From NCBI RefSeq assembly GCF_001429185.1, contig NZ_LMIW01000011.1, positions 62,001 to 126,000 on the forward strand: DNA of 64,000 nucleotides. The letters are read 5' to 3'. The notes beneath the pieces were generated by a model. The model was not told where the DNA came from. It saw only the letters and a program-made list of their open reading frames with translations, and ran no database searches. Numbering within the stretch: the stretch's first letter is position 1; the number at the start of each line of letters is the position of its first letter. Made by a program: the position numbers and the translations under genes. The DNA comes from Terrabacter sp. Root85 (GTDB lineage Bacteria; Actinomycetota; Actinomycetes; Actinomycetales; Dermatophilaceae). Positions 1-64,000 of the stretch are shown in pieces.

Positions 1-1026
1 CTCGCGTCGTTCGCGAGCCGACGCCTCGGCAAGGACGTGCTCGACCTCGAGGACGCCACGGTGTCCGTGGGCGAGCCGCCGCACGAGCGCCGCCTCCTCG
101 ACCACGTGACGTGGCGGCTCGCGCCGGGGGAGCGCATCGGCATCGTCGGGGTCAACGGCGCCGGCAAGTCGACCCTCCTGCGCGCGCTGACGGGTGAGAT
201 CCCGCTCGACGCCGGCCGCCGCAAGATCGGCAAGACCGTCGCCATCGCCCACCTCACGCAGGAGGTGCGCGAGCTCGAGCGCTTCGAGCAGTGGCGGGTC
301 ATCGAGGCCATCGAGGACGTCAAGCAGTGGACGACTCTCGGCGACAAGGAGATCAGTGCGAGCCAGCTCGCGACGCGTCTCGGCTTCCCCGGCGGTCGCC
401 AGCAGGCGCGGGTCGGCGACCTCAGCGGTGGCGAGCGACGCCGGCTCCAGCTGACCCGCCTGCTGCTCACGGAGCCCAACGTGCTCATCCTCGACGAACC
501 GACCAACGACCTCGACATCGAGACACTGACCTCGCTCGAGGACGTCCTCGACGGCTGGGCCGGCACCCTCGTCGTCGTCTCGCACGACCGCTACCTGCTC
601 GAACGGGTGGCCGACAAGCAGCTGGCCCTGCTCGGGGACGGCAAGGTGCGCGAGCTGCCGGGCGGCGTCGAGGAGTACCTCCGGTTGCGCACGGCGGACA
701 TCGCGGCCCAGGTCGCACGCGCGGCCGCGCCCTCGGCCCCGAGCAGTGGCGCGGCTGCCCCATCGAGCTCGCCGGACGGCATACCTGCTCAGGCTGCGGC
801 GACCGCGAGCCCGGCCGAGGTGCGCGAGGCGCGCAAGTCGATGGCGCGCATCGAGAAGCAGCTCTCGCGGTTGCAGGACCGTGAGGAGCGCCTGCACGGC
901 GACATGGCCGAGAAGGCCACCGACCCTGCGGCCCTCGCCGACCTCAACGCGAAGCTGCAGGCCGTCGTCACCGAGCGCGAGGACCTCGAGCTCGAGTGGC
1001 TCGAGGCCGCGGAGGTCGTCGGCTGA
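1..1026 (+). CDS. ABC-F family ATPase, 3' part (start outside window)
   Basis: The reading frame is open from base 1, so the true start lies upstream; 341 codons are visible. One ATP-binding cassette is seen: Walker A GVNGAGKST, signature LSGGERRRLQL, Walker B VLILDEPTNDLD and the switch histidine in VVVSHDRYLL. Past the cassette comes an Ala/Ser/Pro linker and a charged helical segment (roughly the last 70 residues, rich in Glu/Arg/Leu) that should form a coiled coil, as in the C-terminal domain of Uup-like ABC-F proteins. There are no membrane helices. ABC-F proteins are cytosolic ATPases that act on ribosomes rather than transporters. The visible cassette is probably the second of two. The subfamily cannot be decided from this fragment. 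Confidence 0.93.
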   Translation, partial: LASFASRRLGKDVLDLEDATVSVGEPPHERRLLDHVTWRLAPGERIGIVGVNGAGKSTLLRALTGEIPLDAGRRKIGKTVAIAHLTQEVRELERFEQWRVIEAIEDVKQWTTLGDKEISASQLATRLGFPGGRQQARVGDLSGGERRRLQLTRLLLTEPNVLILDEPTNDLDIETLTSLEDVLDGWAGTLVVVSHDRYLLERVADKQLALLGDGKVRELPGGVEEYLRLRTADIAAQVARAAAPSAPSSGAAAPSSSPDGIPAQAAATASPAEVREARKSMARIEKQLSRLQDREERLHGDMAEKATDPAALADLNAKLQAVVTEREDLELEWLEAAEVVG

Positions 1027-1056
1027 CTGTCCGGAGCCCGGGTCGCCGGGCTCTTG

Positions 1057-1082
1057 AAAGTATCTTGATGTCAAGATACTTT
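1057..1082. promoter_or_regulatory. Perfect dyad operator upstream of the VOC gene (MarR-type)
   Basis: AAAGTATCTTGA at 1057-1068 and its exact reverse complement TCAAGATACTTT at 1071-1082 are separated by TG. It ends 6 bases before the VOC start codon, so a bound protein would block initiation. Its AT-richness stands out here. The neighbouring MarR gene is the obvious candidate ligand: MarR dimers bind dyads of this size, and the TCTTGA core recurs in that gene's own promoter region. Binding is inferred. Confidence 0.75.
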
Positions 1083-1088
1083 AGGGGC

Positions 1089-1451
1089 ATGGAGATGTTC
1101 CTGCACCACGTCCAGGTGTCCGGTCCGGCGGGCTGCGAGGACGCCATGCGCGACTTCTACGTCGGCGTCCTCGGGATGACCGAGGTCGACAAGCCCGAGC
1201 GGCTCCGGGCCCGCGGCGGCACGTGGTTCCGGGCCGGCTCCGCCGAGGTCCACGTCGGCATCGAGGAGGGCTTCGTCCCGGCGCGCAAGGCCCACCCCGG
1301 CATCGCGGTCGGTGACGTCGCCGCCCTCGCGCTCGTCGTCGGGCAGGCGGGGGCGCCGGTGACGTGGGACGAGAACATCCCGGGCCTGCGCCGCTTCCAC
1401 ACCACCGACCCCGTCGGCAACCGGCTGGAGTTCCAGCAGGCGCAGCGGTGA
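1089..1451 (+). CDS. VOC (glyoxalase/bleomycin-resistance) family protein
   Basis: This 120-residue protein has one vicinal-oxygen-chelate domain: an N-terminal HHVQVSGP strand, the YVGVLGMTEV helix-strand unit, and the C-terminal DPVGNRLEF motif typical of the family. VOC proteins dimerise and bind a metal for lyase, dioxygenase or drug-sequestering roles; the substrate here is unknown. ATG 1089 was chosen because it follows AGGGGC and gives a normal VOC length. A possible ATG at 1068 would put the operator inside the gene. The convergent MarR gene 13 bp downstream and the operator overlapping the leader suggest a repressor-controlled response to a small aromatic or electrophilic compound; that is inference. 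Confidence 0.88.
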   Translation: MEMFLHHVQVSGPAGCEDAMRDFYVGVLGMTEVDKPERLRARGGTWFRAGSAEVHVGIEEGFVPARKAHPGIAVGDVAALALVVGQAGAPVTWDENIPGLRRFHTTDPVGNRLEFQQAQR

Positions 1452-1464
1452 CCGGGTGAGGACC

Positions 1465-2007
1465 TCAGCCGTGCGAGTCGCGACGCGTCTCGCGGGTCTC
1501 CCGGGTCTCGAGCGGGGCCAGCATCCGCCGCAGCAGCCCGGCCAGCTGGGTCCGGTCGGTCGCCGACAGCTCCGAGAGCAGCGACTTCTCCTGCTCGATG
1601 AGGTCGGCCATCGCCGAGTCGACGACGTCGCGACCCGCCGGGGTCAGGCGCACGAGCACGCCGCGCCGGTCACCGGGGTCGGGACGCCGCTCGACGAAGC
1701 CGCTGCGCTCGAGTCGGTCGACGCGGTTGGTCATCGTCCCCGACGTGACGAGGGTCTGCTGCACGAGCTGGCCGGGCGACAGCTCGTAGGGCTCGCCGGC
1801 CCGGCGCAGCGCCGACAGCACGTCGAACGCCCACCCGTCGAGCAGGTGTTCGGAGAACGCCGAGCCGCGGGCGAGGTCGAGCCGGCGTGCGAGCCGCGAC
1901 ACCCGCGAGAGCACCTCGAGCGGCGACACGTCGAGGTCGGGGCGCTCCCGGCGCCAGGCCGCGACGATCTCGTCGACATCGTCGGCGGGCCTGCGGTCGG
2001 CGCTCAT
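1465..2007 (-). CDS. MarR family transcriptional regulator
   Basis: This 180-residue winged-helix regulator has the classic MarR core: a dimerisation helix near WAFDVLSALRRAGEPYELSPGQL, the recognition helix in TSGTMTNRVDRLERSGFVER and the wing DPGDRRGVLVRLTPAGRDVV. ATG 2007 gives the family length; upstream in-frame sequence lacks regulator-like residues. It converges with the VOC gene and diverges from the methyltransferase. Dyads with a TCTTGA core lie before the VOC gene (1057-1082) and in its own divergent promoter region (2027-2041), so autoregulation plus control of the VOC gene is the simplest model. The last residues carry an ETRETRETR repeat. The ligand is unknown. Confidence 0.9.
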   Translation of the reverse strand: MSADRRPADDVDEIVAAWRRERPDLDVSPLEVLSRVSRLARRLDLARGSAFSEHLLDGWAFDVLSALRRAGEPYELSPGQLVQQTLVTSGTMTNRVDRLERSGFVERRPDPGDRRGVLVRLTPAGRDVVDSAMADLIEQEKSLLSELSATDRTQLAGLLRRMLAPLETRETRETRRDSHG

Positions 2008-2026
2008 GCCCCCAACTGTAGTCGCC

Positions 2027-2041
2027 GTCAAGACTCTTGAC
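2027..2041. promoter_or_regulatory. Dyad in the MarR / methyltransferase divergent promoter region
   Basis: GTCAAGA-C-TCTTGAC is a perfect 7-bp dyad around one base. It shares the TCAAGA/TCTTGA half-site with the operator at 1057-1082, although the half-sites point the other way. It lies 20 bases from the MarR start and 22 bases before the methyltransferase ATG. It is a probable autoregulatory site. Confidence 0.5.
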
Positions 2042-2062
2042 ATCGAAAGAAAGCGAGACGAC

Positions 2063-2953
2063 ATGACCGAGCCCACGCCCCCGCCTGCGGCTGATGCAGC
2101 CGAGCCTGGCCCCGACCGTCCCGTCGCCCCGGGCGCTGCCGCTCGCTCGGCCGACTCCGCCTGGGACCCGCGGCAGTATGCCGTCTTCGCCGGCCACCGC
2201 GGCCGCCCCTTCGCCGACCTGCTGGCGCGCGTCGACGCCGACGACCCCGCGCTCGTCGTCGACCTCGGCTGCGGGCCCGGCGAGCTGACGCTCGGGCTCG
2301 CCCACCGCTGGCCCGGCGCACGGATCATCGGCGTCGACAGCTCTCCCGAGATGCTCGAGCGCGCCCGGGCCCTCGACGCCGACGGCCGCGTCGAGTGGGT
2401 CGAGGCGAGCGCCGAGGACTGGGACCCCACCGAGTCCGGCGGGTCGGTCGACGTCCTCGTCACGAACGCCACGCTCCAGTGGGTCCCGAGCCACCTGTGC
2501 CTCATCCCCTCGTGGCTCGAGAGCCTCGCGCCCGGAGGCACGTTCGCCATGCAGGTCCCCGCGAACTTCGACGCGCCGTCGCACCGGCTCATGCGCGAGG
2601 TCGCCGCGCACCACCCCCGCGCCGACGACCTGCGCCCGGGCCTCGACCGGGCCCAGGCCGTGGCCCGCCCGGAGACCTATGCCGCCCTCCTGCTCGACCG
2701 CGCCGCCGACGTCGACGTGTGGCAGACGACGTACCAGCACGTGCTCACCGCCGAACCCGACAGTCCGCACCCGGTGCTCGAGTGGGTGCGGGGCACCGGC
2801 CTGCGCCCGGTGCTCGGCGTCCTCGACGGCGACGAGCGAGACGCCTTCGTCACGGACTACGAGCGCGAGCTCGAGACGGCATACCCCCGTCGCGCGTTCG
2901 GCGTGCTCTTCCCCTTCACGCGGACGTTCGCCGTGGCCCGCACCCCGCGCTGA
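2063..2953 (+). CDS. tam: Trans-aconitate 2-methyltransferase-like SAM methyltransferase
   Basis: This 296-residue class I methyltransferase has the SAM-binding motif VVDLGCGPGELT, the acidic loop IIGVDSSPEM and the family motifs NATLQWVP and FAMQVPANFDAPSH that match trans-aconitate methyltransferase (Tam). Tam transfers a methyl group from S-adenosylmethionine to trans-aconitate, which detoxifies an aconitase inhibitor. The first 30 or so residues are Pro/Ala-rich and probably disordered. ATG 2063 follows a purine-rich stretch (GAAAGAAAGCGAG). It is divergent from the MarR gene with a dyad between them, so it may be a second target. The family is secure; the exact substrate is inferred. Confidence 0.85.
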   Translation: MTEPTPPPAADAAEPGPDRPVAPGAAARSADSAWDPRQYAVFAGHRGRPFADLLARVDADDPALVVDLGCGPGELTLGLAHRWPGARIIGVDSSPEMLERARALDADGRVEWVEASAEDWDPTESGGSVDVLVTNATLQWVPSHLCLIPSWLESLAPGGTFAMQVPANFDAPSHRLMREVAAHHPRADDLRPGLDRAQAVARPETYAALLLDRAADVDVWQTTYQHVLTAEPDSPHPVLEWVRGTGLRPVLGVLDGDERDAFVTDYERELETAYPRRAFGVLFPFTRTFAVARTPR

Positions 2954-2965
2954 CGCGATCTCGCC

Positions 2966-4447
2966 TCAGGGCGCTCCGTCACCGCGGTGCCGCTCCTGCG
3001 CGACGACCTCCGTGAGGTCGGCCAGGCGCCGGCGCTGCTGCAAGGGTCGGGCCATCCGGTGGTTGCCCTCGAGACGTTCGGCGTTGCGGTCGAGGTAGGC
3101 CCAGTAGCCGGCGGTGAAGGGGCAGGCGTCGTCGCCGACCCGCTTCCTGGGGTCGTAGCGACAGCCGCCGCAGTAGTCGCTCATCCGGTTGATGTAGGCG
3201 CCGCCCGAGACGTAGGGCTTCGTCGCCATCGCTCCGCCGTCGGCGTGCTGGCTCATCCCGACGACGTTGGCCGGCATGACCCAGTCGTAGCCGTCGACGA
3301 ACCGCGTCTGGAACCACTCGGTCAGCGTGTCGGGGTCGTAGCCGCGCTGCGCCGCCCAGTTGCCGAGCACCATGAGGCGCGGGATGTGGTGCACCCAGCC
3401 GCGGTCGCGCACGCCCGCCACCGCGTCCTGCAGGCAGGCGGCCTCGACGGCGTCGGCGTCGAGCCGGTCGAACCAGTCCGGCAGTGGCGACCGCGCCTGC
3501 AGGGCGTTGCGGCGGCGGTAGGTCGGGCCGAAGTGCCAGTAGAGGTGCCAGACGTACTCACGCCAGCCGATGACCTGGCGCACGAAGCCCTCGACCGACG
3601 CGAGAGGTGCGTCGCCGTCGCGGTAGGCCTGCACGGCGCGGTCGGCGACCTCGACCGGGTCGAGCAGCCCGAGGTTGAGTGGCACGGACAGGAGGCTGTG
3701 CGCCATGGCCCAGTCGCCGCGGAGCATCGCGTCCTCGTGCGGACCGAAGGCCCCGAGTCGGTGCGTGACGAACCGTTCGAGGGCCGCCAGGGCCTCGCGA
3801 CGGGTCACGGCGAAGAGGCGTGGCCCGTCGACGCCGGTGGGTCGGACGTGGCCCTCGCGCGTCCAGCGGTCGAGGTCGTCGCGCACCTCGGCGTCGATGT
3901 CGTCCTCGCGCGGCTGGTAGGGCGCGGGCACATCGAGCCGCTCGGCTCCCTTGGGCGGGGGCTCGCGGTTGTCCTCGTCGAACGACCACCGTCCGCCGAC
4001 GGGGCGGTCGCCCTCGACGAGCAGGTCGAGCCGCTGCCGCTGGAAGCGGTAGAAGTCCTCCATCCGCAGCCGTCGCCGCCCGTCGGCCCACCGGGCGAAG
4101 TCCTCGCGCGACAGGCTGTAGCCAGGCGTCGGGTCGACGGACTCGACCATCCCCGTGGCGAGCAGGCGGCGCACGAGGCGCTCGGCGGCATACGACGTCG
4201 GCTCGTGGACCCGCACCGGCTCGCCCATCTCGCGCAACGCCTCGGTGTAGGTGTCGGTGCGCAGGAGCACGGCGGAGTCACCGAGCTCGGCGGCTCGGTG
4301 GCGCAGCGCCGAGAGCACGAGGTGCAGCTTCTGACGGTGGAACGGTCGTCGCCCCAGCGCCCGACCGCTCTCGACGAGCAGGACGCCTCCGCGGCCCACG
4401 TCGAAGTGCGGGCCGAGCTGGTCGGCGAAGAGCCAGCGCCTCGTCAT
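2966..4447 (-). CDS. Cryptochrome/photolyase, iron-sulfur bacterial (6-4) type
   Basis: This 493-residue flavoprotein matches the FeS-BCP/PhrB group. It begins MTRRWLFADQLGPHF (photolyase-related Rossmann domain), followed by the FAD-binding helical domain with HIPRLMVLGNWA and NVVGMSQHADGG. The C-terminal segment YCGGCRYDPRKRVGDDACPF supplies three of the four cysteines expected to hold a [4Fe-4S] cluster. Members repair (6-4) photoproducts using blue light, FAD and a ribolumazine antenna. Full length. It converges with the methyltransferase gene (12-bp gap). The upstream region is shared with the sigma-factor gene on the other strand. Confidence 0.92.
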   Translation of the reverse strand: MTRRWLFADQLGPHFDVGRGGVLLVESGRALGRRPFHRQKLHLVLSALRHRAAELGDSAVLLRTDTYTEALREMGEPVRVHEPTSYAAERLVRRLLATGMVESVDPTPGYSLSREDFARWADGRRRLRMEDFYRFQRQRLDLLVEGDRPVGGRWSFDEDNREPPPKGAERLDVPAPYQPREDDIDAEVRDDLDRWTREGHVRPTGVDGPRLFAVTRREALAALERFVTHRLGAFGPHEDAMLRGDWAMAHSLLSVPLNLGLLDPVEVADRAVQAYRDGDAPLASVEGFVRQVIGWREYVWHLYWHFGPTYRRRNALQARSPLPDWFDRLDADAVEAACLQDAVAGVRDRGWVHHIPRLMVLGNWAAQRGYDPDTLTEWFQTRFVDGYDWVMPANVVGMSQHADGGAMATKPYVSGGAYINRMSDYCGGCRYDPRKRVGDDACPFTAGYWAYLDRNAERLEGNHRMARPLQQRRRLADLTEVVAQERHRGDGAP

Positions 4448-4613
4448 CGGGTGGGCGTCGTCAGGTGCACGGCCTCATCATGGCCGAGGCCGGCGACAGC
4501 GGGGGGCCTGCGCACGGGCGGGGAGGGCGCCGGGTCGCCGGGTAAACCGCCGGTCTCGCCGGGTTAAGGCCCCGGTCTCGTCGAGGCCAGCCGTCTCGCT
4601 CGAGGAGAAAGTC

Positions 4614-4669
4614 TGGGTCAATTTCCGGCATTTCGACCCATTTCGGCAAACCGTGTCATGAAATGGGTC
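4614..4669. repeat. Inverted repeats between photolyase and sigma-factor genes (first cluster)
   Basis: GACCCATTTC (4635-4644) and its perfect complement GAAATGGGTC (4660-4669) flank a 15-base spacer. A further TGGGTC at 4614-4619 pairs with the GACCCA inside the first arm, so the same hexamer appears three times in alternating orientation. The segment is clearly AT-richer than its surroundings. It lies about 190 bases upstream of the photolyase start and 310 upstream of the sigma gene, so it could serve either. I see no gene in 4448-4976. Confidence 0.6.
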
Positions 4670-4761
4670 CCGGCACGTCATACAGATGACGGCACCGCAG
4701 GGGTCTCCCGCTTGGTCAGGGGAGGGAGTGACCCCTACGGGTTTGTCTTCGGTGGTGCCGC

Positions 4762-4888
4762 CAGGTTTCGTCCTTCCGCGTGGTTTCGTGGAGGGGATCA
4801 TTCGGAAGGACGAAACCTGCCCACCGCGCGTCGAGGCAGACCCCGAAGGGGGTGCCACCGCAGGGCCCGATCCGGACTGTTTCGTCCT
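4762..4888. repeat. 17-bp perfect inverted repeat plus third GTTTCGTCCT copy
   Basis: CAGGTTTCGTCCTTCCG (4762-4778) is exactly reverse-complemented at 4803-4819, with a 24-base spacer. The core GTTTCGTCCT occurs at 4765-4774, inverted at 4807-4816, and again directly at 4879-4888. A related GGTTTCGTG sits in the spacer. No protein-like signal is visible in this stretch even though a frame is open through it. It ends about 90 bases before the chosen start of the sigma-factor gene, so an operator or attenuator role is plausible. Confidence 0.65.
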
Positions 4889-4976
4889 GATCTCGCACAC
4901 GCCCGCGCTCCGACTCGACGCCCGCCCCGCTGCTTGGCAGACTGACCCGCACCGGGGCAGTAGAAGGGCGAAAGGG

Positions 4977-6821
4977 TTGTCGGCAGACGCGACCTTGTGG
5001 TCGAGCGAGGCATGGGCCTCGGCCCCTGACGTGTCCCTCCTCGTCCGGACCCGAGAAGGCTCGGCCGAGGCGTTCGGTGAGCTGTGGCGTCGCCACCTGC
5101 CGGCTGCGTATGCCGTCGCGGGACGTCACCGTGGCCGCTCGGCCCCGGAGGACATCGTCGCCGAGGCCGCCGCGCGCGTCCTCGCGCTGATCCGCGCGGG
5201 CAAGGGACCCGACGAGCACTTCCGGGCCTACTTCCTCTCCGCCGTGCGGTCCGTCGCCATCGACCAGGGCCGCCGCGACCTGCGGGTCGTGCCGACCGAG
5301 GCCGACGACCTCGAGGTTCTCGCCGATCCGGCCGACGACCCCTTCGAGGGCCTCGCGACCGACGACGAGGGGCTCGCCCTCGTCCGGGAGGCCTTCGCCG
5401 GGCTCTCCGAGCGCGACCAGCGCGTGCTGTGGCACACCACGGTCGAGGGCGCCGCGCCGCGCGCCGTCGCGCCGGCCCTCGGCATGACCGCCAACGCCGT
5501 CAGCGTTCGCGCCATGCGGGCCCGCGAGTCGCTCCGGGCGCTCTACCTGGACGCCCGGGCCGAGCGCGGCCTCGCCGCCGCTGACACCGACGAGTGCCGC
5601 TGGACCGTGACCCACCTCGGGGCGCTCGTCCGCGGGCGCCTGCCCAAGCGGCAGACCGAGCGCGCCGAGGCGCACGTCGCCGAGTGCCCGCACGCAGCGA
5701 CCATCGCGGCCGACCTGAGGGTCATCCACGACGGGTTCCCGGCGCTCATCGTCCCGCTCGCGCTGCTGGCCGGTCTCGGCACGCCTGGCTTCGTCAGTGT
5801 GCCCGCCGTCGTCGGCCTCCCCGGTGGCGCCGGAGCGGCGGGCTTCGCCGGGTTCACCGGCGGCGCGGGGGGGCCCGCCCCGGGCGCGGGGGGTGCGGCT
5901 CAGCCTGCGCCGTCGCCCTCCTCCTCTTCATCCGCCGGGTCGGGGGCCGATGCCGTCGCCCAGGTGGCGAGCCGGGTCACCGGTCTCGTGGCCGGGCTCG
6001 CCGTCTCGGCCGGGGTCGCGGGGGCGCTGGCACTGCCCGGTGCCTCGCTCGCGGCGCCCTCGGCGACGGCCTCCCCGGTTCCGAGTGCGACGGCCTTGAG
6101 CGCCGCACCCGGGGCCGGCGCGGGAAGCGGCGCCGGCGCCGTCCCGAGTGCTTCCCCACGAGCCGTCGGCAGCTCACTGCCGATCTCCCCGACCGGCCTG
6201 CCCACCCGGACCATCAGCGCCTCGCCCATCCCGTCGGCGGCGACTCGGACGTCGACGTCGTCGGGCGACGTGGCGCGTGACCCGGGCAGCACGCCCTCGA
6301 CGGTCGGCGGCACCACGGTCCCTCGAGGCGGGACGTCGGCCGAGAGCGGTGGCGCGACCCCAGCGACTCCGGCGCCCCCGACGGGCACGGCCACCGGACG
6401 GCCGACGACGCCTCCGGCCACCACGCCGCCCGCCCCGCCGACGACGAGACCTCCGTCCCCCAGCCCGACACCCCCGGCGCCGACCACGACGCCCCCGGCG
6501 CCCCAGCCGGGTGGCGTCGCGCCCACCATCACGGTCCGCCTCGTGTCCGGACGCGACCCGGCGCGGATCTCCGTACGCGTGCGCTCCCAGGTCGAGGGCT
6601 CGATGACGGTACGCATCAGCAACGCGTCGGGCGCCGGGACGCTCTCCGTGCGCAACTCCAGCTGGACGTGCGCCCAGACGAGCACGTCCGCGGTGCGGTG
6701 CGCGGGGGAGCGGGGCCAGGCCCTGCTCGAGCAGTCCGGCACCGGAGCGACCCAGGCTGTCGTCGTGCGCGTCACCGACGCCGCCGGCGACACCTGGACC
6801 GAGACCCTCCGCCCCACCTGA
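4977..6821 (+). CDS. ECF sigma factor fused to a zinc-finger/membrane/extracytoplasmic extension (copy 1)
   Basis: About 614 residues from TTG 4977, preceded at good spacing by AGAAGG. The frame is open back to 4686, but those residues look non-coding and overlap the inverted repeat. Sigma2 lies around residues 20-100 (AEAFGELWRRHLPAAY, FRAYFLSAVRSVAIDQGRRD) and sigma4 around 135-190 (LSERDQRVLWHTTVEG, TANAVSVRAMRARESL). Next comes an anti-sigma-like segment with CRWTVTHL and AHVAECPHA (Cys/His spacing like zf-HC2). One or two hydrophobic helices follow, then a long Thr/Pro-rich linker and a C-terminal Cys-containing beta-like domain of about 90 residues. It resembles the large actinobacterial ECF classes with C-terminal extensions. 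A paralogue lies 1.1 kb downstream. Membrane tethering and envelope sensing are inferred. Confidence 0.85.
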   Translation: MSADATLWSSEAWASAPDVSLLVRTREGSAEAFGELWRRHLPAAYAVAGRHRGRSAPEDIVAEAAARVLALIRAGKGPDEHFRAYFLSAVRSVAIDQGRRDLRVVPTEADDLEVLADPADDPFEGLATDDEGLALVREAFAGLSERDQRVLWHTTVEGAAPRAVAPALGMTANAVSVRAMRARESLRALYLDARAERGLAAADTDECRWTVTHLGALVRGRLPKRQTERAEAHVAECPHAATIAADLRVIHDGFPALIVPLALLAGLGTPGFVSVPAVVGLPGGAGAAGFAGFTGGAGGPAPGAGGAAQPAPSPSSSSSAGSGADAVAQVASRVTGLVAGLAVSAGVAGALALPGASLAAPSATASPVPSATALSAAPGAGAGSGAGAVPSASPRAVGSSLPISPTGLPTRTISASPIPSAATRTSTSSGDVARDPGSTPSTVGGTTVPRGGTSAESGGATPATPAPPTGTATGRPTTPPATTPPAPPTTRPPSPSPTPPAPTTTPPAPQPGGVAPTITVRLVSGRDPARISVRVRSQVEGSMTVRISNASGAGTLSVRNSSWTCAQTSTSAVRCAGERGQALLEQSGTGATQAVVVRVTDAAGDTWTETLRPT

Positions 6822-6832
6822 CCCCACCCCCT

Positions 6833-6947
6833 CCTCGAGTGAGCGCCCGACCACAGTCGAGTGAGCCCGTCGTCCCATCCGTCACAGGAGGGGTGGGACG
6901 AGTGGGCCAGGGCGCTCACTCGTGTGGGACGGGGCGCTCACTCGAGG
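6833..6947. terminator. Inverted-repeat region between convergent sigma-factor and TetR genes
   Basis: CCTCGAGTGAGCGCCC (6833-6848) is perfectly complementary to 6932-6947. Shortened copies of the same sequence lie at 6858-6868 (direct) and 6910-6922 (inverted), so several alternative hairpins can form. It fills the gap between the 3' ends of two convergent genes, which suits a bidirectional terminator. No T-run follows. Confidence 0.6.
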
Positions 6948-6955
6948 TGGGTTGG

Positions 6956-7612
6956 TCAGCGGTGGGGGACCGTGACGAGCCGCGGCGTGCGGTCGAGGCC
7001 CGAGAGCCCGTTCCAAGCGAGGTTGACCAGGTGCGCGGCGACCTGGTCCTTCTTGAACTTGCGCCGGTCGAGCCACCACTGCCCCGTGAGGGCCACCATC
7101 CCGACGAGCATCTGCGCGTGGATCGGTGCCGACCTGGGGTCGAGGCCGCGCTGCTTGAACTCGGCGGCGAGCAGGTGCTCGACCTGCACCGCGACGTCAC
7201 CGAGGACGCTCGCGAACGACCCGGTCGACTGGCCCGGCGGCGAGTCCCGCACGAGGATGCGGAAGCCCGACGGGTCTCTCTCGATGTAGTCGAGCAGGGC
7301 GAGCGTGGCCCGCTCGAGCAGGACCCGCGCGCCTTCCGGCTCCTCGAGCGCCGTGCTGATGCCGCCCATCAGTGCCTGGATCTCACGGTCCACGACGACG
7401 GCGTAGAGGCCCTCCTTGCCGCCGAAGTGCTCGTAGACGACCGGCTTGGAGACGCTCGCCTTGGCAGCGACCTCCTCGACCGTCGTGGCCTCGAAACCCT
7501 TGTCGGCGAAGAGCTTGCGTCCGACGGCGATGAGCTGCTCGCGGCGTTCCGGGCCGGTCATCCGGGCGCGAGGGCGGGAGCGGTCGGCGCGGTCTGAGCG
7601 GTCGGCGGTCAC
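6956..7612 (-). CDS. TetR/AcrR family transcriptional regulator
   Basis: From GTG 7612 this gives 218 residues, the usual TetR size; ATG 7561 would start directly before the helix-turn-helix domain. The N-terminal domain reads RREQLIAVGRKLFADKGFEATTVEEVAAKASVSKPVVYEHFGGKEGLYAVV, the standard TetR_N helix-turn-helix. The C-terminal ligand-binding domain is helical and ends WWLDRRKFKKDQVAAHLVNLAWNGL. It lies between the two ECF sigma genes and converges with the first, with no obvious transporter or enzyme partner beside it. Target genes are unknown. Confidence 0.88.
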   Translation of the reverse strand: MTADRSDRADRSRPRARMTGPERREQLIAVGRKLFADKGFEATTVEEVAAKASVSKPVVYEHFGGKEGLYAVVVDREIQALMGGISTALEEPEGARVLLERATLALLDYIERDPSGFRILVRDSPPGQSTGSFASVLGDVAVQVEHLLAAEFKQRGLDPRSAPIHAQMLVGMVALTGQWWLDRRKFKKDQVAAHLVNLAWNGLSGLDRTPRLVTVPHR

Positions 7613-7780
7613 GCCGCCATTGTGCCTGTCCGGGTCTCGTCGGCCGCGACGGACGAGGCCGGACCCGACTTTCTTGCCGAATCCCGTCATGAAACGGCCC
7701 CTCGACACGTCTATGTCATTGGTAGGGAGGAGGCGGTTCGCGCGTGGCGCCGTGTGGGGACACGGTCCGGGCGAGACCGC

Positions 7781-7831
7781 CGGTGAGGTCGATCTCGACG
7801 CGAAAGGGGCGGGCGCGGATCGACCTCACCG
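7781..7831. repeat. 14-bp perfect inverted repeat upstream of the second sigma-factor gene
   Basis: CGGTGAGGTCGATC (7781-7794) and GATCGACCTCACCG (7818-7831) are perfect complements with a 23-base spacer. The geometry matches the 17-bp/24-base repeat upstream of the first sigma gene, although the arm sequences differ. It ends 89 bases before the chosen GTG. Elsewhere in 7613-7920 I see only a short CGTGT-GGGG-ACACG hairpin near 7750 and no gene. Confidence 0.6.
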
Positions 7832-7920
7832 TCATGCCCGACGACACTTCGGCAAAGACCCCCACCGGGCGGCCGTCGTGGCGCACACTGGTGAGGCACA
7901 TCCGCGAAAGGTGCCGCAGA

Positions 7921-10185
7921 GTGTCAGCACACACGATGGGACCACGGTCCGACACCATGACCGGCGCACACGCGACGGCCGGGGTCGAGGAGTCCGATGT
8001 CGTGCTGCTCGCGCGGGCGCGATCGGGCGACGAGGAGGCCTTCGCGGCCCTCTGGCGCAGGCACCTGCCCGCCGCCCACGCCGCCGCGACGCCGTACCGC
8101 GGCCGCGTGTCCGCCGAGGACCTGGTGGCCGAGGCCTCCGCCCGCCTCTTCCGTCTCCTGAGCGAGGGGCGGGGACCGTCGTCGAACTTCCGGGCGTACT
8201 TCGTGTCGACGGTACGCACCGTCGGCGTCGACGCGATCCGTCGCGAGATGAGCGTCGTCCCGACGTCGACGACGGACCTCGACCTGCTGCCCGGCCCCGA
8301 CGAAGGACTGTCGGCCCTCAGCGCGCAGGGCGTCGACACCGACCTGGTCCGAGAGGCCTTTCTCCGGTTGAGCGAGGGTGACCGACGGCTGCTCTGGCAG
8401 ACGATGGTCGAGGGCCATCCGCCGCGGGTGGTCGCTCCCGAGCTCGGTGTCTCGGCCAACGTGGCCAGCGCGCGCGCGAAGCGCGCTCGTGACGAGCTCC
8501 GGGACCGCTATCTCGACTCCTGGGTGCGGCGCCGGGTGCCGGTCTGCGACGCGCGCGACTGCCGCTGGACCCTCGACCATCTCAGCGGTCACGTCCGGGG
8601 CCGACTGACGGAGCGGCAGCGGGCGCGCGTCGAAGCGCACCTGGCCAGCTGTCCTCGCGAGTCGGGACTCGCCGGGGAGCTGCAGCGCGTCTACGACGGG
8701 TTCGGTGCACTGACCGGTCCGCTCCTCTTCGCGGCCGGAGCGACGATGCTCGCCGGACTGCCCGCGGGGGCGTTCGCTTCTCTGGCCGGGTCGAGCACGA
8801 CGGGTGCGACCACTGGTGCGACGACGGGTGCGACGACGGGTGCCACGACGGGTGCCACGACGGGTGCCACGACGGGTGCCACGACGGGTGCCACGGCGGG
8901 TGCCGGTGCTGCGGGTGGAACGGCCGGCGCGGGTGCAGCGGGCACGAGCGCCGTCGCCTCGGTCGGCGCCGGGTCCACCGTCGGAGGCGCCGCCGCGGGC
9001 AGCGCCGGTCTCGGCGGCACGCTCACCGCGAGCGGTGCCGGCGCGACGGCATCCGGCGCGGCTGCAGGAGCGGGCCTGACCACGGGAGCGACCTCCGTGT
9101 CTGCCGCCACCGCCGCCGGTACGGCCGCCGCCGGTACGGCCACTTGCGCGGGGGCGGGCGGCGCCGTCCTCGCGGTGCCGGCCGCGGCGGGCGTGGCCGG
9201 GACCACCGCCCTCGTCTCGAGCGCGGCCATCGTCACTCCCGTCGCCGCGTTGACGGGCGGGTCGATCCTGGCCGGGACGGCGATCGGGCCACCCCTCGCC
9301 ACCGCGATGGCCGGCCTCGTCGTGGGGCTCGGCCTCTCGGTCGCACCGGCGGCGGCGCACGACCTCGGTACGACGACGACGTCGGTCGTCACCTCGGTCG
9401 ACGGCGCCACGGCGGTGCTCACGCCGGGCTCAGGGGTCGCGGCGGACGTCGGCACGACTCCCGTCGACGTGCTCCACCTCGCACTCCTCCCTGCGCCCGC
9501 CGACCCCGCGCCGACCGATCCCGCGCCGACCGATCCCGCGCCGACCGATCCGGCGCCCGCGGTCTCGGCGCCGTCCGACGCGACGCCCGTGGACCCAGCC
9601 CCTGCACCCCCGCCACCTGCGGACCCGGCCCCTGCTGCTCCGGCACCTGCTGCTCCGGCACCCGCGGACCCCGCGCCGTCCGACCCGACACCCGTCGACC
9701 CAGCGCCTGCACCCTCGGCACCTGCCGCTCCGGCACCCGACGCACCGGCACCCTCCGACGCGACGCCTGCCGACCCGACGCCCGTGGATCCGGCGCCCGC
9801 GGCTCCGTCAGACGCGACGCCTGTCGACCCGACGCCGGTCGACCCGGCACCTTCGGACCCGGCACCTTCGGACCCGGCTCCATCCGACCCGACACCCACG
9901 GATCCTGCTCCGGCTCAAGGCGATTCGGGATCCTCGACCTCGGACCCTGTCTCCGCTCCGGCTGGCGGAGACTCGGCGGACCCCACGGCGACGAACGCGG
10001 TGTCCAGCCCCGCGGCCGAGAACGGCCAGCTGCGTTCGACCGGTCCAGGAGCCGACCAACCGGCCGATCCGCCGGCCGATCCGACGTCCGTCGTCGCCGC
10101 CACGGCCCACGGCTCCGACGGTCCGCCGACCGCCGACCCGACGCCGGAGACGCCGACCGGCGACGCGCACCCAGCAGGTGCATGA
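7921..10185 (+). CDS. ECF sigma factor fused to a zinc-finger/membrane/low-complexity extension (copy 2)
   Basis: About 754 residues from GTG 7921, preceded nine bases upstream by AAAGG; ATG 7936 and 7957 are also possible, and the frame is open from 7744. Sigma2 (EEAFAALWRRHLPAAHAA, FRAYFVSTVRTVGVDAIRR) and sigma4 (LSEGDRRLLWQTMVEG, SANVASARAKRARDEL) are clearly paralogous to the gene at 4977-6821. So is the following CRWTLDHLSGHVRGRL / EAHLASC segment. The rest is unusual: nine TGAT-type repeats, long Gly/Ala/Thr-rich hydrophobic stretches that could span the membrane several times, then about 140 residues of DPAP(T/S)-type repeats. I infer a membrane-tethered, self-inhibited sigma factor with a wall-spanning tail. 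Confidence 0.83.
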   Translation: MSAHTMGPRSDTMTGAHATAGVEESDVVLLARARSGDEEAFAALWRRHLPAAHAAATPYRGRVSAEDLVAEASARLFRLLSEGRGPSSNFRAYFVSTVRTVGVDAIRREMSVVPTSTTDLDLLPGPDEGLSALSAQGVDTDLVREAFLRLSEGDRRLLWQTMVEGHPPRVVAPELGVSANVASARAKRARDELRDRYLDSWVRRRVPVCDARDCRWTLDHLSGHVRGRLTERQRARVEAHLASCPRESGLAGELQRVYDGFGALTGPLLFAAGATMLAGLPAGAFASLAGSSTTGATTGATTGATTGATTGATTGATTGATTGATAGAGAAGGTAGAGAAGTSAVASVGAGSTVGGAAAGSAGLGGTLTASGAGATASGAAAGAGLTTGATSVSAATAAGTAAAGTATCAGAGGAVLAVPAAAGVAGTTALVSSAAIVTPVAALTGGSILAGTAIGPPLATAMAGLVVGLGLSVAPAAAHDLGTTTTSVVTSVDGATAVLTPGSGVAADVGTTPVDVLHLALLPAPADPAPTDPAPTDPAPTDPAPAVSAPSDATPVDPAPAPPPPADPAPAAPAPAAPAPADPAPSDPTPVDPAPAPSAPAAPAPDAPAPSDATPADPTPVDPAPAAPSDATPVDPTPVDPAPSDPAPSDPAPSDPTPTDPAPAQGDSGSSTSDPVSAPAGGDSADPTATNAVSSPAAENGQLRSTGPGADQPADPPADPTSVVAATAHGSDGPPTADPTPETPTGDAHPAGA
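8797..8904 (+). repeat. Nine tandem 12-bp repeats inside the second sigma-factor gene
   Basis: The unit ACGACGGGTGCC (Thr-Thr-Gly-Ala) is repeated nine times; the central copies are identical and the outer ones carry one to three changes. Because the unit is a multiple of three, slipped-strand gain or loss would change protein length without a frameshift. It encodes the segment just after the first hydrophobic stretch. Confidence 0.9.
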
Positions 10186-10239
10186 GTCCGCGACGGAGCG
10201 ACCCGGGGTCCTGCACTACCCTGTCCACGTCCACGACGA

Positions 10240-10318
10240 TCCCCGGTTGGTCTGCCGGCAGGGCCCGCCTGACTTTGAATCAGGACAAGCGACGCAGGTT
10301 CGACTCCTGCCCGGGGAG
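10240..10318 (+). tRNA. tRNA-Gln (anticodon UUG)
   Basis: It folds as a cloverleaf: acceptor TCCCCGG/CCGGGGA, D stem GGTC/GGCC, anticodon stem CCTGA/TCAGG with loop CTTTGAA, and T arm GCAGG-TTCGACT-CCTGC. Anticodon TTG reads CAA. The weak U1-A72 pair is a known tRNA-Gln identity feature. The CCA end is not encoded (CAG follows). The variable region measures nine bases in this fold, longer than usual. It precedes glmU. Confidence 0.85.
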
Positions 10319-10710
10319 CAGGGGCCGGTGACGGTCCTCGGACGAGCGGCGTCGCCCGACGTGCGTGGGGGTTCGCGGTCGAGCGACGCCTTGGCCGCTC
10401 GGCAGGGAGTTGGTGCCAGAGCCAGCCCCGGGTCCGCCAACTTAGGGGGGACTGACGGGCCCGTCCTCCCATGGTCGCACGGTTGGCAGAGATCGGCGCC
10501 GTCCGGCGCCCGGCACCCGACCGGCGCCGTGTGCCACCCGGCATACGCCGTCGCGCGGGACGTCGATGTGAGTGGGGTCACGGCGCGCCCGTGGCCGGGG
10601 CGGCACCCTCGCTCCCCACGAGTAGCATGGCCGAGGCGCACCCCGGCGCCCGCGTGGGCCGGGGTCGTCCGCACCCGAGTGCACCCCGATCCAAAAAGGA
10701 GCTGCGCCCT
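10319..10710 (+). promoter_or_regulatory. Non-coding region with likely glmU promoter
   Basis: No convincing gene is seen in these 392 bases. TAGCAT at 10623-10628 fits the actinobacterial -10 form TANNNT and would give a leader of roughly 75 bases. AAAAAGGA at 10693-10700 is the ribosome-binding site for the GTG at 10711. A GGCATAC heptamer sits at 10540. The -35 element is unclear. Confidence 0.45.
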
Positions 10711-12243
10711 GTGAGCGATCTACGGCCGACCGCCGTGATCGTCCTCGCCGCCGGTGAGGGCACACGCATGAAGTCCACGACCCCCAAGGTCCTCCACACG
10801 ATCGGGGGCCGCAGTCTCGTGGCCCACGCGATCCGGGCGGCCCGGGGCACGAGCCCGCACCACCTCGCCGTCGTCGTGCGCCACGAGCGCGACCGCGTCG
10901 CCGAGCACGTGGGGCAGGTCGACCCCGAGGCGGTCGTCGCCGACCAGGACGACGTCAAGGGGACCGGCCGCGCCGTGGAGTGCGCGCTCGAGGCGCTGCC
11001 CGGCGACCTCGCCGGCACCGTGGTCGTCACCTACGGCGACGTGCCGCTGCTGACGAGCGCGACCCTCGAGGGACTCGTCGCGGCGCACCACGCGTCCGGC
11101 AGTGCCGTCACCGTCATCACGGCGACTCTCGAGGACCCCACGGGCTACGGCCGCGTCATCCGTGACGCGGAGGGCTCGGTCGTCGCGATCGTCGAGCAGA
11201 AGGACGCCGACGAGGAGCAGCGCGCGATCCGCGAGGTCAACAGCGGCCTGTACGCGTTCGACGCGGCGGTCCTGCGCGAGGCCCTCTCCGAGGTGGGCAC
11301 CGACAACGCGCAGGGCGAGAAGTACCTCACCGACGTCATCGCCATCGCCCGTGGCCGGGGCCTCGGGGTGCGCGCGCACCTCGTCGCCGACCTCTGGCAG
11401 ACCGAGGGTGTCAACGACAAGGTGCAGCTGGCCCGTCTCGGTGCCGAGCTCAACCGCCGCACCGTCGAGCAGGCCATGCGCGACGGCGCGATCGTCATCG
11501 ACCCGGCGACGACGTGGCTCGACGCCGACGTGACGATCGGGCCCGACACCGTCGTGCGCCCCGGCACGCAGATCCTCGGCGCCAGCACGATCGGCCGCGA
11601 CTGCGTCATCGGCCCCGACACGACGCTGACCGACGTCGAGGTCGGTGACGGTGCGAGCGTCGTGCGGACCCAGGCCGAGCTCGCCGAGATCGGGCCCGGC
11701 GCCACCGTCGGGCCCTTCTCCTACCTGCGACCCGGGACGCGACTCGGGGCGAAGGGCAAGATCGGCGGCTTCGTCGAGACGAAGAACGCCGACATCGGCG
11801 CGGGCGCCAAGGTGCCGCACCTGACCTACTGCGGCGACGCGACGATCGGCGAGGGCGCCAACATCGGCGCCGGCACGATCTTCGCCAACTACGACGGCGT
11901 CACGAAGGGCCACACGAACGTCGGGGCGCACAGCTTCGTCGGCAGCAACTCGGTCATCGTCGCGCCCCGGACGATCGCCGACGGCGCCTACGTCGCCGCG
12001 GGATCGGCCGTCGTCAGCGACGTCGCCCCGGGACAGCTCGCCGTGACCCGCGCGCAGCAGCGCAACGTCGACGGCTGGGTGGCCCGACGCCGGGCCGGCA
12101 CGAAGACCGACGAGGCCGCCCGGGCCGCGCAGGGGCAGGCCACCCCGGCGCAGACCCCCGAGCGGACCTCAGAGCCGACGTCAGAGCCGACCTCAGAGCA
12201 GACCCCCGCGCAGACCTCCGAGACGAAGGACGCCCAGCGATGA
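10711..12243 (+). CDS. glmU: Bifunctional GlmU (GlcNAc-1-P uridyltransferase / GlcN-1-P acetyltransferase)
   Basis: This 510-residue enzyme makes UDP-GlcNAc for peptidoglycan: it acetylates GlcN-1-P with acetyl-CoA, then couples it to UTP. The N-terminal nucleotidyltransferase domain starts VIVLAAGEGTRMKSTTPKVL and includes VTYGDVPLL. The C-terminal left-handed beta-helix shows hexapeptide repeats, with SYLRPGT, KIGGFVETKNADIGAG, PHLTYCGDA and FANYDG active-site blocks. GTG 10711 follows AAAAAGGA at good spacing. The last 45 or so residues are a Thr/Glu/Pro-rich repeat (SEPTSEPTSEQTPAQTSE) absent from shorter GlmU proteins. Its stop codon overlaps the prs start (ATGA), so the two are translationally coupled. 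Confidence 0.98.
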   Translation: MSDLRPTAVIVLAAGEGTRMKSTTPKVLHTIGGRSLVAHAIRAARGTSPHHLAVVVRHERDRVAEHVGQVDPEAVVADQDDVKGTGRAVECALEALPGDLAGTVVVTYGDVPLLTSATLEGLVAAHHASGSAVTVITATLEDPTGYGRVIRDAEGSVVAIVEQKDADEEQRAIREVNSGLYAFDAAVLREALSEVGTDNAQGEKYLTDVIAIARGRGLGVRAHLVADLWQTEGVNDKVQLARLGAELNRRTVEQAMRDGAIVIDPATTWLDADVTIGPDTVVRPGTQILGASTIGRDCVIGPDTTLTDVEVGDGASVVRTQAELAEIGPGATVGPFSYLRPGTRLGAKGKIGGFVETKNADIGAGAKVPHLTYCGDATIGEGANIGAGTIFANYDGVTKGHTNVGAHSFVGSNSVIVAPRTIADGAYVAAGSAVVSDVAPGQLAVTRAQQRNVDGWVARRRAGTKTDEAARAAQGQATPAQTPERTSEPTSEPTSEQTPAQTSETKDAQR

Positions 12244-13220
12244 GCGGCATCAACAAGGCGACCGAGAAGCACCTCATGGTCTTCTCCGGCCGGGCCCACC
12301 CGCAGCTCGCGCAGGAGGTCGCCGCGGCGCTCGGCACCGACCTCGTCCCGACGTCGGCCTACGACTTCGCCAACGGCGAGATCTACGTCCGCTACGAGGA
12401 GTCCGTCCGCGGCTCCGACGCGTTCGTCATCCAGAGCCACACCGCTCCGATCAACGAGTGGATCATGGAGCAGCTCATCATGATCGACGCGCTGAAGCGG
12501 GCCTCCGCCAAGCGCATCACCGTCGTCCTGCCCTTCTACGGCTACGCCCGTCAGGACAAGAAGCACCGTGGCCGCGAGCCGATCTCGGCCCGCCTCATGG
12601 CCGACCTGTTCAAGACGGCCGGCGCCGACCGGCTCATGGCGATCGACCTGCACACCGCGCAGATCCAGGGCTTCTTCGACGGCCCCGTCGACCACCTCAT
12701 GGCGATGCCGATCCTCGCCGACTACGTCGGCAGGAAGTACGGCCACCTCGACCTCGCCGTCGTCTCGCCCGACGCCGGGCGCATCAAGGTCGCCGAGGAC
12801 TGGAGCTCACGCCTCGGCGGCGCTCCGCTCGCCTTCATCCACAAGACGCGCGACATCAACCGGCCCAACGAGGTCGTCGCCAACCGCGTCGTCGGTGAGA
12901 TCAAGGGCCGCGTCTGCGTGCTCGTCGACGACATGATCGACACGGCCGGCACCATCACCAAGGCCGCCGACGCGCTCATGGACCAGGGTGCCGCCGGGGT
13001 CATCATCGCCGCGACGCACGCGATCCTCTCGGGCCCGGCCGTCGACCGCCTCAAGGCCTGCAAGGTCGAGGAGGTCATCGTCACGAACACGCTCCCGATC
13101 CCCGACGACCGCCGCTTCGACAAGCTCGAGGTCCTGTCGATCGCGCCGCTCGTCTCGATGGCGATCCGCGAGGTCTTCGAGGACGGCTCGGTGACGAGCC
13201 TCTTCGACGGCAAGGCCTGA
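12240..13220 (+). CDS. prs: Ribose-phosphate pyrophosphokinase (PRPP synthetase)
   Basis: This 326-residue cytosolic enzyme makes 5-phosphoribosyl-1-diphosphate from ribose-5-phosphate and ATP for purine, pyrimidine, His and Trp synthesis. Signature motifs: YARQDKKHRGREPISARLMA (flexible loop), the metal-binding DLHTAQIQGFFDGPVDHL and the PRPP-binding CVLVDDMIDTAGTI. The start ATG overlaps the glmU stop codon. The order tRNA-Gln, glmU, prs is common in actinobacteria. A strong hairpin follows at 13237-13279, ending the operon. Confidence 0.98.
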   Translation: MSGINKATEKHLMVFSGRAHPQLAQEVAAALGTDLVPTSAYDFANGEIYVRYEESVRGSDAFVIQSHTAPINEWIMEQLIMIDALKRASAKRITVVLPFYGYARQDKKHRGREPISARLMADLFKTAGADRLMAIDLHTAQIQGFFDGPVDHLMAMPILADYVGRKYGHLDLAVVSPDAGRIKVAEDWSSRLGGAPLAFIHKTRDINRPNEVVANRVVGEIKGRVCVLVDDMIDTAGTITKAADALMDQGAAGVIIAATHAILSGPAVDRLKACKVEEVIVTNTLPIPDDRRFDKLEVLSIAPLVSMAIREVFEDGSVTSLFDGKA

Positions 13221-13236
13221 GCGGCCACCACACGAC

Positions 13237-13279
13237 GAGGGCGTATGCCGCCGGGACCCACCCGGCGGCATACGCCCTC
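13237..13279. terminator. Bidirectional terminator hairpin after prs
   Basis: A 19-bp perfect stem: GAGGGCGTATGCCGCCGGG (13237-13255), loop ACCCA, then the exact complement at 13261-13279. No T-run follows. It sits between convergent genes, and its arms carry one GTATGCC and one GGCATAC heptamer, the motif repeated through the window. Confidence 0.8.
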
Positions 13280-13295
13280 CGTGCGTGATGGGTCC

Positions 13296-13856
13296 TCAGG
13301 CGTGCGCGGCGCGGCGGGCGCGGTAGGCGGCGGTGTGGGCGCGTGCCGCGCAGCCGCCCTCGCAGAAGCGACGCGAGCGGTTGCGGGAGAGGTCGACGAC
13401 GACGTCGTCGCAGTCGGCGGCCTCGCAGACGCGCAGCCGCGCGAGCTCTCCGGCGCGCACGACGTCGATGACCGCGATCGCGGCCTCGACGGCCATCCGT
13501 CGGGCGAGCGGGGCATCGGACGGGGTGGCGTGGACGTGCCAGCCCACGTCGTCGTGGTCGACGAGCTGGGGGACGGCGCGGGCCTCGGCGAGCAGCTCGT
13601 TGACGAGGGTCACGACGCCGGCCTCGTCCTCGTCCCAGAAGCCGCGCAGCCGGGGCCGCAGCGCCCGGACCGCTGCGAGCTCAGCGGCGTCGCGGTCGAA
13701 GCGGCCGGTCCACCCCTGGTCGCGGTAGAGCGACTCGAGCTCCTCGAGGGAGGTCAGGCGGTCGGGGTCACCGTCGCCGGGGACCGAGCCCGGCATCGTG
13801 TTGACGAGGGCTGCGGCAGCGGCGAGGGCGACATCGGTGTCATGGGTGAAAAGCAT
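13296..13856 (-). CDS. CGNR zinc-finger domain protein (probable regulator)
   Basis: A 186-residue protein. The N-terminal two thirds form an ABATE-type helical domain (LTSLEELESLYRDQGW, RPRLRGFWDEDE). The C-terminal domain has RVCEAADCDDVVVDLSRNRSRRFCEGGCAARAHTAAYRARR: Cys-x4-Cys and Cys-x3-Cys zinc ligands and a basic helix, with NRSRRFC in place of the canonical CGNR motif. Such proteins are thought to be transcriptional regulators. It is divergent from an EamA exporter across a short AT-rich gap (AATCAATTTTGG near 13900), so control of that exporter is the natural inference. Confidence 0.85.
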   Translation of the reverse strand: MLFTHDTDVALAAAAALVNTMPGSVPGDGDPDRLTSLEELESLYRDQGWTGRFDRDAAELAAVRALRPRLRGFWDEDEAGVVTLVNELLAEARAVPQLVDHDDVGWHVHATPSDAPLARRMAVEAAIAVIDVVRAGELARLRVCEAADCDDVVVDLSRNRSRRFCEGGCAARAHTAAYRARRAAHA

Positions 13857-13965
13857 GTTGACTCCTGACGGATGCGGTCGCTACCGTCATGAGTGTAATC
13901 AATTTTGGTGCTGACATGATGCTCGCTCGACGCGAGCCCGTCGGCGGGAGCGGCAAGGAACTGTC

Positions 13966-15015
13966 ATGGTGGAGCGGGTCGTGGTCGGAGAGCCTGCGGT
14001 GGTCGGCGCCGTGGGGAGCGGCAAGACGGACGGGGCTGCGGTGCCCCTGTCGCGGCCGACCCGCCACCCGCTCGTCGGCCTCGGGGTCGCCCTCGCGTCG
14101 GCCGCGGCCTTCGCGACGTCCGGTGCCTTCGGCAAGTCGCTGCTCATCGGTGGCTGGTCGCCCGGTGCCGTCGTGACGATGCGCATCACCCTGGCCGCCG
14201 TCGTCATCCTCGGCCCTGCCCTGTGGTCGCTGCGCGGCCGGTGGGCGGCGCTGCGCCGCAACGGCTGGGTCGTCGTGGGCTACGGCCTCACCGGTGTCGC
14301 CGGCTGCCAGCTCGCGTACTTCAACGCCGTGACGCACCTCTCGGTCGGGGTGGCCCTGCTGCTCGAGTACCTCGCGCCGGTGCTCATCGTCGGCTGGCTC
14401 TGGCTGCGCCACCGGCAGGCCCCGCGCCCCCTCACGCTCGCCGGTGTGGCGCTCGCCGTGGCCGGGCTGCTCCTCGTCCTCGACGTCGTGGGCGGAGGCG
14501 CGAGCATCAACGTCGTCGGGGTGCTCTGGGGGCTCGGTGCCGCCGTCTGCCTCGTGCTCTACTTCCTGCTCGCCGACCACGTCGACGACGACGTGCCGCC
14601 GCTCGCCCTCGCCGGCGGTGGCCTCGTGGTGGGTGCGGCGTCGCTCGGCCTCGCGGGGCTGGTCGGCGTGCTCGACATGTCCCGGGGGGCGGCACGCGTG
14701 CCGCTCGGCGGCGTCGTCGTCGACTGGTGGGTGCCGGTCCTCGTCATCGCGATCGTCGCCGCCGCCTTCGCCTACGTCACCGGCATCGCGGCCGTGCGGA
14801 TGCTCGGCCCCAAGGTGGCCTCCTTCGTGGCTCTGACCGAGGTGCTCTTCGCGGTGCTCTTCGCGTGGCTCGTCCTGGCCGAGCTGCCGACGCCGGTCCA
14901 GCTCGTCGGCGGACTGCTCATCGTCGGCGGCCTCGTGGCGGTCCGGGCGGACGAGTCCCGCGGCCCCCGTCTCGTCGTCGACGAGCCCGTCACCGGGCCG
15001 GCCGCGCGGCCCTAG
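13966..15015 (+). CDS. EamA/DMT family transporter
   Basis: This 349-residue inner-membrane protein has about ten hydrophobic helices arranged as two EamA repeats. The first begins LGVALASAAAFATSGAFGKSLL and the second VVGVLWGLGAAVCLVLYFLL; the conserved EYLAPVLIVGW and ALTEVLFAVLFAWLVLAELPTP motifs close each half. The family exports amino acids or other small metabolites; the substrate is unknown. The first 30 or so residues are hydrophilic and may be over-extended: ATG 13966 is used, but GTG 14041 just before the first helix could also serve. It is divergent from the CGNR regulator. Confidence 0.88.
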   Translation: MVERVVVGEPAVVGAVGSGKTDGAAVPLSRPTRHPLVGLGVALASAAAFATSGAFGKSLLIGGWSPGAVVTMRITLAAVVILGPALWSLRGRWAALRRNGWVVVGYGLTGVAGCQLAYFNAVTHLSVGVALLLEYLAPVLIVGWLWLRHRQAPRPLTLAGVALAVAGLLLVLDVVGGGASINVVGVLWGLGAAVCLVLYFLLADHVDDDVPPLALAGGGLVVGAASLGLAGLVGVLDMSRGAARVPLGGVVVDWWVPVLVIAIVAAAFAYVTGIAAVRMLGPKVASFVALTEVLFAVLFAWLVLAELPTPVQLVGGLLIVGGLVAVRADESRGPRLVVDEPVTGPAARP

Positions 15016-15069
15016 CCTCCCACCCTCGCACTCCGCTCGGTCCTGGCGCCGGGTCCGCCGGGCGCGCCC

Positions 15070-15075
15070 TAGAGT
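15070..15075 (+). promoter_or_regulatory. -10 box (TAGAGT) giving a probably leaderless mRNA
   Basis: TAGAGT ends six bases before the ATG of the phosphoesterase gene, and no ribosome-binding site lies between. Transcription normally begins about seven bases past a -10 box, which would place the 5' end at or next to the start codon. Confidence 0.5.
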
Positions 15076-15081
15076 GACCGC

Positions 15082-16212
15082 ATGCAGTGGCGTCGCGGCG
15101 TGGTGTGCGGGCTGGGGATGCTCGCCCTGGCGGGCGCCGCCGCCTGCACCGCGCCGTCCCCGACCACCGACCGGCCTCCCTCCGTGGCCGCTCTGACGTC
15201 CGGCCCGGGCCCGTCGGCGTCTGTGGCGCCGCCGCCGACGGGCGGCCTGCGACCGCCCGGCACCGCCGGGGCTCCTGCGCCCTCGGCGCGCGTGCACCTG
15301 ACCGCGGCCGGTGACTACGCCGCGAACGTCGCGACGACCGGTGGCGTGCTCCGGGCCTTGTCGTTCTCCGGCTCCGATGCGCACCTGGCCCTCGGCGACC
15401 TCTCCTACGGGTCCCCGGGCGGGGAGAGCGCGTGGTGCTCCTTCGTGACCTCGCGCGTCGGCACGTCGTTCCCGTTCGAGCTGCTCTCCGGCAACCACGA
15501 GAGCAACGGCACCAACGGCTCCATCGACCGCTTCGCGAGCTGCCTGCCCGACCGCCTCGGCGGTGTCGGGGACTACGCCCGCCAGTACTACGTCGACCTT
15601 CCGCGCTCGAGCCCGCTCGTCCGCGTGGTGCTCGTCTCGCCGGGGCTCACCTTCCCCGACGGCACGTGGAGCTATGCGGCGGGGTCGGCCCGCTACGCGT
15701 GGACCGCGGCGGCCATCGACGGAGCGCGGCGGGCCGGCATCCGCTGGGTCGTCGTGGCCATGCACGAACCGTGCCTCTCGATGGGCCGCTACGGCTGCTC
15801 GAGCGGGCCCGACCTCCAGCACCTGCTCGTCTCCAAGCGCGTCGACCTCGTGCTGTCCGGTCACGAGCACCTCTACCAGCGCACGAAGCAGCTGCACGAG
15901 GGCGCGGGGTGCGCGCGCGTCGCCGTCGGGTCGTACTCGCCGGCGTGCGTCGCCGACGCCGACACGTCCATGGTCACCGGAGCGGGCACCGTCTTCGCCA
16001 CGGTCGGGACCGGTGGCGTGGCCCTGCGCGAGGTCGCGGCCACCGACCCCGAGCGCGGCTACTTCGCCGCCACCTCGGGCGCCGGCACCGACCCGACCTA
16101 CGGCTTCGCCGACCTGCGCGTCACGCCCGACGAGCTGCGCTTCTCCTTCGTGCGCGGAGCGGGAGGCAGCTTCACGGACTCATGGGTGCTCCGGCGTACG
16201 CCCTCCCTGTGA
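15082..16212 (+). CDS. Metallophosphoesterase lipoprotein
   Basis: A 376-residue secreted lipoprotein. MQWRRGVVCGLGMLALAGAAAC is a signal peptide ending in a lipobox with Cys22. A Pro/Ser/Ala-rich spacer follows to about residue 70, then a calcineurin-like phosphoesterase domain: GDYAAN, ALGDLSYG, GNHES, VAMHEP and SGHEHLYQR supply the expected metal ligands. The layout resembles extracellular purple-acid-phosphatase-like enzymes, so it should hydrolyse phosphoesters outside the membrane; the substrate is unknown. The gene appears to be monocistronic. Confidence 0.9.
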   Translation: MQWRRGVVCGLGMLALAGAAACTAPSPTTDRPPSVAALTSGPGPSASVAPPPTGGLRPPGTAGAPAPSARVHLTAAGDYAANVATTGGVLRALSFSGSDAHLALGDLSYGSPGGESAWCSFVTSRVGTSFPFELLSGNHESNGTNGSIDRFASCLPDRLGGVGDYARQYYVDLPRSSPLVRVVLVSPGLTFPDGTWSYAAGSARYAWTAAAIDGARRAGIRWVVVAMHEPCLSMGRYGCSSGPDLQHLLVSKRVDLVLSGHEHLYQRTKQLHEGAGCARVAVGSYSPACVADADTSMVTGAGTVFATVGTGGVALREVAATDPERGYFAATSGAGTDPTYGFADLRVTPDELRFSFVRGAGGSFTDSWVLRRTPSL

Positions 16213-16262
16213 CCCACGAACGTGCGTGGGCCGTGGATTTCACCGCCCGGGCGTCCGTCCCG

Positions 16263-16268
16263 TAAGAT
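16263..16268 (+). promoter_or_regulatory. rplY: Possible rplY promoter -10 (TAAGAT)
   Basis: TAAGAT fits TANNNT and lies in the gap after the phosphoesterase gene, giving a leader of roughly 215 bases before the rplY GTG. The leader holds modest GC-rich inverted repeats (for example GGCTGCCACGGCAG near 16300). I recognise no known ribosomal-protein leader in it. Confidence 0.35.
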
Positions 16269-16491
16269 CGAGCAGTTGCCTCGGCGAGGGACGGTGCACG
16301 GCTGCCACGGCAGGGCGTGACGAGGTCCGTGATCGACGCGGTGGCCTGACGTGGAGCACTTCATGGTCGGGTTCGCCTCTGCGTGCGGCCCTGAACGACC
16401 GTCCCGCTCCGTCACTGCCGAAAACCGCGCGTCGTCCCGCGTCGAGGCCGACCACAGAGACCGCCTCATCCGAGATACCCAGGAGACCCCC

Positions 16492-17178
16492 GTGTCCGAC
16501 AACACCAAGCTCGTCGCCGAGAAGCGCACCGACTTCGGCAAGGGCGCCGCCCGCAAGATCCGCCGCGCCGGCAACATCCCCGCCGTCATGTACGGCCACG
16601 GCACCGAGCCCGTGCACATCTCGCTGCCCGGCCACGACACGATGATGGCCCTCAAGCAGGCCAACGCGCTGCTGACGATCGTCGTCGACGGCAAGGAGCA
16701 GCTCGCTCTCGCCAAGGACGTCCAGCGCGACGCCATCAAGCCGGTCATCGACCACGTCGACCTCGTCGTCGTCCGCAAGGGCGAGAAGGTCACCGTCGAC
16801 GTCGCCGTGCACCTCGAGGGCGAGGCCGCTCCCGAGACCGTCGTCACGCTCGACCACAACACGCTCCAGGTCGAGGCGCTCGCCACGAACATCCCCGAGA
16901 ACGTCGTCGTCTCCGTCGAGGGCCTCGAGGCCGGCACGCAGATCCTCGCCGGCGCCGTCGAGCTGCCCGAGGGCGCGACGCTCGTCACCGACGAGGAGGC
17001 TCTCGTCGTCAACGTGACGCAGGCCATCTCCGCCGAGGCCCTCGAGGCCGAGCTCGCCGAGGCCGAGGCCGAGGCCGGCATCGAGCGCGAGGAGTCCGAC
17101 GAGGAGGCCGCCGAGGCCGCCGCCGAGGGCGAGTCCGCCGAGGGCGACGACGCCAAGGCCGAGGGCGACGAGGCCTGA
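16492..17178 (+). CDS. rplY: Ribosomal protein bL25, long (Ctc) form
   Basis: A 228-residue 50S protein that binds 5S rRNA. The N-terminal L25 domain (KLVAEKRTDFGKGAARKIRRAGNIPAVMYGHGTEP) is followed by the beta-rich TL5/Ctc C-terminal domain, then a highly acidic Glu/Ala tail (EESDEEAAEAAAEGESAEGDDA) common in actinobacterial forms. GTG 16492 was chosen because it gives the canonical N-terminus and follows AGGAGA. Upstream in-frame codons belong to the leader. It is followed by a hairpin and then pth, a conserved actinobacterial pairing. Confidence 0.96.
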   Translation: MSDNTKLVAEKRTDFGKGAARKIRRAGNIPAVMYGHGTEPVHISLPGHDTMMALKQANALLTIVVDGKEQLALAKDVQRDAIKPVIDHVDLVVVRKGEKVTVDVAVHLEGEAAPETVVTLDHNTLQVEALATNIPENVVVSVEGLEAGTQILAGAVELPEGATLVTDEEALVVNVTQAISAEALEAELAEAEAEAGIEREESDEEAAEAAAEGESAEGDDAKAEGDEA

Positions 17179-17222
17179 GCCTCCTCTCCCTTCCGTGGCG
17201 CCGCGCGCCACACCACGCGTCC

Positions 17223-17259
17223 ACGGGTCCCGCCCGAGCTCCGGCTCGGCGGGGCCCGT
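17223..17259 (+). terminator. Terminator-like hairpin after rplY
   Basis: ACGGGTCCCGCC, then CGAGC-TCCG-GCTCG, then GCGGGGCCCGT forms a long GC-rich stem with one bulge and one G-T pair. No T-run follows. It lies in the 155-base gap before pth, so pth may be read by read-through or have its own promoter. Confidence 0.55.
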
Positions 17260-17333
17260 GCCCGCACCACCAGCACGACCGCCCCTGACCCGCGGGCTCG
17301 TCGCCCACCCAGCACCCACCGATCGAGGACCGC

Positions 17334-17927
17334 ATGGACACCTGGCTCGTCGTCGGACTCGGCAACCCCGGGCCCGGATACGCCGGCAACCGGCACAACG
17401 TCGGCGCCATGACGGTCGAGGAGGTCGCCGGTCGGGCGACGGGTGGTCGGGCCACGTTCAAGGCGCACAAGGCCGCCCGGGCCCGCGTCGCCGAGGCGCG
17501 CCTGCGGGTCGGCGGCCCCAAGGTGGTCCTCGCCGTCCCCTCGATGTTCATGAACGAGTCGGGGTCGGCCGTCGCGGGGCTCGCGAAGTACTACGACGTG
17601 CCCACCGACCACATCGTCGTGCTGCACGACGAGCTCGACATCGACGCGGGCCTCGTCCGGCTCAAGCAGGGTGGCGGTGAGGGCGGCCACAACGGGCTGC
17701 GCTCCATCTCGCGCTCGCTCGGGACCCGTGACTACCTTCGCGTCCGCCTGGGCATCGGGCGCCCGCCCGGCCGCCAGGACCCGGCCGACTTCGTGCTCAA
17801 GGACTTCTCCAAGGCCGAGCGCACCGAGGTGCTGCCGTTCCTCGTCGACGAGGGGGCCGATGCCGTCGAGGCGCTCATCGAGGTCGGGCTGCTCGACGCC
17901 CAGCAGCGCTTCCACGCACCACGCTGA
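17334..17927 (+). CDS. pth: Peptidyl-tRNA hydrolase
   Basis: A 197-residue cytosolic enzyme that frees tRNA from dropped-off peptidyl-tRNA. Family motifs are intact: [20 protein letters not shown] with the catalytic His, [38 protein letters not shown] and RVRLGIGRP. The length is typical. It precedes mfd, and the rplY-pth-mfd order is widely conserved in actinobacteria. Confidence 0.98.
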
Positions 17928-18028
17928 CGGCCCGTGACCCTCGGGCCCGCGGCCCTTCGACCTCCACCGAGCGGGCGACCGCACCGGCGTCACGGCTGTC
18001 GCCGCACCGACCTAGACTGGAGGACCTG

Positions 18029-21709
<3,681 letters not shown>

Positions 21710-21742
21710 GATGTCAGACGCATCCGCCAGAGGAGGAAATCA

Positions 21743-22306
21743 GTGAAGGCTTGGTCTGCTCAACCCGCGAAGCGCGTGGCTGTCGTCGGCATCGCCGCGC
21801 TCGGCGCCGTGTCGCTGCTCGGCGGGTGCGGTTTCGAGACGCGCCAGCAGGCCGCCGCCGTCGTCAACGGCGAGGTCATCCACGAGTCCGACGTGCGTGA
21901 GACGTACGACCAGCTCAAGGCGGCCAAGCTCGACTTCGCCGAGAACATCGTCGTCACCGCCCTCGTCGCGGCGCCCCTGCTCAAGGACGTCGTCGGCAAG
22001 TCCGGCAGCTGGAAGCCCGACGAGACGTACGCATCGGTCATCTCCTCCATCCCCGACGCCACCGACACGACGAAGGAGTTCGTCGCGGCGGTCGCCCTCA
22101 TCCAGTCGCAGAAGATGACGCCCGCCGACGTCGCCGCCTACCGCGCCGACCTCAAGAAGGCCGACATCAGCGTCAACCCCAAGTACGGCTCCGTCGTGCA
22201 GTCCGCCGAGGGGCCCGTCTACTTCACCATCGGTCAGCAGACGCCCAACTGGGTCAAGCCGGGCGGCAACACCGCCCCGGTCACCGCCCCGGCCACGGCC
22301 CAGTAG
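21743..22306 (+). CDS. SurA_N-like lipoprotein
   Basis: A 187-residue lipoprotein: basic N-terminus, hydrophobic VAVVGIAALGAVSLLGGC lipobox, then AAAVVNGEVIHESDVRETYDQL, which matches the N-terminal chaperone domain of SurA/PrsA-type foldases. No PPIase (parvulin) domain follows, so it is at most a chaperone-like protein. GTG 21743 follows a strong GAGGAGG. It sits between mfd and mazG, as in many actinobacteria. Its surface role is inferred from the family. Confidence 0.82.
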   Translation: MKAWSAQPAKRVAVVGIAALGAVSLLGGCGFETRQQAAAVVNGEVIHESDVRETYDQLKAAKLDFAENIVVTALVAAPLLKDVVGKSGSWKPDETYASVISSIPDATDTTKEFVAAVALIQSQKMTPADVAAYRADLKKADISVNPKYGSVVQSAEGPVYFTIGQQTPNWVKPGGNTAPVTAPATAQ

Positions 22307-22325
22307 ACCTCCGCAGCCCTCCGTC

Positions 22326-23351
22326 GTGACCGCCCGCGTCGTCCTGCTCGTCACGACCCCACGCATCGCCCCGGGTCTGCTGACCCGTGAGGCGTGGCAG
22401 AGCCTCGAGCGGGCGTATGCCGTGTGGGGCCGTCCCGACGAGCCGCTGGTCGCCGCGCTCGTCGAGGCCGGCATCGCGGTGCTTCCCCGCGAGGACGGTC
22501 ACCCGGCCGACCTCGCGCGCGACCTCGTCACCGCCTCCGAGGCGGGTGACGTCGTGTGGGTCGGCTCCTCCGACGGTGACCCCGGCCTCAGCGACGCCGT
22601 CGCCGTCGAGGTGACCCGGCTGCCCGAGCCGCCCGAGGTCGAGCTGCTCATCGGCTCGTTCGACGTGCCCGGTGCCCGGCTGCTCGACGTCGTCGCCGTC
22701 ATGGACCGGCTCCGGTCACCCGGAGGCTGCCCCTGGGACGCGAAGCAGACCCACGACTCCCTCGTGCCCTACCTCCTCGAGGAGGCGCACGAGGCCATCG
22801 AGGCCATCGAGAGCGGCGATCCATCGCACATGCAGGAGGAGCTCGGCGACCTGCTGCTGCAGATCGCGTTCCAGTCCCGCGTGGCGCAGGAGCACCCGAG
22901 CGAGCCGTTCGACATCGACGACGTCGCCGGCGGTCTCGTCGACAAGCTCGTCCGGCGACACCCGCACGTCTTCGCCGACGTCGAGGCCGACACGGCCGAC
23001 GCCGTCGAGGCCAACTGGGAGTCGATCAAGGCCGACGAGAAGCAGCACCGCACCCACCCGGTCGAGGGCGTCCCGAGCTCGCTGCCGGCCCTGGCCCGGG
23101 CCGAGAAGTACGTCTCCCGCCTGCGTCGCGCGGGCCGCGAGGACCTCGTCGACGCCGCCGTCGCCGGTGGGGGGCTCGGTGCGCAGCTGCTCGACCTCGT
23201 CCGCACGGCACGGGCCGAGGGCATCGACGCGGAGGCCGCCCTCCGCCAGACCCTGCGCGCTCTGGAGGCCGCCAGCGCGGCCAGCACGCACCCGGACGCC
23301 GACTCCGACGCCGACGCAGACCTCGACGCCGACGCCGACGCCGACGCCTGA
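22326..23351 (+). CDS. mazG: MazG nucleoside triphosphate pyrophosphohydrolase
   Basis: A 341-residue protein of the long actinobacterial type. The MazG domain lies around residues 120-240: LRSPGGCPWDAKQTHDSLVPYLLEEAHEAIEAIE and EELGDLLLQIAFQ contain the acidic ligands that bind magnesium. It hydrolyses abnormal or excess NTPs to NMP and pyrophosphate. An N-terminal region of about 115 residues precedes it, as in the mycobacterial enzyme. The last 20 or so residues are an almost pure Asp-Ala repeat coded by tandem GACGCC units (about 23300-23350), which looks like a slippage tract. The GTG start follows the lipoprotein gene by 19 bases. Confidence 0.95.
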   Translation: MTARVVLLVTTPRIAPGLLTREAWQSLERAYAVWGRPDEPLVAALVEAGIAVLPREDGHPADLARDLVTASEAGDVVWVGSSDGDPGLSDAVAVEVTRLPEPPEVELLIGSFDVPGARLLDVVAVMDRLRSPGGCPWDAKQTHDSLVPYLLEEAHEAIEAIESGDPSHMQEELGDLLLQIAFQSRVAQEHPSEPFDIDDVAGGLVDKLVRRHPHVFADVEADTADAVEANWESIKADEKQHRTHPVEGVPSSLPALARAEKYVSRLRRAGREDLVDAAVAGGGLGAQLLDLVRTARAEGIDAEAALRQTLRALEAASAASTHPDADSDADADLDADADADA

Positions 23352-23403
23352 GCCGGCCGGACGGCATACGCCCTCGGGGTCGTGCCGGCCCACGCCGGAC
23401 GAA

Positions 23404-23448
23404 CGGTGAGGGCCACGTCACCGGGGTGCGGTGGCGCGGCCCTCACCG
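23404..23448. terminator. Bidirectional terminator between mazG and sugar transferase
   Basis: CGGTGAGGGCC (23404-23414) pairs perfectly with GGCCCTCACCG (23438-23448); an inner CACC/GGTG pairing shortens the loop. No T-run follows. It lies between the convergent 3' ends. Confidence 0.6.
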
Positions 23449-23463
23449 GGCAGAGGATGCGCG

Positions 23464-24957
23464 TCAGTAGGCGCCGCGCGAGGCGAAGACAGCGTGGATG
23501 GTCTTGGCCATGATCGACAGGTCCTGGACGATGGACCAGTTGTCGACGTAGTAGAGGTCGAGGCGCACGGTGTCCTCCCAGGACAGGTCGCTGCGTCCGG
23601 AGACCTGCCAGAGGCCGGTCACGCCGGGTCTGACGTGGAGGCGGCGCTGGACGTCGGGCACGTAGCGACGCACCTCGGCCGGTAGGGCGGGTCGGGGGCC
23701 GACGAGGCTCATGTCGCCGTTGACGACGTTGATCAGCTGGGGCAGCTCGTCGATGGAGTAGCGGCGGATGAACGCGCCGACCCGGGTGATGCGCGGGTCG
23801 GCCTGGGCCTTGAAGAGGACGCCGTCGGCGTTCTGGTTCAGGTGCGAGATGCCGGAGAGCCTGGCCTCGGCGTCGATGACCATGCTGCGGAACTTGAGGC
23901 ACTCGAAGAGCTCGCCGTCGCGGCCGACGCGGGTCTGCCGGAAGAGGATCGGTCCGCCGTCCTGGAGCTTGGTGGCGATCGCGACGAGGATCATCAGGGG
24001 CGCCGCGACGAGCAGCAGGAGCGTCGCTCCGGCGAAGTCGAAGGCGCGCTTGAGGCCACGTGAGGCGCCCAGGCTCTGCGGCTGCTCGACGTGGACCAGG
24101 GGCAGTCCGCCGACCGGGCGCATCGCCATCCGCCCCGAGCTGATGTCGCTGAGGCTGGGGACGACCGCCATCTGCACGTGGTGGCCCTCGAGGTCCCACG
24201 CGATGCGGCGGAAGTCGACGGCCGAGGGGAACGCGCCCTCGGTGAAGACGACCATGTCGGCCTTCTCGGCGATGACCGACTCCGCGGTCTGCCCGGTGTT
24301 CCCGACGACCGGCACGCCGCGCGGGGTGGCCGCGGTCGGGTGCGACGAGGGCGTCAGCGCGCCGACGATGCGGTAGCCGAGCCACGTCTCGCGCTCGAGC
24401 ACCGCGGCGACGTCGTCGACGTGTGAGGCCGAGCCCGAGATGAGGACCCGGGTCAGCAGGTGGCCGTGGGCGTGGGCCCGGTGCACGAGCCGGCGGGCGT
24501 ACCACCGCCAGAGCAGCACGAGCGGGACCCCGATCGCGAAGATCAGCACGAAGAAGCCTCGCGAGAGGTTGAACTTCGTCAGGTAGCTGAGGATCCCGAT
24601 GGCCCCGGCCGTGAGGCCGGCCGCGCTGCACACCCGGGCGTACTCGATCGTGCCGACCCCCAGGTGGCTGCTCGTGTACGTCCCGAGCGCGAGGTTGGCG
24701 ACCATCCACGCGGCGACGATCCACAGGCCGACCGACTGGGCGACCTGGTTGACGTCGTTCGCGGCGTTGAAGACGTCGAGACTCGTGCGTCCGACGGCCG
24801 CCAGCGCGGTCGCCGCCGTGATGATGACCAGGTCACCACCGGCGATCCCGAGCTGCAGCAGACGCTGTCCCCGGCCCCTCTCGCTGAGCGGCTGCGTCAC
24901 CGGACGCGCGCTCACATTCAGTAGAACAACCCCCGACTCGCGCATGGGTTGACCCAT
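23464..24957 (-). CDS. Polyprenyl glycosylphosphotransferase (exopolysaccharide sugar transferase)
   Basis: A 497-residue membrane enzyme of the WbaP/CpsE type. Four or five N-terminal hydrophobic helices (from about residue 35) are followed by a Rossmann-like segment (TRVLISGSASHVDDVAAVL). Then comes the catalytic bacterial sugar-transferase domain: RAFDFAGATLLLLVAAPLMI membrane anchor, RQTRVGRDGELFECLKFRSM, RRYSIDELPQLINVVNGDMSLVGPRPALP and RPGVTGLWQVSGRS. It should move a sugar-1-phosphate to undecaprenyl phosphate, starting an exopolysaccharide or wall glycan unit. No other EPS genes adjoin it. The start is uncertain, since other ATG/GTG codons lie within the first 20 residues. Confidence 0.93.
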   Translation of the reverse strand: MGQPMRESGVVLLNVSARPVTQPLSERGRGQRLLQLGIAGGDLVIITAATALAAVGRTSLDVFNAANDVNQVAQSVGLWIVAAWMVANLALGTYTSSHLGVGTIEYARVCSAAGLTAGAIGILSYLTKFNLSRGFFVLIFAIGVPLVLLWRWYARRLVHRAHAHGHLLTRVLISGSASHVDDVAAVLERETWLGYRIVGALTPSSHPTAATPRGVPVVGNTGQTAESVIAEKADMVVFTEGAFPSAVDFRRIAWDLEGHHVQMAVVPSLSDISSGRMAMRPVGGLPLVHVEQPQSLGASRGLKRAFDFAGATLLLLVAAPLMILVAIATKLQDGGPILFRQTRVGRDGELFECLKFRSMVIDAEARLSGISHLNQNADGVLFKAQADPRITRVGAFIRRYSIDELPQLINVVNGDMSLVGPRPALPAEVRRYVPDVQRRLHVRPGVTGLWQVSGRSDLSWEDTVRLDLYYVDNWSIVQDLSIMAKTIHAVFASRGAY

Positions 24958-26608
<1,651 letters not shown>

Positions 26609-26612
26609 GCTC

Positions 26613-27380
26613 GTGGCCGACCGCACGCCGTCCCGCCCGGGCCGCCCGTCGTCGACGGGCCGCTCGGGCGGTGGCGCGCGACCGGCCTCCCCCCGGCAGG
26701 CCCAGGCCCCGGGTGCGAAGCCCGGTCCGAAGCCCGGTCCGAAGGCCACGTCGAAGCCGGGGGCCGGTGCCGGGACGTCGGGCTCGACGTCCACCGGTCG
26801 CCCGTCCTCGGCCCGGTCGACCAGCCGTGCGGGCGCGAGCCGCTCGTCCGCCACCCGGCCGGGCCAGTCCCGTCCCGGGGCTGCGCGCGCGAGCCGTCCC
26901 GGAGCCGGCAAGGAGCGTCCGGCCCTCGCGGCCCGCCCCCGCACCCCGCAGACGGCCCCGCCGTCGGCCTCGACGGCCTGGGTGCGCGGTGCCATCCTGC
27001 TCGGCATCCTCGTGATGCTCGCCGTGACCATCGTGCCCACCCTCCGCTCGCTCGTCCAGCAGCGGGGCGACGCCGCGGCCATGCAGGACAAGGTCGCCGC
27101 CCAGCGTGACACCGTGGCCCAGCTCGAGCGCGAGGCCGCGCTGTGGAAGGACCCCGCCTACATCGAGGTCCAGGCCCGCGAACGCCTCAAGTTCGTGCGG
27201 GTCGGCGACCGCGCCTACACCGTCATCGACCCGTCGACCAACGAGGCGAGCGCTCCCGCTTCGGAGCGCCCCGTCGTCGCCGCGCCCATGGCCAACGCCG
27301 CATCGCCGTGGTACGGCAAGGTGTGGCAGTCCATCCAGATCGCCGACCGACCCACCGCCGGGGTCAACCGCCCCAAGTGA
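26613..27380 (+). CDS. FtsB/DivIC septum-formation initiator
   Basis: A 255-residue bitopic membrane protein. Residues 1-125 are a basic, Pro/Gly/Ser-rich, probably disordered cytoplasmic tail with KPGPKPGPK repeats. One transmembrane helix follows (AILLGILVMLAVTIVPTL), then a coiled coil (MQDKVAAQRDTVAQLEREAALWKDP) and the family motif PAYIEVQARERLKFVRVGD. It should bridge FtsL and FtsQ in the divisome. GTG 26613 lies four bases after the eno stop codon; the frame is open further upstream inside eno and was ignored. Confidence 0.92.
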   Translation: MADRTPSRPGRPSSTGRSGGGARPASPRQAQAPGAKPGPKPGPKATSKPGAGAGTSGSTSTGRPSSARSTSRAGASRSSATRPGQSRPGAARASRPGAGKERPALAARPRTPQTAPPSASTAWVRGAILLGILVMLAVTIVPTLRSLVQQRGDAAAMQDKVAAQRDTVAQLEREAALWKDPAYIEVQARERLKFVRVGDRAYTVIDPSTNEASAPASERPVVAAPMANAASPWYGKVWQSIQIADRPTAGVNRPK

Positions 27381-27437
27381 CCTCGTCGTCACCCACGGCA
27401 ACCCGGCGCCCCTGAGAGCCCGAGAAGTGAGTCCCGC

Positions 27438-28013
27438 GTGAGCGACCCCTCCCGTCCGTCCGCACCGGCCGCCGCCGGCGCCCACCACGTCGAGGTCGCC
27501 GACCTCGACGCCGTCGAGCGCCAGCTCGGTCGCCGCCCGCGCGGTGTGGCCGAGGTGGCCCACCGCTGCCCGTGCGGGGAGCCCGACGTCCTGCGCACCG
27601 AACCCCGCCTGCCCGACGGCACTCCCTTCCCGACGACGTACTACGCGACGTGCCCGCGCCTCACCGGCGCGGTGAGCACCCTCGAGACGGCCGGGGTCAT
27701 GAAGGAGATGACCGAGCGGCTCGCCCACGACGAGGAGCTCGCCGCCGCCTACGCGAGGGCGCACGAGCACTACCTCGCGCAGCGGGCGGAGCTGGGAGAG
27801 GTGCCCGAGATCGACGGCATCTCGGCCGGTGGCATGCCCACCCGCGTCAAGTGCCTCCATGTCCTCGTCGGACACTCCCTGGCGGCCGGTCCGGGCGTCA
27901 ACCCGCTCGGCGACGAGGCCCTCGCGATGCTCGACGACTGGTGGCTGCCGACGTCGTGCGCAGCCCTGCACGCAGCCGAGGACGCCGGCGTCGAGGGAGC
28001 CCCGGGTGAGTGA
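27438..28013 (+). CDS. DUF501 family protein
   Basis: A 191-residue cytosolic protein of unknown function, found between divIC and ppx across actinobacteria. Visible signature: LGRRPRGVAEVAHRCPCGEP (CxC), FPTTYYATCPRLTGAVSTLE and MPTRVKCLHVLVGHSLAAGPGVNPLGDEAL. The conserved Cys and His residues could bind a metal. Its stop codon overlaps the ppx start, pointing to coupled translation. Confidence 0.93.
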   Translation: MSDPSRPSAPAAAGAHHVEVADLDAVERQLGRRPRGVAEVAHRCPCGEPDVLRTEPRLPDGTPFPTTYYATCPRLTGAVSTLETAGVMKEMTERLAHDEELAAAYARAHEHYLAQRAELGEVPEIDGISAGGMPTRVKCLHVLVGHSLAAGPGVNPLGDEALAMLDDWWLPTSCAALHAAEDAGVEGAPGE

Positions 28014-28980
28014 CGGGCTCGTCCGCGTCGGCGCGATCGACTGCGGCACCAACTCGATCCGTCTGCTCGTCGCCGACGTCGACCCGCGGACAGGGGCGCT
28101 CACCGACGTGCTGCGCCGGATGGAGATCGTCCGCCTCGGCCACGGTGTGGACCGCACCGGTGTCATCGCCCCCGAGTCGATGGAGCGCACGCTCGCCGTC
28201 ACGCGGGAGTATGCCGCCTCGTGCCGTGAGCTGGGCGCCGTGCACGTGCGCTTCGTCGCCACCTCGGCGTCCCGCGACGCGCGCAACGCCTCGGACTTCA
28301 TCGAAGGTGTGCGCGCGGCCTTCGTCGAGCACTACGGCTCCGAGGTCTCGCCTGAGGTCGTCTCCGGTGACGAGGAGGCCGCACTGTCGTTCGCCGGTGC
28401 CACGGGTGGCCTGGCGGCCCAAGGTGTCTCCGGGCCTTACCTCGTCGTCGACCTCGGCGGCGGCTCGACCGAGCTCGTCCGCGGCACCGACCACGTGGAG
28501 GCCGCACGCTCGGTCGACATCGGCTGTGTCCGGATGACCGAGCGACACCTCGTGACCGACCCCGCCACCCACGTTGAGGTCGCCGCTGCCACCCGGGACA
28601 TCGACGCCGCACTGGACGTCGCGGAGTCCGTCGTCCCGCTCGAGGGCGTCGCGACGCTCGTCGGTCTGGCCGGCAGCGTCACGACGATCACGGCGCACCT
28701 GCTGCGCCTGCCGGCATACGACCCCGAGCGCATCCACCTGGCCCGCTCCACCCCGGCCGACATGGTCGCCGCCTGCGACGACCTGCTGGCGATGCCGCGC
28801 GCGCGGCGCGCCGAGCTGCCCTACATGCACCCGGGACGCGTCGACGTCATCGGCGCCGGTGCGCTCGTGTGGCGCCGCATCGTCGAGCGGGTCGTCGACC
28901 GTGCAGGCGTCACCGAGGTCGTCACGTCCGAGCACGACATCCTCGACGGCATCGCCCTCAGCGCGGCCCGGCGCAGCTGA
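28006..28980 (+). CDS. Ppx/GppA exopolyphosphatase family protein
   Basis: A 324-residue protein of the ASKHA fold: VGAIDCGTNSIRLLVADV (phosphate 1), FVATSASRDARN, VVSGDEEAALSFAGAT and VVDLGGGSTELVRGT (phosphate 2), ending IIGAGALVWRR-like and EHDILDGIAL motifs. Short single-domain members in actinobacteria are exopolyphosphatases or pppGpp-binding relatives. GTG 28006 overlaps the DUF501 stop codon by eight bases. It is the last gene of the eno operon. Confidence 0.94.
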   Translation: MSDGLVRVGAIDCGTNSIRLLVADVDPRTGALTDVLRRMEIVRLGHGVDRTGVIAPESMERTLAVTREYAASCRELGAVHVRFVATSASRDARNASDFIEGVRAAFVEHYGSEVSPEVVSGDEEAALSFAGATGGLAAQGVSGPYLVVDLGGGSTELVRGTDHVEAARSVDIGCVRMTERHLVTDPATHVEVAAATRDIDAALDVAESVVPLEGVATLVGLAGSVTTITAHLLRLPAYDPERIHLARSTPADMVAACDDLLAMPRARRAELPYMHPGRVDVIGAGALVWRRIVERVVDRAGVTEVVTSEHDILDGIALSAARRS

Positions 28981-28999
28981 CCGACGCCTGACCGGCGGG

Positions 29000-30583
29000 T
29001 CAGCGGCGGGGGAGCGCGGCAGCGAGGAAGGGCTCGTCGGCCTGCTCGTGCACGCGACGGCGGTTGGCGCGCAGGCGGGCCGCCATCCAGAGCGCGGCCG
29101 AGACGCCGAGCGCCCACGTGCCGTTGGAGACCGTCGCGTCGACGACGCCGTAGGTGACGAAGAAGAGTGTCACGAAGACGACAGCGCGCACGTGCTTCGC
29201 CGAGAGGCGCACCGCGGCGAGGAGCAGCCCTCCCCAGAGGAGGTACCACGGGTGGATGACCGGACCCGAGGCGCAGAGCACGAGCAGGGCTCCGGCCGTG
29301 GCGAGCACCGGGTTGCGCGGCGCGACGCGCCAGGTGATCCAGGCGATGGCGGCCAGACCCAGGAGCAGCCCGATCGTCTGGGCGATGGGGACGGGCGCCG
29401 AGGTCACGCTCTCGGGCATGCCGGCGAGCCTCAGCAGCCACTCGACGACGCTGCCGACGAACGTCGGCGGCGAGAGCATCGAGCGCAGCGACACGGGCAC
29501 GGAGAGGTTGGGGATCCAGCCCCAGCCCAGACCGGAGACCGCCGTGATCGCCGTGAAGGCGGCCGCGGTGACGCCGCCGTAGACGAGGCCGTGCCGGACC
29601 ATCGCCTTCAGCCGTGCAGGAGCTCCGGGCTCGAGATCGGTCTGCGCCTGCAGGGCCATGCCGACGACGCCGATGAGCGCGAGGACGGCCGTCTGCTTGT
29701 AGGCGGCGGCCGCGGCGATCGTCACGGCCGCGACGACGAACTGGCCGCGGCTCGCGAGGAGCAGGGCGAAGGTCACGAGGGCGACCATCACGGCGTCGCC
29801 GTGGCCTCCGCCGACGAAGTGCATGAGGACGAGCGGGTTGAGCACGCCGAGCCAGAGGGCGTGCCGACCACTGACGCCGTAGCGCTCGGCGAGGCGCGGC
29901 AGGGCGTAGGCGAGCAGCCCGACCGCGAGGAGCGCCGGCACGCGCATGGCCAGGGCCGAGACGTAGGCGTTCTCCGGGAAGATGCTGACGACGAGGTGCT
30001 GGACCTGCAGTGCGAGCGGACCGTAGGGCGCCGGCGTGTCGATCCACATCGGGTCGACCTGGTCGGCGAAGGGGCCGGGCACCCAGAACGGCCCCACGGC
30101 ATACGGGTCCATCCCGCGCAGGACGATCTGTCCCTGCGCGGCGTAGCTGTAGGCGTCGCGGCTGAAGAGCGGCGGCGCGAGCATGATCGGCAGGCTCCAG
30201 AAGAGCCAGGCCATCGACGGGGCCTTGCGGCCGTGCACGGGGCGCATCCGCAGCCACGCGTCGACGAGCAGGGCCATGCCGACGGCGAGCAGGATCGTCG
30301 TGAGGACCCGTCCGGCGCCCGAGCCGAGCCACACGAGGCCGAAGCGCTCGATGAGCGGCGAGGCGGGCAGCTCGAAGGTGTCGGCGGGCAGGAAGGCGGG
30401 GCTGACGGAGCCGGCGGCCACGAGGGTCGTGCCGAGCGTGCCGCGCCGGACCATCGGGTCGGCCCACGTGCGCCGGAGCGCGGCGGAGAGGCGGTCACCG
30501 AAGTCGACGACGCGCGGGTCGACGACCCAGGCCGCGCGCGGCGGAGCAGCGGTCGTCGCGCCGGCGACACGATGCTCCAGCAC
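29000..30583 (-). CDS. MptB-like polyprenol-phosphomannose-dependent mannosyltransferase
   Basis: A 527-residue integral membrane protein with about 12 or 13 helices, of the GT-C fold. LPIMLAPPLFSRDAYSYAAQGQIVLRGMDPYAVGP carries the Asp-containing first-loop motif (SRDAYSYAAQG) typical of mycobacterial and corynebacterial MptA/MptB. Such enzymes add alpha-1,6-mannose to lipomannan from polyprenyl-phosphomannose on the outer face. GTG 30583 was preferred because AAGGAG lies six bases upstream; the frame is open to 30649. A lipomannan-type product is inferred from the family. Confidence 0.88.
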   Translation of the reverse strand: MLEHRVAGATTAAPPRAAWVVDPRVVDFGDRLSAALRRTWADPMVRRGTLGTTLVAAGSVSPAFLPADTFELPASPLIERFGLVWLGSGAGRVLTTILLAVGMALLVDAWLRMRPVHGRKAPSMAWLFWSLPIMLAPPLFSRDAYSYAAQGQIVLRGMDPYAVGPFWVPGPFADQVDPMWIDTPAPYGPLALQVQHLVVSIFPENAYVSALAMRVPALLAVGLLAYALPRLAERYGVSGRHALWLGVLNPLVLMHFVGGGHGDAVMVALVTFALLLASRGQFVVAAVTIAAAAAYKQTAVLALIGVVGMALQAQTDLEPGAPARLKAMVRHGLVYGGVTAAAFTAITAVSGLGWGWIPNLSVPVSLRSMLSPPTFVGSVVEWLLRLAGMPESVTSAPVPIAQTIGLLLGLAAIAWITWRVAPRNPVLATAGALLVLCASGPVIHPWYLLWGGLLLAAVRLSAKHVRAVVFVTLFFVTYGVVDATVSNGTWALGVSAALWMAARLRANRRRVHEQADEPFLAAALPRR

Positions 30584-30774
30584 CCGCTGCTCCTTCGTGT
30601 GGTGAGGGGTTCGCACTCGAGGTGCGGTACAGGTCGGGAAGGAGCGCATCGGAAGGGCCCCTGGACCTCGGTCTCGACGGCCAGTCTAGGCGGAGCGGGC
30701 GCGTGCGTGCCGTGCCACGCCAAGGCGTGAGCCGGGCGTTACCGAACCGTGCCGGACAGTCGACGCCCGTGACG

Positions 30775-30849
30775 TACCCCCGGAGGGACTCGAACCCTCA
30801 CCTGTGGCGATTTTAAGTCGCCTGCCTCTGCCGATTGGGCCACGGGGGC
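30775..30849 (-). tRNA. tRNA with anticodon UAA (Leu), short variable region
   Basis: On the minus strand: acceptor GCCCCCG/CGGGGGT, discriminator A, D stem GCC/GGC, anticodon stem GGCGA/TCGCC with loop CTTAAAA, and T arm GAGGG-TTCGAGT-CCCTC. Loop geometry places TAA at positions 34-36, so it reads UUA leucine codons. The variable region is only about six bases, a class I shape, whereas standard tRNA-Leu has a long variable arm. The CCA end is not encoded. Confidence 0.85.
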
Positions 30850-31034
30850 AGGGTCCCCAGTATGCCGTCGTGCCGGGTCGCCGGGGTCACCGCGGCGCGC
30901 GTCACGATCCCGTGTCGGGCGAGCACTTCTCGCGCGCGGGAACCTTCCGGTGGGGTGCGTTCGCTTACTCTTGGGGACAGTCGCCACGCCCAGTCGCGGG
31001 TCGTGGCACCCAGTGCTTTTAGGAGCGCACTCAC

Positions 31035-31916
31035 ATGGCAGGTGGAAACCCGGTCTTCGACCGGCTCAACAAGCAGATCGAGAAGGAGCGCTACGCCGGC
31101 TTCGGCTCGCCGCAGGGCAGCCCACAGCAGGCGCAGCAGGGCACCCAGGCTGCGACGACCGGTTACGCGGGCCAGGACGCGATGACGGCGCAGCAGCTCA
31201 ACGAGATGTACGCGCAGCCGCCGGCCGGCCCGGCCGACACCGGTCGCGTCACGGTCGACGACGTCGTCGTCAAGAGCATCACGCTCTTCGTCGTCACGGT
31301 CGCCGTGGCCTTCGTGTCGTGGTTCTGGACCGAGGCCAACACCGACATGACGCTGCCGTTCTGGCTCGGCGGCATGTTCGGCACGCTGATCCTCGGCTTC
31401 GTCATCGCCTTCATGAAGACGGTCTCGGTGCCGCTGCTCATGGTCTACGCCGTGCTGCAGGGTGCCTTCCTCGGCGCCTTCAGCCAGTACATCGCGGCGA
31501 TCCCGGACTACGACGGCGTCGTGCAGATGGCCGTCCTCGCCACGCTCTGCGTCTTCGTGGCCATGTACGTCGGCTACGCGACCGGCTTCGTCAAGGTCAA
31601 CGACAAGACGCGCCGGATGTTCTTCTTCGCGATCGTCGGCTACGGCCTCTTCTCGCTGCTGCAGGTCGTGCTCCTCATGACCGGCGTCATCGACGGCTGG
31701 GGCTTCGGCGGCAGCGGCATGCTCGGCATCGGCCTGTCGATCCTCGGCGTCGGCCTCGCGTCGTACTCCCTGGCCATCGACTTCGACTCGATCGACCGTG
31801 CGGTCCAGATGGGCGCCCCGAAGAAGTACTCGTGGCTGCTCGCCCACGGCCTCATCGTCTCGATCGTCTGGCTCTACATCGAGTTCGTCCGCCTCTTCGC
31901 GCGTCTGCGCGACTGA
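31035..31916 (+). CDS. Bax inhibitor-1/YccA family membrane protein
   Basis: A 293-residue protein. About 75 hydrophilic N-terminal residues (Gln/Gly-rich, with MTAQQLNEMYAQPPAGP) are followed by seven hydrophobic helices with acidic loops, ending WLLAHGLIVSIVWLYIEFVRLFARLRD. The pattern matches the actinobacterial Bax1-I-like (YccA) family, which may include calcium-leak channels. The exact function is unknown. ATG 31035 follows TTAGGAGCG. It is followed closely by a small gene of unknown function. Confidence 0.9.
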   Translation: MAGGNPVFDRLNKQIEKERYAGFGSPQGSPQQAQQGTQAATTGYAGQDAMTAQQLNEMYAQPPAGPADTGRVTVDDVVVKSITLFVVTVAVAFVSWFWTEANTDMTLPFWLGGMFGTLILGFVIAFMKTVSVPLLMVYAVLQGAFLGAFSQYIAAIPDYDGVVQMAVLATLCVFVAMYVGYATGFVKVNDKTRRMFFFAIVGYGLFSLLQVVLLMTGVIDGWGFGGSGMLGIGLSILGVGLASYSLAIDFDSIDRAVQMGAPKKYSWLLAHGLIVSIVWLYIEFVRLFARLRD

Positions 31917-31923
31917 CGCGCTC

Positions 31924-32238
31924 GTGACACCTCAGAGCGTGGGTTCGCCGACCCCGCACGAGGTGTCCGACGAGCTCCGGCGCGTGGTCGAGCGGTGGCA
32001 CCAGCTGCCGCTCGACCACGCGCTTTCGCGTATGCCGTCCGTCCGGCCCCTCGTCCAGAGGCTCGCCGACCGGGTGGCCGGGTCCCGTGGCGTCGATGCG
32101 CAGCCGGTGCCCGACCTCGGCCCGGCCGTCGTCATGGAGCAGCTGGCCGTCATGGTCCTCGACCTCTTCCGGGCCGAGCCAGACGCTGACCCGGCCGAAG
32201 TCGCGGACGAGCTCGCCGGCATACGCCGTTCCCTCTAG
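31924..32238 (+). CDS. Small hypothetical protein
   Basis: A 104-residue acidic, helical protein starting at GTG 31924, seven bases after the preceding stop codon. It has no signal peptide, membrane helix or cysteine. Sequence such as DELRRVVERWHQLPLDHALSRMPSVRPLVQRLADRVAG and VMEQLAVMVLDLFRAEPDADPAEVADELAGIRRSL reads as coding, with strong G/C third positions. I do not recognise a family. Coupling to the membrane protein upstream suggests co-expression. It ends with a GGCATAC heptamer that includes a rare ATA codon. Confidence 0.7.
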   Translation: MTPQSVGSPTPHEVSDELRRVVERWHQLPLDHALSRMPSVRPLVQRLADRVAGSRGVDAQPVPDLGPAVVMEQLAVMVLDLFRAEPDADPAEVADELAGIRRSL

Positions 32239-32260
32239 TCGAGGACCTCCCCGGCCCCGA

Positions 32261-32306
32261 ACGTCGAGTGGGCACCCTCCCGGCGGGGAGGGTGCCCACT
32301 CGACGT
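32261..32306. terminator. Strong bidirectional terminator hairpin (21-bp stem)
   Basis: ACGTCGAGTGGGCACCCTCCC (21 bases, 32261-32281) is perfectly complementary to 32286-32306 with a GGCG loop. It sits between convergent genes, 22 bases after one stop codon and 19 bases from the other. No U-tract follows. It is the most stable simple hairpin I found. Confidence 0.85.
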
Positions 32307-32325
32307 GGTGCCGGGGTGTGGAGCC

Positions 32326-33549
32326 TCAGCTGAGGCGCTCGAAGACGACGGCCATGCCCTGGCCGCCGCCGACGCACATCGTCTCGAGGCCGAACTGGCC
32401 GTCACGCTCGCGGAGCGCGTTGATGAGCGTGCCGGTGATGCGGGCTCCGGTGGCGCCGAACGGGTGGCCGATCGCGATGGCACCGCCGTTGACGTTGAGC
32501 TTGTCGTAGTCCATGCCGATCTGGTCGGCCGACCCGATGACCTGCGCGGCGAAGGCCTCGTTGATCTCGTAGAGGTCGATGTCGCCGATCGACAGTCCGG
32601 CCCGCTTGAGCGCGAGGTTCGTCGCCTCGACCGGACCGAGGCCCATGATCTCGGGGGAGAGGCCCGTCGCGGCCGTCGAGACGACGCGGGCGAGCGGCTC
32701 GAGGCCGAGCTCCTTGGCCTTGGTGTCGCTCATGATGACGAGCGCCGCGGCGCCGTCGTTGAGGGGGCAGCAGTTGCCGGCCGTGACCGTGCCTTCCTGC
32801 CGGAAGACGGGGTTGAGTCCTTGGACGGCCTCGAGGGTGACGCCGGCGCGGGGGCCGTCGTCCTTGCTCACGACGGTGCCGTCGGGCGTCGTGACCGGCG
32901 TGATCTCCCAGTCGAAGAAGCCCCGCCCGATGGCGGCCTCGGCGCGGTTCTGGCTCGTGACCCCCCACTCGTCCTGGCGCTCGCGCGAGATGCCGTAGGC
33001 CGTCGCGACGTTCTCGGCCGTCTGGCCCATCGCGATGTAGATGTCGGGGAGCAGGCCCTCCTCGCGGGGGTCGGTCCACGTCTCGTTGGTCTCGGCAATG
33101 CGCTTGGTGCGGGCCTGGGCATCGGCGAAGCGGCCGTTCTGCTGGTCCTCCTTGGCGCCACCGGCGCCGGCCCAGTCGGTGTACTGCGAGACGCACTCGA
33201 CACCGGCCGAGACGAAGATGTCGCCCTCGCCGGCCTTGATCGCGTGGAAGGCCATCCGCGTCGTCTGGGCCGAGGAGGCGCAGAAGCGGTTGATCGTCGC
33301 GGCAGGGGTGGCGTCGAGGTCGAGGAGCGTGGCGACGACCTTGGCCATGTTGGAGCCGTGCCGGCCCGAGGGCTCGGCGCAGCCGAGGTAGAGGTCCTCG
33401 ACGAGGCGCTTGTCGAGGGCGGGCACCTTGTCGAGCGCGGCCTGGATGACGGTCGCGGCGAGGTCGTCGGGACGGACCTCCTTGAGCGAGCCCTTGAAGG
33501 CCCGGCCGAACGGCGAGCGGGCGGTCGAGACGATGACGGCTTCGGTCAC
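32326..33549 (-). CDS. Acetyl-CoA C-acetyltransferase (thiolase)
   Basis: A 407-residue cytosolic thiolase. The nucleophilic cysteine is in INRFCASSAQT; the C-terminal catalytic blocks NGGAIAIGHPFGATGARI (His) and CVGGGQGMAVVFE (Cys) are intact. It should interconvert acetyl-CoA plus acyl-CoA and beta-ketoacyl-CoA in fatty-acid oxidation. GTG 33549 is preceded by AGGAGA at good spacing. The order thiolase, SGNH hydrolase, cbs recalls mycobacterial synteny (from memory, not checked). A 20-bp dyad 51-70 bases upstream resembles operators of TetR regulators of fatty-acid genes. Confidence 0.95.
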   Translation of the reverse strand: MTEAVIVSTARSPFGRAFKGSLKEVRPDDLAATVIQAALDKVPALDKRLVEDLYLGCAEPSGRHGSNMAKVVATLLDLDATPAATINRFCASSAQTTRMAFHAIKAGEGDIFVSAGVECVSQYTDWAGAGGAKEDQQNGRFADAQARTKRIAETNETWTDPREEGLLPDIYIAMGQTAENVATAYGISRERQDEWGVTSQNRAEAAIGRGFFDWEITPVTTPDGTVVSKDDGPRAGVTLEAVQGLNPVFRQEGTVTAGNCCPLNDGAAALVIMSDTKAKELGLEPLARVVSTAATGLSPEIMGLGPVEATNLALKRAGLSIGDIDLYEINEAFAAQVIGSADQIGMDYDKLNVNGGAIAIGHPFGATGARITGTLINALRERDGQFGLETMCVGGGQGMAVVFERLS

Positions 33550-33599
33550 GGGGGATCTCCTGGTGCAGCATCGACGGCCCGCGCGGCGGTGCGACGGGC

Positions 33600-33619
33600 G
33601 ACTAAGCGCTTGCTCAGTC
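33600..33619. promoter_or_regulatory. TetR-type dyad upstream of the thiolase gene
   Basis: GACTAAGCGCTTGCTCAGTC has 7 matched base pairs out of 10 (GACTnAGCnnnnGCTnAGTC) around a 4-base centre. The AAGCGCTT / AGCNNNNGCT core is typical of TetR-family operators controlling acyl-CoA metabolism in actinobacteria. No TetR gene is adjacent; the nearest is at 6956-7612, far away. The flanking sequence up to 33780 shows nothing further. Confidence 0.55.
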
Positions 33620-33782
33620 CCCACGATGGTAGGACGTCCTCGCGCCGGTTGGACAGGCCACCGGCCATGACGTGCGTCTCGCCCACCCCACGCGAACGCT
33701 CGGTCCGCTGCGCCCCGACAGGGCGCACCGAGGACGCCTCCCGCCGAGCGGGTACGACTCCGAGGTCCGCCAGGGCGACCGC

Positions 33783-33788
33783 TAGGGT
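33783..33788 (+). promoter_or_regulatory. -10 box (TAGGGT) for the lipoprotein gene
   Basis: TAGGGT fits TANNNT and would give a leader of about 75 bases before ATG 33872. CAGGGGG at 33856-33862 is the probable ribosome-binding site. Confidence 0.4.
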
Positions 33789-33871
33789 GGATGAGTTGTC
33801 GGCGCCTCCACGCGCCGGCCGGGTCCGGACGCTCACGCCGGACCCTCCGACGATCAGGGGGCACGCCCACC

Positions 33872-34633
33872 ATGAAGACCTTCACGACCCGCGTCGTCGC
33901 CGTGTCCGGCGCGATCGCGATCAGCCTCGGCGCCGCCGCGTGCTCGAAGTCCGAGACGCCCGCCACCGGCTCCACCAGCTCCAGTGCGTCGACGCCCGCC
34001 GCCTCGGCGAGCTCGTCCACGTCGGCCGCCAGCGACGCCCCCGAGGCGTCGGAGATCCTCGACAAGGCCAAGACGAACGCGCTCGCAGCGACGTCGGGCG
34101 CCTTCGTCGGCCAGGTCGACCAGAGCGGCAAGACGATCAAGATCGACTTCAAGGGCACGAGCGACGGCAAGACCGCCGACATCACCATCGAACTCGAGGG
34201 CGACGGCAAGGCGCGCGTCATCTCCGTCGGCGACGCCGTCTACATCCAGGGCGACGCGACCTTCTGGAAGAAGCAGGGCGCTCCGGCGTCGGTGCAGAAC
34301 GCCGGCGACAAGTTCATCAAGGCGCCGTCCTCGGCCGGGTCGATGACCCAGAGCCTCAGCCTCAACACCTTCCTCCAGAAGGCCTTCGGCGCGGTCACGC
34401 CCCAGCAGCTGGCCACCGACGTCGCGAGCGAGAACGTCGGCGGCGTGGACTGCTGGGTCCTCACCGACAAGAAGGGCAAGTCGGAGGGCGCGCTCTACGT
34501 CTCGAAGGACAAGTTCGAGGTCGTGCGCTTCACCGGCTCCAAGGCCAGCCCCGGTCAGCTCGACTTCTCGCAGTGGAACGCCGACCTCGGCATCAAGGCG
34601 CCCGACGCCAGCCAGATCATGAAGATCAGCTGA
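33872..34633 (+). CDS. LppX/LprAFG-type lipoprotein
   Basis: A 253-residue secreted lipoprotein: signal peptide with lipobox SLGAAAC, then a Ser/Thr/Ala-rich linker to about residue 60. The folded domain (DKAKTNALAATSGAFVGQVDQSGKTIKIDFKGTSDG, VDCWVLTDKKGKSEGALYVSKD) has the antiparallel beta pattern of the LolA/LprG superfamily, whose members carry lipids in a hydrophobic cavity. ATG 33872 follows a CAGGGGG and directly begins the signal peptide. The lipid-binding role is inferred from fold-level similarity. A hairpin terminator follows. Confidence 0.8.
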   Translation: MKTFTTRVVAVSGAIAISLGAAACSKSETPATGSTSSSASTPAASASSSTSAASDAPEASEILDKAKTNALAATSGAFVGQVDQSGKTIKIDFKGTSDGKTADITIELEGDGKARVISVGDAVYIQGDATFWKKQGAPASVQNAGDKFIKAPSSAGSMTQSLSLNTFLQKAFGAVTPQQLATDVASENVGGVDCWVLTDKKGKSEGALYVSKDKFEVVRFTGSKASPGQLDFSQWNADLGIKAPDASQIMKIS

Positions 34634-34648
34634 CCTCGTCCACCCCTG

Positions 34649-34684
34649 CGAAGGGGCCGTCCGCATCAGCGGGCGGCCCCTTCG
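34649..34684. terminator. Bidirectional terminator after the lipoprotein gene
   Basis: CGAAGGGGCCGTCCGC (34649-34664), loop ATCA, then GCGGGCGGCCCCTTCG (34669-34684): a 16-bp stem with one G-T pair. It separates two convergent genes. No T-run follows. Confidence 0.75.
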
Positions 34685-34695
34685 GCATGTCCCGA

Positions 34696-35856
34696 TCAGT
34701 GCAGGACGGGGTCCTCGGCGCGGCCGCCGGGCGGCCGCTCGTCGGTGCCGGCGGTGTGGTCGGCCGAGTCCGTCCGGTCGGTGACGTCCGACGGGGCCGG
34801 GTCCAGGTCACCGAGGGCGTGTGCCGTCCCGGACGTCCCAGCATCCGGCGCGGTCGGGTCGTCGGGCACGGTGGGGCGGATGCGGTGCAGCAGCACGGCC
34901 CAGCGTCCGTGGGCTCCGCGCGCCTGGCCGCCCACCTCGGCCGGTGCCACCTCGGTGCCCGGCTGGGTCACCGCCTTGGTCGCGGCCACCGCCAGGGGCC
35001 CGACGCTCTCGCCGCGCCGCAGGTTGGGCTCGGTGGGGGCACTGCCCTCGCCGAAGAGGTCGAGCGCCGCGCTCACCGTCGGGAGCAGGGCGGCGGCGAC
35101 GCGGGCGTAGCCGGCCGGGCTCGGGTGGAAGCGGTCCTTGCTGAACATGACATGGGGCTCGGCCGAGAACGCCTCGCTGAGCAGGTCGCCGATCGACACG
35201 GCGCGTCCGCCGGCCTCGACGACGGCGACGGTCTGGGCCGCTGCGAGGTCACGCGACCAGCGGCGGGCGAGCAGGCGCAGCGGCTGGGGCACGGGCTGGA
35301 TGGCGCCGAGGTCGGGGCACGTGCCGACGACGACCTCGGCCCCGGCCTCCCGTAGGCCGCACACGGCCATCTCGAGGTGGCGCACGGCGATCGAACGGTC
35401 GATGCGGTGGGTCACGTCGTTGGCGCCGACCATGATGACGGCGACGTCGGGCTGGGGGACGGCCGCGAGGCCGCGCTCGAGCTGCTCGTCGAGGCCGGTC
35501 GACTCGGCGCCGATGACGGCGACGTTGGTCAGCTCGACAGGGCGGCCGCTGAAGGCGGCGATGCCGCTCGCGATCGTCGCCCCGACCGTCTGGTGGGGGT
35601 GTTCGGCGCCCATCCCGACCCCGGTCGAGTCGCCGAGCACGAGGAACCGCACCGCCGTCCCCGAGCCGGCCCCGTAGGTGCCGCTGTCGGACGGTGCGCC
35701 CTCGAAGTGCTGGCCCACGATCCTCCGGGCCATCATCGCCTCGCCGCGCAGGATGCCGTAGCCGAGGGCTCCGAGCGCGCCGAGACCGGCGACCCCCATC
35801 CCACCGCCGTAGGCGGCCGCCTGGGCGATCTTGCGCGCGCGTCGTGCACGCCCCAT
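34696..35856 (-). CDS. SGNH/GDSL-family lipase or esterase
   Basis: A 386-residue protein. An N-terminal hydrophobic segment (AAAYGGGMGVAGLGALGALGYGIL) acts as membrane anchor or signal. The SGNH hydrolase domain shows block I LVLGDSTGVGMG (Ser), block III VGANDVTHRI (Asn) and block V DRFHPSPAGYA (Asp/His). After about residue 280 a Pro/Asp/Thr-rich tail follows. It probably hydrolyses an ester at the cell surface. ATG 35856 sits after AAGGGGG. The frame is open far upstream through antisense cbs sequence and was cut there. Confidence 0.9.
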   Translation of the reverse strand: MGRARRARKIAQAAAYGGGMGVAGLGALGALGYGILRGEAMMARRIVGQHFEGAPSDSGTYGAGSGTAVRFLVLGDSTGVGMGAEHPHQTVGATIASGIAAFSGRPVELTNVAVIGAESTGLDEQLERGLAAVPQPDVAVIMVGANDVTHRIDRSIAVRHLEMAVCGLREAGAEVVVGTCPDLGAIQPVPQPLRLLARRWSRDLAAAQTVAVVEAGGRAVSIGDLLSEAFSAEPHVMFSKDRFHPSPAGYARVAAALLPTVSAALDLFGEGSAPTEPNLRRGESVGPLAVAATKAVTQPGTEVAPAEVGGQARGAHGRWAVLLHRIRPTVPDDPTAPDAGTSGTAHALGDLDPAPSDVTDRTDSADHTAGTDERPPGGRAEDPVLH

Positions 35857-36000
35857 GCCGGACCCCCTTCCTCTGCCGTGTCGAGATGCTCGACCGGGTC
35901 CACCACGGTAACGCCCGGGCCGGACGCTCCGTGCCGCTTCGCACGTCCTGCCGGCGCGGTGGCGGGCACCCGCGTGTCTCGGACCGTGGGACGGCCCTCC

Positions 36001-36006
36001 TAGGAT
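36001..36006 (+). promoter_or_regulatory. cbs: -10 box (TAGGAT) for leaderless cbs
   Basis: TAGGAT ends six bases before the GTG of cbs. No Shine-Dalgarno sequence lies between, so the transcript should start at the GTG. A weak -35 (TCGGAC, 35979-35984) is spaced 16 bases upstream. Confidence 0.55.
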
Positions 36007-36012
36007 GGACGC

Positions 36013-37383
36013 GTGAAGTACGCAGAGAACGTCGCCGACCTCGTCGGCAATACGCCCCTGGTCAAGCTCGGTTCCGTCGTCGCGGACGCGGGGGTGAGGT
36101 GCACGGTGCTGGCGAAGGTCGAGTACTTCAACCCCGGCGGCTCGGTGAAGGACCGCATCGCCCTGCGCATGGTCGAGGCCGCCGAGCGGGACGGCCTGCT
36201 GAAGCCCGGCGGCACCATCGTCGAGCCGACGAGCGGCAACACCGGTGTCGGTCTGGCCCTCGTGGCGCAGCGCCGCGGCTACCACTGCGTGTTCGTCTGC
36301 CCCGACAAGGTGAGCCAGGACAAGCGCGACGTGCTCAAGGCCTACGGCGCCGAGGTCGTCGTCTGCCCGACGGCCGTCGAGCCCGAGCACCCCGACTCCT
36401 ACTACTCCGTCTCCGACCGCCTCGTCCGCGAGATCGACGGCGCGTGGAAGCCGAACCAGTACTACAACCCCGAGGGTCCGAACAGCCACTACCTGACGAC
36501 CGGACCCGAGATCTGGCGCGACACCGACGGGCGCATCACGCACTTCGTCGCGGGCGCGGGCACGGGCGGCACGATCAGCGGCACCGGCAAGTACCTCAAG
36601 GAGGTCAGCGACGGCGCCGTGCGCATCATCGCGGCCGACCCGGAGGGCTCCGTCTACTCCGGCGGCACGGGCCGCCCCTACCTCGTCGAGGGAGTCGGTG
36701 AGGACTTCTGGCCGGGCGCCTACGACCCGTCCGTCGTCGACGACGTCATCGCCGTCAGCGACGCCGACTCCTTCGAGATGACCCGTCGACTCGCCCGCGA
36801 GGAGGGCCTGCTCGTCGGTGGCTCGTGCGGCATGGCCGTCGTGGCCGCGCTGCGTGCCGCGAAGGACCTGCCCGAGGACGCCGTCATGGTCGTGCTGCTG
36901 CCCGACTCGGGCCGCGGCTACATGAGCAAGATCTTCAACGACGAGTGGATGCACTCCTACGGCTTCCTCAACGACCACACCGAGGCGACGGTCGGGTCCG
37001 TGCTCCACGGCAAGTCCGGTGACATGCCGGCCCTCGTGCACACGCACCCCAACGAGACGATCCGCGACGCCGTGCAGATCCTGCGCGAGTACGGCGTCTC
37101 GCAGATGCCGGTCGTCAAGGCCGAGCCGCCCGTCATGTCCGGCGAGGTCGCGGGCTCGGTCAGCGAGCGGGCCCTGCTCGCAGCGCTCTTCACCGGTCAG
37201 GCGCACCTCGCCGACTCCGTCGAGAAGCACATGGAGAAGGGCCTGCCCCTCGTCGGCGCCGGCTCACCCGTCTCGGCGGCCCGCAAGGAGCTCGAGGAGT
37301 CCGACGCGATCCTCGTCGTCGAGGACGGCAAGCCGATCGGTGTGCTGACCCGGGCCGACCTGCTCGGCTTCCTCGCCGACTGA
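36013..37383 (+). CDS. cbs: Cystathionine beta-synthase
   Basis: A 456-residue PLP enzyme condensing serine (or O-acetylserine) with homocysteine to cystathionine. The catalytic domain has FNPGGSVKDRIAL with the PLP lysine, PTSGNTGVGLA and the phosphate loop GAGTGGTISGTGKYL. The C-terminal 120 residues hold two CBS (Bateman) domains (ETIRDAVQILREYGVSQMPVVK; AILVVEDGKPIGVLTRADLLGFL) that may bind adenosyl ligands. No heme-binding N-terminus is present. GTG 36013 looks leaderless. A 20-bp hairpin follows. Confidence 0.97.
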   Translation: MKYAENVADLVGNTPLVKLGSVVADAGVRCTVLAKVEYFNPGGSVKDRIALRMVEAAERDGLLKPGGTIVEPTSGNTGVGLALVAQRRGYHCVFVCPDKVSQDKRDVLKAYGAEVVVCPTAVEPEHPDSYYSVSDRLVREIDGAWKPNQYYNPEGPNSHYLTTGPEIWRDTDGRITHFVAGAGTGGTISGTGKYLKEVSDGAVRIIAADPEGSVYSGGTGRPYLVEGVGEDFWPGAYDPSVVDDVIAVSDADSFEMTRRLAREEGLLVGGSCGMAVVAALRAAKDLPEDAVMVVLLPDSGRGYMSKIFNDEWMHSYGFLNDHTEATVGSVLHGKSGDMPALVHTHPNETIRDAVQILREYGVSQMPVVKAEPPVMSGEVAGSVSERALLAALFTGQAHLADSVEKHMEKGLPLVGAGSPVSAARKELEESDAILVVEDGKPIGVLTRADLLGFLAD

Positions 37384-37420
37384 CCCCGTCAGCTCCCGGT
37401 CAGCTCTCGCCTGAGACGCA

Positions 37421-37467
37421 GTATGCCGCTGGGCTCGCTTCCACGAGAAGCGAGCCCAGCGGCATAC
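37421..37467. terminator. Bidirectional terminator after cbs (20-bp stem)
   Basis: GTATGCCGCTGGGCTCGCTT (37421-37440) is perfectly complementary to 37448-37467, with loop CCACGAG. The stem ends are an inverted pair of the GTATGCC/GGCATAC heptamer, as in the terminator at 13237-13279. It lies between the convergent cbs and HhH-GPD genes. Confidence 0.85.
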
Positions 37468-37486
37468 GTACGGAGCGTGGTGTGGC

Positions 37487-38059
37487 TCAGGCGTTCTGCT
37501 TGGCCTTCGCCTCGGCCTTCTTGGCCTGCTTGAACTCCCGCACCTTGAGGAGGGAGTCGCCGTCGACGACGTCGGCCACCGAGCGGTAGCCGTCGAGCGC
37601 GTAGTCACCGGCGACGGCCTCCCAGCCCTCCGGCCGGACCCCGAGCTGCTTGGCGAGCAGCGCCACGAAGATCTGTGCCTTCTGCTTGCCGAAGCCCGGC
37701 AGCTCCTGGACCCGCTTGAACAGCTCCTTGCCCGTCGTCGCCTCGGTCCAGAGCCGGGTCACGTCGCCGTCGTAGCGGTCCTCGACGAGGGCGGCGAGCT
37801 CCTGCAGCCGGGCCGCCATCGAGCCGGGGAAGCGGTGGATCGCCGGGGGAGTGCTGGCCATGGCCTTGAACTCCTCGGGGTCGGCGGCGGCGATCGCGGC
37901 CGGCTCGAGGGTGCCGAAGCGGCTCAGCACCTTGTAGCCGCCGCGGAACGCGTGCTCCATGCCGTACTGCTGGTCGAGCATCATCCCGACGACGACGGCG
38001 AAGGGGTGCTCGTCGAGGACCTGGTCCGCGGCGGGTTCGTTGGCGATGTGGAAGGCCAT
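37487..38059 (-). CDS. HhH-GPD-type base-excision repair protein
   Basis: A 190-residue cytosolic protein. LPGFGKQKAQIFVALLAKQLG is the helix-hairpin-helix with the GPD-type loop; the N-terminal half (PFAVVVGMMLDQQYGMEHAFRGGY) is the usual glycosylase helical core. There is no C-terminal iron-sulfur cluster motif. The family resembles short actinobacterial DNA glycosylases of unknown lesion specificity. A Lys/Ala-rich tail closes the protein. Confidence 0.9.
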   Translation of the reverse strand: MAFHIANEPAADQVLDEHPFAVVVGMMLDQQYGMEHAFRGGYKVLSRFGTLEPAAIAAADPEEFKAMASTPPAIHRFPGSMAARLQELAALVEDRYDGDVTRLWTEATTGKELFKRVQELPGFGKQKAQIFVALLAKQLGVRPEGWEAVAGDYALDGYRSVADVVDGDSLLKVREFKQAKKAEAKAKQNA

Positions 38060-38132
38060 GCAGGCATGCTCTCACGCGTCCGTCGCCTGACGGCGGGACC
38101 GGCGGGGACCGGGGGCGGCCGGGAGGGGAGGG

Positions 38133-38786
38133 CTACCGGGTCGGGACCCGGACCCATGACCCGGGTCCGCCGGTGACCTCTCCCGCGCCTGCGGTGAGCG
38201 CGCCGACGAGCCCGCGCACGGTGTCCCCCGTGCCGGGCTCGACCGCGACGTCGAGGACGAGCCCGGTTGCGCCCCACGTCGTCGAGGTGACGGCGCAGCC
38301 CGGGTGGCCCCGCAAGGCGTTCTCGACGCGGGGCCCGTCGGCGCTGCCCACCGTGACGACGAGCCCCTCGCGCCGCGCGTACGCCACCACCGTCGCAGCG
38401 TCGACGGCGGCGGAGACGGCGTCCCCGTACGCGCGGATCAGGCCCCCCGTGCCGAGCAGGGTGCCACCGAACCACCGGGTCACGACGGCGACGACGTCGG
38501 TCAGGCCCTGTCCGCGCAGCACGTCGAGCATCGGCGCGCCGGCCGTGCCCGACGGCTCGCCGTCGTCGTTGCTGCGCTGCGTGCCACCGTCGGTCCCCAG
38601 GACGAACGCCGTGCAGTGGTGACGCGCGTCCCGCGTGGCCGACCGCACCGACTCGACGAACGCCCGGGCGTCCTCCTCGGACGGCACCGGCGCGACGTCG
38701 CACACGAAGCGCGACCGCTTCACCTCGAGCTCGGCGGAGGCCGGGGACGCGAGGGTGAGGTAGCGACGTGGCGGGCTCAGCGGCAT
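38133..38786 (-). CDS. YigZ/IMPACT family protein
   Basis: A 217-residue protein with the UPF0029 N-terminal domain: VKRSRFVCDVAPV, ATRDARHHCTAFVLG, NDDGEPSGTAGAPMLDVLRGQGLTDVVAVVTRWFGGTLLGTGGLIRAYGDAV, the highly conserved IMPACT signature. A short C-terminal DUF1949-like region follows. The bacterial role is unclear, possibly translation-related. ATG 38786 falls inside a GGCATAC heptamer. It is divergent from the WXG100-like gene. Confidence 0.92.
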   Translation of the reverse strand: MPLSPPRRYLTLASPASAELEVKRSRFVCDVAPVPSEEDARAFVESVRSATRDARHHCTAFVLGTDGGTQRSNDDGEPSGTAGAPMLDVLRGQGLTDVVAVVTRWFGGTLLGTGGLIRAYGDAVSAAVDAATVVAYARREGLVVTVGSADGPRVENALRGHPGCAVTSTTWGATGLVLDVAVEPGTGDTVRGLVGALTAGAGEVTGGPGSWVRVPTR

Positions 38787-38910
38787 ACCTCTCGGGCGGT
38801 GGGCGGGACGCTCCGAGTATGCCGTCGAACCGGGGAGGGCTCCCCATTGCACGGGGCGGCGCCGGCAGGTGAGGATGGGCCCGGTGTGCAGGGGTGAAGG
38901 GGAGAGATCT

Positions 38911-39537
38911 GTGTTCTCGAAGGGTGCTGACGTCGACGCGCTGCGCGACTCGGCGGGCCGGATGGCGTCGTTCGGCCGTGAGGTCGACGTCGTCCGCGCC
39001 CGTGGGCAGCGAGCCGTGTCGACGATGCAGCGGGCCTGGCAGGGGCCGGACCTGCAACACCTCGTCGAGCGGTGGCGGCGGGTCGAGCACGACCTCACGC
39101 GCATCAGCACGGAGTTCGACCGGCTGTCGCGACGCCTGCACGACAACGCCGACCTCCAGCACCGCTCGAGCGGCAGCTCCGTCGCCGGAGGGTCGCACCA
39201 CGGCGTCGGCGGTGGAGGTGGTGCTGTGGCGCCCGCGGGCGGTCACACAGGTGGCCACGGGGAAGGTCACGGGCGTGGTCACGGGGGTCGACCCATGCTG
39301 CACGCCGCGTCCGCCGCCGCGTGGTCGCAGGTCTTCGTCGGGTGGGGCCCGGACGGCGGTCGACCGCTCGTCACGCCGGGCGTTCCGCAGCCGCTGCACG
39401 GGATGGGTTGGGGTCACTGGTTCGGCAGCCCGTCCGTCGGTGCCGGGTCGGGGCCGGTCGACGCGACGTACGGCCCGGTCCTTCCTGCCGACGTGGCAGC
39501 GGCGGCAGCGCACGGTCTCGGCCTGCCGATCCGCTGA
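38911..39537 (+). CDS. WXG100-like protein with Gly/His-rich tail
   Basis: A 208-residue protein. The first 95 or so residues form a helix-turn-helix hairpin like ESAT-6/WXG100 proteins: LRDSAGRMASFGREVDVVRARGQRAVSTMQRAWQGPDLQHLVERWRRVEHDLTRI with a central WQG. After this comes a Gly/His-rich stretch (HTGGHGEGHGRGHGG) and a Trp/Gly-rich C-terminus. No YxxxD/E export signal is obvious after the second helix. GTG 38911 follows GGGGAGAG. No EccC/ESX secretion genes are in the window, so the export route is unknown. Confidence 0.7.
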   Translation: MFSKGADVDALRDSAGRMASFGREVDVVRARGQRAVSTMQRAWQGPDLQHLVERWRRVEHDLTRISTEFDRLSRRLHDNADLQHRSSGSSVAGGSHHGVGGGGGAVAPAGGHTGGHGEGHGRGHGGRPMLHAASAAAWSQVFVGWGPDGGRPLVTPGVPQPLHGMGWGHWFGSPSVGAGSGPVDATYGPVLPADVAAAAAHGLGLPIR

Positions 39538-39638
39538 GGACGCCCGAGCCGTCGGGAGGGCTCAGCACGGTCGGGTCGCGGCTCGCCCGGACCGTGGCCT
39601 CGCGCGGACAGCCGTGCCCGGGCTGAGAGACTGGCGCC

Positions 39639-40004
39639 ATGCACCCGTTCGCAGTGGCCCTCGGCGGCGCCGTGGGCACGCTGCTCCGGCTGCTCCTGAC
39701 GATGGGCGGCAGCGGCGCGGCCGGCTGGGACCCGCGGATCAGCGTCATCAACGTCGTCGGTGCCTTCCTGCTCGGCGTGCTCGTCCGGCTTCCCGTGCGG
39801 CCCCGACTGCGCTCGATGCTCGCCTCGGGCGGCCTCGGCTCGCTGACGTCCTTCTCAGCGCTCAGCATCGCCTTCGTCGACGGCACCCCCGGGTACGCCG
39901 TCGCGCTCGGCCTGCTGACGAGCATCGTCCTCGGGGTGGCCGCGGCGGCGCTGGGCATGTGGCTGGGTGGTCTGCTCACCGAGGGTGACAGGGAGACCGC
40001 GTGA
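39639..40004 (+). CDS. crcB: Fluoride channel subunit CrcB/Fluc 1
   Basis: A 121-residue membrane protein with four helices. Motifs GGAVGTLLRLLL, INVVGAFLLGVL (pore Asn) and GGLGSLTSFSALSIAF match Fluc channels that export fluoride. Actinobacteria often code two different subunits that form a heterodimer. The next crcB starts four bases before this stop codon (GTGA overlap), so the two are made together. I checked the leader for the fluoride riboswitch core and found none. Confidence 0.93.
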   Translation: MHPFAVALGGAVGTLLRLLLTMGGSGAAGWDPRISVINVVGAFLLGVLVRLPVRPRLRSMLASGGLGSLTSFSALSIAFVDGTPGYAVALGLLTSIVLGVAAAALGMWLGGLLTEGDRETA

Positions 40005-40366
40005 GCGCGGTCGCGTGGTGGGGCTGGGCGCTTGCCGTGGGAGCCGGCTCGATCGGCGCCCTCCTGCGCACGTGGCTCGTGCGGACGCTGACGAAGCGTC
40101 CGCTGCCCTTCGGCGTGCTCGCCGCCAACGTCGTGGCGTCTGTGGTCGGTGGAGCCGTCGTGGCCGACCGGGTCGAGCTGGGGCCGACGTGGTCGCTCGT
40201 CCTCATCGGTGGCTTCTGCGGCGGCCTGTCGACCCTGTCGACGCTCGCGGCCGACACGGTGGAGCTGTGGCTCGAGAACCGTCGCCGTGACGCCGTCGGC
40301 AACATCGCCGTCAACGTGGCACTCGGGCTGTTCGCGGCCTGGGGCGCCTGGGCCCTCGTCAGCTGA
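40001..40366 (+). CDS. crcB: Fluoride channel subunit CrcB/Fluc 2
   Basis: A 121-residue, four-helix membrane protein: GSIGALLRTWLV, AANVVASVVGG (pore Asn) and GGFCGGLSTLSTLAADT (the Phe/Ser/Thr track, with Leu where the partner has Phe). It overlaps the first crcB by four bases and probably forms an antiparallel heterodimer with it. The 3' end overlaps the convergent chelatase gene by eight bases. Confidence 0.93.
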   Translation: MSAVAWWGWALAVGAGSIGALLRTWLVRTLTKRPLPFGVLAANVVASVVGGAVVADRVELGPTWSLVLIGGFCGGLSTLSTLAADTVELWLENRRRDAVGNIAVNVALGLFAAWGAWALVS

Positions 40367-41060
40367 GGTAGCGCTCGACGACGACGTCGACGAGCGCCTC
40401 GGGCGCGGGTTCGTGGGGCAGCAGGAGCGGCGGGGTGACGACGTCCGCGCCGGACCGGCCGGCGAGGTCGGCGAAGAACCCGGGTGCGAGAAGGTAGGTG
40501 GCGACGACCACGCGACGTCCCGGAACGCGTTGCGCTGCAACGGCGTCGGCGAGCTTCGGCTCGGCGGCCGACAGGTAGCCGGCTACGACGGTTCGCCCCA
40601 GACGCCGGCCGAGCGCGGCGGCGACGCGCTCGCAGTCGGCGACCGCCGAGGCCTGCGACGACCCGGCCGCACCGAGCACGACGGCGTCGTCGTCCCGCAG
40701 CCCGGCCGCCACGAGCCGGTCGCGCAGCAGGTCGGCAAGGCGGTCGTCGGGGCCGAGGGCCGGTGCGACCGTGGTGCCGGGCACTCGCTCGGCGGCCTCG
40801 GCGAGGTCGACGTAGACGTGGTAGCCGGCCGACAGGAGCAGTGGCACCAGACGGGCGGGCGCGTCGTCGTGCAGGGACGACAGCACGGCGGCAGGGTCCG
40901 GGGGCTGCACGTCGACGAACGCCGCACGGACGGTGAGGTCCGGGCGTCGCGCGGCGACCGCCGCGACGAGGCTGCCGATGGCCGACCGGCCGGCGGCGGA
41001 CGACGTGCCGTGCGCCACCGCCACGAGCACGGGCGCCGGTGCGGGCACGGGGCTGGTCAT
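40359..41060 (-). CDS. Sirohydrochlorin chelatase (CbiX/SirB-like)
   Basis: A 233-residue enzyme. Two tandem chelatase repeats are seen: VLVAVAHGTSSAAGRSAI with the metal-binding His, and the second with VVLGAAGSSQASAV and VVVATYLLAPGFFADLAG. It would insert Fe2+ into sirohydrochlorin for siroheme, or Co2+ for cobalamin. It is divergent from the uroporphyrinogen methyltransferase gene across a GlnR-like box and close to nirB, whose product needs siroheme; ferrochelation is therefore the likelier role. Confidence 0.88.
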   Translation of the reverse strand: MTSPVPAPAPVLVAVAHGTSSAAGRSAIGSLVAAVAARRPDLTVRAAFVDVQPPDPAAVLSSLHDDAPARLVPLLLSAGYHVYVDLAEAAERVPGTTVAPALGPDDRLADLLRDRLVAAGLRDDDAVVLGAAGSSQASAVADCERVAAALGRRLGRTVVAGYLSAAEPKLADAVAAQRVPGRRVVVATYLLAPGFFADLAGRSGADVVTPPLLLPHEPAPEALVDVVVERYLS

Positions 41061-41174
41061 GGGCTCACTCTGTCAGGTCGGCCTCAGGTCGGGTCGGAGC
41101 GTGGGTGTCGTGGGACGCGCGTCGGGACCCGGTCGGGCGACCGCACGGGACGCATACGCCCGGGTGAGTCCGCC

Positions 41175-41212
41175 GTTACCGGGGCATCGCGGGACGGAAA
41201 CGCAGACGAAAC
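41175..41212. promoter_or_regulatory. GlnR-like box upstream of cobA/hemD
   Basis: GTTAC (41175-41179), ATCGC (41186-41190), GAAAC (41197-41201) and GAAAC (41208-41212) are spaced exactly 6 bases apart, giving 11-bp phasing. The known GlnR site is GTnAC-n6-GAAAC. It lies 57-94 bases before the cobA GTG and in the divergent region to the chelatase gene. Prediction only. Confidence 0.55.
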
Positions 41213-41268
41213 ACGCACTTCCTACCGTGGGAGCCGACGTGGACCACGAGCTGTGACGGGAGGACGCC

Positions 41269-42297
41269 GTGCTGATCGAGACCGACCTGACGGGACTACC
41301 CGTGCTCGTCGTGGGGCCTCCGGGCCTCACCGCCCCCGTCGTGCGTCGTCACCAGCGGGCCGGTGCCGTGGTCACGGTCGCCGCCTCGCCGGGGGACGTG
41401 ACGCACGAGGTGTGCACACGTGCGCGGCTCGCGGTGCTCGTCGGGCCCGGAGCCGGGTGGGCCTCGGTCCGTGACGCGCTCGCGGGACGGTGCCCCGTCG
41501 TGACCGAGCCGGTCCCGGACGCGCCCCGGGGCCGGGTCGTCCTCGTGGGGGCGGGTCCCGGGGGTCTCGAGCTGCTGACGCTCGCCGGGATCCGCGCCCT
41601 CGCGGAGGCCGACGTCGTGCTCACCGACCGGCTCGCCGAGGTCGGTGACATCGCCCGCCTCGCCCCGGGGGCGGAGGTCGTCGACGTGGGCAAGCGGCCG
41701 GGACACCACGCGGTGCCCCAGGACGAGATCGAGCGGATCATGGTCGCGCGGGCCCTCGCCGGCCTCACGGTCGTGCGGCTCAAGGGTGGCGACCCCTACG
41801 TCTTCGGCCGGGGCGGCGAGGAGGTCGCGGCGGCCGTCGAGGCGGGGCTGCCCGTGACGGTCGTGCCCGGGGTCTCGTCGGCCGTCGGCGTGCCGGGGAG
41901 TGCCGGCATACCGGTGACCCACCGCGGTGTCAGCCACGCCTTCACCGTCGTGTCGGGCCACGTGCCGCTCGAGCCCGAGCAGGCGCGCGCGCTCGCGGGA
42001 CTCGGGGGAACCGTCGTCTTCCTCATGGGGATGCACAACCTCGTCCCGCTGACGACGGCGCTGGCCCGGGCCGGACTCGCCGCAGACACCCCGGCTGCCG
42101 TCGTCGAGCGCGGCTTCACCCCGGACCAGCGCAGCATCGTCGGGACCCTCGCCACGCTGCCCGACCTCGTCACCCGGGCCGGGGCGTCGTCGCCGTCGGT
42201 CATCGTCGTCGGCGAGGTCGTGCGCCAGGCCGAGGTCTGGGCGCGTCGCGTGGGGGCCCGGGGCGCCGACGGCCTCGCGATGGACGTCGTCGCGTGA
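41269..42297 (+). CDS. cobA: Uroporphyrinogen-III C-methyltransferase with degenerate CysG-like N-terminus
   Basis: A 342-residue protein. The C-terminal 250 residues are a complete SUMT: VVLVGAGPGGLELLTLAGIRAL, DRLAEVGDI, VVDVGKRPGHHAVPQDEI, VVRLKGGDPYVFGRGGEE and GVSSAVGVPGSAGIPVTHRGVSH. It methylates uroporphyrinogen III twice to precorrin-2. The first 95 residues align in layout with the precorrin-2 dehydrogenase part of CysG, but the glycine-rich NAD motif is replaced (VVGPPGLTAPVV), so that activity may be lost. GTG 41269 follows GGGAGGA. It overlaps hemD by four bases. Confidence 0.93.
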   Translation: MLIETDLTGLPVLVVGPPGLTAPVVRRHQRAGAVVTVAASPGDVTHEVCTRARLAVLVGPGAGWASVRDALAGRCPVVTEPVPDAPRGRVVLVGAGPGGLELLTLAGIRALAEADVVLTDRLAEVGDIARLAPGAEVVDVGKRPGHHAVPQDEIERIMVARALAGLTVVRLKGGDPYVFGRGGEEVAAAVEAGLPVTVVPGVSSAVGVPGSAGIPVTHRGVSHAFTVVSGHVPLEPEQARALAGLGGTVVFLMGMHNLVPLTTALARAGLAADTPAAVVERGFTPDQRSIVGTLATLPDLVTRAGASSPSVIVVGEVVRQAEVWARRVGARGADGLAMDVVA

Positions 42298-43508
42298 GCG
42301 AGCCGAGCGTCTCGTCCACGCGAGCAGCCGGGGTGGCGCGGCGCAGCCACCCGCCCACGGCGTGGTCGGCCGAGCTGACGGGACCCGATCCCGACGCCGT
42401 GCGTGTGGACCCCACCGGTCCGGTGCTCGACGGCTTCCGGATCGCCGTGACGTCCGACCGGCGGTCGGGAGACCTCATCGACGCCTTCGTGCGCCGCGGC
42501 GCCGAGGTGCTGCACGCGCCGGCCGTGCGCATCGCCCCTGTCGAGGAGGACGAGATCCTCATCGGTGACACGCGCGCCGTCATCGACTGCCGCCCCGACG
42601 TCGTCATCGTCACGACGGCCTACGGCTTCCGGCGCTGGATCGAGGCGGCCGATGCGGCCGGTCTCGGTGAGGACCTGGCGCGAACCCTCGACCACGCCCG
42701 CATCATCGTCCGCGGACCCAAGGCGCGGGGCGCCGTGCGGGCGGCCGGTCACGACGACGACGGCATCGCCGACGACGAGCGGACCGCGTCGACCGTCGGG
42801 CTCGCCCTCGAGGGCGGCGTCGTCGGGAGGCGGGTCGCCGTGCAGCTGCACGGCCACGAGGACGTCGAGCAGCTCGAACGGCTGCGGTCGTCCGGGGCGA
42901 CGGTGCTGACCGTGGCGCCCTACCGCTGGGTGCGGCCGACCGACGAGAGCCGGCTGGGACGTCTCGTCGCGGCCGTTGCGGCCCGTGAGGTCGACGTCGT
43001 CACCTTCACGTCGGCGCCGGCCGTCGACGGACTCGTCTCTGCCGCAGCGCAGCTCGGCATGGACGGCGTGCTCGTCGATGCCCTGCGGTGCGGCGTCACG
43101 GCCGCTGCGGTGGGACCGGTGACGGCGGCGCCGCTGCTCGACCTCGGGGTCACACCGATCGTGCCCGACCGCTTCCGGATGGGCGCGCTCATCCGCACCG
43201 TCGTCGAGCACCTGACGCTCAACGGTGTCGCCGAGGTCCAGACCGCGCTGGGTCCGCTCGTCGTGCACGGGCGGGTCGTGACCTTCGGCGGCGAGACGGT
43301 GACCCTGGCCCGCGGGCCGCGGGCGATGCTCGCCGCCCTGATGTCCGAGCCGGGCGCGGTGCTGAGCCGCGAGCGGCTCCTCGACGAGCTGCCCGAGGCC
43401 GAGAACGAGCACGCGCTCGACATGGCCGTGAGCCGGCTCCGGTCGGCGCTGCCCGACCGTCACCTCGTGCAGACCGTGGTGCGACGGGGCTACCGGCTCA
43501 ACGTGTAG
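42294..43508 (+). CDS. hemD: Uroporphyrinogen-III synthase fused to an OmpR-type winged helix
   Basis: A 404-residue protein. Residues 40-300 are a HemD domain (LDGFRIAVTSDRRSGDLIDAFVRRGAEVLHAPAVRI, VVIVTTAYGFRRWIEAADAAG, VVTFTSAPAVDGLV), which cyclises hydroxymethylbilane. The last 95 residues form a trans_reg_C winged helix (VTLARGPRAMLAALMSEPGAVLSRERLLDELPEAENEHALDMAVSRLRSALP, VVRRGYRLNV). This fusion is known in actinobacteria near nitrite-reductase genes and may regulate them. GTG overlaps the cobA stop codon. The 3' end overlaps the convergent HxlR gene by 11 bases. Confidence 0.92.
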   Translation: MSEPSVSSTRAAGVARRSHPPTAWSAELTGPDPDAVRVDPTGPVLDGFRIAVTSDRRSGDLIDAFVRRGAEVLHAPAVRIAPVEEDEILIGDTRAVIDCRPDVVIVTTAYGFRRWIEAADAAGLGEDLARTLDHARIIVRGPKARGAVRAAGHDDDGIADDERTASTVGLALEGGVVGRRVAVQLHGHEDVEQLERLRSSGATVLTVAPYRWVRPTDESRLGRLVAAVAAREVDVVTFTSAPAVDGLVSAAAQLGMDGVLVDALRCGVTAAAVGPVTAAPLLDLGVTPIVPDRFRMGALIRTVVEHLTLNGVAEVQTALGPLVVHGRVVTFGGETVTLARGPRAMLAALMSEPGAVLSRERLLDELPEAENEHALDMAVSRLRSALPDRHLVQTVVRRGYRLNV

Positions 43509-43887
43509 CGGCGGCCGCCTCGGCGTCGCCGACGATCGCGGGCGCGTGGTCGGCGATCCAGTCCATGAGCGGCACCATCCGCTCGGCGAGCTCGCCGCCA
43601 CGGGCGGTGAGGGTGTACTCGACGTGCGGCGGGACGACCGGCCGGGCGTCCCGGTGGACGAGCCCGTCGGCCTCGAGCATGCGCAGGGTCTGGGCGAGCA
43701 TCTTCTCGCTGACGCCTTCGGCGCGACGGCGCAGCTCGCTCCACCGCAGCGGATCGCCCTCGGCGAGGGCGAGGATGACGAGCGTGCCCCACTTGCTCGT
43801 CACGTGGTCCAGCACCACGCGGCTGGGGCAGTCGGAGGCGAAGACGCCGTCGGGGAAGTGCCGACGCAGGGTGGGACTAACCGTCAT
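43498..43887 (-). CDS. HxlR family regulator (QorR-like)
   Basis: A 129-residue winged-helix protein: SKWGTLVILALAEGDPLRWSELRRRAEGVSEKMLAQTLRMLEADGLVHRDARPVVPPHVEYTLTARGGEL is a full HxlR domain. A single N-terminal Cys (ASDCPSRVVLDHV) could sense oxidation, as reported for QorR of corynebacteria. It is divergent from a QorB-like quinone reductase and has a dyad just upstream of its start, consistent with redox-controlled repression of both genes. Confidence 0.9.
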   Translation of the reverse strand: MTVSPTLRRHFPDGVFASDCPSRVVLDHVTSKWGTLVILALAEGDPLRWSELRRRAEGVSEKMLAQTLRMLEADGLVHRDARPVVPPHVEYTLTARGGELAERMVPLMDWIADHAPAIVGDAEAAAATR

Positions 43888-43890
43888 GTC

Positions 43891-43915
43891 AGTACCTTAC
43901 TTCAAAGTGGGTACT
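43891..43915. promoter_or_regulatory. Dyad in the HxlR-quinone reductase promoter region
   Basis: AGTACC (43891-43896) and GGTACT (43910-43915) form an outer dyad; inside it ACTT-CA-AAGT forms a second one. GTAC-n2/3-ACTTC also occurs as a direct repeat at 43892 and 43911. This AT-rich cluster starts three bases upstream of the HxlR ATG and is the only such cluster between the two divergent genes. Confidence 0.6.
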
Positions 43916-43983
43916 AACTTCTGGGAAGCATGCTGTCGTAGCGGTCGTTCTTGAGGGTGTCAGCCCCACCCGAAAGGAACGTC

Positions 43984-44868
43984 ATGACCCTTCTCGTCAC
44001 CGGTGCCAGCGGTCACCTCGGCCGTCTCGTCGTCGAGTCCCTCCTCGAGCGCGGCACGCCCGCCGCCGACGTCGTCGCCATCGCCCGCAACCCCGAGTCC
44101 GTCGCCGACCTGGCTGACCGCGGTGTCGTGGTGCGCCGCGCCGACTACACCGACCCGGCGTCGCTCGACGCTGCGTTCGAAGGTATCGACCGGCTCCTCC
44201 TCGTCTCCGGAAGCGAGGTCGGCCAGCGGATCGCCCAGCACGCCAACGTCATCGATGCGGCGAAGCGGGCCGGGGTGGGCTTCCTCGCCTACACGAGCAT
44301 CACGCGCGCCGACACGTCCGACCTCGCGTTGGCCGCCGAGCACCGTGCCACGGAGGAGCTGCTCGCGGCGTCCGGCCTGCCGCACGCCCTGCTGCGCAAC
44401 TCCTGGTACCTCGAGAACTACACCGGCCAGCTGCCGACCGTCCTCGAGCACGGCGCCGTCCTCGGTGCCGCCGGTGACGGGCGCGTCAGCGCCGCGACCC
44501 GGGCCGACTATGCCGACGCCGCCGCCGTCGTGCTCGCGGGTGAGGGCGGACGGGGTCACGAGGGCGCCGTCTACGAGCTCGGCGGCGACGACGCGTTCAC
44601 CCTCGGCGAGCTCGCCGAGACGGTGGGTCGCGTCGCCGGACGCGAGGTCGCCTACCGCGACCTGTCCGTCCCCGACTACACCGCGGCCCTCGTCGCGGCC
44701 GGCCTTCCCGAAGGGTATGCCGGCGTGCTGGCCGACAGCGACCGCGGGGTCGCCGAGGGGGCCCTGTTCACCGACAGTGGCGACCTGTCGCGTCTCATCG
44801 GCCGCCCGACGACCAGCCTCGAGGGCGCCCTGAGCGCCGCCTTCGTCGCCACCACCCCCACCGCCTGA
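43984..44868 (+). CDS. NAD(P)H:quinone oxidoreductase, QorB/NmrA-like
   Basis: A 294-residue atypical short-chain dehydrogenase: dinucleotide motif VTGASGHLGRLVVESLL, IARNPESVADLADRGVVVRRADYTDPASLDAAFEGIDRLLLVSGSE, and PHALLRNSWYLENY. It matches QorB/YtfG, which reduces quinones to protect against oxidative cycling. The divergent HxlR regulator supports this. ATG 43984 follows AAAGGAACG. An extensive hairpin follows. Confidence 0.9.
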   Translation: MTLLVTGASGHLGRLVVESLLERGTPAADVVAIARNPESVADLADRGVVVRRADYTDPASLDAAFEGIDRLLLVSGSEVGQRIAQHANVIDAAKRAGVGFLAYTSITRADTSDLALAAEHRATEELLAASGLPHALLRNSWYLENYTGQLPTVLEHGAVLGAAGDGRVSAATRADYADAAAVVLAGEGGRGHEGAVYELGGDDAFTLGELAETVGRVAGREVAYRDLSVPDYTAALVAAGLPEGYAGVLADSDRGVAEGALFTDSGDLSRLIGRPTTSLEGALSAAFVATTPTA

Positions 44869-44898
44869 CCCCGCCTGACCCCGCTCACCCCGTTCCAC

Positions 44899-45009
44899 CC
44901 GTCGAAAGGCCACACACCGGGCTCCGGTTTGTGGCCTTTCGACGGTGGGGACCCGCAGATCGTGGCCTTTCGACGGTGGGGGACCCGCAGATCGTGGCCT
45001 TTCGACGGT
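44899..45009. terminator. Large hairpin followed by two further direct copies of its right arm
   Basis: CCGTCGAAAGGCCACA (44899-44914) pairs perfectly with 44930-44945; continuing inward gives a stem of about 22 pairs with two mismatches and loop GCT. The right arm GTGGCCTTTCGACGGT is then repeated at 44962-44977 and 44994-45009, separated by near-identical GGGGACCCGCAGATC spacers. The last copy ends one base before the nirD stop codon. It should terminate transcription from both sides, with alternative pairing partners for the left arm. Confidence 0.8.
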
Positions 45010-45444
45010 TCAGGGGAGGGGGAGGCCGACCCGCACGGTGCCGTGCTGGATGCGGACGGCATACGTCGGCAAGGCCACCTCGGGATCGTCGAGGGCGGCG
45101 CCGGTGCGCAGCGAGAAGACCTGCTTGAGCAGCGGTGAGGCCACGGTCGGCTCGCCGCCGCGGTCGCCGGTCAGGCCCCGCGAGAGGACCGCTGCCCGCG
45201 CGTACGGGTCGAGGTTGTCGACGGCGTAGATCATCCCGTTGGGCAGCAGGAAGAGGGCCGCCTGGGCGCCGCCGGGGAGGAGCACGGCGATACCACGGCC
45301 GGGCACGAGCGCCGTGACCGGGCAGGCGGACACCCACTGTCTCGCTCCGGGGGACGGCAGGATGCCGGGCCGCACGACGTTGCGACCGGCCGCGGCCGCG
45401 ACCTCGGCCGACATTCCCTGGGGTGGGCTGACGAGTGTGGTCAT
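45010..45444 (-). CDS. nirD: Nitrite reductase small subunit NirD
   Basis: A 144-residue protein with a Rieske-like fold lacking the usual iron-sulfur ligands, as in NirD: VSACPVTALVPGRGIAVLLPGGAQAALFLLPNGMIYAVDNLDPYARAAVLSRGLTGDRGGEPTVASPLLKQVFSLRTGAAL. It partners NirB in NADH-dependent nitrite reduction to ammonium. It starts 18 bases after the nirB stop codon and is the last gene of the nitrate-assimilation operon. A short N-terminal extension precedes the domain. Confidence 0.96.
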   Translation of the reverse strand: MTTLVSPPQGMSAEVAAAAGRNVVRPGILPSPGARQWVSACPVTALVPGRGIAVLLPGGAQAALFLLPNGMIYAVDNLDPYARAAVLSRGLTGDRGGEPTVASPLLKQVFSLRTGAALDDPEVALPTYAVRIQHGTVRVGLPLP

Positions 45445-45462
45445 GACGGGTTCCCTTCGGTA

Positions 45463-48021
45463 TCAGGCGTTCTCACGGACGGTGGGCAGCCCGAGCAGCA
45501 CCGGCACCTTGCGTGGGCCGGACTCGTCGAAGGCGACGGTGGGGTCGGCCTCCTCGGGCGCGTTGACGAACGACACGAAGCGCGAGAGCTTCTCGGGGTC
45601 GTCGAGGACGGCCTTCCACTCGTCCTGGTAGCCCTCGACGTGACGGCCCATCGCTGCCTCGAGGTCGTCGGCGATCCCGAGCGAGTCGTCGCACACGACG
45701 GCCCTGAGGTGCTCCAGACCGCCCTCGAGCGCGTCGAGCCACGGGGCGGTGCGCTGGAGGCGGTCTGCCGTGCGGACGTAGAACATGAGGAAGCGGTCGA
45801 TGTAGCGCACGAGCGTCTCGTCGTCGAGGTCGCTCGCGAGCAGCCGCGCGTGGGCCGGCGTCTGGCCGCCGTTGCCGCAGAGGTAGAGGTTCCAGCCCTT
45901 GTCGGTGGCGATGACGCCGACGTCCTTGCCGCGGGCCTCGGCGCACTCGCGCGCACAGCCCGAGACGCCGAACTTGATCTTGTGCGGCGAGCGGAGACCG
46001 CGGTAGCGGTGCTCGAGGTCGACGGCCATCCCGACCGAGTCCTGCACGCCGTAACGGCACCACGAGGAGCCGACACACGACTTCACGGTGCGCAGCGACT
46101 TGCCATAGGCCTGCCCTGACTCCATGCCGACGTCGACGAGGCGCTGCCAGATGGCGGGCAGCTGCTCGACGCGGGCGCCGAAGAGGTCGATGCGCTGGCC
46201 GCCGGTCACCTTGACGTAGAGCCCGAAGTCCTGGGCCACCTGGCCGATCGTGATGAGCTGCTCGGCCGTGACCTCACCCCCGGGCATCCGCGGGACGACG
46301 GAGTAGGTGCCGTTCTTCTGGATGTTGGCGAGGAAGTGGTCGTTGCTGTCCTGGAGCGCCGCCTGCTCGCCGTCGAGCACGTGGTCGCTGCTCGTCGAGG
46401 CGAGGATCGAGGCGACGGTGGGCTTGCAGATCTCGCAGCCGGTGCCCGTGCCGTAGCGCGCCAGGAGCCCCGAGAAGGTGCGGATGCCCGTCGAGGCCAC
46501 GATCTCGAACAGCTCGGCCCGGCTCTGTTCGAAGTGCTCGCACAGCGCCTTGGAGAGCTCGACGCCCGAGTCGACGAGGAGCTTCTTGACGGTGGGCAGG
46601 CAACCGCCACAGGTGGTTCCGGCGTTCGTGCAGCCCTTGATGGCCGCGAGGTCGCAGGCGCCCTCGGCGATCGCACCGCAGATCGACCCCTTGGTGACGT
46701 TGTTGCACGAGCAGATGACGGCGTCGTCGGGGAGGGCGTCCGCGCCGAGCTCGGCGCCGGCGGGCGAGACGAGTGCACCCGGGTCGCCCGGGACCTCGCG
46801 GCCGACGTACGCCTTGAGTGTCGTGTACGCCGAGGCGTCTCCGACGAGGATCCCGCCGAGCAGCGTCCGCGCGTCGTCGCTGACGACGACCTTGGCGTAG
46901 GTGCCCTTCGTCGCGTCGGTGTGGACGATCTCGAGGGACCCCGGGGTCGTGGCCATCGCGTCGCCGAAGGAGGCGACGTCCACGCCGAGCAGCTTGAGCT
47001 TGGTCGACAGGTCGGCGCCGGGGAACGTCGCCTCGCCCCCGAGCAGCCGGTCGGCGACGACCTCGGCCATCGTGTAGCCGGGGGCGACCAGGCCGTAGCA
47101 CCGACCCTCGACGGCGGCGACCTCGCCCACGGCCCAGACGTTCTCGTCGCTCGTGCGGCAGGCGGCGTCGGTGAGGACGCCGCCCCGCTCCCCGACGTCG
47201 AGGCCGGCGGCGCGCGCCACGGCGTCCGACGGGCGCACGCCCGCCGAGAAGACGACGAGGTCGGTGAGCAGCGCCGTGCCGTCGGAGAGCTCGACGGCGA
47301 GGCGCCCGTCGTCCTGCGCGGCGATCGAGCTCGTGCCGGCGCCGGTGTGGACCTGCACGCCGAGGTGGCTGATGAGCCCCTCGAGCACCGCGCCGCCACC
47401 GTCGTCGACCTGGAGCGGCATGAGGCGGGGAGCGAACTCGACGACGTGCGGCGTGAGGCCGAGCAGGCGCAGGGCGTTGGCCGCCTCGAGGCCGAGCAGG
47501 CCACCGCCGACGACGAGGCCGTTCGCCTCGCGCCCCTCCACCGCGGCCCGCTCGATCGCGGACTCGGCGGCGACGCGGATGCCGTCGAGGTCGTCGAGCG
47601 TGCGGTAGACGAAGCAGCCCGTCGAGTCATGGCCCGGGACCGGGGGCACGAAGGGGTGGGAGCCGGTCGCGAGGACGAGCTCGTCGTAGGCGATGACGTC
47701 CCCGGTGCTCGTCGTGACGGTGCGAGCCTCGCGGTCGACGTGCTCGGCCCGGGTGCCGAGCCGCAGGTCGACGAGGTCGTCACCGGCATACGTGTTGCCC
47801 GCGAGGGCGAGCGACGTGCGGTCCCAGGCTCCGACGTAGGAGGAGAGGCCGACGCGGTCGTATGCCGCCTCCGCCTCCTGCGAGAGGACGGTGACCTTCC
47901 ACGTGCTCTCCGTGTCGCGCGAGCGCAGGGCCTCGACGAAGCGGTGGCCGACCATGCCGTGGCCGACGACGACGACGGTGCGGGTGGTGGTGCCCGTCGG
48001 GTTCTCGGTGGTGGTGGACAT
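45463..48021 (-). CDS. nirB: NADH-dependent nitrite reductase large subunit NirB
   Basis: An 852-residue enzyme reducing nitrite to ammonium with six electrons from NAD(P)H. Order: FAD/NAD domains (VVVVGHGMVGHRFVEAL, LVVGGGLLGLEAANAL); a BFD-type [2Fe-2S] segment (CSCNNVTKG, CTNAGTTCGGC); a second Cys cluster (GTGCEIC); and the siroheme-[4Fe-4S] sulfite/nitrite reductase domains with CVGSSWCRYG and GCARECAEA as ligands. Full length. ATG 48021 overlaps the upstream TGA (TGATG). Siroheme supply is coded at 40.4-43.5 kb. Confidence 0.97.
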   Translation of the reverse strand: MSTTTENPTGTTTRTVVVVGHGMVGHRFVEALRSRDTESTWKVTVLSQEAEAAYDRVGLSSYVGAWDRTSLALAGNTYAGDDLVDLRLGTRAEHVDREARTVTTSTGDVIAYDELVLATGSHPFVPPVPGHDSTGCFVYRTLDDLDGIRVAAESAIERAAVEGREANGLVVGGGLLGLEAANALRLLGLTPHVVEFAPRLMPLQVDDGGGAVLEGLISHLGVQVHTGAGTSSIAAQDDGRLAVELSDGTALLTDLVVFSAGVRPSDAVARAAGLDVGERGGVLTDAACRTSDENVWAVGEVAAVEGRCYGLVAPGYTMAEVVADRLLGGEATFPGADLSTKLKLLGVDVASFGDAMATTPGSLEIVHTDATKGTYAKVVVSDDARTLLGGILVGDASAYTTLKAYVGREVPGDPGALVSPAGAELGADALPDDAVICSCNNVTKGSICGAIAEGACDLAAIKGCTNAGTTCGGCLPTVKKLLVDSGVELSKALCEHFEQSRAELFEIVASTGIRTFSGLLARYGTGTGCEICKPTVASILASTSSDHVLDGEQAALQDSNDHFLANIQKNGTYSVVPRMPGGEVTAEQLITIGQVAQDFGLYVKVTGGQRIDLFGARVEQLPAIWQRLVDVGMESGQAYGKSLRTVKSCVGSSWCRYGVQDSVGMAVDLEHRYRGLRSPHKIKFGVSGCARECAEARGKDVGVIATDKGWNLYLCGNGGQTPAHARLLASDLDDETLVRYIDRFLMFYVRTADRLQRTAPWLDALEGGLEHLRAVVCDDSLGIADDLEAAMGRHVEGYQDEWKAVLDDPEKLSRFVSFVNAPEEADPTVAFDESGPRKVPVLLGLPTVRENA

Positions 48022-49583
48022 CAGGCGGCTCCTTCGGTCAGGGCGGCGGCTGCCGGCGCCGGTTCGGGGGTCGAGGAGGTGGGGGTGGGGGCGGGCTCCG
48101 ACGAGCGCAGCCACGAGCAGAGGCCGTCGACGGCGCCCTTGCACGAGCCGCAGCCGGTCGTCGCGCGGGTCGCCTCGGCGACCGCACCGACGGTCTCGGC
48201 GCCGGCCCGGAAGGCGCCGACGATCGCGGACTTCGTCACGGTGTTGCACCGGCAGATGACGGCCGCGCCGGGCATCTCGGCGAGGTTGACGGCCTCGGTC
48301 GCTCCCGACCGGGTGATCGCGCGACCGAGCATGAGCGAGAGACGGTCCCGCGGGACGACCGAGCCGGTGTCGTAGAGCTGGGTCAGGACGCCCGCCGCGT
48401 CACCGACGCCGAGCAGGATGGCGCCGACGAGACGGTCCTGGCGCAGCACGAGCTTGGCGTAGCGGCCCCGGCTCGGGTCGGTGAAGGCGAGCACCTCGTG
48501 ACCGGGGTCGTGGACGTCGACGTCGACGGTGCCCATGCTCGCGAGGTCGATGTCGGGAGCCTTGAGCCGGGTCAGGACGCTCGTGCCCTCGTACGTGGCG
48601 TCGGGGTCGGCTCCGGTGAGCACGTCGGCGAGGACGCGGGCCTGGTCCCAGCCGGGCTGGACGAGTCCGGGCACCTCACCGCGGTGCTGGGCGCACTCCC
48701 CGATGGCGTGGACGTGCGGGAACGAGGTGGCCAAGCGGTCGTCGACGACGATCCCGCGGTCGACGTCGAGACCGGTCGCGACGGCGAGGTCGGTGCGGGG
48801 CCGGACGCCGGTCGCGACGACGACGAGGTCGGCGGCGAGGCTCGTGCCGTCGTCGAGGACGACGTGGGCGGACACCCCGTCGACCGGTCCGTGTCGCTCG
48901 ACGACGAGGCGTCCGAGGACGAGGCGGGCGCCGATCCCGCGGACGACGCGGGACAGGACGGCGCCGCCGTCGGCATCGAGCTGGCGGTCCATCGGGAAGT
49001 CCTGCGGGTGCACGACGGTGACGTCGACGCCGCGGGCCAGCAGGCCACGGGCCGCCTCGAGCCCAAGCAGACCGCCGCCGAGGACGACTGCGGTGGAGGC
49101 GGACTCGGCTGCCTCGACGATGCGGCCACAGTCGTCGACAGTGCGGAAGGCGACGACCCCGTCGGCCAGCGGGGTCGCGGGACCGGGCGAGCCGGCATAC
49201 AACCCCTCGGTCGGGGGGACGAAGCTCGTGCTGCCGGTCGCGAGGACCAGCTCGTCCCACGTGACGACGCGCTCGGTGCCGTCGGTGTCGAGCGTCGCCC
49301 TGCGTGCGTCGGCTTCGACGGCTGCGACCCGGGAGCCGGCGAGGACGTCGATGTGGCGCGCCGCCCACCAACCGTCGGGCTTGAGGCGGGTGTCGCGCGG
49401 GCTGATGCCGCCGGCGACGACGGTCGACAGGAGCACCCGGTTGTAGGCCGCGTGCGGTTCCTCGCCGACGACCGTGACGGCGAAGCGCTCGGCGTCGGGG
49501 TCACGGTGGCGGATCTCCTCGGCGAGCCGGGCGCCGGCCATGCCGTTGCCGACGACGAGGACGTGCCTGCGGTGGCGGGTCAT
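48021..49583 (-). CDS. FAD-dependent oxidoreductase with BFD [2Fe-2S] domain (nitrate-reductase electron-transfer subunit)
   Basis: A 520-residue protein. Pyridine-nucleotide-disulfide oxidoreductase fold: VLVVGNGMAGARLAEEI (FAD), ELVLATGSTSFVP, VVLGGGLLGLEAARGLL (NAD) and VHAIGECAQHRG. The C-terminus has a BFD-like cluster motif (CRCNTVTKS, TTGCGSCKG). It resembles the N-terminal half of NirB and NasB-type subunits that pass NADH electrons to assimilatory nitrate reductase. It overlaps both neighbours (ATGA with nasA, TGATG with nirB), so its product is made with theirs. The Pro/Ala-rich tail is probably disordered. The partner assignment is inferred. Confidence 0.88.
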   Translation of the reverse strand: MTRHRRHVLVVGNGMAGARLAEEIRHRDPDAERFAVTVVGEEPHAAYNRVLLSTVVAGGISPRDTRLKPDGWWAARHIDVLAGSRVAAVEADARRATLDTDGTERVVTWDELVLATGSTSFVPPTEGLYAGSPGPATPLADGVVAFRTVDDCGRIVEAAESASTAVVLGGGLLGLEAARGLLARGVDVTVVHPQDFPMDRQLDADGGAVLSRVVRGIGARLVLGRLVVERHGPVDGVSAHVVLDDGTSLAADLVVVATGVRPRTDLAVATGLDVDRGIVVDDRLATSFPHVHAIGECAQHRGEVPGLVQPGWDQARVLADVLTGADPDATYEGTSVLTRLKAPDIDLASMGTVDVDVHDPGHEVLAFTDPSRGRYAKLVLRQDRLVGAILLGVGDAAGVLTQLYDTGSVVPRDRLSLMLGRAITRSGATEAVNLAEMPGAAVICRCNTVTKSAIVGAFRAGAETVGAVAEATRATTGCGSCKGAVDGLCSWLRSSEPAPTPTSSTPEPAPAAAALTEGAA

Positions 49584-51727
49584 GCGATGGCCTCCAGGCG
49601 GACGGCGCACGCCTTGAACTCGGGCATGCGGCTGGTCGGGTCGAGGGCGGCGTGGGTCAGCGAGTTGGCTCGCGCGTCGCCGGCCCAGTGGAAGGGCAGG
49701 AAGACGACGTCGGCGCGCATGTCGTCGTCGACGCGGACGACGGCGCGGGTGCGGCCGCGACGGCTCACGACGTCGGCGAGGTCGCCGTCGCCGAGCCCGG
49801 CCGCGTCGGCCGTGTCGGGGTGCACCTGGACGAACATGTCGCCTGCCGCCGCCGACAGCTCGGTGACGAGCCGCGTCTGGGCGCCGGACTGGTAGTGCTG
49901 CAGCACCCGCCCCGTCGTCGCGACCAGGGGGTATGCCGCGTCGTCGGCCTCCACGGGCCCCACGTGGTCGACGGCGACGAAACGGGCGCGGCCGTCGGGT
50001 GTCGCGAAGGCGTCGAGGAAGAGCCGCGGCGTGCCCTGCGGTCGCTCGGTGCTGCACGGCCAGTGCAGGCTCTCGCCGGCATCGAGCCGCTCCCACGTCA
50101 CCGCGGAGTAGTCGGCCGGTCCGCCGGCCGAGGCCCGGCGCAGCTCGTCGAAGACGACCCGAGGGTCGGTGGGGAAGGCTGTGCTGCAACCGATCCGGCG
50201 TGCCAGGTCGCTCCAGAGCTCGAGCTCGCTGCGGCACCCCGCGGGGGCGTCCAGCGCCTTGCGGCGGCGCAGGACCCGGCCCTCGAGGTTGGTCAGGGTG
50301 CCCTCCTCCTCGGCCCACTGGAGCACGGGGAGCACGACGTCGGCGACGGCGGCCGTCTCGGAGAGGACGAAGTCGGAGACGACGAGCAGGTCGAGGGCGG
50401 CGAGGCGCTCGGCCACGACCCGCGCGTCGGGCGCCGAGACGACGGGGTTGCTGCCGTGGACCATGAGGACGCGGGCGCCGCCGTCGGTGCCGAGTGCCGA
50501 CAGCAGCTCGAAGGCGCTGCGGCCCGGACCCGGCAGGTCCCCGGGGTCGATGCCCCAGACCGCGGCGACGTGGGCCCGGGCGGCCGGGTCGTCGATCTTG
50601 CGGTAGCCGGGGAGCTGGTCGGCCTTCTGGCCGTGCTCACGTCCGCCCTGGCCGTTGCCCTGGCCGGTGATCGTGCCGAAGCCGGTGCCGGGGTTGCCGG
50701 GCAGCCCGAGCGCGAGGGCGAGGGCGATGAAGGCCGTCACCGTGTCGGTGCCGCTCGCGTGCTGCTCGCTGCCGCGGGCCGACAGGACGTAGGCGCCGCG
50801 CTCGGTGTCGCGGGCGCGGGCCAGCGCGGCGACGGCCGCCCGCATCGTCGTGACGGCGACACCCGTGACCCGCTCGACGCGCTCGGGCAGCCACTGCGCG
50901 GCGATCGGCCAGAGGTCGTCGAAGCCCGAGGTGCGCTCTGCGACGAAGCCGCGGTCGGCATACCCCTCAGTGACGGCGAGGTGGAGCATCCCGAGGGCCA
51001 GGGCGGCGTCGGTGCCGGGGCGCAGCTGCAAGTGCAGCCCGCCGCCGTCGACGGCCTTGGCCGCGGTCGGCGTCAGGCGCGGGTCGGCGACCATGAGGCC
51101 TCCGGCGTCGGCGGCGCGGACGAGGTGCGTCAGGAAGGGCGGCATCGTCTCGGCGGGGTTGGCGCCGAGGAGCAGCACGGCGTGTGCCGAGCCGATGTCG
51201 GTGACGGGGAAGGGGAGACCCCGGTCGAGACCGAAGCAGCGGATGCCGGCGGCGGCGGCCGAGCTCATGCACCAGCGGCCGTTGTAGTCGATCTGGCTCG
51301 TGCGGAGCGCCACTCGCGCGAACTTGCCCAGCTGGTAGGCCTTCTCGTTGGTCAGACCCCCACCGCCGAAGACTGCCACGGCGTCCCGCCCGTGTGCCGC
51401 CTGCGTCCGCACGATGGCTTCGGCGACGACGTCGAGGGCCTCGTCCCACGACGCGGGGGTGAGCTCGCCGTCGCGGCGGACCAGGGGAGTGGTGAGCCGC
51501 CGGGGTGTCCGGAGGAGCTCGGCACTCGTCCATCCCTTCTGGCACAGGCCACCCCGGTTCGTCGGGAAGCGACGAGGGCTGACCGTGAGGTCGGCCGCCG
51601 ACGACCCGGTGAGCGTCATCGCGCACTGGAGCCCGCAGTAGGCGCAGTGCGTCGCGACGCCCGCCCGCTCGGAGGGGACGTCCCCACCGAGCGAGCGGGA
51701 CGGCATTCTCCATGAGGTGGCGGTCAT
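49580..51727 (-). CDS. nasA: Assimilatory nitrate reductase, molybdopterin catalytic subunit
   Basis: A 715-residue molybdoenzyme. The N-terminal [4Fe-4S] ligands CAYCGLQC and GGLCQKGW are present, then the bis-MGD domains: FGGGGLTNEKAYQLGKFAR, CMSSAAAAGIRCFGLDRGLPF, LLLGANPAETMPPFL, GFGTITGQGNGQGGREHGQKADQLPGYR and the C-terminal MolyDOP-binding domain (VFLPFHWAGDARANSLTHAALDPTSRMPEFKACAVRLE). No Tat signal, so it is cytoplasmic; it reduces nitrate to nitrite. ATG 51727 overlaps the narK stop codon (ATGA). Electrons should come from the FAD/BFD protein next downstream. Confidence 0.95.
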   Translation of the reverse strand: MTATSWRMPSRSLGGDVPSERAGVATHCAYCGLQCAMTLTGSSAADLTVSPRRFPTNRGGLCQKGWTSAELLRTPRRLTTPLVRRDGELTPASWDEALDVVAEAIVRTQAAHGRDAVAVFGGGGLTNEKAYQLGKFARVALRTSQIDYNGRWCMSSAAAAGIRCFGLDRGLPFPVTDIGSAHAVLLLGANPAETMPPFLTHLVRAADAGGLMVADPRLTPTAAKAVDGGGLHLQLRPGTDAALALGMLHLAVTEGYADRGFVAERTSGFDDLWPIAAQWLPERVERVTGVAVTTMRAAVAALARARDTERGAYVLSARGSEQHASGTDTVTAFIALALALGLPGNPGTGFGTITGQGNGQGGREHGQKADQLPGYRKIDDPAARAHVAAVWGIDPGDLPGPGRSAFELLSALGTDGGARVLMVHGSNPVVSAPDARVVAERLAALDLLVVSDFVLSETAAVADVVLPVLQWAEEEGTLTNLEGRVLRRRKALDAPAGCRSELELWSDLARRIGCSTAFPTDPRVVFDELRRASAGGPADYSAVTWERLDAGESLHWPCSTERPQGTPRLFLDAFATPDGRARFVAVDHVGPVEADDAAYPLVATTGRVLQHYQSGAQTRLVTELSAAAGDMFVQVHPDTADAAGLGDGDLADVVSRRGRTRAVVRVDDDMRADVVFLPFHWAGDARANSLTHAALDPTSRMPEFKACAVRLEAIA

Positions 51728-53214
51728 CGGCGGTAGCGCACCTTCGTCAGGGTGGCGGCGCCGACGTAGAAGAGCGTGAAGACGACGAACGCGGCCGTGG
51801 CCGAGTGGCCGGCGCCCTGGTAGGACGCGCGCAGCCCGAGGTTGATGAGGACGCCGCCGAGGGCACCGATGGCGCCGGCGATGCCGATGAGGGCGCCGGC
51901 CATCGAGCGCGACCAGGCCGTGCGCTCGACCGCGGGACCGGGGATCGAGGCCGACTTCGCCTCGAAGAGGGCCGGGATCATCTTGTAGACCGAGCCGTTG
52001 CCGATGCCCGAGAGGACGAAGAGGAGGACGAAGCCACCGATGAGGCCGGTGAGCTGGAGCCCGGTCGCCGCGCCCGAGGTCACGTCGTCGGAGCGAGCGG
52101 CGAGGGTGACGAGGACGCCCGCGACGCTGAGGCCGACGAACGTCCACAGGGTCACGGCGGCCCCGCCTCGGCGGTCGGCGAGCTTGCCGCCCCAGACCCG
52201 GCTGACCGAGCCGAGGAGCGGTCCGATGAAGGCGATCTGCGCGGCGTGCAGGCTCGCCGCCGCGGTCTGGGCCGGGGTCGGGGTGGCGCCGCCGGTCATG
52301 CCGGCGAGGAACGTCTGGTTGAGCACCTGGCCGAACGCGAAGCCGAAGCCGATGAACGAGCCGAAGGTGCCGATGTAGAGCAGCGAGATGACCCAGGCGT
52401 CGGCGTGCCGCAGCACCTCGAGCATCGCCTTCGGGTTCGCCGTCTGGTGGTCGAGGTTGTCCATGCAGACCGCGGCGCCGATGCTGGCCACGGCGAGCAG
52501 CACGAGGTAGACGGCGCAGACGACCTCGGGTCGGCGGTTGCCGAGCGTCGCGATGACGAGGAGCCCGACGAGCTGGATGACCGGCACGCCGATGTTGCCG
52601 CCACCGGCGTTGAGCCCGAGGGCCCAGCCCTTCATCCGCTGCGGGTAGAAGGCGTTGATGTTCGTCATCGACGAGGCGAAGTTGCCGCCGCCGAGGCCCG
52701 CGAGACCGGCCACGAGCAGGAAGGTCGTCAGGGAGTGGCCGGGGTTGACCATGAGCCACCACGTCAGGGTGGTCGGCACGAGGAGGGCGATGCCGCTGAC
52801 GATGGCCCAGTTGCGACCGCCGAAGAAGGCCGTCGCCATCGTGTAGGGCACCCGGAGCACAGCGCCGACGAGCGTCGGGACGGCGACGAGGAAGAACTTG
52901 TCGGCCGGCGTGAAGCCGTAGACCGCCTGCGGCATGAAGAGGACCATGACCGACCAGATCGACCAGATCGAGAAGCCGATGTGCTCGGTGGCCACCGACC
53001 AGATCAGGTTGCGGCGCGCCACGTCCTTGTTGCCGCCCTCCCACGCCGCCGTGTCCTCGGGGTCCCAGTCGCGGATGACCCGCGTCCTGGGGGCGGTGAG
53101 CTCACGGAAGCGACCGCGACGGTCGAGCGCAGGAGCGAGAGTGGGTGACGCGGTGCTGGTCTCGGCGGCACTGCCGGTGGTGCTGTCGGTGCTGCTTCCG
53201 GTGGTGGTGCTCAC
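51724..53214 (-). CDS. narK: Nitrate/nitrite transporter, NarK type (MFS)
   Basis: A 496-residue membrane protein with about 12 helices. Nitrate-signature regions: GLAGLGGGNFASSMTNINAFYPQRMKGWALGLNAGGGNIGVPVIQL and the second-half GFVLLFVLSGIGNGSVYKMIPALFEAK. A Ser/Thr-rich cytoplasmic tail of about 55 residues precedes the first helix. GTG 53214 is used because AGGAGG lies just upstream; the frame is open to 53298. It is the first gene of the operon narK-nasA-FAD/BFD-nirB-nirD. A GlnR-like box lies about 120 bases upstream. Confidence 0.95.
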   Translation of the reverse strand: MSTTTGSSTDSTTGSAAETSTASPTLAPALDRRGRFRELTAPRTRVIRDWDPEDTAAWEGGNKDVARRNLIWSVATEHIGFSIWSIWSVMVLFMPQAVYGFTPADKFFLVAVPTLVGAVLRVPYTMATAFFGGRNWAIVSGIALLVPTTLTWWLMVNPGHSLTTFLLVAGLAGLGGGNFASSMTNINAFYPQRMKGWALGLNAGGGNIGVPVIQLVGLLVIATLGNRRPEVVCAVYLVLLAVASIGAAVCMDNLDHQTANPKAMLEVLRHADAWVISLLYIGTFGSFIGFGFAFGQVLNQTFLAGMTGGATPTPAQTAAASLHAAQIAFIGPLLGSVSRVWGGKLADRRGGAAVTLWTFVGLSVAGVLVTLAARSDDVTSGAATGLQLTGLIGGFVLLFVLSGIGNGSVYKMIPALFEAKSASIPGPAVERTAWSRSMAGALIGIAGAIGALGGVLINLGLRASYQGAGHSATAAFVVFTLFYVGAATLTKVRYRR

Positions 53215-53334
53215 GGGGTTCCTCCTGGGCTGCTCGAGCCGAGCGGGACGGTGACGGGGTGAGGCGGTTCTGGGCCGCTGCGAGAGCGTGACGCTCACGC
53301 TAGGAAGCCGGTGTTGCCGGTCGCCGGGTCCGCT

Positions 53335-53350
53335 GTGACACCGTGGTTAC
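53335..53350 (-). promoter_or_regulatory. GlnR-like box upstream of narK
   Basis: Read on the minus strand: GTAAC-CACGGT-GTCAC, two half-sites with six bases between them, fitting the AC-n9-AC form of the mycobacterial GlnR site. It lies about 121 bases upstream of the narK GTG and 115 bases before the divergent hydrolase. Prediction only. Confidence 0.5.
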
Positions 53351-53451
53351 AGCTGTCTCACGGACTCCGGGAGGGTCGGTGAGGTCACGCACGGAGCGCT
53401 CCCGCGGGGCCCTCACGGACGACCGGGAGCAGCGTGAGGTGGACCGCCGCG

Positions 53452-53457
53452 TAGGCT
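53452..53457 (+). promoter_or_regulatory. -10 box (TAGGCT) giving a probably leaderless mRNA
   Basis: TAGGCT ends seven bases before the ATG of the alpha/beta hydrolase, with no ribosome-binding site between. The transcript should start at or beside the start codon. Confidence 0.5.
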
Positions 53458-53464
53458 CGCGCTC

Positions 53465-54295
53465 ATGACCACGGCTGCTGACCAGGCCTCCCTCAACACC
53501 CTGTCCGTGGGCACGGCCGGGCCGCGCATCGCCTTCCTGCACGGGCTCTTCGGCCAGGGCCGCAACTGGAACCAGATCGCCAAGGCGGTGAGCGGCCCGG
53601 AGGGCACGGACGCCCGCTGCCTGCTCGTCGACCTCCCGGACCACGGCCGGTCCCCGTGGTCGCAGCAGTTCTCGCTCGACGCGTATGCCGACGCCGTGGC
53701 GGCGACGCTCCGTGCGGTCGGCGAGGGGGAGCAGTGGGCCGTCGTCGGCCACTCGCTCGGCGGCAAGGTCGCCATGGTGCTCGCGCTGCGCCACCCCGAG
53801 CTGGTCGAGCGACTCGTCGTCGTCGACATCGCGCCCAAGGGCTACGGCTCGCTCGAGCGCTTCGAGGGCTACATCCGCGAGATGCAGGCCCTGCCGCTCG
53901 GCGAGCTGACGAGCCGCGGTGACGCGGAGGCCCGCTTCAGCGAGCCCGACCCCGGCGTCAAGGCCTTCCTCCTGCAGAACCTGCGCCGCGACGGCCAGAC
54001 GTGGCGCTGGCAGGTCAACCTCGACCTCGTCGCCGGCGACGCCGCGCTGGGGGTCGACTCACGCATCGCCGACTGGCCCCATGACGCCGACGAGCTCGCG
54101 CCCTACGAGGGCCCGGTGCTGTGGGTCGCCGGCGGCGACTCTCGGTACGTCAAGCGCGAGGACGGCGAGCGCATGCGACGCCACTTCCCGCGCACGCGGC
54201 TCTTCACGATCAAGGGCGCCGGTCACTGGGTGCACACCGACGCGCCCGAGATCATCGTCACCGCCCTGCGCCGCTTCGTCGCCGACCCCGCCTGA
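53465..54295 (+). CDS. Alpha/beta-fold hydrolase
   Basis: A 276-residue cytosolic hydrolase: oxyanion loop IAFLHGLFGQGRNW, nucleophile elbow VVGHSLGGKVAM (Ser), PVLWVAGGDSRYVK near the acid residue and GHWVHTDAPE (catalytic His). It resembles YbfF-like esterases (LLVDLPDHGRSPWSQQFSLDAYADAV). The natural substrate is unknown. It is divergent from narK and probably leaderless. Confidence 0.9.
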   Translation: MTTAADQASLNTLSVGTAGPRIAFLHGLFGQGRNWNQIAKAVSGPEGTDARCLLVDLPDHGRSPWSQQFSLDAYADAVAATLRAVGEGEQWAVVGHSLGGKVAMVLALRHPELVERLVVVDIAPKGYGSLERFEGYIREMQALPLGELTSRGDAEARFSEPDPGVKAFLLQNLRRDGQTWRWQVNLDLVAGDAALGVDSRIADWPHDADELAPYEGPVLWVAGGDSRYVKREDGERMRRHFPRTRLFTIKGAGHWVHTDAPEIIVTALRRFVADPA

Positions 54296-54372
54296 CCGGC
54301 ATACGCCCGCTCCCGCCCACGTCGCGAACGTCGCGTTCGGTGACGAACTCTCTGTTCTAACAACGCTTTCGC

Positions 54373-54393
54373 GACCGAACGCCGCGTTCGGTC
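54373..54393. terminator. Hairpin between hydrolase and response-regulator genes
   Basis: GACCGAACG-CCG-CGTTCGGTC: 9-bp perfect arms. A partial repeat (GTCGCGTTCGGTGAC) lies upstream near 54332, and the gap contains an AT-rich stretch (CTCTGTTCTAACAACG). It separates convergent genes. Confidence 0.6.
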
Positions 54394-54417
54394 CAGGGCG
54401 CAGGAGGATGCGGCGGG

Positions 54418-55122
54418 TCAGAGGAGGCGGCGCCCCATGGCCCAGGCCGTCAGCTCGTGGCGTGAGCTGAGCTGGAGCTTGCGCAGCACCGAGCTGACGT
54501 GGGTCTCGACGGTCTTTACGGAGATGAAGAGCTCCTTCGCGACCTCCTTGTACTGGTAGCCGCGCGCGATGAGGCGCATCACCTCGCGCTCGCGCGCCGA
54601 GAGGCGGTCGAGCTCCTCGTCGATCTCGGCGACCTCACCGGCCGTCGCGCCGAACGCGTCGAGGACGAAGCCGGCGAGGCGCGGGCTGAAGACGGCGTCG
54701 CCGTCGGCCACCCGACCGATGGCGGTGAGCAGCTCCTCGGCGCTGATCGTCTTCGTCACGTAGCCCCGGGCACCGGCGCGGATGACCGCGATGACGTCCT
54801 CGGCGGCGTCGGAGACGGAGAGCGCGAGGAAGCGGACCGGCACGTCGGCGCCCGACTGGACCCCGGCGCACGCTCGGATGACGTCGGCGCCACCGTGCCC
54901 GTCGCCACCGGGCAGGTGCACGTCGAGGAGCACGACGTCGGGCCGCTGCTCCTTGATGACCTGCACGGCCGACTCGACCGCACCGGCCTCGCCGGCGATC
55001 TCGAGCGTGAAGGCTCCGGCCCGCGGCGTGGCGGCGAGGGAGGTCAGCTCGGCGCGCACACCGGTGCGGAACATGTGGTGGTCGTCGACGATGACGATGC
55101 GGATGGTCCGCGGGTCGGTCAT
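54418..55122 (-). CDS. LuxR/NarL-family response regulator
   Basis: A 234-residue protein. Receiver domain: RIVIVDDHHMFRTGVRAEL with the acidic pair, phospho-Asp in VVLLDVHLPGGDGHGG, and VTKTISAEELLTAI (conserved Lys). The C-terminal GerE/LuxR helix-turn-helix reads LSAREREVMRLIARGYQYKEVAKELFISVKTVETHVSSVLRKLQL. An insert of about 15 residues lengthens the receiver. Its ATG overlaps the kinase stop codon (ATGA), so the two form one two-component system. Confidence 0.95.
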   Translation of the reverse strand: MTDPRTIRIVIVDDHHMFRTGVRAELTSLAATPRAGAFTLEIAGEAGAVESAVQVIKEQRPDVVLLDVHLPGGDGHGGADVIRACAGVQSGADVPVRFLALSVSDAAEDVIAVIRAGARGYVTKTISAEELLTAIGRVADGDAVFSPRLAGFVLDAFGATAGEVAEIDEELDRLSAREREVMRLIARGYQYKEVAKELFISVKTVETHVSSVLRKLQLSSRHELTAWAMGRRLL

Positions 55123-56612
55123 GAAGCCTGCTCCTGGGGGTCGGGGTCCGGCGTGCTGCGGGGGTCGCTGCCGGCAGTGCTGCTGGGGGTGGTGACGGGT
55201 GCGGGGGGATCAGCGGGACCGCCGGCGGCGGACGCCTCGGGCTCGTGCGGCTGCCGGACCGGCAGGCGCAGGACGACCTCGGTGCCGTCGGCGCGGCGCC
55301 GGATGCGGGCCGTGCCGCCGTGGCGCTCCATGCGGCCGATGATCGACTCGCGCACGCCGGCTCGGTCGTCGGGCACGGTGTCGAGGTCGAAGCCCGCGCC
55401 GTGGTCGCGGACGAACGCCTCGACGGCGTCAGGTCCGACCTCGACGTAGGCGCTGACGGGCGGGCTCGCGTGGCGCACGGCGTTCCACGTGGCCTCGCGC
55501 ACGGCCTTCACGAGGGCGTCGAGGTGCTCGTCCATCGGCCGGTCGCCGGTGACGACGAGCTGGACGGGCACGCCGTGGAGGTCCTCGACCTCGCCCATGG
55601 CCGCGGTGAGCGCGGCACCGAGCGTGCCGGCCCGGGCGTCCTCGTCGTAGAGGTAGCTGCGCAGCTGCCGCTCCTGGGCCCGGGCGAGACGCGCGACGGT
55701 CGCGGCGTCGCCGGACTGGCGCTGGATGAGGGCCAGGGTCTGGAGCACCGAGTCGTGCAGGTGGGCGGCGATGTCGGCACGTTCGGTGGCCCGGATGCGC
55801 GCGGCCTGCTCGAGGCGCAGGTTGCTCCAGAGCCGCAGGATCCACGGTGCCGACAGGACGGCGACCCCGACGAGGGCGGCGAGGACGGCACCCGCCACCT
55901 GCCACAGCTCGGTGAGGTTGGTGCCGCGCACGAGCAGGCCGACGAGACCGAGGATGGTCAGGCCGAGGCCGACGACGAGCCAGATCCACCGCACCGGGCG
56001 GCGCGCGCCGAGGGTGTCGGTGTCGTCGAGCTGCGACCAGAAGAAGATCGCGCCGATGACGATGGCGACGACCGGGAGGATGAGCTCCGCGTGGACGTCG
56101 AGACCGGCACCCCCGAGCCAGAGCGCCCCCGCGACGGCCAGAGCGGCCACGCCGAGGAGCGTGATGATGACGGCCTGGTTGCCGCTGCGCAGCCACGTGC
56201 GCAGGCCGGCGAGGTCGACGTGGTGCTGTCGGACGCCGGGAGAGCCGGACGTCGTGCCGGCGCTCGCGGGGCCGGCGGCGATCGAGTCGCCCGGCGACAG
56301 GGGCGGGGCGGAGGAGACGGCGGGGTCGACGTCGCCGACCTCGCGCATCGTGGCCCAGAGGAAGACGTAGACGACGAGCCCCGCGCCGAAGGGGATGCTC
56401 GTCAGGACGAGCGCCACGCGGACGGCAATGACCGGCAGGCCGAGGTGCTCGGCGAGCCCCATCGCGACTCCCGCGATGACCTTGCCCTGCCGCTGGCGCA
56501 CGAGCGGGGGCCGTGGCGTCGCCCGCCAGGCCGGGCGCACGGGGCCCGTTCCGTTCTCGTATGCCGTCTGCACCGTTCCATCCTGACCCACCCGGCGGGC
56601 GAGAGCGACCAT
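55119..56612 (-). CDS. Sensor histidine kinase with N-terminal PspC domain
   Basis: A 497-residue membrane kinase. A PspC domain (residues 38-95: KVIAGVAMGLAEHLGLPVIAVRVALVLTSIPFGAGLVVYVFLWATM) is followed by a linker, four more hydrophobic helices, then HisKA_3 (RADIAAHLHDSVLQTLALIQRQ, phospho-His) and an HATPase_c domain (VREATWNAVRHA, VRDHGAGFDLD). The PspC fusion suggests sensing of envelope stress. ATG 56612 was chosen because of the strong AAAGGAGG. It is divergent from a second PspC protein and overlaps the response-regulator gene. Similar to LiaS/MacS-like systems. Confidence 0.93.
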   Translation of the reverse strand: MVALARRVGQDGTVQTAYENGTGPVRPAWRATPRPPLVRQRQGKVIAGVAMGLAEHLGLPVIAVRVALVLTSIPFGAGLVVYVFLWATMREVGDVDPAVSSAPPLSPGDSIAAGPASAGTTSGSPGVRQHHVDLAGLRTWLRSGNQAVIITLLGVAALAVAGALWLGGAGLDVHAELILPVVAIVIGAIFFWSQLDDTDTLGARRPVRWIWLVVGLGLTILGLVGLLVRGTNLTELWQVAGAVLAALVGVAVLSAPWILRLWSNLRLEQAARIRATERADIAAHLHDSVLQTLALIQRQSGDAATVARLARAQERQLRSYLYDEDARAGTLGAALTAAMGEVEDLHGVPVQLVVTGDRPMDEHLDALVKAVREATWNAVRHASPPVSAYVEVGPDAVEAFVRDHGAGFDLDTVPDDRAGVRESIIGRMERHGGTARIRRRADGTEVVLRLPVRQPHEPEASAAGGPADPPAPVTTPSSTAGSDPRSTPDPDPQEQAS

Positions 56613-56697
56613 CCCGGCCTCCTTTGGGGGTCGCGTCAGGGTGCGCTCAGGGTCGACCCTCATGGTTGGCGGGCGTCCGGCGCGTCACTGTGGTGGC

Positions 56698-58044
56698 ATG
56701 ACGAAAAGCAATGACGCCCCTCCGCAGGGGCACGGCCTCGACGGTTTCTACACCGCTCTGCGACGCCCGGGGATCGTGCGTCAGGGAGACGGTCGCTGGT
56801 TCGCCGGCGTCGCGACGGGCCTGGCCCGTTGGCTCGGCGTCGACCCGCTCGTCGTCCGGGCGGGCTTCATCCTCTTCTCCATCTTCTTCGGGATGGGCGT
56901 CGCCCTCTACCTCGTGCTGTGGCTCCTCATGCCCGACGAGCGCGGCGAGATCCACGTCGAGCGCGCCCTCAAGCACGGCGAGGGCAGCTCGATCTTCCTC
57001 CTCGTCGTCACGGCCATCTCGGTCCTCGGTGGTGGGCCTTGGTGGGGCGGCGACTCGAGGGGCTTCCGCTTCTTCGGCTTCGTGCTCCTCGTCGTGGGGG
57101 CCTGGTGGTTCGCGACCCGGACCGCCACCGGCCGCGAGCTGATGCAGCAGGCGCCGTGGCGCAACCGCGGCACCGGCGGACCGGGTGCAGCGGGTGCCAC
57201 CACCGTCGACCCCGTGACCGGTGCAGCCGCCGGCCAGCCCGGCACGGGCGCCGGCACCCCGCCGGCCGCGGCCGCGACGGCATACGGCTCGACGGGCAAC
57301 GCGGCAGCCAACGCCGGCGCGACCCTCGCGACGCCGCGGCCACCCGCACCGACGCCCGTCCGTGAGCGGACCCGCGCGATCGGCTTCGCCGGTGGGCTGC
57401 TCGTCCTCGGGCTCGCCATCGTCGTCGGTGTCGTGATGTCGTCCGTCGCCCAGGCCGCCGGCTGGCCGGGCAACCACGTGGCCGTCGGGATCGCCTCCGG
57501 GCTGGGCGTGCTCGGCCTCGGTATCCTCGTGGCCGGCATCGCCGGCCGCCGGGCCGGAGGGCTCGCGTTCTTCGCCGTGACCGGCATGATCGCGGCCGCA
57601 GCCACGACGGCTGCGCCGATGGGTCTGTCCCAGCCCTGGCAGGCCGGCGACCGCAGCTACACGGTGACCTCGATGACGCCGGCTCCAGCCTTCGAGCTCG
57701 GCCTCGGCCAGATGAAGGTCGACCTGCGCGACGCGAACTGGAAGGGCACCACCGGAACGGACACCGTGACGACGACGATGGGCGTCGGCGAGCTCGACCT
57801 CGTCGTCCCCGAGGGCGTCAACGTGGTCGTCAACACGAGGGCACGGGCCGGCGAGATCATCGCCACGGGACCCGGCGTGGCCGGCGAGGGCATGGGACGC
57901 GTCGGTCCGGACCAGCTCCAGCACGAGGGCACGGGCTGGACGCAGAAGGTCACCTTCGGTGACGCGACGAAGACCCCCGAGATCGTCGTCGACGCCGACC
58001 TCGGCGTCGGCCAGATCAAGATCACGACGGCGAGCGCGTCATGA
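56698..58044 (+). CDS. PspC-domain membrane protein with LiaF-like C-terminus
   Basis: A 448-residue protein. PspC domain near residues 25-85 (RWFAGVATGLARWLGVDPLVVRAGFILFSIFFGMGVALYLVLWLLMPDER), then further helices, a Gly/Ala/Pro-rich linker and three hydrophobic segments. The C-terminus is a beta-rich repeat domain (LGLGQMKVDLRDANWKGTTGTDTVTTTMGVGELDLVVPEGVNVVVNTRARAGEI) like the LiaF/DUF2154 adhesin-type fold. Divergent from the PspC-kinase, it may act as its accessory sensor or inhibitor, as LiaF does for LiaS. Its stop codon overlaps the next gene's start. Confidence 0.85.
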   Translation: MTKSNDAPPQGHGLDGFYTALRRPGIVRQGDGRWFAGVATGLARWLGVDPLVVRAGFILFSIFFGMGVALYLVLWLLMPDERGEIHVERALKHGEGSSIFLLVVTAISVLGGGPWWGGDSRGFRFFGFVLLVVGAWWFATRTATGRELMQQAPWRNRGTGGPGAAGATTVDPVTGAAAGQPGTGAGTPPAAAATAYGSTGNAAANAGATLATPRPPAPTPVRERTRAIGFAGGLLVLGLAIVVGVVMSSVAQAAGWPGNHVAVGIASGLGVLGLGILVAGIAGRRAGGLAFFAVTGMIAAAATTAAPMGLSQPWQAGDRSYTVTSMTPAPAFELGLGQMKVDLRDANWKGTTGTDTVTTTMGVGELDLVVPEGVNVVVNTRARAGEIIATGPGVAGEGMGRVGPDQLQHEGTGWTQKVTFGDATKTPEIVVDADLGVGQIKITTASAS

Positions 58045-58619
58045 GCGCCCGACCCCAGGACCCGACGAACGACCCGACGAACGACCCGACGACGAACCCA
58101 GCGGAGAGCAGCGACATGAGCAGCAACGACACCCCGGACCCGACGGCGGAGTTCCGCGACCCGACGGCCGACCCGGTGCCGGCACCGACGCCCGACTCGA
58201 CGCCCGACCCGGCGGAGACGACGACGATCCCGGCCACGTCGACCCAGGCGCTGCCGTCGGCGACGCCCTTCCGCGTCGAGCCCGCGACGCCGGTCCCCGA
58301 CGACGCCGTCGCCGAGGGGGCCCGCCTCCCGCACCTGCCGCCGCCGACGACCTCGGCGCCCGATCCCTCGTGGCCGGCACCGACGGTTCCCGCGCCCGCC
58401 CCGCGCCCGGCCCTCGTCACGGTCCGCAAGGGCCCGCGGCCCGGGTCGATCATGCTCGGCCTGCTGACGATGCTCGTCGCGGCCTACATCCTCGTCGCCA
58501 ACCTCACGAACGCCGACCTCAGCTTCCGGATGGTGGGCCCGTCGATGATCGGTGCCTTCGGCGGGATGCTCCTGCTCGTCGGCCTCGCAGGCGTCGTCGC
58601 CGGCCGGCTGCGGCGCTGA
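58041..58619 (+). CDS. Hypothetical membrane protein with Pro/Thr-rich N-terminus
   Basis: A 192-residue protein whose ATG overlaps the previous stop codon (ATGA). Residues 1-130 are disordered, with DPTNDPTNDPTTNP repeats coded by tandem GACCCGACGAAC units. Two transmembrane helices follow (IMLGLLTMLVAAYILVANL; IGAFGGMLLLVGLAGVVAG). No known domain. It is presumably co-expressed with the PspC protein and may be a membrane partner of that system. Confidence 0.8.
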   Translation: MSARPQDPTNDPTNDPTTNPAESSDMSSNDTPDPTAEFRDPTADPVPAPTPDSTPDPAETTTIPATSTQALPSATPFRVEPATPVPDDAVAEGARLPHLPPPTTSAPDPSWPAPTVPAPAPRPALVTVRKGPRPGSIMLGLLTMLVAAYILVANLTNADLSFRMVGPSMIGAFGGMLLLVGLAGVVAGRLRR

Positions 58620-58749
58620 GCCACGGCCGCCGACGCCAGCGCACGGCATACCTCCTCCCGGGTGGTTGCTGCACGTGGCGTCGGCGGTCGTGACTAGGCT
58701 CGGCAGCACGCTCGCCGGTCACGTCCGGCACTCGCAGTGGGGAGAGAAC

Positions 58750-60714
58750 GTGCTCATGAAGTCCGGCATCACGCTCGAGGGATTCGACCGGTCCGCCCGG
58801 CCCCAGGACGACCTGTTCCGGTTCGTCAACGGCACCTGGCTCGACACGACGGAGATCCCGGGCGACCGGGCCCGCTTCGGCACCTTCGACATCCTGCGCG
58901 AGGAGTCCACCGCGCGGGTGCGTGATCTCATCGAGGAGGCGGCCGCCGCCGAGGCGGGCGCCCCCGGGTCGCCGAAGCGCCAGGTCGGCGACCTCTACGC
59001 CAGCTTCACCGACACCGACCGCATCGAGGAGCTCGGGCTCGCGCCCCTGCAGGTGGTGCTGTCGGAGGTCGCGGCGGTCGACGACGTCGACTCCCTCGGA
59101 GCGGCCCTCGGCCGCGTCGCCCGTGATGGTGTCGCCGGCGCCCTGCAGCACTTCGTGTCGCCCGACGAGCGCTCGCCGGAGGACTACGTCGTCTATCTCG
59201 AGCAGGCCGGTCTCGGTCTGCCGGACGAGTCCTACTACCGCGAGGACAAGTACGCCGACATCCGCACGGCCTACGTCGCCCACATCGAGCGGCTGCTCGG
59301 TCTCGCCGGCATCCCGGACGCAGGAGCCAAGGCCACGAGCATCATGGCGCTCGAGACCCTCCTCGCGGCCTCGCACTGGGACACCGTGAGCACCCGCGAT
59401 GCGATCAAGACGTACAACGCGCACTCGCTGGACGAGGCCAAGGCACTCGCGCCCCAGTTCCCCTGGGACGCCTGGCTGTCCGGCCTCGGTGCGCCTGCGG
59501 GCTCGTTCGACAAGGTCGTCGTGCGCCAGCCGAGCTTCGTCACCGGCCTCGGCGCCGCGCTCGAGTCCACCGACGTCGCCGACTGGCGCTCGTGGCTGAC
59601 CTGGCACGTCCTGTCGGAGTTCGCGTCGGTGCTCCCGCAGTCGTTCGTCGACGAGGACTTCGACTTCTTCGGCCGCACGCTCTCGGGCCAGCCGGAGAAC
59701 AAGGAGCGGTGGAAGCGCGGCGTCTCCGTCGTCGAGTCGTGCGTCGGCGAGGCCGTCGGCCAGCTCTATGCCGAGCGCTGGTTCCCGCCGGCGGCCAAGG
59801 AGCGCATGCAGCAGCTCGTCGCCAACCTCGTCGAGGCCTTCCGCCGGTCCTTCTCCTCGCTCGAGTGGATGGGTCCCGACACCCGTGCGCAGGCCGTCGA
59901 CAAGCTCGACGCGTTCACGCCCAAGATCGGCTACCCCGACGTGTGGCGGGACTACGCCGCCATCGAGATCGACCCGACCGACCTCGTGGGCAACGTGCGC
60001 CGCAGCTCGGCCTTCGAGGTCGACCGCAACCTCGCCAAGATCGGCGGTCCGATCGACCGCACCGAGTGGTTCATGCTGCCGCAGCACGTCAACGCCTACT
60101 ACATGCCGTCGATGAACGAGATCGTCTTCCCGGCCGCGATCCTCCAGCCGCCCTTCTTCGACCTCGAGGCCGACGACGCCGTCAACTACGGCGGCATCGG
60201 CGCCGTCATCGGCCACGAGCTGGGCCACGGCTTCGACGACCAGGGCTCGCGCTACGACGGCACCGGAGCCCTGCGCGACTGGTGGACCGAGGCCGACCGT
60301 GAGCGGTTCGACGCGCTGTCCCAGCGGCTCATCGAGCAGTTCAGCGGCTACACCCCGGCGGGGCTGTCCGACGACCACAAGGTCAACGGCGGTCTGACCG
60401 TCGGCGAGAACATCGGCGACCTCGGCGGCCTCCAGATCGGCTACGCCGCCTACCGCATCGCGACCGAGGACACCGGCATGCCCGAGCTCGACGGGTTCAC
60501 CGGCCCCCAGCGCTTCTTCATCGGCTGGGCACAGGTCTGGAAGGGCAAGGCCCGCGAGGCCGAGGCCATCCGGCTGCTCGCCATCGACCCGCACTCCCCG
60601 CAGGACGTCCGCGGCAATGCCGTGCGCAACCTCAGCGAGTTCCACGAGGCCTTCGCGGTCAAGCCCGGCGATGCCCTGTGGCTCGACGACGCCGAGAGGG
60701 TCCGCATCTTCTGA
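58750..60714 (+). CDS. M13 family zinc metallopeptidase
   Basis: A 654-residue peptidase, like the soluble actinobacterial neprilysin relatives (the Zmp1 type). Zinc site VIGHELGHGFDDQGSRYD (HExxH), third ligand and acid in VGENIGDLGGLQIGY, and substrate-binding NAYYMPSMNEIVFPAAILQPPFF. There is no signal peptide or anchor. GTG 58750 is five bases after GGAG; ATG 58756 is an equally good candidate. TAGGCT near 58694 may be its -10. Secreted members cleave small peptides; the target here is unknown. Confidence 0.93.
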   Translation: MLMKSGITLEGFDRSARPQDDLFRFVNGTWLDTTEIPGDRARFGTFDILREESTARVRDLIEEAAAAEAGAPGSPKRQVGDLYASFTDTDRIEELGLAPLQVVLSEVAAVDDVDSLGAALGRVARDGVAGALQHFVSPDERSPEDYVVYLEQAGLGLPDESYYREDKYADIRTAYVAHIERLLGLAGIPDAGAKATSIMALETLLAASHWDTVSTRDAIKTYNAHSLDEAKALAPQFPWDAWLSGLGAPAGSFDKVVVRQPSFVTGLGAALESTDVADWRSWLTWHVLSEFASVLPQSFVDEDFDFFGRTLSGQPENKERWKRGVSVVESCVGEAVGQLYAERWFPPAAKERMQQLVANLVEAFRRSFSSLEWMGPDTRAQAVDKLDAFTPKIGYPDVWRDYAAIEIDPTDLVGNVRRSSAFEVDRNLAKIGGPIDRTEWFMLPQHVNAYYMPSMNEIVFPAAILQPPFFDLEADDAVNYGGIGAVIGHELGHGFDDQGSRYDGTGALRDWWTEADRERFDALSQRLIEQFSGYTPAGLSDDHKVNGGLTVGENIGDLGGLQIGYAAYRIATEDTGMPELDGFTGPQRFFIGWAQVWKGKAREAEAIRLLAIDPHSPQDVRGNAVRNLSEFHEAFAVKPGDALWLDDAERVRIF

Positions 60715-60754
60715 GCGAGCGCCCTCGGCGGCCGTCCGAGTGGCGCCGTCGCGT

Positions 60755-60795
60755 GACGACCGACCCCGTTGGCAGCGCCCGCGGGGTCAGTCGTC
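60755..60795. terminator. Hairpin between M13 peptidase and GNAT genes
   Basis: GACGACCGACCCCG (60755-60768) pairs with CGGGGTCAGTCGTC (60782-60795) with one mismatch. The right arm overlaps the 3' end of the GNAT gene. It fits a terminator for convergent transcription. Confidence 0.55.
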
Positions 60796-61242
60796 GAGGG
60801 CGAGCTTGAAGCCGACGTGCGAGGCGACGAAGCCGAGCCGTTCGTAGAAGCGGCGGGCGTCGGTGCGGCTCGCGTCGCTCGTCAGCTGCACGAGGGTGCA
60901 CCCGAGGCGGCGTGACTCCTCGACGGCCCACGTGACGAGCTCGGTCCCGAGACCCGTGCCGCGCTCGTCGCGGGAGACGCGCACGCCCTCGATGACTGAG
61001 CGCGTGGCTCCACGCCGGGAGAGTCCGGGGATGACGGTGAGCTGGAGCGTGCCCACGACCGAGCCGTCACGCTCGGCGACGACGAGGTGCTGGCCGGGGT
61101 CGGCCACCACCCGGTCGTAGGCCGCGTCGTACGTCTGCGGGTCGCCGAGGTCCTCACGGGCGGCGCCGAGCGGGTCGTCGGCGAGCATGGCCACGATCGC
61201 CGGCACGTCGTCGCGGGTCGCCGGCCGGATCTCCAGGCCCAT
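60787..61242 (-). CDS. GNAT family N-acetyltransferase
   Basis: A 151-residue acetyltransferase: the acetyl-CoA loop VSRDERGTGLGTELVTWAVEES (R/Q-x-x-G-x-G/A) and DARRFYERLGFVASHVGFKL (beta-bulge and Tyr general acid). Small one-domain GNATs modify amines on small molecules or peptides; the substrate is unknown. Its ATG overlaps the SRPBCC stop codon (TGATG), so the two genes are co-translated. Confidence 0.92.
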   Translation of the reverse strand: MGLEIRPATRDDVPAIVAMLADDPLGAAREDLGDPQTYDAAYDRVVADPGQHLVVAERDGSVVGTLQLTVIPGLSRRGATRSVIEGVRVSRDERGTGLGTELVTWAVEESRRLGCTLVQLTSDASRTDARRFYERLGFVASHVGFKLALDD

Positions 61243-61706
61243 CAGGCGCTCTCGGCGGTGCGCTTGAGCTGCGCGAGGCCCTTCTCGAAGTCGGGTCCGA
61301 TGAGCTTCTCCATCGACCACACCTTGCTCATGAGGCGCATGACGAGGTTCTGCGGGCCGGTCATCGCCCATTCGACCCGGGTGCCTTCGTCGGCGGGTGC
61401 CAGCGTGAAGTCGACGCGGTTGTGCGCCTTCATCGGGGCGGCGAAGAGCAGGTCCACGGCGAGGTGCTGCGGCTCCGACTCGAGGATCTCCATGCGGCCC
61501 TCGCCGGCCTTGCTGTTGCCGCGCCAGGCGTAGACGGCGCCGACACCGGACGTCGGGCCGGCGTACGTGCGCTCCATCGCCGGGTCGAGACCCTCCCAGG
61601 GCGACCAGGCCTGCCACTCGTGGAAGTCGTTGACGAGAGCGTGGATCCGCTCCGGGGGAGCGGCGATCGTCGTCTCGCGGCTGATGTGGAAGCTCTTGTC
61701 GGCCAT
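61242..61706 (-). CDS. SRPBCC family protein
   Basis: A 154-residue START-like fold protein: HISRETTIAAPPERIHALVNDFHEWQAWSPWEGLDPAMERTYAGPTSGVGAVYAW and a C-terminal helix (KLIGPDFEKGLAQLKR). It is a polyketide-cyclase/dehydrase-type lipid- or ligand-binding domain; the ligand is unknown. ATG 61706 gives the normal start of the domain, and the frame is open a little further. Coupled to the GNAT gene. Confidence 0.9.
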   Translation of the reverse strand: MADKSFHISRETTIAAPPERIHALVNDFHEWQAWSPWEGLDPAMERTYAGPTSGVGAVYAWRGNSKAGEGRMEILESEPQHLAVDLLFAAPMKAHNRVDFTLAPADEGTRVEWAMTGPQNLVMRLMSKVWSMEKLIGPDFEKGLAQLKRTAESA

Positions 61707-61770
61707 GGCGGCATCCTGCCATCGCGAGCCATCGGGCGGGCGCACCCCGGGTCCGGCGACCCCTTTGTCC

Positions 61771-61838
61771 CATGTGTCACATGCGCCCCGATATCACCGA
61801 TTCGGAATGAGTTCCGGGGGTTTTCCGGACATGTGACG
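61771..61838. promoter_or_regulatory. Possible regulatory dyads upstream of the large secreted protein
   Basis: CATGTGTCACATG (61771-61783) is a near-perfect dyad, and ACATGTGAC recurs at 61830-61838. Between them lie AT-richer sequence (ATATCACCGATTCGG) and TCCGG...CCGGA. The TGTGNNACA-like element could bind a CRP/FNR-type protein. The gap 61707-61929 holds no gene. Confidence 0.35.
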
Positions 61839-61929
61839 TGTTCCTCAATACCTTGGGCCGAGGGATGGCGTGGCGGACACGGCTCGGGCAGGGAACGGGC
61901 ACACGACACGCCCCCACATGGGGAGAATC

Positions 61930-64000
61930 ATGGTGCGCAAGTCGATTCGTCGTGCCCTCGGAGCCGGTCTCACCTCGCTCCTCGTCGTCGTGGGAGCGCT
62001 GGCCGGCCAGTCGCCTGCGTATGCCGCCGACCCCGACCCCGGGGTCGACCGCGTCGTCGCGCTCCTGGGCGGCAGCGGAGGCACGCGGAACCTCGCCGCC
62101 TGGACCTCCGGGCTCGCCGGCATCGGCGCGCTCGGGAAGCCGATTCCCTTCGTGTCGGCGAGCCCCGGTGGCCTCGCCGGCGCCGATGACCTGGTCGACA
62201 GGGGCGTGTCCCCGGCGCTCGCCGGCACGACGACGTGGGCCGACCTCGCGACGTCGGGCGAGTCGGTCGCCCTGCCGGGAGGTCGCACCGGGACACTCGA
62301 CGTCTCCGTCGACGACCTCGCCGACGGCAAGCGCGTGCACGTCAACCTCGTCGTGACCCGCACGGCGACCCAGCAGGCGCTCACCGTCAGCTCCACGAGC
62401 CCCAAGGTCGAGCTGTCCTCACCCAAGGGGGTCACGGCCACCGTCGAGGCCACGCTCTCCCTCTGGGTCGTCTGGACCGGACCGACGACCAACCGCGTCT
62501 ACCTCGCCAGCGACGCGGCTCACGCGCCGCGGCTCGACGTCGACGTGACGGCGCAGCTGTCCGGCGCAGCCAAGGCCGCCGTCGGCATCCTCGGCGTCAC
62601 GCTGAAGAGCACCGACTTCACCGTCAAGGCGCACGCGTACGCCCGCGTCAACGACCCGAACAACGACGGGGTCCTCGCCTTCGACGCAGCCGGTGTCGGC
62701 GACGGTGAGCTCGCCGCGGACGGCTCCCTGGCCGGCCTCGTGTCGGCTGACCTCGACCCCACCGGCTCGGCCTCCGATCCCGGGACCCCGGGGTCGGTCA
62801 CGGGCACCCTGTCGATCGCCGCGGACACGAGCGGCATCGCGGGCGTCAGCTTCCCGAGCAACGTCGCCGCCGACGTCACGCTGACGTGGGCGAACATCTC
62901 GACCGGCACGCCGACCGTCTCGGCGCCGACCCTCGCCACCCTCGTCGGCAAGTTCCAGAACATGAGCCTGCGCGACCTCGCCGACGGCCTCGCCCAGGTC
63001 GCGGTCGCCCTGACCGGGATCCAGCAGGCGAAGTTCGACCCCGACGGCGCCGGACCGCTCCCGACGACCGGCAACCTCGACCTGCCCTTCCTGCGCGGCA
63101 CCGTGTCCGACGCCGTCAAGGCCAACCAGGTCCTCGTCGACTTCCTCAAGGCCAACGTCGTCCAGCAGCCGGACCCCGACCAGCCGTCGCCCGCGGGCTT
63201 CGACGCGACAACGGTCGGCAACCCGACCTTCGACTCCCTTCAGGACCTCATCGCCAAGCTCAAGGCGGCGGGCATCGGCCTCGACGACCTCGCATGGGAC
63301 CCGACCACGAGCAAGCTCGTCTTCCGCATGCAGATGGTCAAGACCGCGCCGAGCACCGGGGTCGCCATGGACGCCGGCAGCGCCCGCACCTCCCGGCCCT
63401 CGGCGACGTATGCCGCCACGGGCCTCACGCTCGACGACGGCTCCCAGCCGTGGCAGGCGAACCAGTGGACCGGCATGCGCGTCATGGCCGGCACGTCCGC
63501 CGGTGAGATCGCCTCGAACACGAAGAACGCGCTGACGTTCTCGGGACCCTGGATCGGTGGGCAGCCCTCTGCCGGAACGCCGTTCGTCATCGTCGGTCCC
63601 GAGGCCCAGCTCGGCGCCGTGACCTTCGGCGACCGGCTGACCGACCAGCCCGTCGCCGGTGGACCGCGCCGCGGCATCCTGCGGGCGAACTCCGCCCAGA
63701 CCTTCGCCACCGTCAAGCCGTCGTTCGCGGCGGACCTGACGCTCGTGCTCGACCTGCAGGACGCCCGCACCGGTGCGGCGTGCATCGGTTTCGAGGGCAA
63801 CACCGAGGCCTGCCCGTTCCTCCAGACGACGGGGGCGTTCAAGACCAACGTCACCTCGCTCCCGCTGGGCGCCGACCGTGTGCTCATCCGCACCGGCAGC
63901 CCGCTGCTCACGGCCGACTTCCCGATCGACACCGCGGTCGACTTCACCGCCAACGCCGGCTTCTTCCAGGTGCGCCTCAAGGGGCACCTCGCGGTGTGCA
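61930..64000 (+). CDS. Large secreted protein of unknown function (3' end outside window)
   Basis: Read by hand from the sequence: ATG 61930 is preceded by GGGGAGA, and the frame stays open for 690 codons to the window end. The signal peptide MVRKSIRRALGAGLTSLLVVVG ends near SPAYAAD. The mature part is Thr/Asp/Gly-rich with alternating short strands and phrases such as LRDLADGLAQ and DDLAW, plus a late Cys pair (GAACIGFEGNTEACPF). No sortase, repeat or catalytic motif is seen in the visible part. Codon usage and third-position GC are normal for the window. Probably a large surface or wall-associated protein. I do not recognise a family. Confidence 0.85.
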   Translation, partial: MVRKSIRRALGAGLTSLLVVVGALAGQSPAYAADPDPGVDRVVALLGGSGGTRNLAAWTSGLAGIGALGKPIPFVSASPGGLAGADDLVDRGVSPALAGTTTWADLATSGESVALPGGRTGTLDVSVDDLADGKRVHVNLVVTRTATQQALTVSSTSPKVELSSPKGVTATVEATLSLWVVWTGPTTNRVYLASDAAHAPRLDVDVTAQLSGAAKAAVGILGVTLKSTDFTVKAHAYARVNDPNNDGVLAFDAAGVGDGELAADGSLAGLVSADLDPTGSASDPGTPGSVTGTLSIAADTSGIAGVSFPSNVAADVTLTWANISTGTPTVSAPTLATLVGKFQNMSLRDLADGLAQVAVALTGIQQAKFDPDGAGPLPTTGNLDLPFLRGTVSDAVKANQVLVDFLKANVVQQPDPDQPSPAGFDATTVGNPTFDSLQDLIAKLKAAGIGLDDLAWDPTTSKLVFRMQMVKTAPSTGVAMDAGSARTSRPSATYAATGLTLDDGSQPWQANQWTGMRVMAGTSAGEIASNTKNALTFSGPWIGGQPSAGTPFVIVGPEAQLGAVTFGDRLTDQPVAGGPRRGILRANSAQTFATVKPSFAADLTLVLDLQDARTGAACIGFEGNTEACPFLQTTGAFKTNVTSLPLGADRVLIRTGSPLLTADFPIDTAVDFTANAGFFQVRLKGHLAVC

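Follow-up and report, generated by a model that had tools for sequence, protein, structure and literature searches.

An octamer in Terrabacter and its family relatives is a candidate self-DNA uptake sequence with dialects

The genome of Terrabacter sp. Root85 (4.87 Mb, 15 contigs) is strewn with copies of a short word, CGGCATAC, which is probably a self-DNA uptake sequence with dialects, a candidate role that we propose from its likeness to known uptake systems. Our results show that it is a sharply defined 8-bp word kept beyond codon and composition effects, that its layout is much like that of the neisserial DUS and the pasteurellacean USS, and that dialects and absences are distributed by subclade within one family, nearly all sampled members of which carry comEC and a TadE gene.

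Results

The repeated word is an octamer in large excess over chance

In the window, the whole 64-kb stretch of DNA analysed, an exact count found 39 GGCATAC/GTATGCC matches (20 on the + strand, 19 on the - strand), in agreement with a first-pass annotation made from the letters of the window, and every coordinate named there was also recovered. The copies and the hairpins that they form are listed below; all copies are exact matches, and their position outside genes is taken from gene prediction.

778..784, +, GGCATAC copy within predicted gene 37-1026, reads GGC-ATA
2176..2182, -, GGCATAC copy
2878..2884, +, GGCATAC copy
4187..4193, +, GGCATAC copy
5108..5114, -, GGCATAC copy
10540..10546, +, GGCATAC copy outside predicted genes
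13237..13279, no strand, hairpin of inverted copies 13243- and 13267+, 19-bp arms, predicted dG -45.3
13243..13249, -, GGCATAC copy, left arm of hairpin 13237..13279
13267..13273, +, GGCATAC copy, right arm of hairpin 13237..13279
18421..18427, +, GGCATAC copy
19560..19566, -, GGCATAC copy
22415..22421, -, GGCATAC copy
23363..23369, +, GGCATAC copy outside predicted genes
25033..25039, -, GGCATAC copy, the only one of 39 without a preceding C
25154..25160, -, GGCATAC copy outside predicted genes
28209..28215, -, GGCATAC copy
28713..28719, +, GGCATAC copy
30098..30104, +, GGCATAC copy
30860..30866, -, GGCATAC copy outside predicted genes
32030..32036, -, GGCATAC copy
32218..32224, +, GGCATAC copy, reads GGC-ATA
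37421..37467, no strand, hairpin of inverted copies 37421- and 37461+, 20-bp arms, predicted dG -46.9
37421..37427, -, GGCATAC copy, left arm of hairpin 37421..37467
37461..37467, +, GGCATAC copy, right arm of hairpin 37421..37467
38782..38788, +, GGCATAC copy
38817..38823, -, GGCATAC copy outside predicted genes
41905..41911, +, GGCATAC copy, reads GGC-ATA
44715..44721, -, GGCATAC copy
45058..45064, +, GGCATAC copy
47785..47791, +, GGCATAC copy
47860..47866, -, GGCATAC copy
49194..49200, +, GGCATAC copy
49931..49937, -, GGCATAC copy
50957..50963, +, GGCATAC copy
53683..53689, -, GGCATAC copy
54298..54304, +, GGCATAC copy outside predicted genes
56559..56565, -, GGCATAC copy
57279..57285, +, GGCATAC copy
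58645..58651, +, GGCATAC copy outside predicted genes
62019..62025, -, GGCATAC copy outside predicted genes
63408..63414, -, GGCATAC copy outside predicted genes

The annotation had taken the heptamer as the unit, and its excess is real, but the word is longer: the preceding base is C in 38 of the 39 copies and the following base is G in 24 of them, and the actual word is therefore the octamer CGGCATAC, often extended to CGGCATACG. An expectation of about six heptamers had been given, which is far below 39 and still generous, since dinucleotide shuffles of the window yielded a mean of 1.32 and a maximum of 5 (none of 100 reached 39) and an order-3 Markov model predicted 4.0. For CGGCATAC, observed 38 times, the same model predicted 2.05. 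Counting across the genome, as the annotation had proposed, gave 2,414 copies of GGCATAC versus 378 of a reversed control and 2,300 of CGGCATAC versus 237, or about one octamer per 2.1 kb, a short word in large excess, like uptake sequences.

Codon use does not account for these numbers. Across 493 genes, which like all genes here are our own predictions, coding DNA held 163 copies of CGGCATAC versus 9.5 expected, with a maximum of 14 in 30 synonymous shuffles; a count equal to the codon-shuffled expectation, named in the annotation as evidence against selection, was thus not found. The octamer contains 94 of the 193 TAT codons and 13 of the 26 ATA codons in these genes, bearing out the remark that it coincides with rare codons, and predicted gene coordinates also place ATA within the copies at 778, 32218 and 41905, as had been noted. 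Perfect copies were enriched 19-fold over shuffles and the best one-letter variant 2.35-fold, on 2 copies; 15 of 24 variants were at or below expectation, in a test biased downward because the shuffled pool includes the word's own TAT and ATA codons. Perfect copies far outnumber near-matches, an unusually strong consensus of the kind seen for DUS and USS. Divergence inside the word was slower than in its flanks in all four Terrabacter comparisons, and the copies were evenly spaced in the Root85 genome (gap CV 0.76 versus 1.03 under a null model with fourfold intergenic weight; 0 of 1000 simulations as low). Together with the excess over synonymous shuffling, these two observations strongly support selection or drive on the word itself, which the annotation had judged likely.

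Copies prefer intergenic DNA and form inverted pairs past gene ends

The word occurs in both coding and intergenic DNA, as stated from the start: of 38 octamers in the window, 13 fall outside the predicted genes, which make up 86% of it. Density in the Root85 genome was 1.38 per kb in intergenic DNA versus 0.34 per kb in CDS. The same preference was seen in genomes G026, G069 and G037, but not in G119, another CGGCATAC genome (0.41 vs 0.46 per kb), and three genomes scored for dialect words, G040, G057 and G081, lacked it as well; this comparison covered sets of at least 55 kb, with G014 and G084 lacking gene calls. Inside the genes of Root85, copies showed no bias towards gene ends (flat deciles).

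Inverted pairs were conspicuous in Root85, where 13 pairs within 60 bp were in -+ order versus 1.84 expected, 6 of them with a spacing of exactly 22 bp; the 18 other genera together had 13 pairs this close, every one of them inverted. All 12 adjacent -+ pairs were intergenic and at most 95 bp downstream of the 3' end of a predicted gene, none lying between divergent genes. In the window, both terminator stems reported in the annotation proved to be true inverted repeats, each bounded by two convergent predicted genes whose 3' ends face it: 12240-13220+ and 13296-13856- flank the hairpin at 13237-13279, and 36013-37383+ and 37487-38059- flank that at 37421-37467.

The two strands were used equally, with 84,573 forward and 84,440 reverse copies in the 90 family genomes that have at least 250 copies. 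Replication polarity, as in Chi- or KOPS-like polar signals, was not detected over 380 kb of one Root85 contig (92 + and 83 - copies), in which the strand difference never exceeded 3 copies per 38-kb bin, origin and terminus not being located. The three largest site deserts of this stretch were rejected as mobile islands, as they hold the operon for ribosomal proteins and genes whose first residues show no visible mobile marks.

Neighbouring copies avoid the same strand

Copies in the Root85 genome avoid a same-strand neighbour at distances of up to about 1 kb and do not avoid one on the opposite strand. The pattern arose in exploration and was then examined in 18 other genera and in the dialect sets. 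A pair-distance test on the 18 genera pooled repeated the avoidance within about 1 kb; a simpler count of neighbouring copies in these genera was not significant (96 same, 111 opposite, p 0.33). Four other Terrabacter genomes gave 14 same-strand and 28 opposite-strand pairs at 60-1000 bp, a weaker avoidance in stretches that are not independent, since they are orthologous to a Root85 stretch. Avoidance was not seen in G069 or for CGGCGTAC, dialect C being represented by three of its four sets. Opposite-strand pairs at 60-1000 bp showed no convergent/divergent asymmetry in Root85 (28 vs 27), and numbered 54 convergent and 36 divergent in the 18 other genera.

The word is confined to one family and is replaced by dialects in some genera

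A comparison of related genera, likewise suggested by the annotation, revealed CGGCATAC excess, variant words and absences within a single family. Among the genomes sampled, the excess was confined to this family (149 genomes) and was not found in 184 genomes from 19 other families of the same order. A locus comparison covered loci of at least 14 kb, 13 of the 16 from the family and 58 of the 64 from outside it. The single-contig assembly G119 carries 1,901 copies. The word is missing in some genera of the family, and in others the related words CGGCATCC and CGGCGTAC take its place, the variants following subclades as they do for DUS and USS. For CGGCATCC, copy numbers were 3,816-3,949 in three genomes from genera g17 and g27 and 2,099-4,480 in four from g45, against a background of 241-1,336 in the remaining 142 genomes of the family, and CGGCGTAC reached up to 4,185 copies in g41. 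Genome G044 is bilingual, with 1,217 copies of CGGCATAC and 2,195 of CGGCATCC; a two-dialect genome is also reported for Simonsiella (PMC3630211). In a quick ComEC tree of the 36 of 44 sequence sets that had a ComEC match, the CGGCATCC rows fell into two separate parts.

Discussion

Comparison with known systems and alternative explanations

The annotation had likened the word to HIP1 or to uptake sequences. The second analogy fits most of the testable distributional features, and CGGCATAC matches the traits common to USS and DUS as they are listed in PMC1626085. Like the neisseriacean DUS, as described in PMC3630211 and PMC1626085, it is a short asymmetric word with thousands of copies, equal strands, family-wide dialects, two-dialect genomes and terminator-linked inverted pairs. 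In contrast to DUS, its sequence is unrelated, its hosts are high-GC Gram-positives, it shows strand-specific avoidance, the Root85 genome has no PilM match, singly mismatched copies are mostly not enriched, and an uptake role is only a candidate. With the pasteurellacean USS it shares density, even spacing, non-coding preference and terminator-like pairs (PMC1626085 and PMC7811141), and one orientation that is commoner in genes (PMC2346458); unlike USS, it has neither extended AT-rich flanks nor a bias to gene ends. The exceptions to the uptake-sequence fit are thus gene-end bias, a Pasteurellaceae trait, and enriched one-letter variants, for which our test is biased downward; PMC1939737 reports an excess of forms with a single mismatch in both H. 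influenzae and N. gonorrhoeae.

Several other explanations were weighed against uptake. A Chi-like signal, at which the actinobacterial helicase-nuclease AdnAB would halt DNA degradation in one orientation, would require copies at regular distances on each strand. It would account for an asymmetric octamer with orientation-specific behaviour, and strand-specific regular spacing suits an orientation-specific signal serving two-ended breaks; known Chi words also vary between species. RecC was commoner in word-poor (29/47) than in word-rich genomes (28/87; Fisher p 0.0017), as if another enzyme accompanied the word, in a comparison whose limits were set after the counts were seen and which sets aside five dialect-B and ten dialect-C genomes; by genus the difference was weaker (10/19 versus 13/34). 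However, Chi of E. coli has a replication polarity that CGGCATAC lacks, and such a signal would be expected neither to be missing altogether from some genera nor to form hairpin pairs beyond the ends of genes, so that we regard this explanation as improbable. Its RecBCD-type form was rejected given the RecC distribution, RecC (PF04257), a component of the most familiar Chi system, having no match in the Root85 genome and being absent from 59 of the 87 word-rich family genomes. An epigenetic mark, set by a methyltransferase on one strand for strand discrimination or segregation, would call for copies of its own on each strand within about 1 kb, and the same-strand redundancy without convergent/divergent asymmetry in Root85 fits such a per-strand mark. 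Methyltransferase targets are usually shorter than 8-9 contiguous asymmetric bp, however, and the intergenic hairpin pairs would be left unexplained, which makes this reading rather unlikely.

Abundance on both strands and patchy distribution in the family would also suit a HIP1-like element or a binding site for a nucleoid protein. HIP1 of cyanobacteria, likewise an octamer that abounds both inside and outside genes, is a palindrome, whereas CGGCATAC is not palindromic (its complement is GTATGCCG), which weakens this half of the annotation's analogy; strand-specific avoidance would also be unexpected for a packing protein on double-stranded sites, and we hold this candidate to be distinctly unlikely. 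A transcription terminator element that has spread genome-wide is suggested by the position of all 12 adjacent -+ hairpin pairs downstream of genes and is contradicted by the remaining layout, just 24 of 258 copies lying in such pairs and 163 inside predicted genes; we consider it very improbable. Finally, the Illumina P7 adapter contains ACGGCATACGA, a real coincidence, but the best match to the 24-base adapter in 544 kb was 18/24, the flanks of window copies are variable and the word is also abundant in the single-contig assembly G119. With the synonymous shuffles and the Markov model, these observations rule out composition, codon use and adapters, and the chance that the word is an artefact is practically negligible.

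A model for uptake and the candidate machinery

If CGGCATAC serves self-DNA uptake, some surface-exposed component of the competence apparatus, which would consist of a tad/Flp-type pilus and ComEA/ComEC as in Micrococcus luteus, would bind word-bearing DNA much better than other DNA. Word-bearing alleles would then be imported and recombined in more often, causing the word to accumulate by drive and DNA of the same dialect to be favoured. Intergenic copies would be the cheapest for the host, and inverted copies could be recruited into terminator-like hairpins. Since redundancy seems to affect only a further copy that shares the strand and lies no more than about 1 kb away, the word may also be read strand-specifically, each strand of an incoming fragment requiring its own copy. 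It is conceivable, if doubtful, that the word licenses only the strand bearing it (for example the strand passing ComEC), so that the genome would have to carry copies about every 4 kb on either strand independently, a second same-strand copy within about 1 kb being useless, and that dialect changes are mating barriers between genera of the family. We found no report of same-strand avoidance for DUS or USS, and this feature of the spacing gives a way into the question of how the word is recognised.

The literature sections consulted describe uptake sequences for Pasteurellaceae and Neisseriaceae. Confirmed uptake would add a new self-DNA tagging system in a very different bacterial group, high-GC Gram-positives with a tad/Flp-type pilus, and would imply that self-DNA tagging evolves readily. 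It would also provide many species with natural dialect swaps, useful for locating the reader, and would yield predictions of gene exchange among actinobacteria and of ways to transform them.

Among 15 of the 18 papers matched by a literature search on competence in the family, there was no report of it. According to PMC4322843, transformation of Micrococcus luteus requires tad genes, and the main text of that paper never uses the term 'uptake sequence'. The Root85 genome likewise carries comEA, comEC and two tad-type loci; unlike the situation in our family, CGGCATAC is not in excess in the 19 other families of the order, which may include that of Micrococcus. ComEC is present in 145 and TadE in 144 of the 149 family genomes, and neither predicts the word, because both also occur in genomes without it. 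A PilM-type pilus was dismissed, PF11104 having no match in Root85 and occurring in 5 of 149 family genomes, and a ComP-type receptor can therefore not be assumed. ComEA was set aside as the reader, as its helix-hairpin-helix domain has no visible residue that follows the dialects (35 sequences). An apparent loss of comEA in Intrasporangium flavum was discounted, the gene being present and cut by the end of the examined locus. In Terrabacter sp. Root85, tadC is apparently split by an inserted element, and the strain itself may therefore not be competent.

An octamer in excess of codon use

The first-pass annotation had reported an iterated heptamer, GGCATAC/GTATGCC, and both its count and its placement in the window proved exact (39 copies, 20 and 19 in the two orientations, against 1.32 expected). 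The repeat itself was borne out, but its length was not: C precedes 38 of the 39 copies, giving the longer word CGGCATAC. Since A stands before 128 and G after 168 of the 258 octamers in 544 kb of the same genome, that of Terrabacter sp. Root85 (4.87 Mb, 15 contigs), we write the extended word as (A)CGGCATAC(G). Genome-wide, CGGCATAC occurs 2,300 times versus 237 for the reversed control. The Illumina P7 adapter includes ACGGCATACGA, and its match to the extended word of family genomes is a coincidence. Genuine reads from species carrying that word could be shortened by adapter trimming.

Codon usage was ruled out as the cause of the excess by synonymous-codon shuffling, as CGGCATAC occurs 163 times in 493 predicted genes versus 9.5 after shuffling (maximum of 30 shuffles, 14). 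The two orientations had the top two scores among strand-specific octamers found 10 times or more in coding DNA of this genome, and 94 of the 193 TAT and 13 of the 26 ATA codons in the predicted genes lie inside the word. While CGGCATAC is 19-fold enriched, 15 of its 24 one-letter variants are at or below expectation, the highest being CGGCATAT (2.35, two copies), CGGCACAC (1.84) and CGGCATAA (1.67, one copy); the variant CGGCATCC has a ratio of 1.41. Compared with four other Terrabacter genomes, divergence is lower in CGGCATAC than in its flanks (0.029 versus 0.059, 0.067 versus 0.163, 0.028 versus 0.090 and 0.020 versus 0.150), a difference shared in part by words of three A/T letters generally. 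In these genomes CGGCATAC was exactly conserved in 31/38, 16/25, 34/38 and 24/32 cases, and the means for three-A/T words were 0.85, 0.52, 0.72 and 0.63, so that in the nearest genome (31/38 versus 0.85) CGGCATAC is not above other words of this composition.

Distribution and dialects

Dermatophilaceae in the GTDB sense corresponds to Intrasporangiaceae. Among named genomes compared by LeuS, those of Terrabacter were nearest (sp. Ter38 at 98%, sp. Root181 at 96%), ahead of Intrasporangium and Humibacillus species at 87% or below. Across 149 family genomes (53 genera), CGGCATAC ranges from 7 to 4,724 copies and reaches at least 250 in 90. No comparable excess was found in 184 genomes of the order outside the family (highest 167, control 184) or in a phylum sample of 195 genomes (highest 386 in 7.5 Mb, control 176), two genomes being common to both samples. 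Counts also differ sharply between neighbours: 37 in genome G125 of genus g36 versus 1,251-1,660 in the other four; 19, 1,062 and 3,681 in G069, G025 and G096 of g26; and 66 in Intrasporangium flavum versus 2,765 in I. oryzae. RecC (PF04257) is patchy across the family, being present in 59 of the 149 genomes and one of nine Terrabacter.

In several stretches of genomes lacking CGGCATAC, the leading octamer was a related word, CGGCATCC, CGGCGTAC or CGCCGTAC; CCGCATCG and CCCCTTCG are less like it. CGGCATCC occurs 3,816 and 3,838 times in g17, 3,949 in g27 and 2,099-4,480 in four g45 genomes, against 241-1,336 in the other 142 family genomes. CGGCGTAC reaches 2,111-4,185 in g41, 785-2,618 in g49, 2,216 in g24, 2,529 and 1,125 in two of four g3 genomes, 1,359 in g25 and 1,463 in G069, against 39 to 1,011 in the remainder. 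Mixed genomes also exist: two of g45 (G044, G079) carry CGGCATAC plus CGGCATCC, and two of g33 (G124, G137) have less CGGCATAC and more CGGCGTAC than their six congeners. In a quick ComEC tree, the two CGGCATCC rows fell in separate parts, each amid CGGCATAC rows. Of 13 family loci, 12 showed CGGCATAC or CGGCATCC (8-19 copies), while 18 of 58 control loci from outside had some word over threshold, all weak (7-11 copies, ratio at most 13.6); the CGGCATCC ratio of 9.2 at one family locus, L090, lies within that outside range. No clear word was seen in 60 kb each of G056, G058, G061, G045, G049 and G125.

CCCCTTCG, whose sequence is unlike the other dialects, is in excess in the genera g38 and g39 (L186-L188 of G037; L064-L067 of G126), and in G037 is mostly intergenic (4.44 versus 0.50 per kb), with seven -+ pairs within 60 bp. 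In G041 (L068-L071), one CRISPR-array-like word family, present about 79 times in 80 kb, masked any other word.

Placement of copies

In its own genome CGGCATAC is denser in intergenic than in coding DNA (1.38 versus 0.34 per kb), and 224 copies in 464 kb comprised 76 intergenic, 140 coding and 8 straddling; another CGGCATAC genome, G119, lacks this preference (0.41 against 0.46 per kb). Inside predicted genes we found no bias towards gene ends, and orientation was uneven (104 versus 59), the commoner one mostly being read as TAT-GCC. Pairs within 60 bp were -+ in 13 cases, +- in 2, -- in 1 and ++ in none (1.84 expected for each), and six of the 13 had a spacing of exactly 22 bp. All 12 adjacent -+ pairs lie in intergenic DNA, at most 95 bp from the 3' end of a predicted gene (six convergent, five -|-, one +|+, no divergent settings), with predicted folding energies of -22 to -48 kcal/mol. 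In 18 other CGGCATAC genera, all 13 pairs within 60 bp have opposite orientation.

Spacing is more even than under random placement giving intergenic DNA fourfold weight (240 gaps, close groups merged; coefficient of variation 0.76 versus 1.03, none of 1,000 as low). The longest site-free gap of a 380-kb stretch is a ribosomal protein operon (L020-L038, C1:172771-183041). Neighbouring single copies were on opposite strands in 151 cases and on the same strand in 62, an excess due mainly to regularity within each strand: the coefficient for each strand separately was 0.62, and a strand-shift control gave an opposite fraction of 0.66 versus 0.71 observed (65 of 2,000 as high). At 60-1000 bp, uniform placement predicted 56.8 same-strand and 57.4 opposite-strand pairs, and we found 10 and 55; permuting strand labels over fixed positions gave 32.2 same-strand pairs, never as few as 10 in 5,000. 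Avoidance was also seen when the 18 other CGGCATAC genera were pooled (45 pairs against 65.0; 0 of 5,000 as low), in three CGGCATCC genomes (45 against 57.9; 19 of 5,000) and in one CCGCATCG genome (33 against 41.0; 155 of 5,000). It was absent from three CGGCGTAC genomes (56 against 57.3) and from G069 (11 against 12.3), and was not shown for two other words, at small numbers, in the Terrabacter sp. Root85 genome. In the 18 genera the plain neighbour count (96 same, 111 opposite) was not significant, and in G119 same-strand neighbours are the more numerous (22 same, 13 opposite). Since opposite pairs in the Terrabacter sp. Root85 genome were equally often convergent (28) and divergent (27), saturation seems to apply to the strand rather than to a stretch on one side of the word.

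Probable function and competence genes

Uptake drive is the only process known to us that makes such genomes. Only after the layout tests did we compare CGGCATAC with the checklist for the uptake sequences of Pasteurellaceae (USS) and Neisseriaceae (DUS), which, in the excerpted text of PMC1626085, comprises frequency, absence of orientation bias, a degree of regularity in spacing, inverted pairs, a preference for non-coding DNA, occurrence in relatives and a strong consensus. In its own genome CGGCATAC shows every feature in that excerpt and, uptake drive being such a process, we read the word as probably an uptake sequence. Its reader would treat the strands separately, which the same-strand redundancy fits; in Haemophilus influenzae, a second USS within 100 bp of the first adds nothing to uptake (PMC7811141, in part). 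Strand-specific action would likewise be expected of a Chi-like signal, which we consider unlikely, and of a methylation mark, which appears very improbable; an uptake sequence, to which the checklist points, remains our reading. Among the matches listed, in a literature coverage without preprints and most subscription journals, none reported CGGCATAC or uptake sequences in Actinomycetota, those listed for competence in Dermatophilaceae included no report on CGGCATAC or such sequences, and occurrences of the word string were primers and adapters.

In the Terrabacter sp. Root85 genome, comEA (SLBB and helix-hairpin-helix) clusters with comEC on contig C13. The same contig carries a tad-type locus (secretion ATPase, two T2SSF-type membrane proteins, TadE and a TadE/G-like protein), and another on C10 has TadE and a Flp pilin match; transformation of Micrococcus luteus requires tad genes, including minor pilins (PMC4322843, as excerpted). 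The second T2SSF-type gene on C13, which we name tadC from its place in the locus, breaks off after 73 of the domain's 125 positions; about 10.2 kb further on, a 56-residue fragment that itself matches no Pfam family is read as the putative end of tadC. Between them lies a putative insert outside the window:

G000:C13 ~100,142-110,327 (L245:10142 to L243:5327), putative insert between the putative tadC parts

The insert encodes a serine recombinase (Resolvase and Recombinase domains) and holds no CGGCATAC versus about five expected at genome density. A recombinase insert of about 10 kb in the putative tadC recalls elements sitting in competence genes; in Neisseriaceae, integrative elements have been located by means of DUS dialect distribution (PMC7371117).
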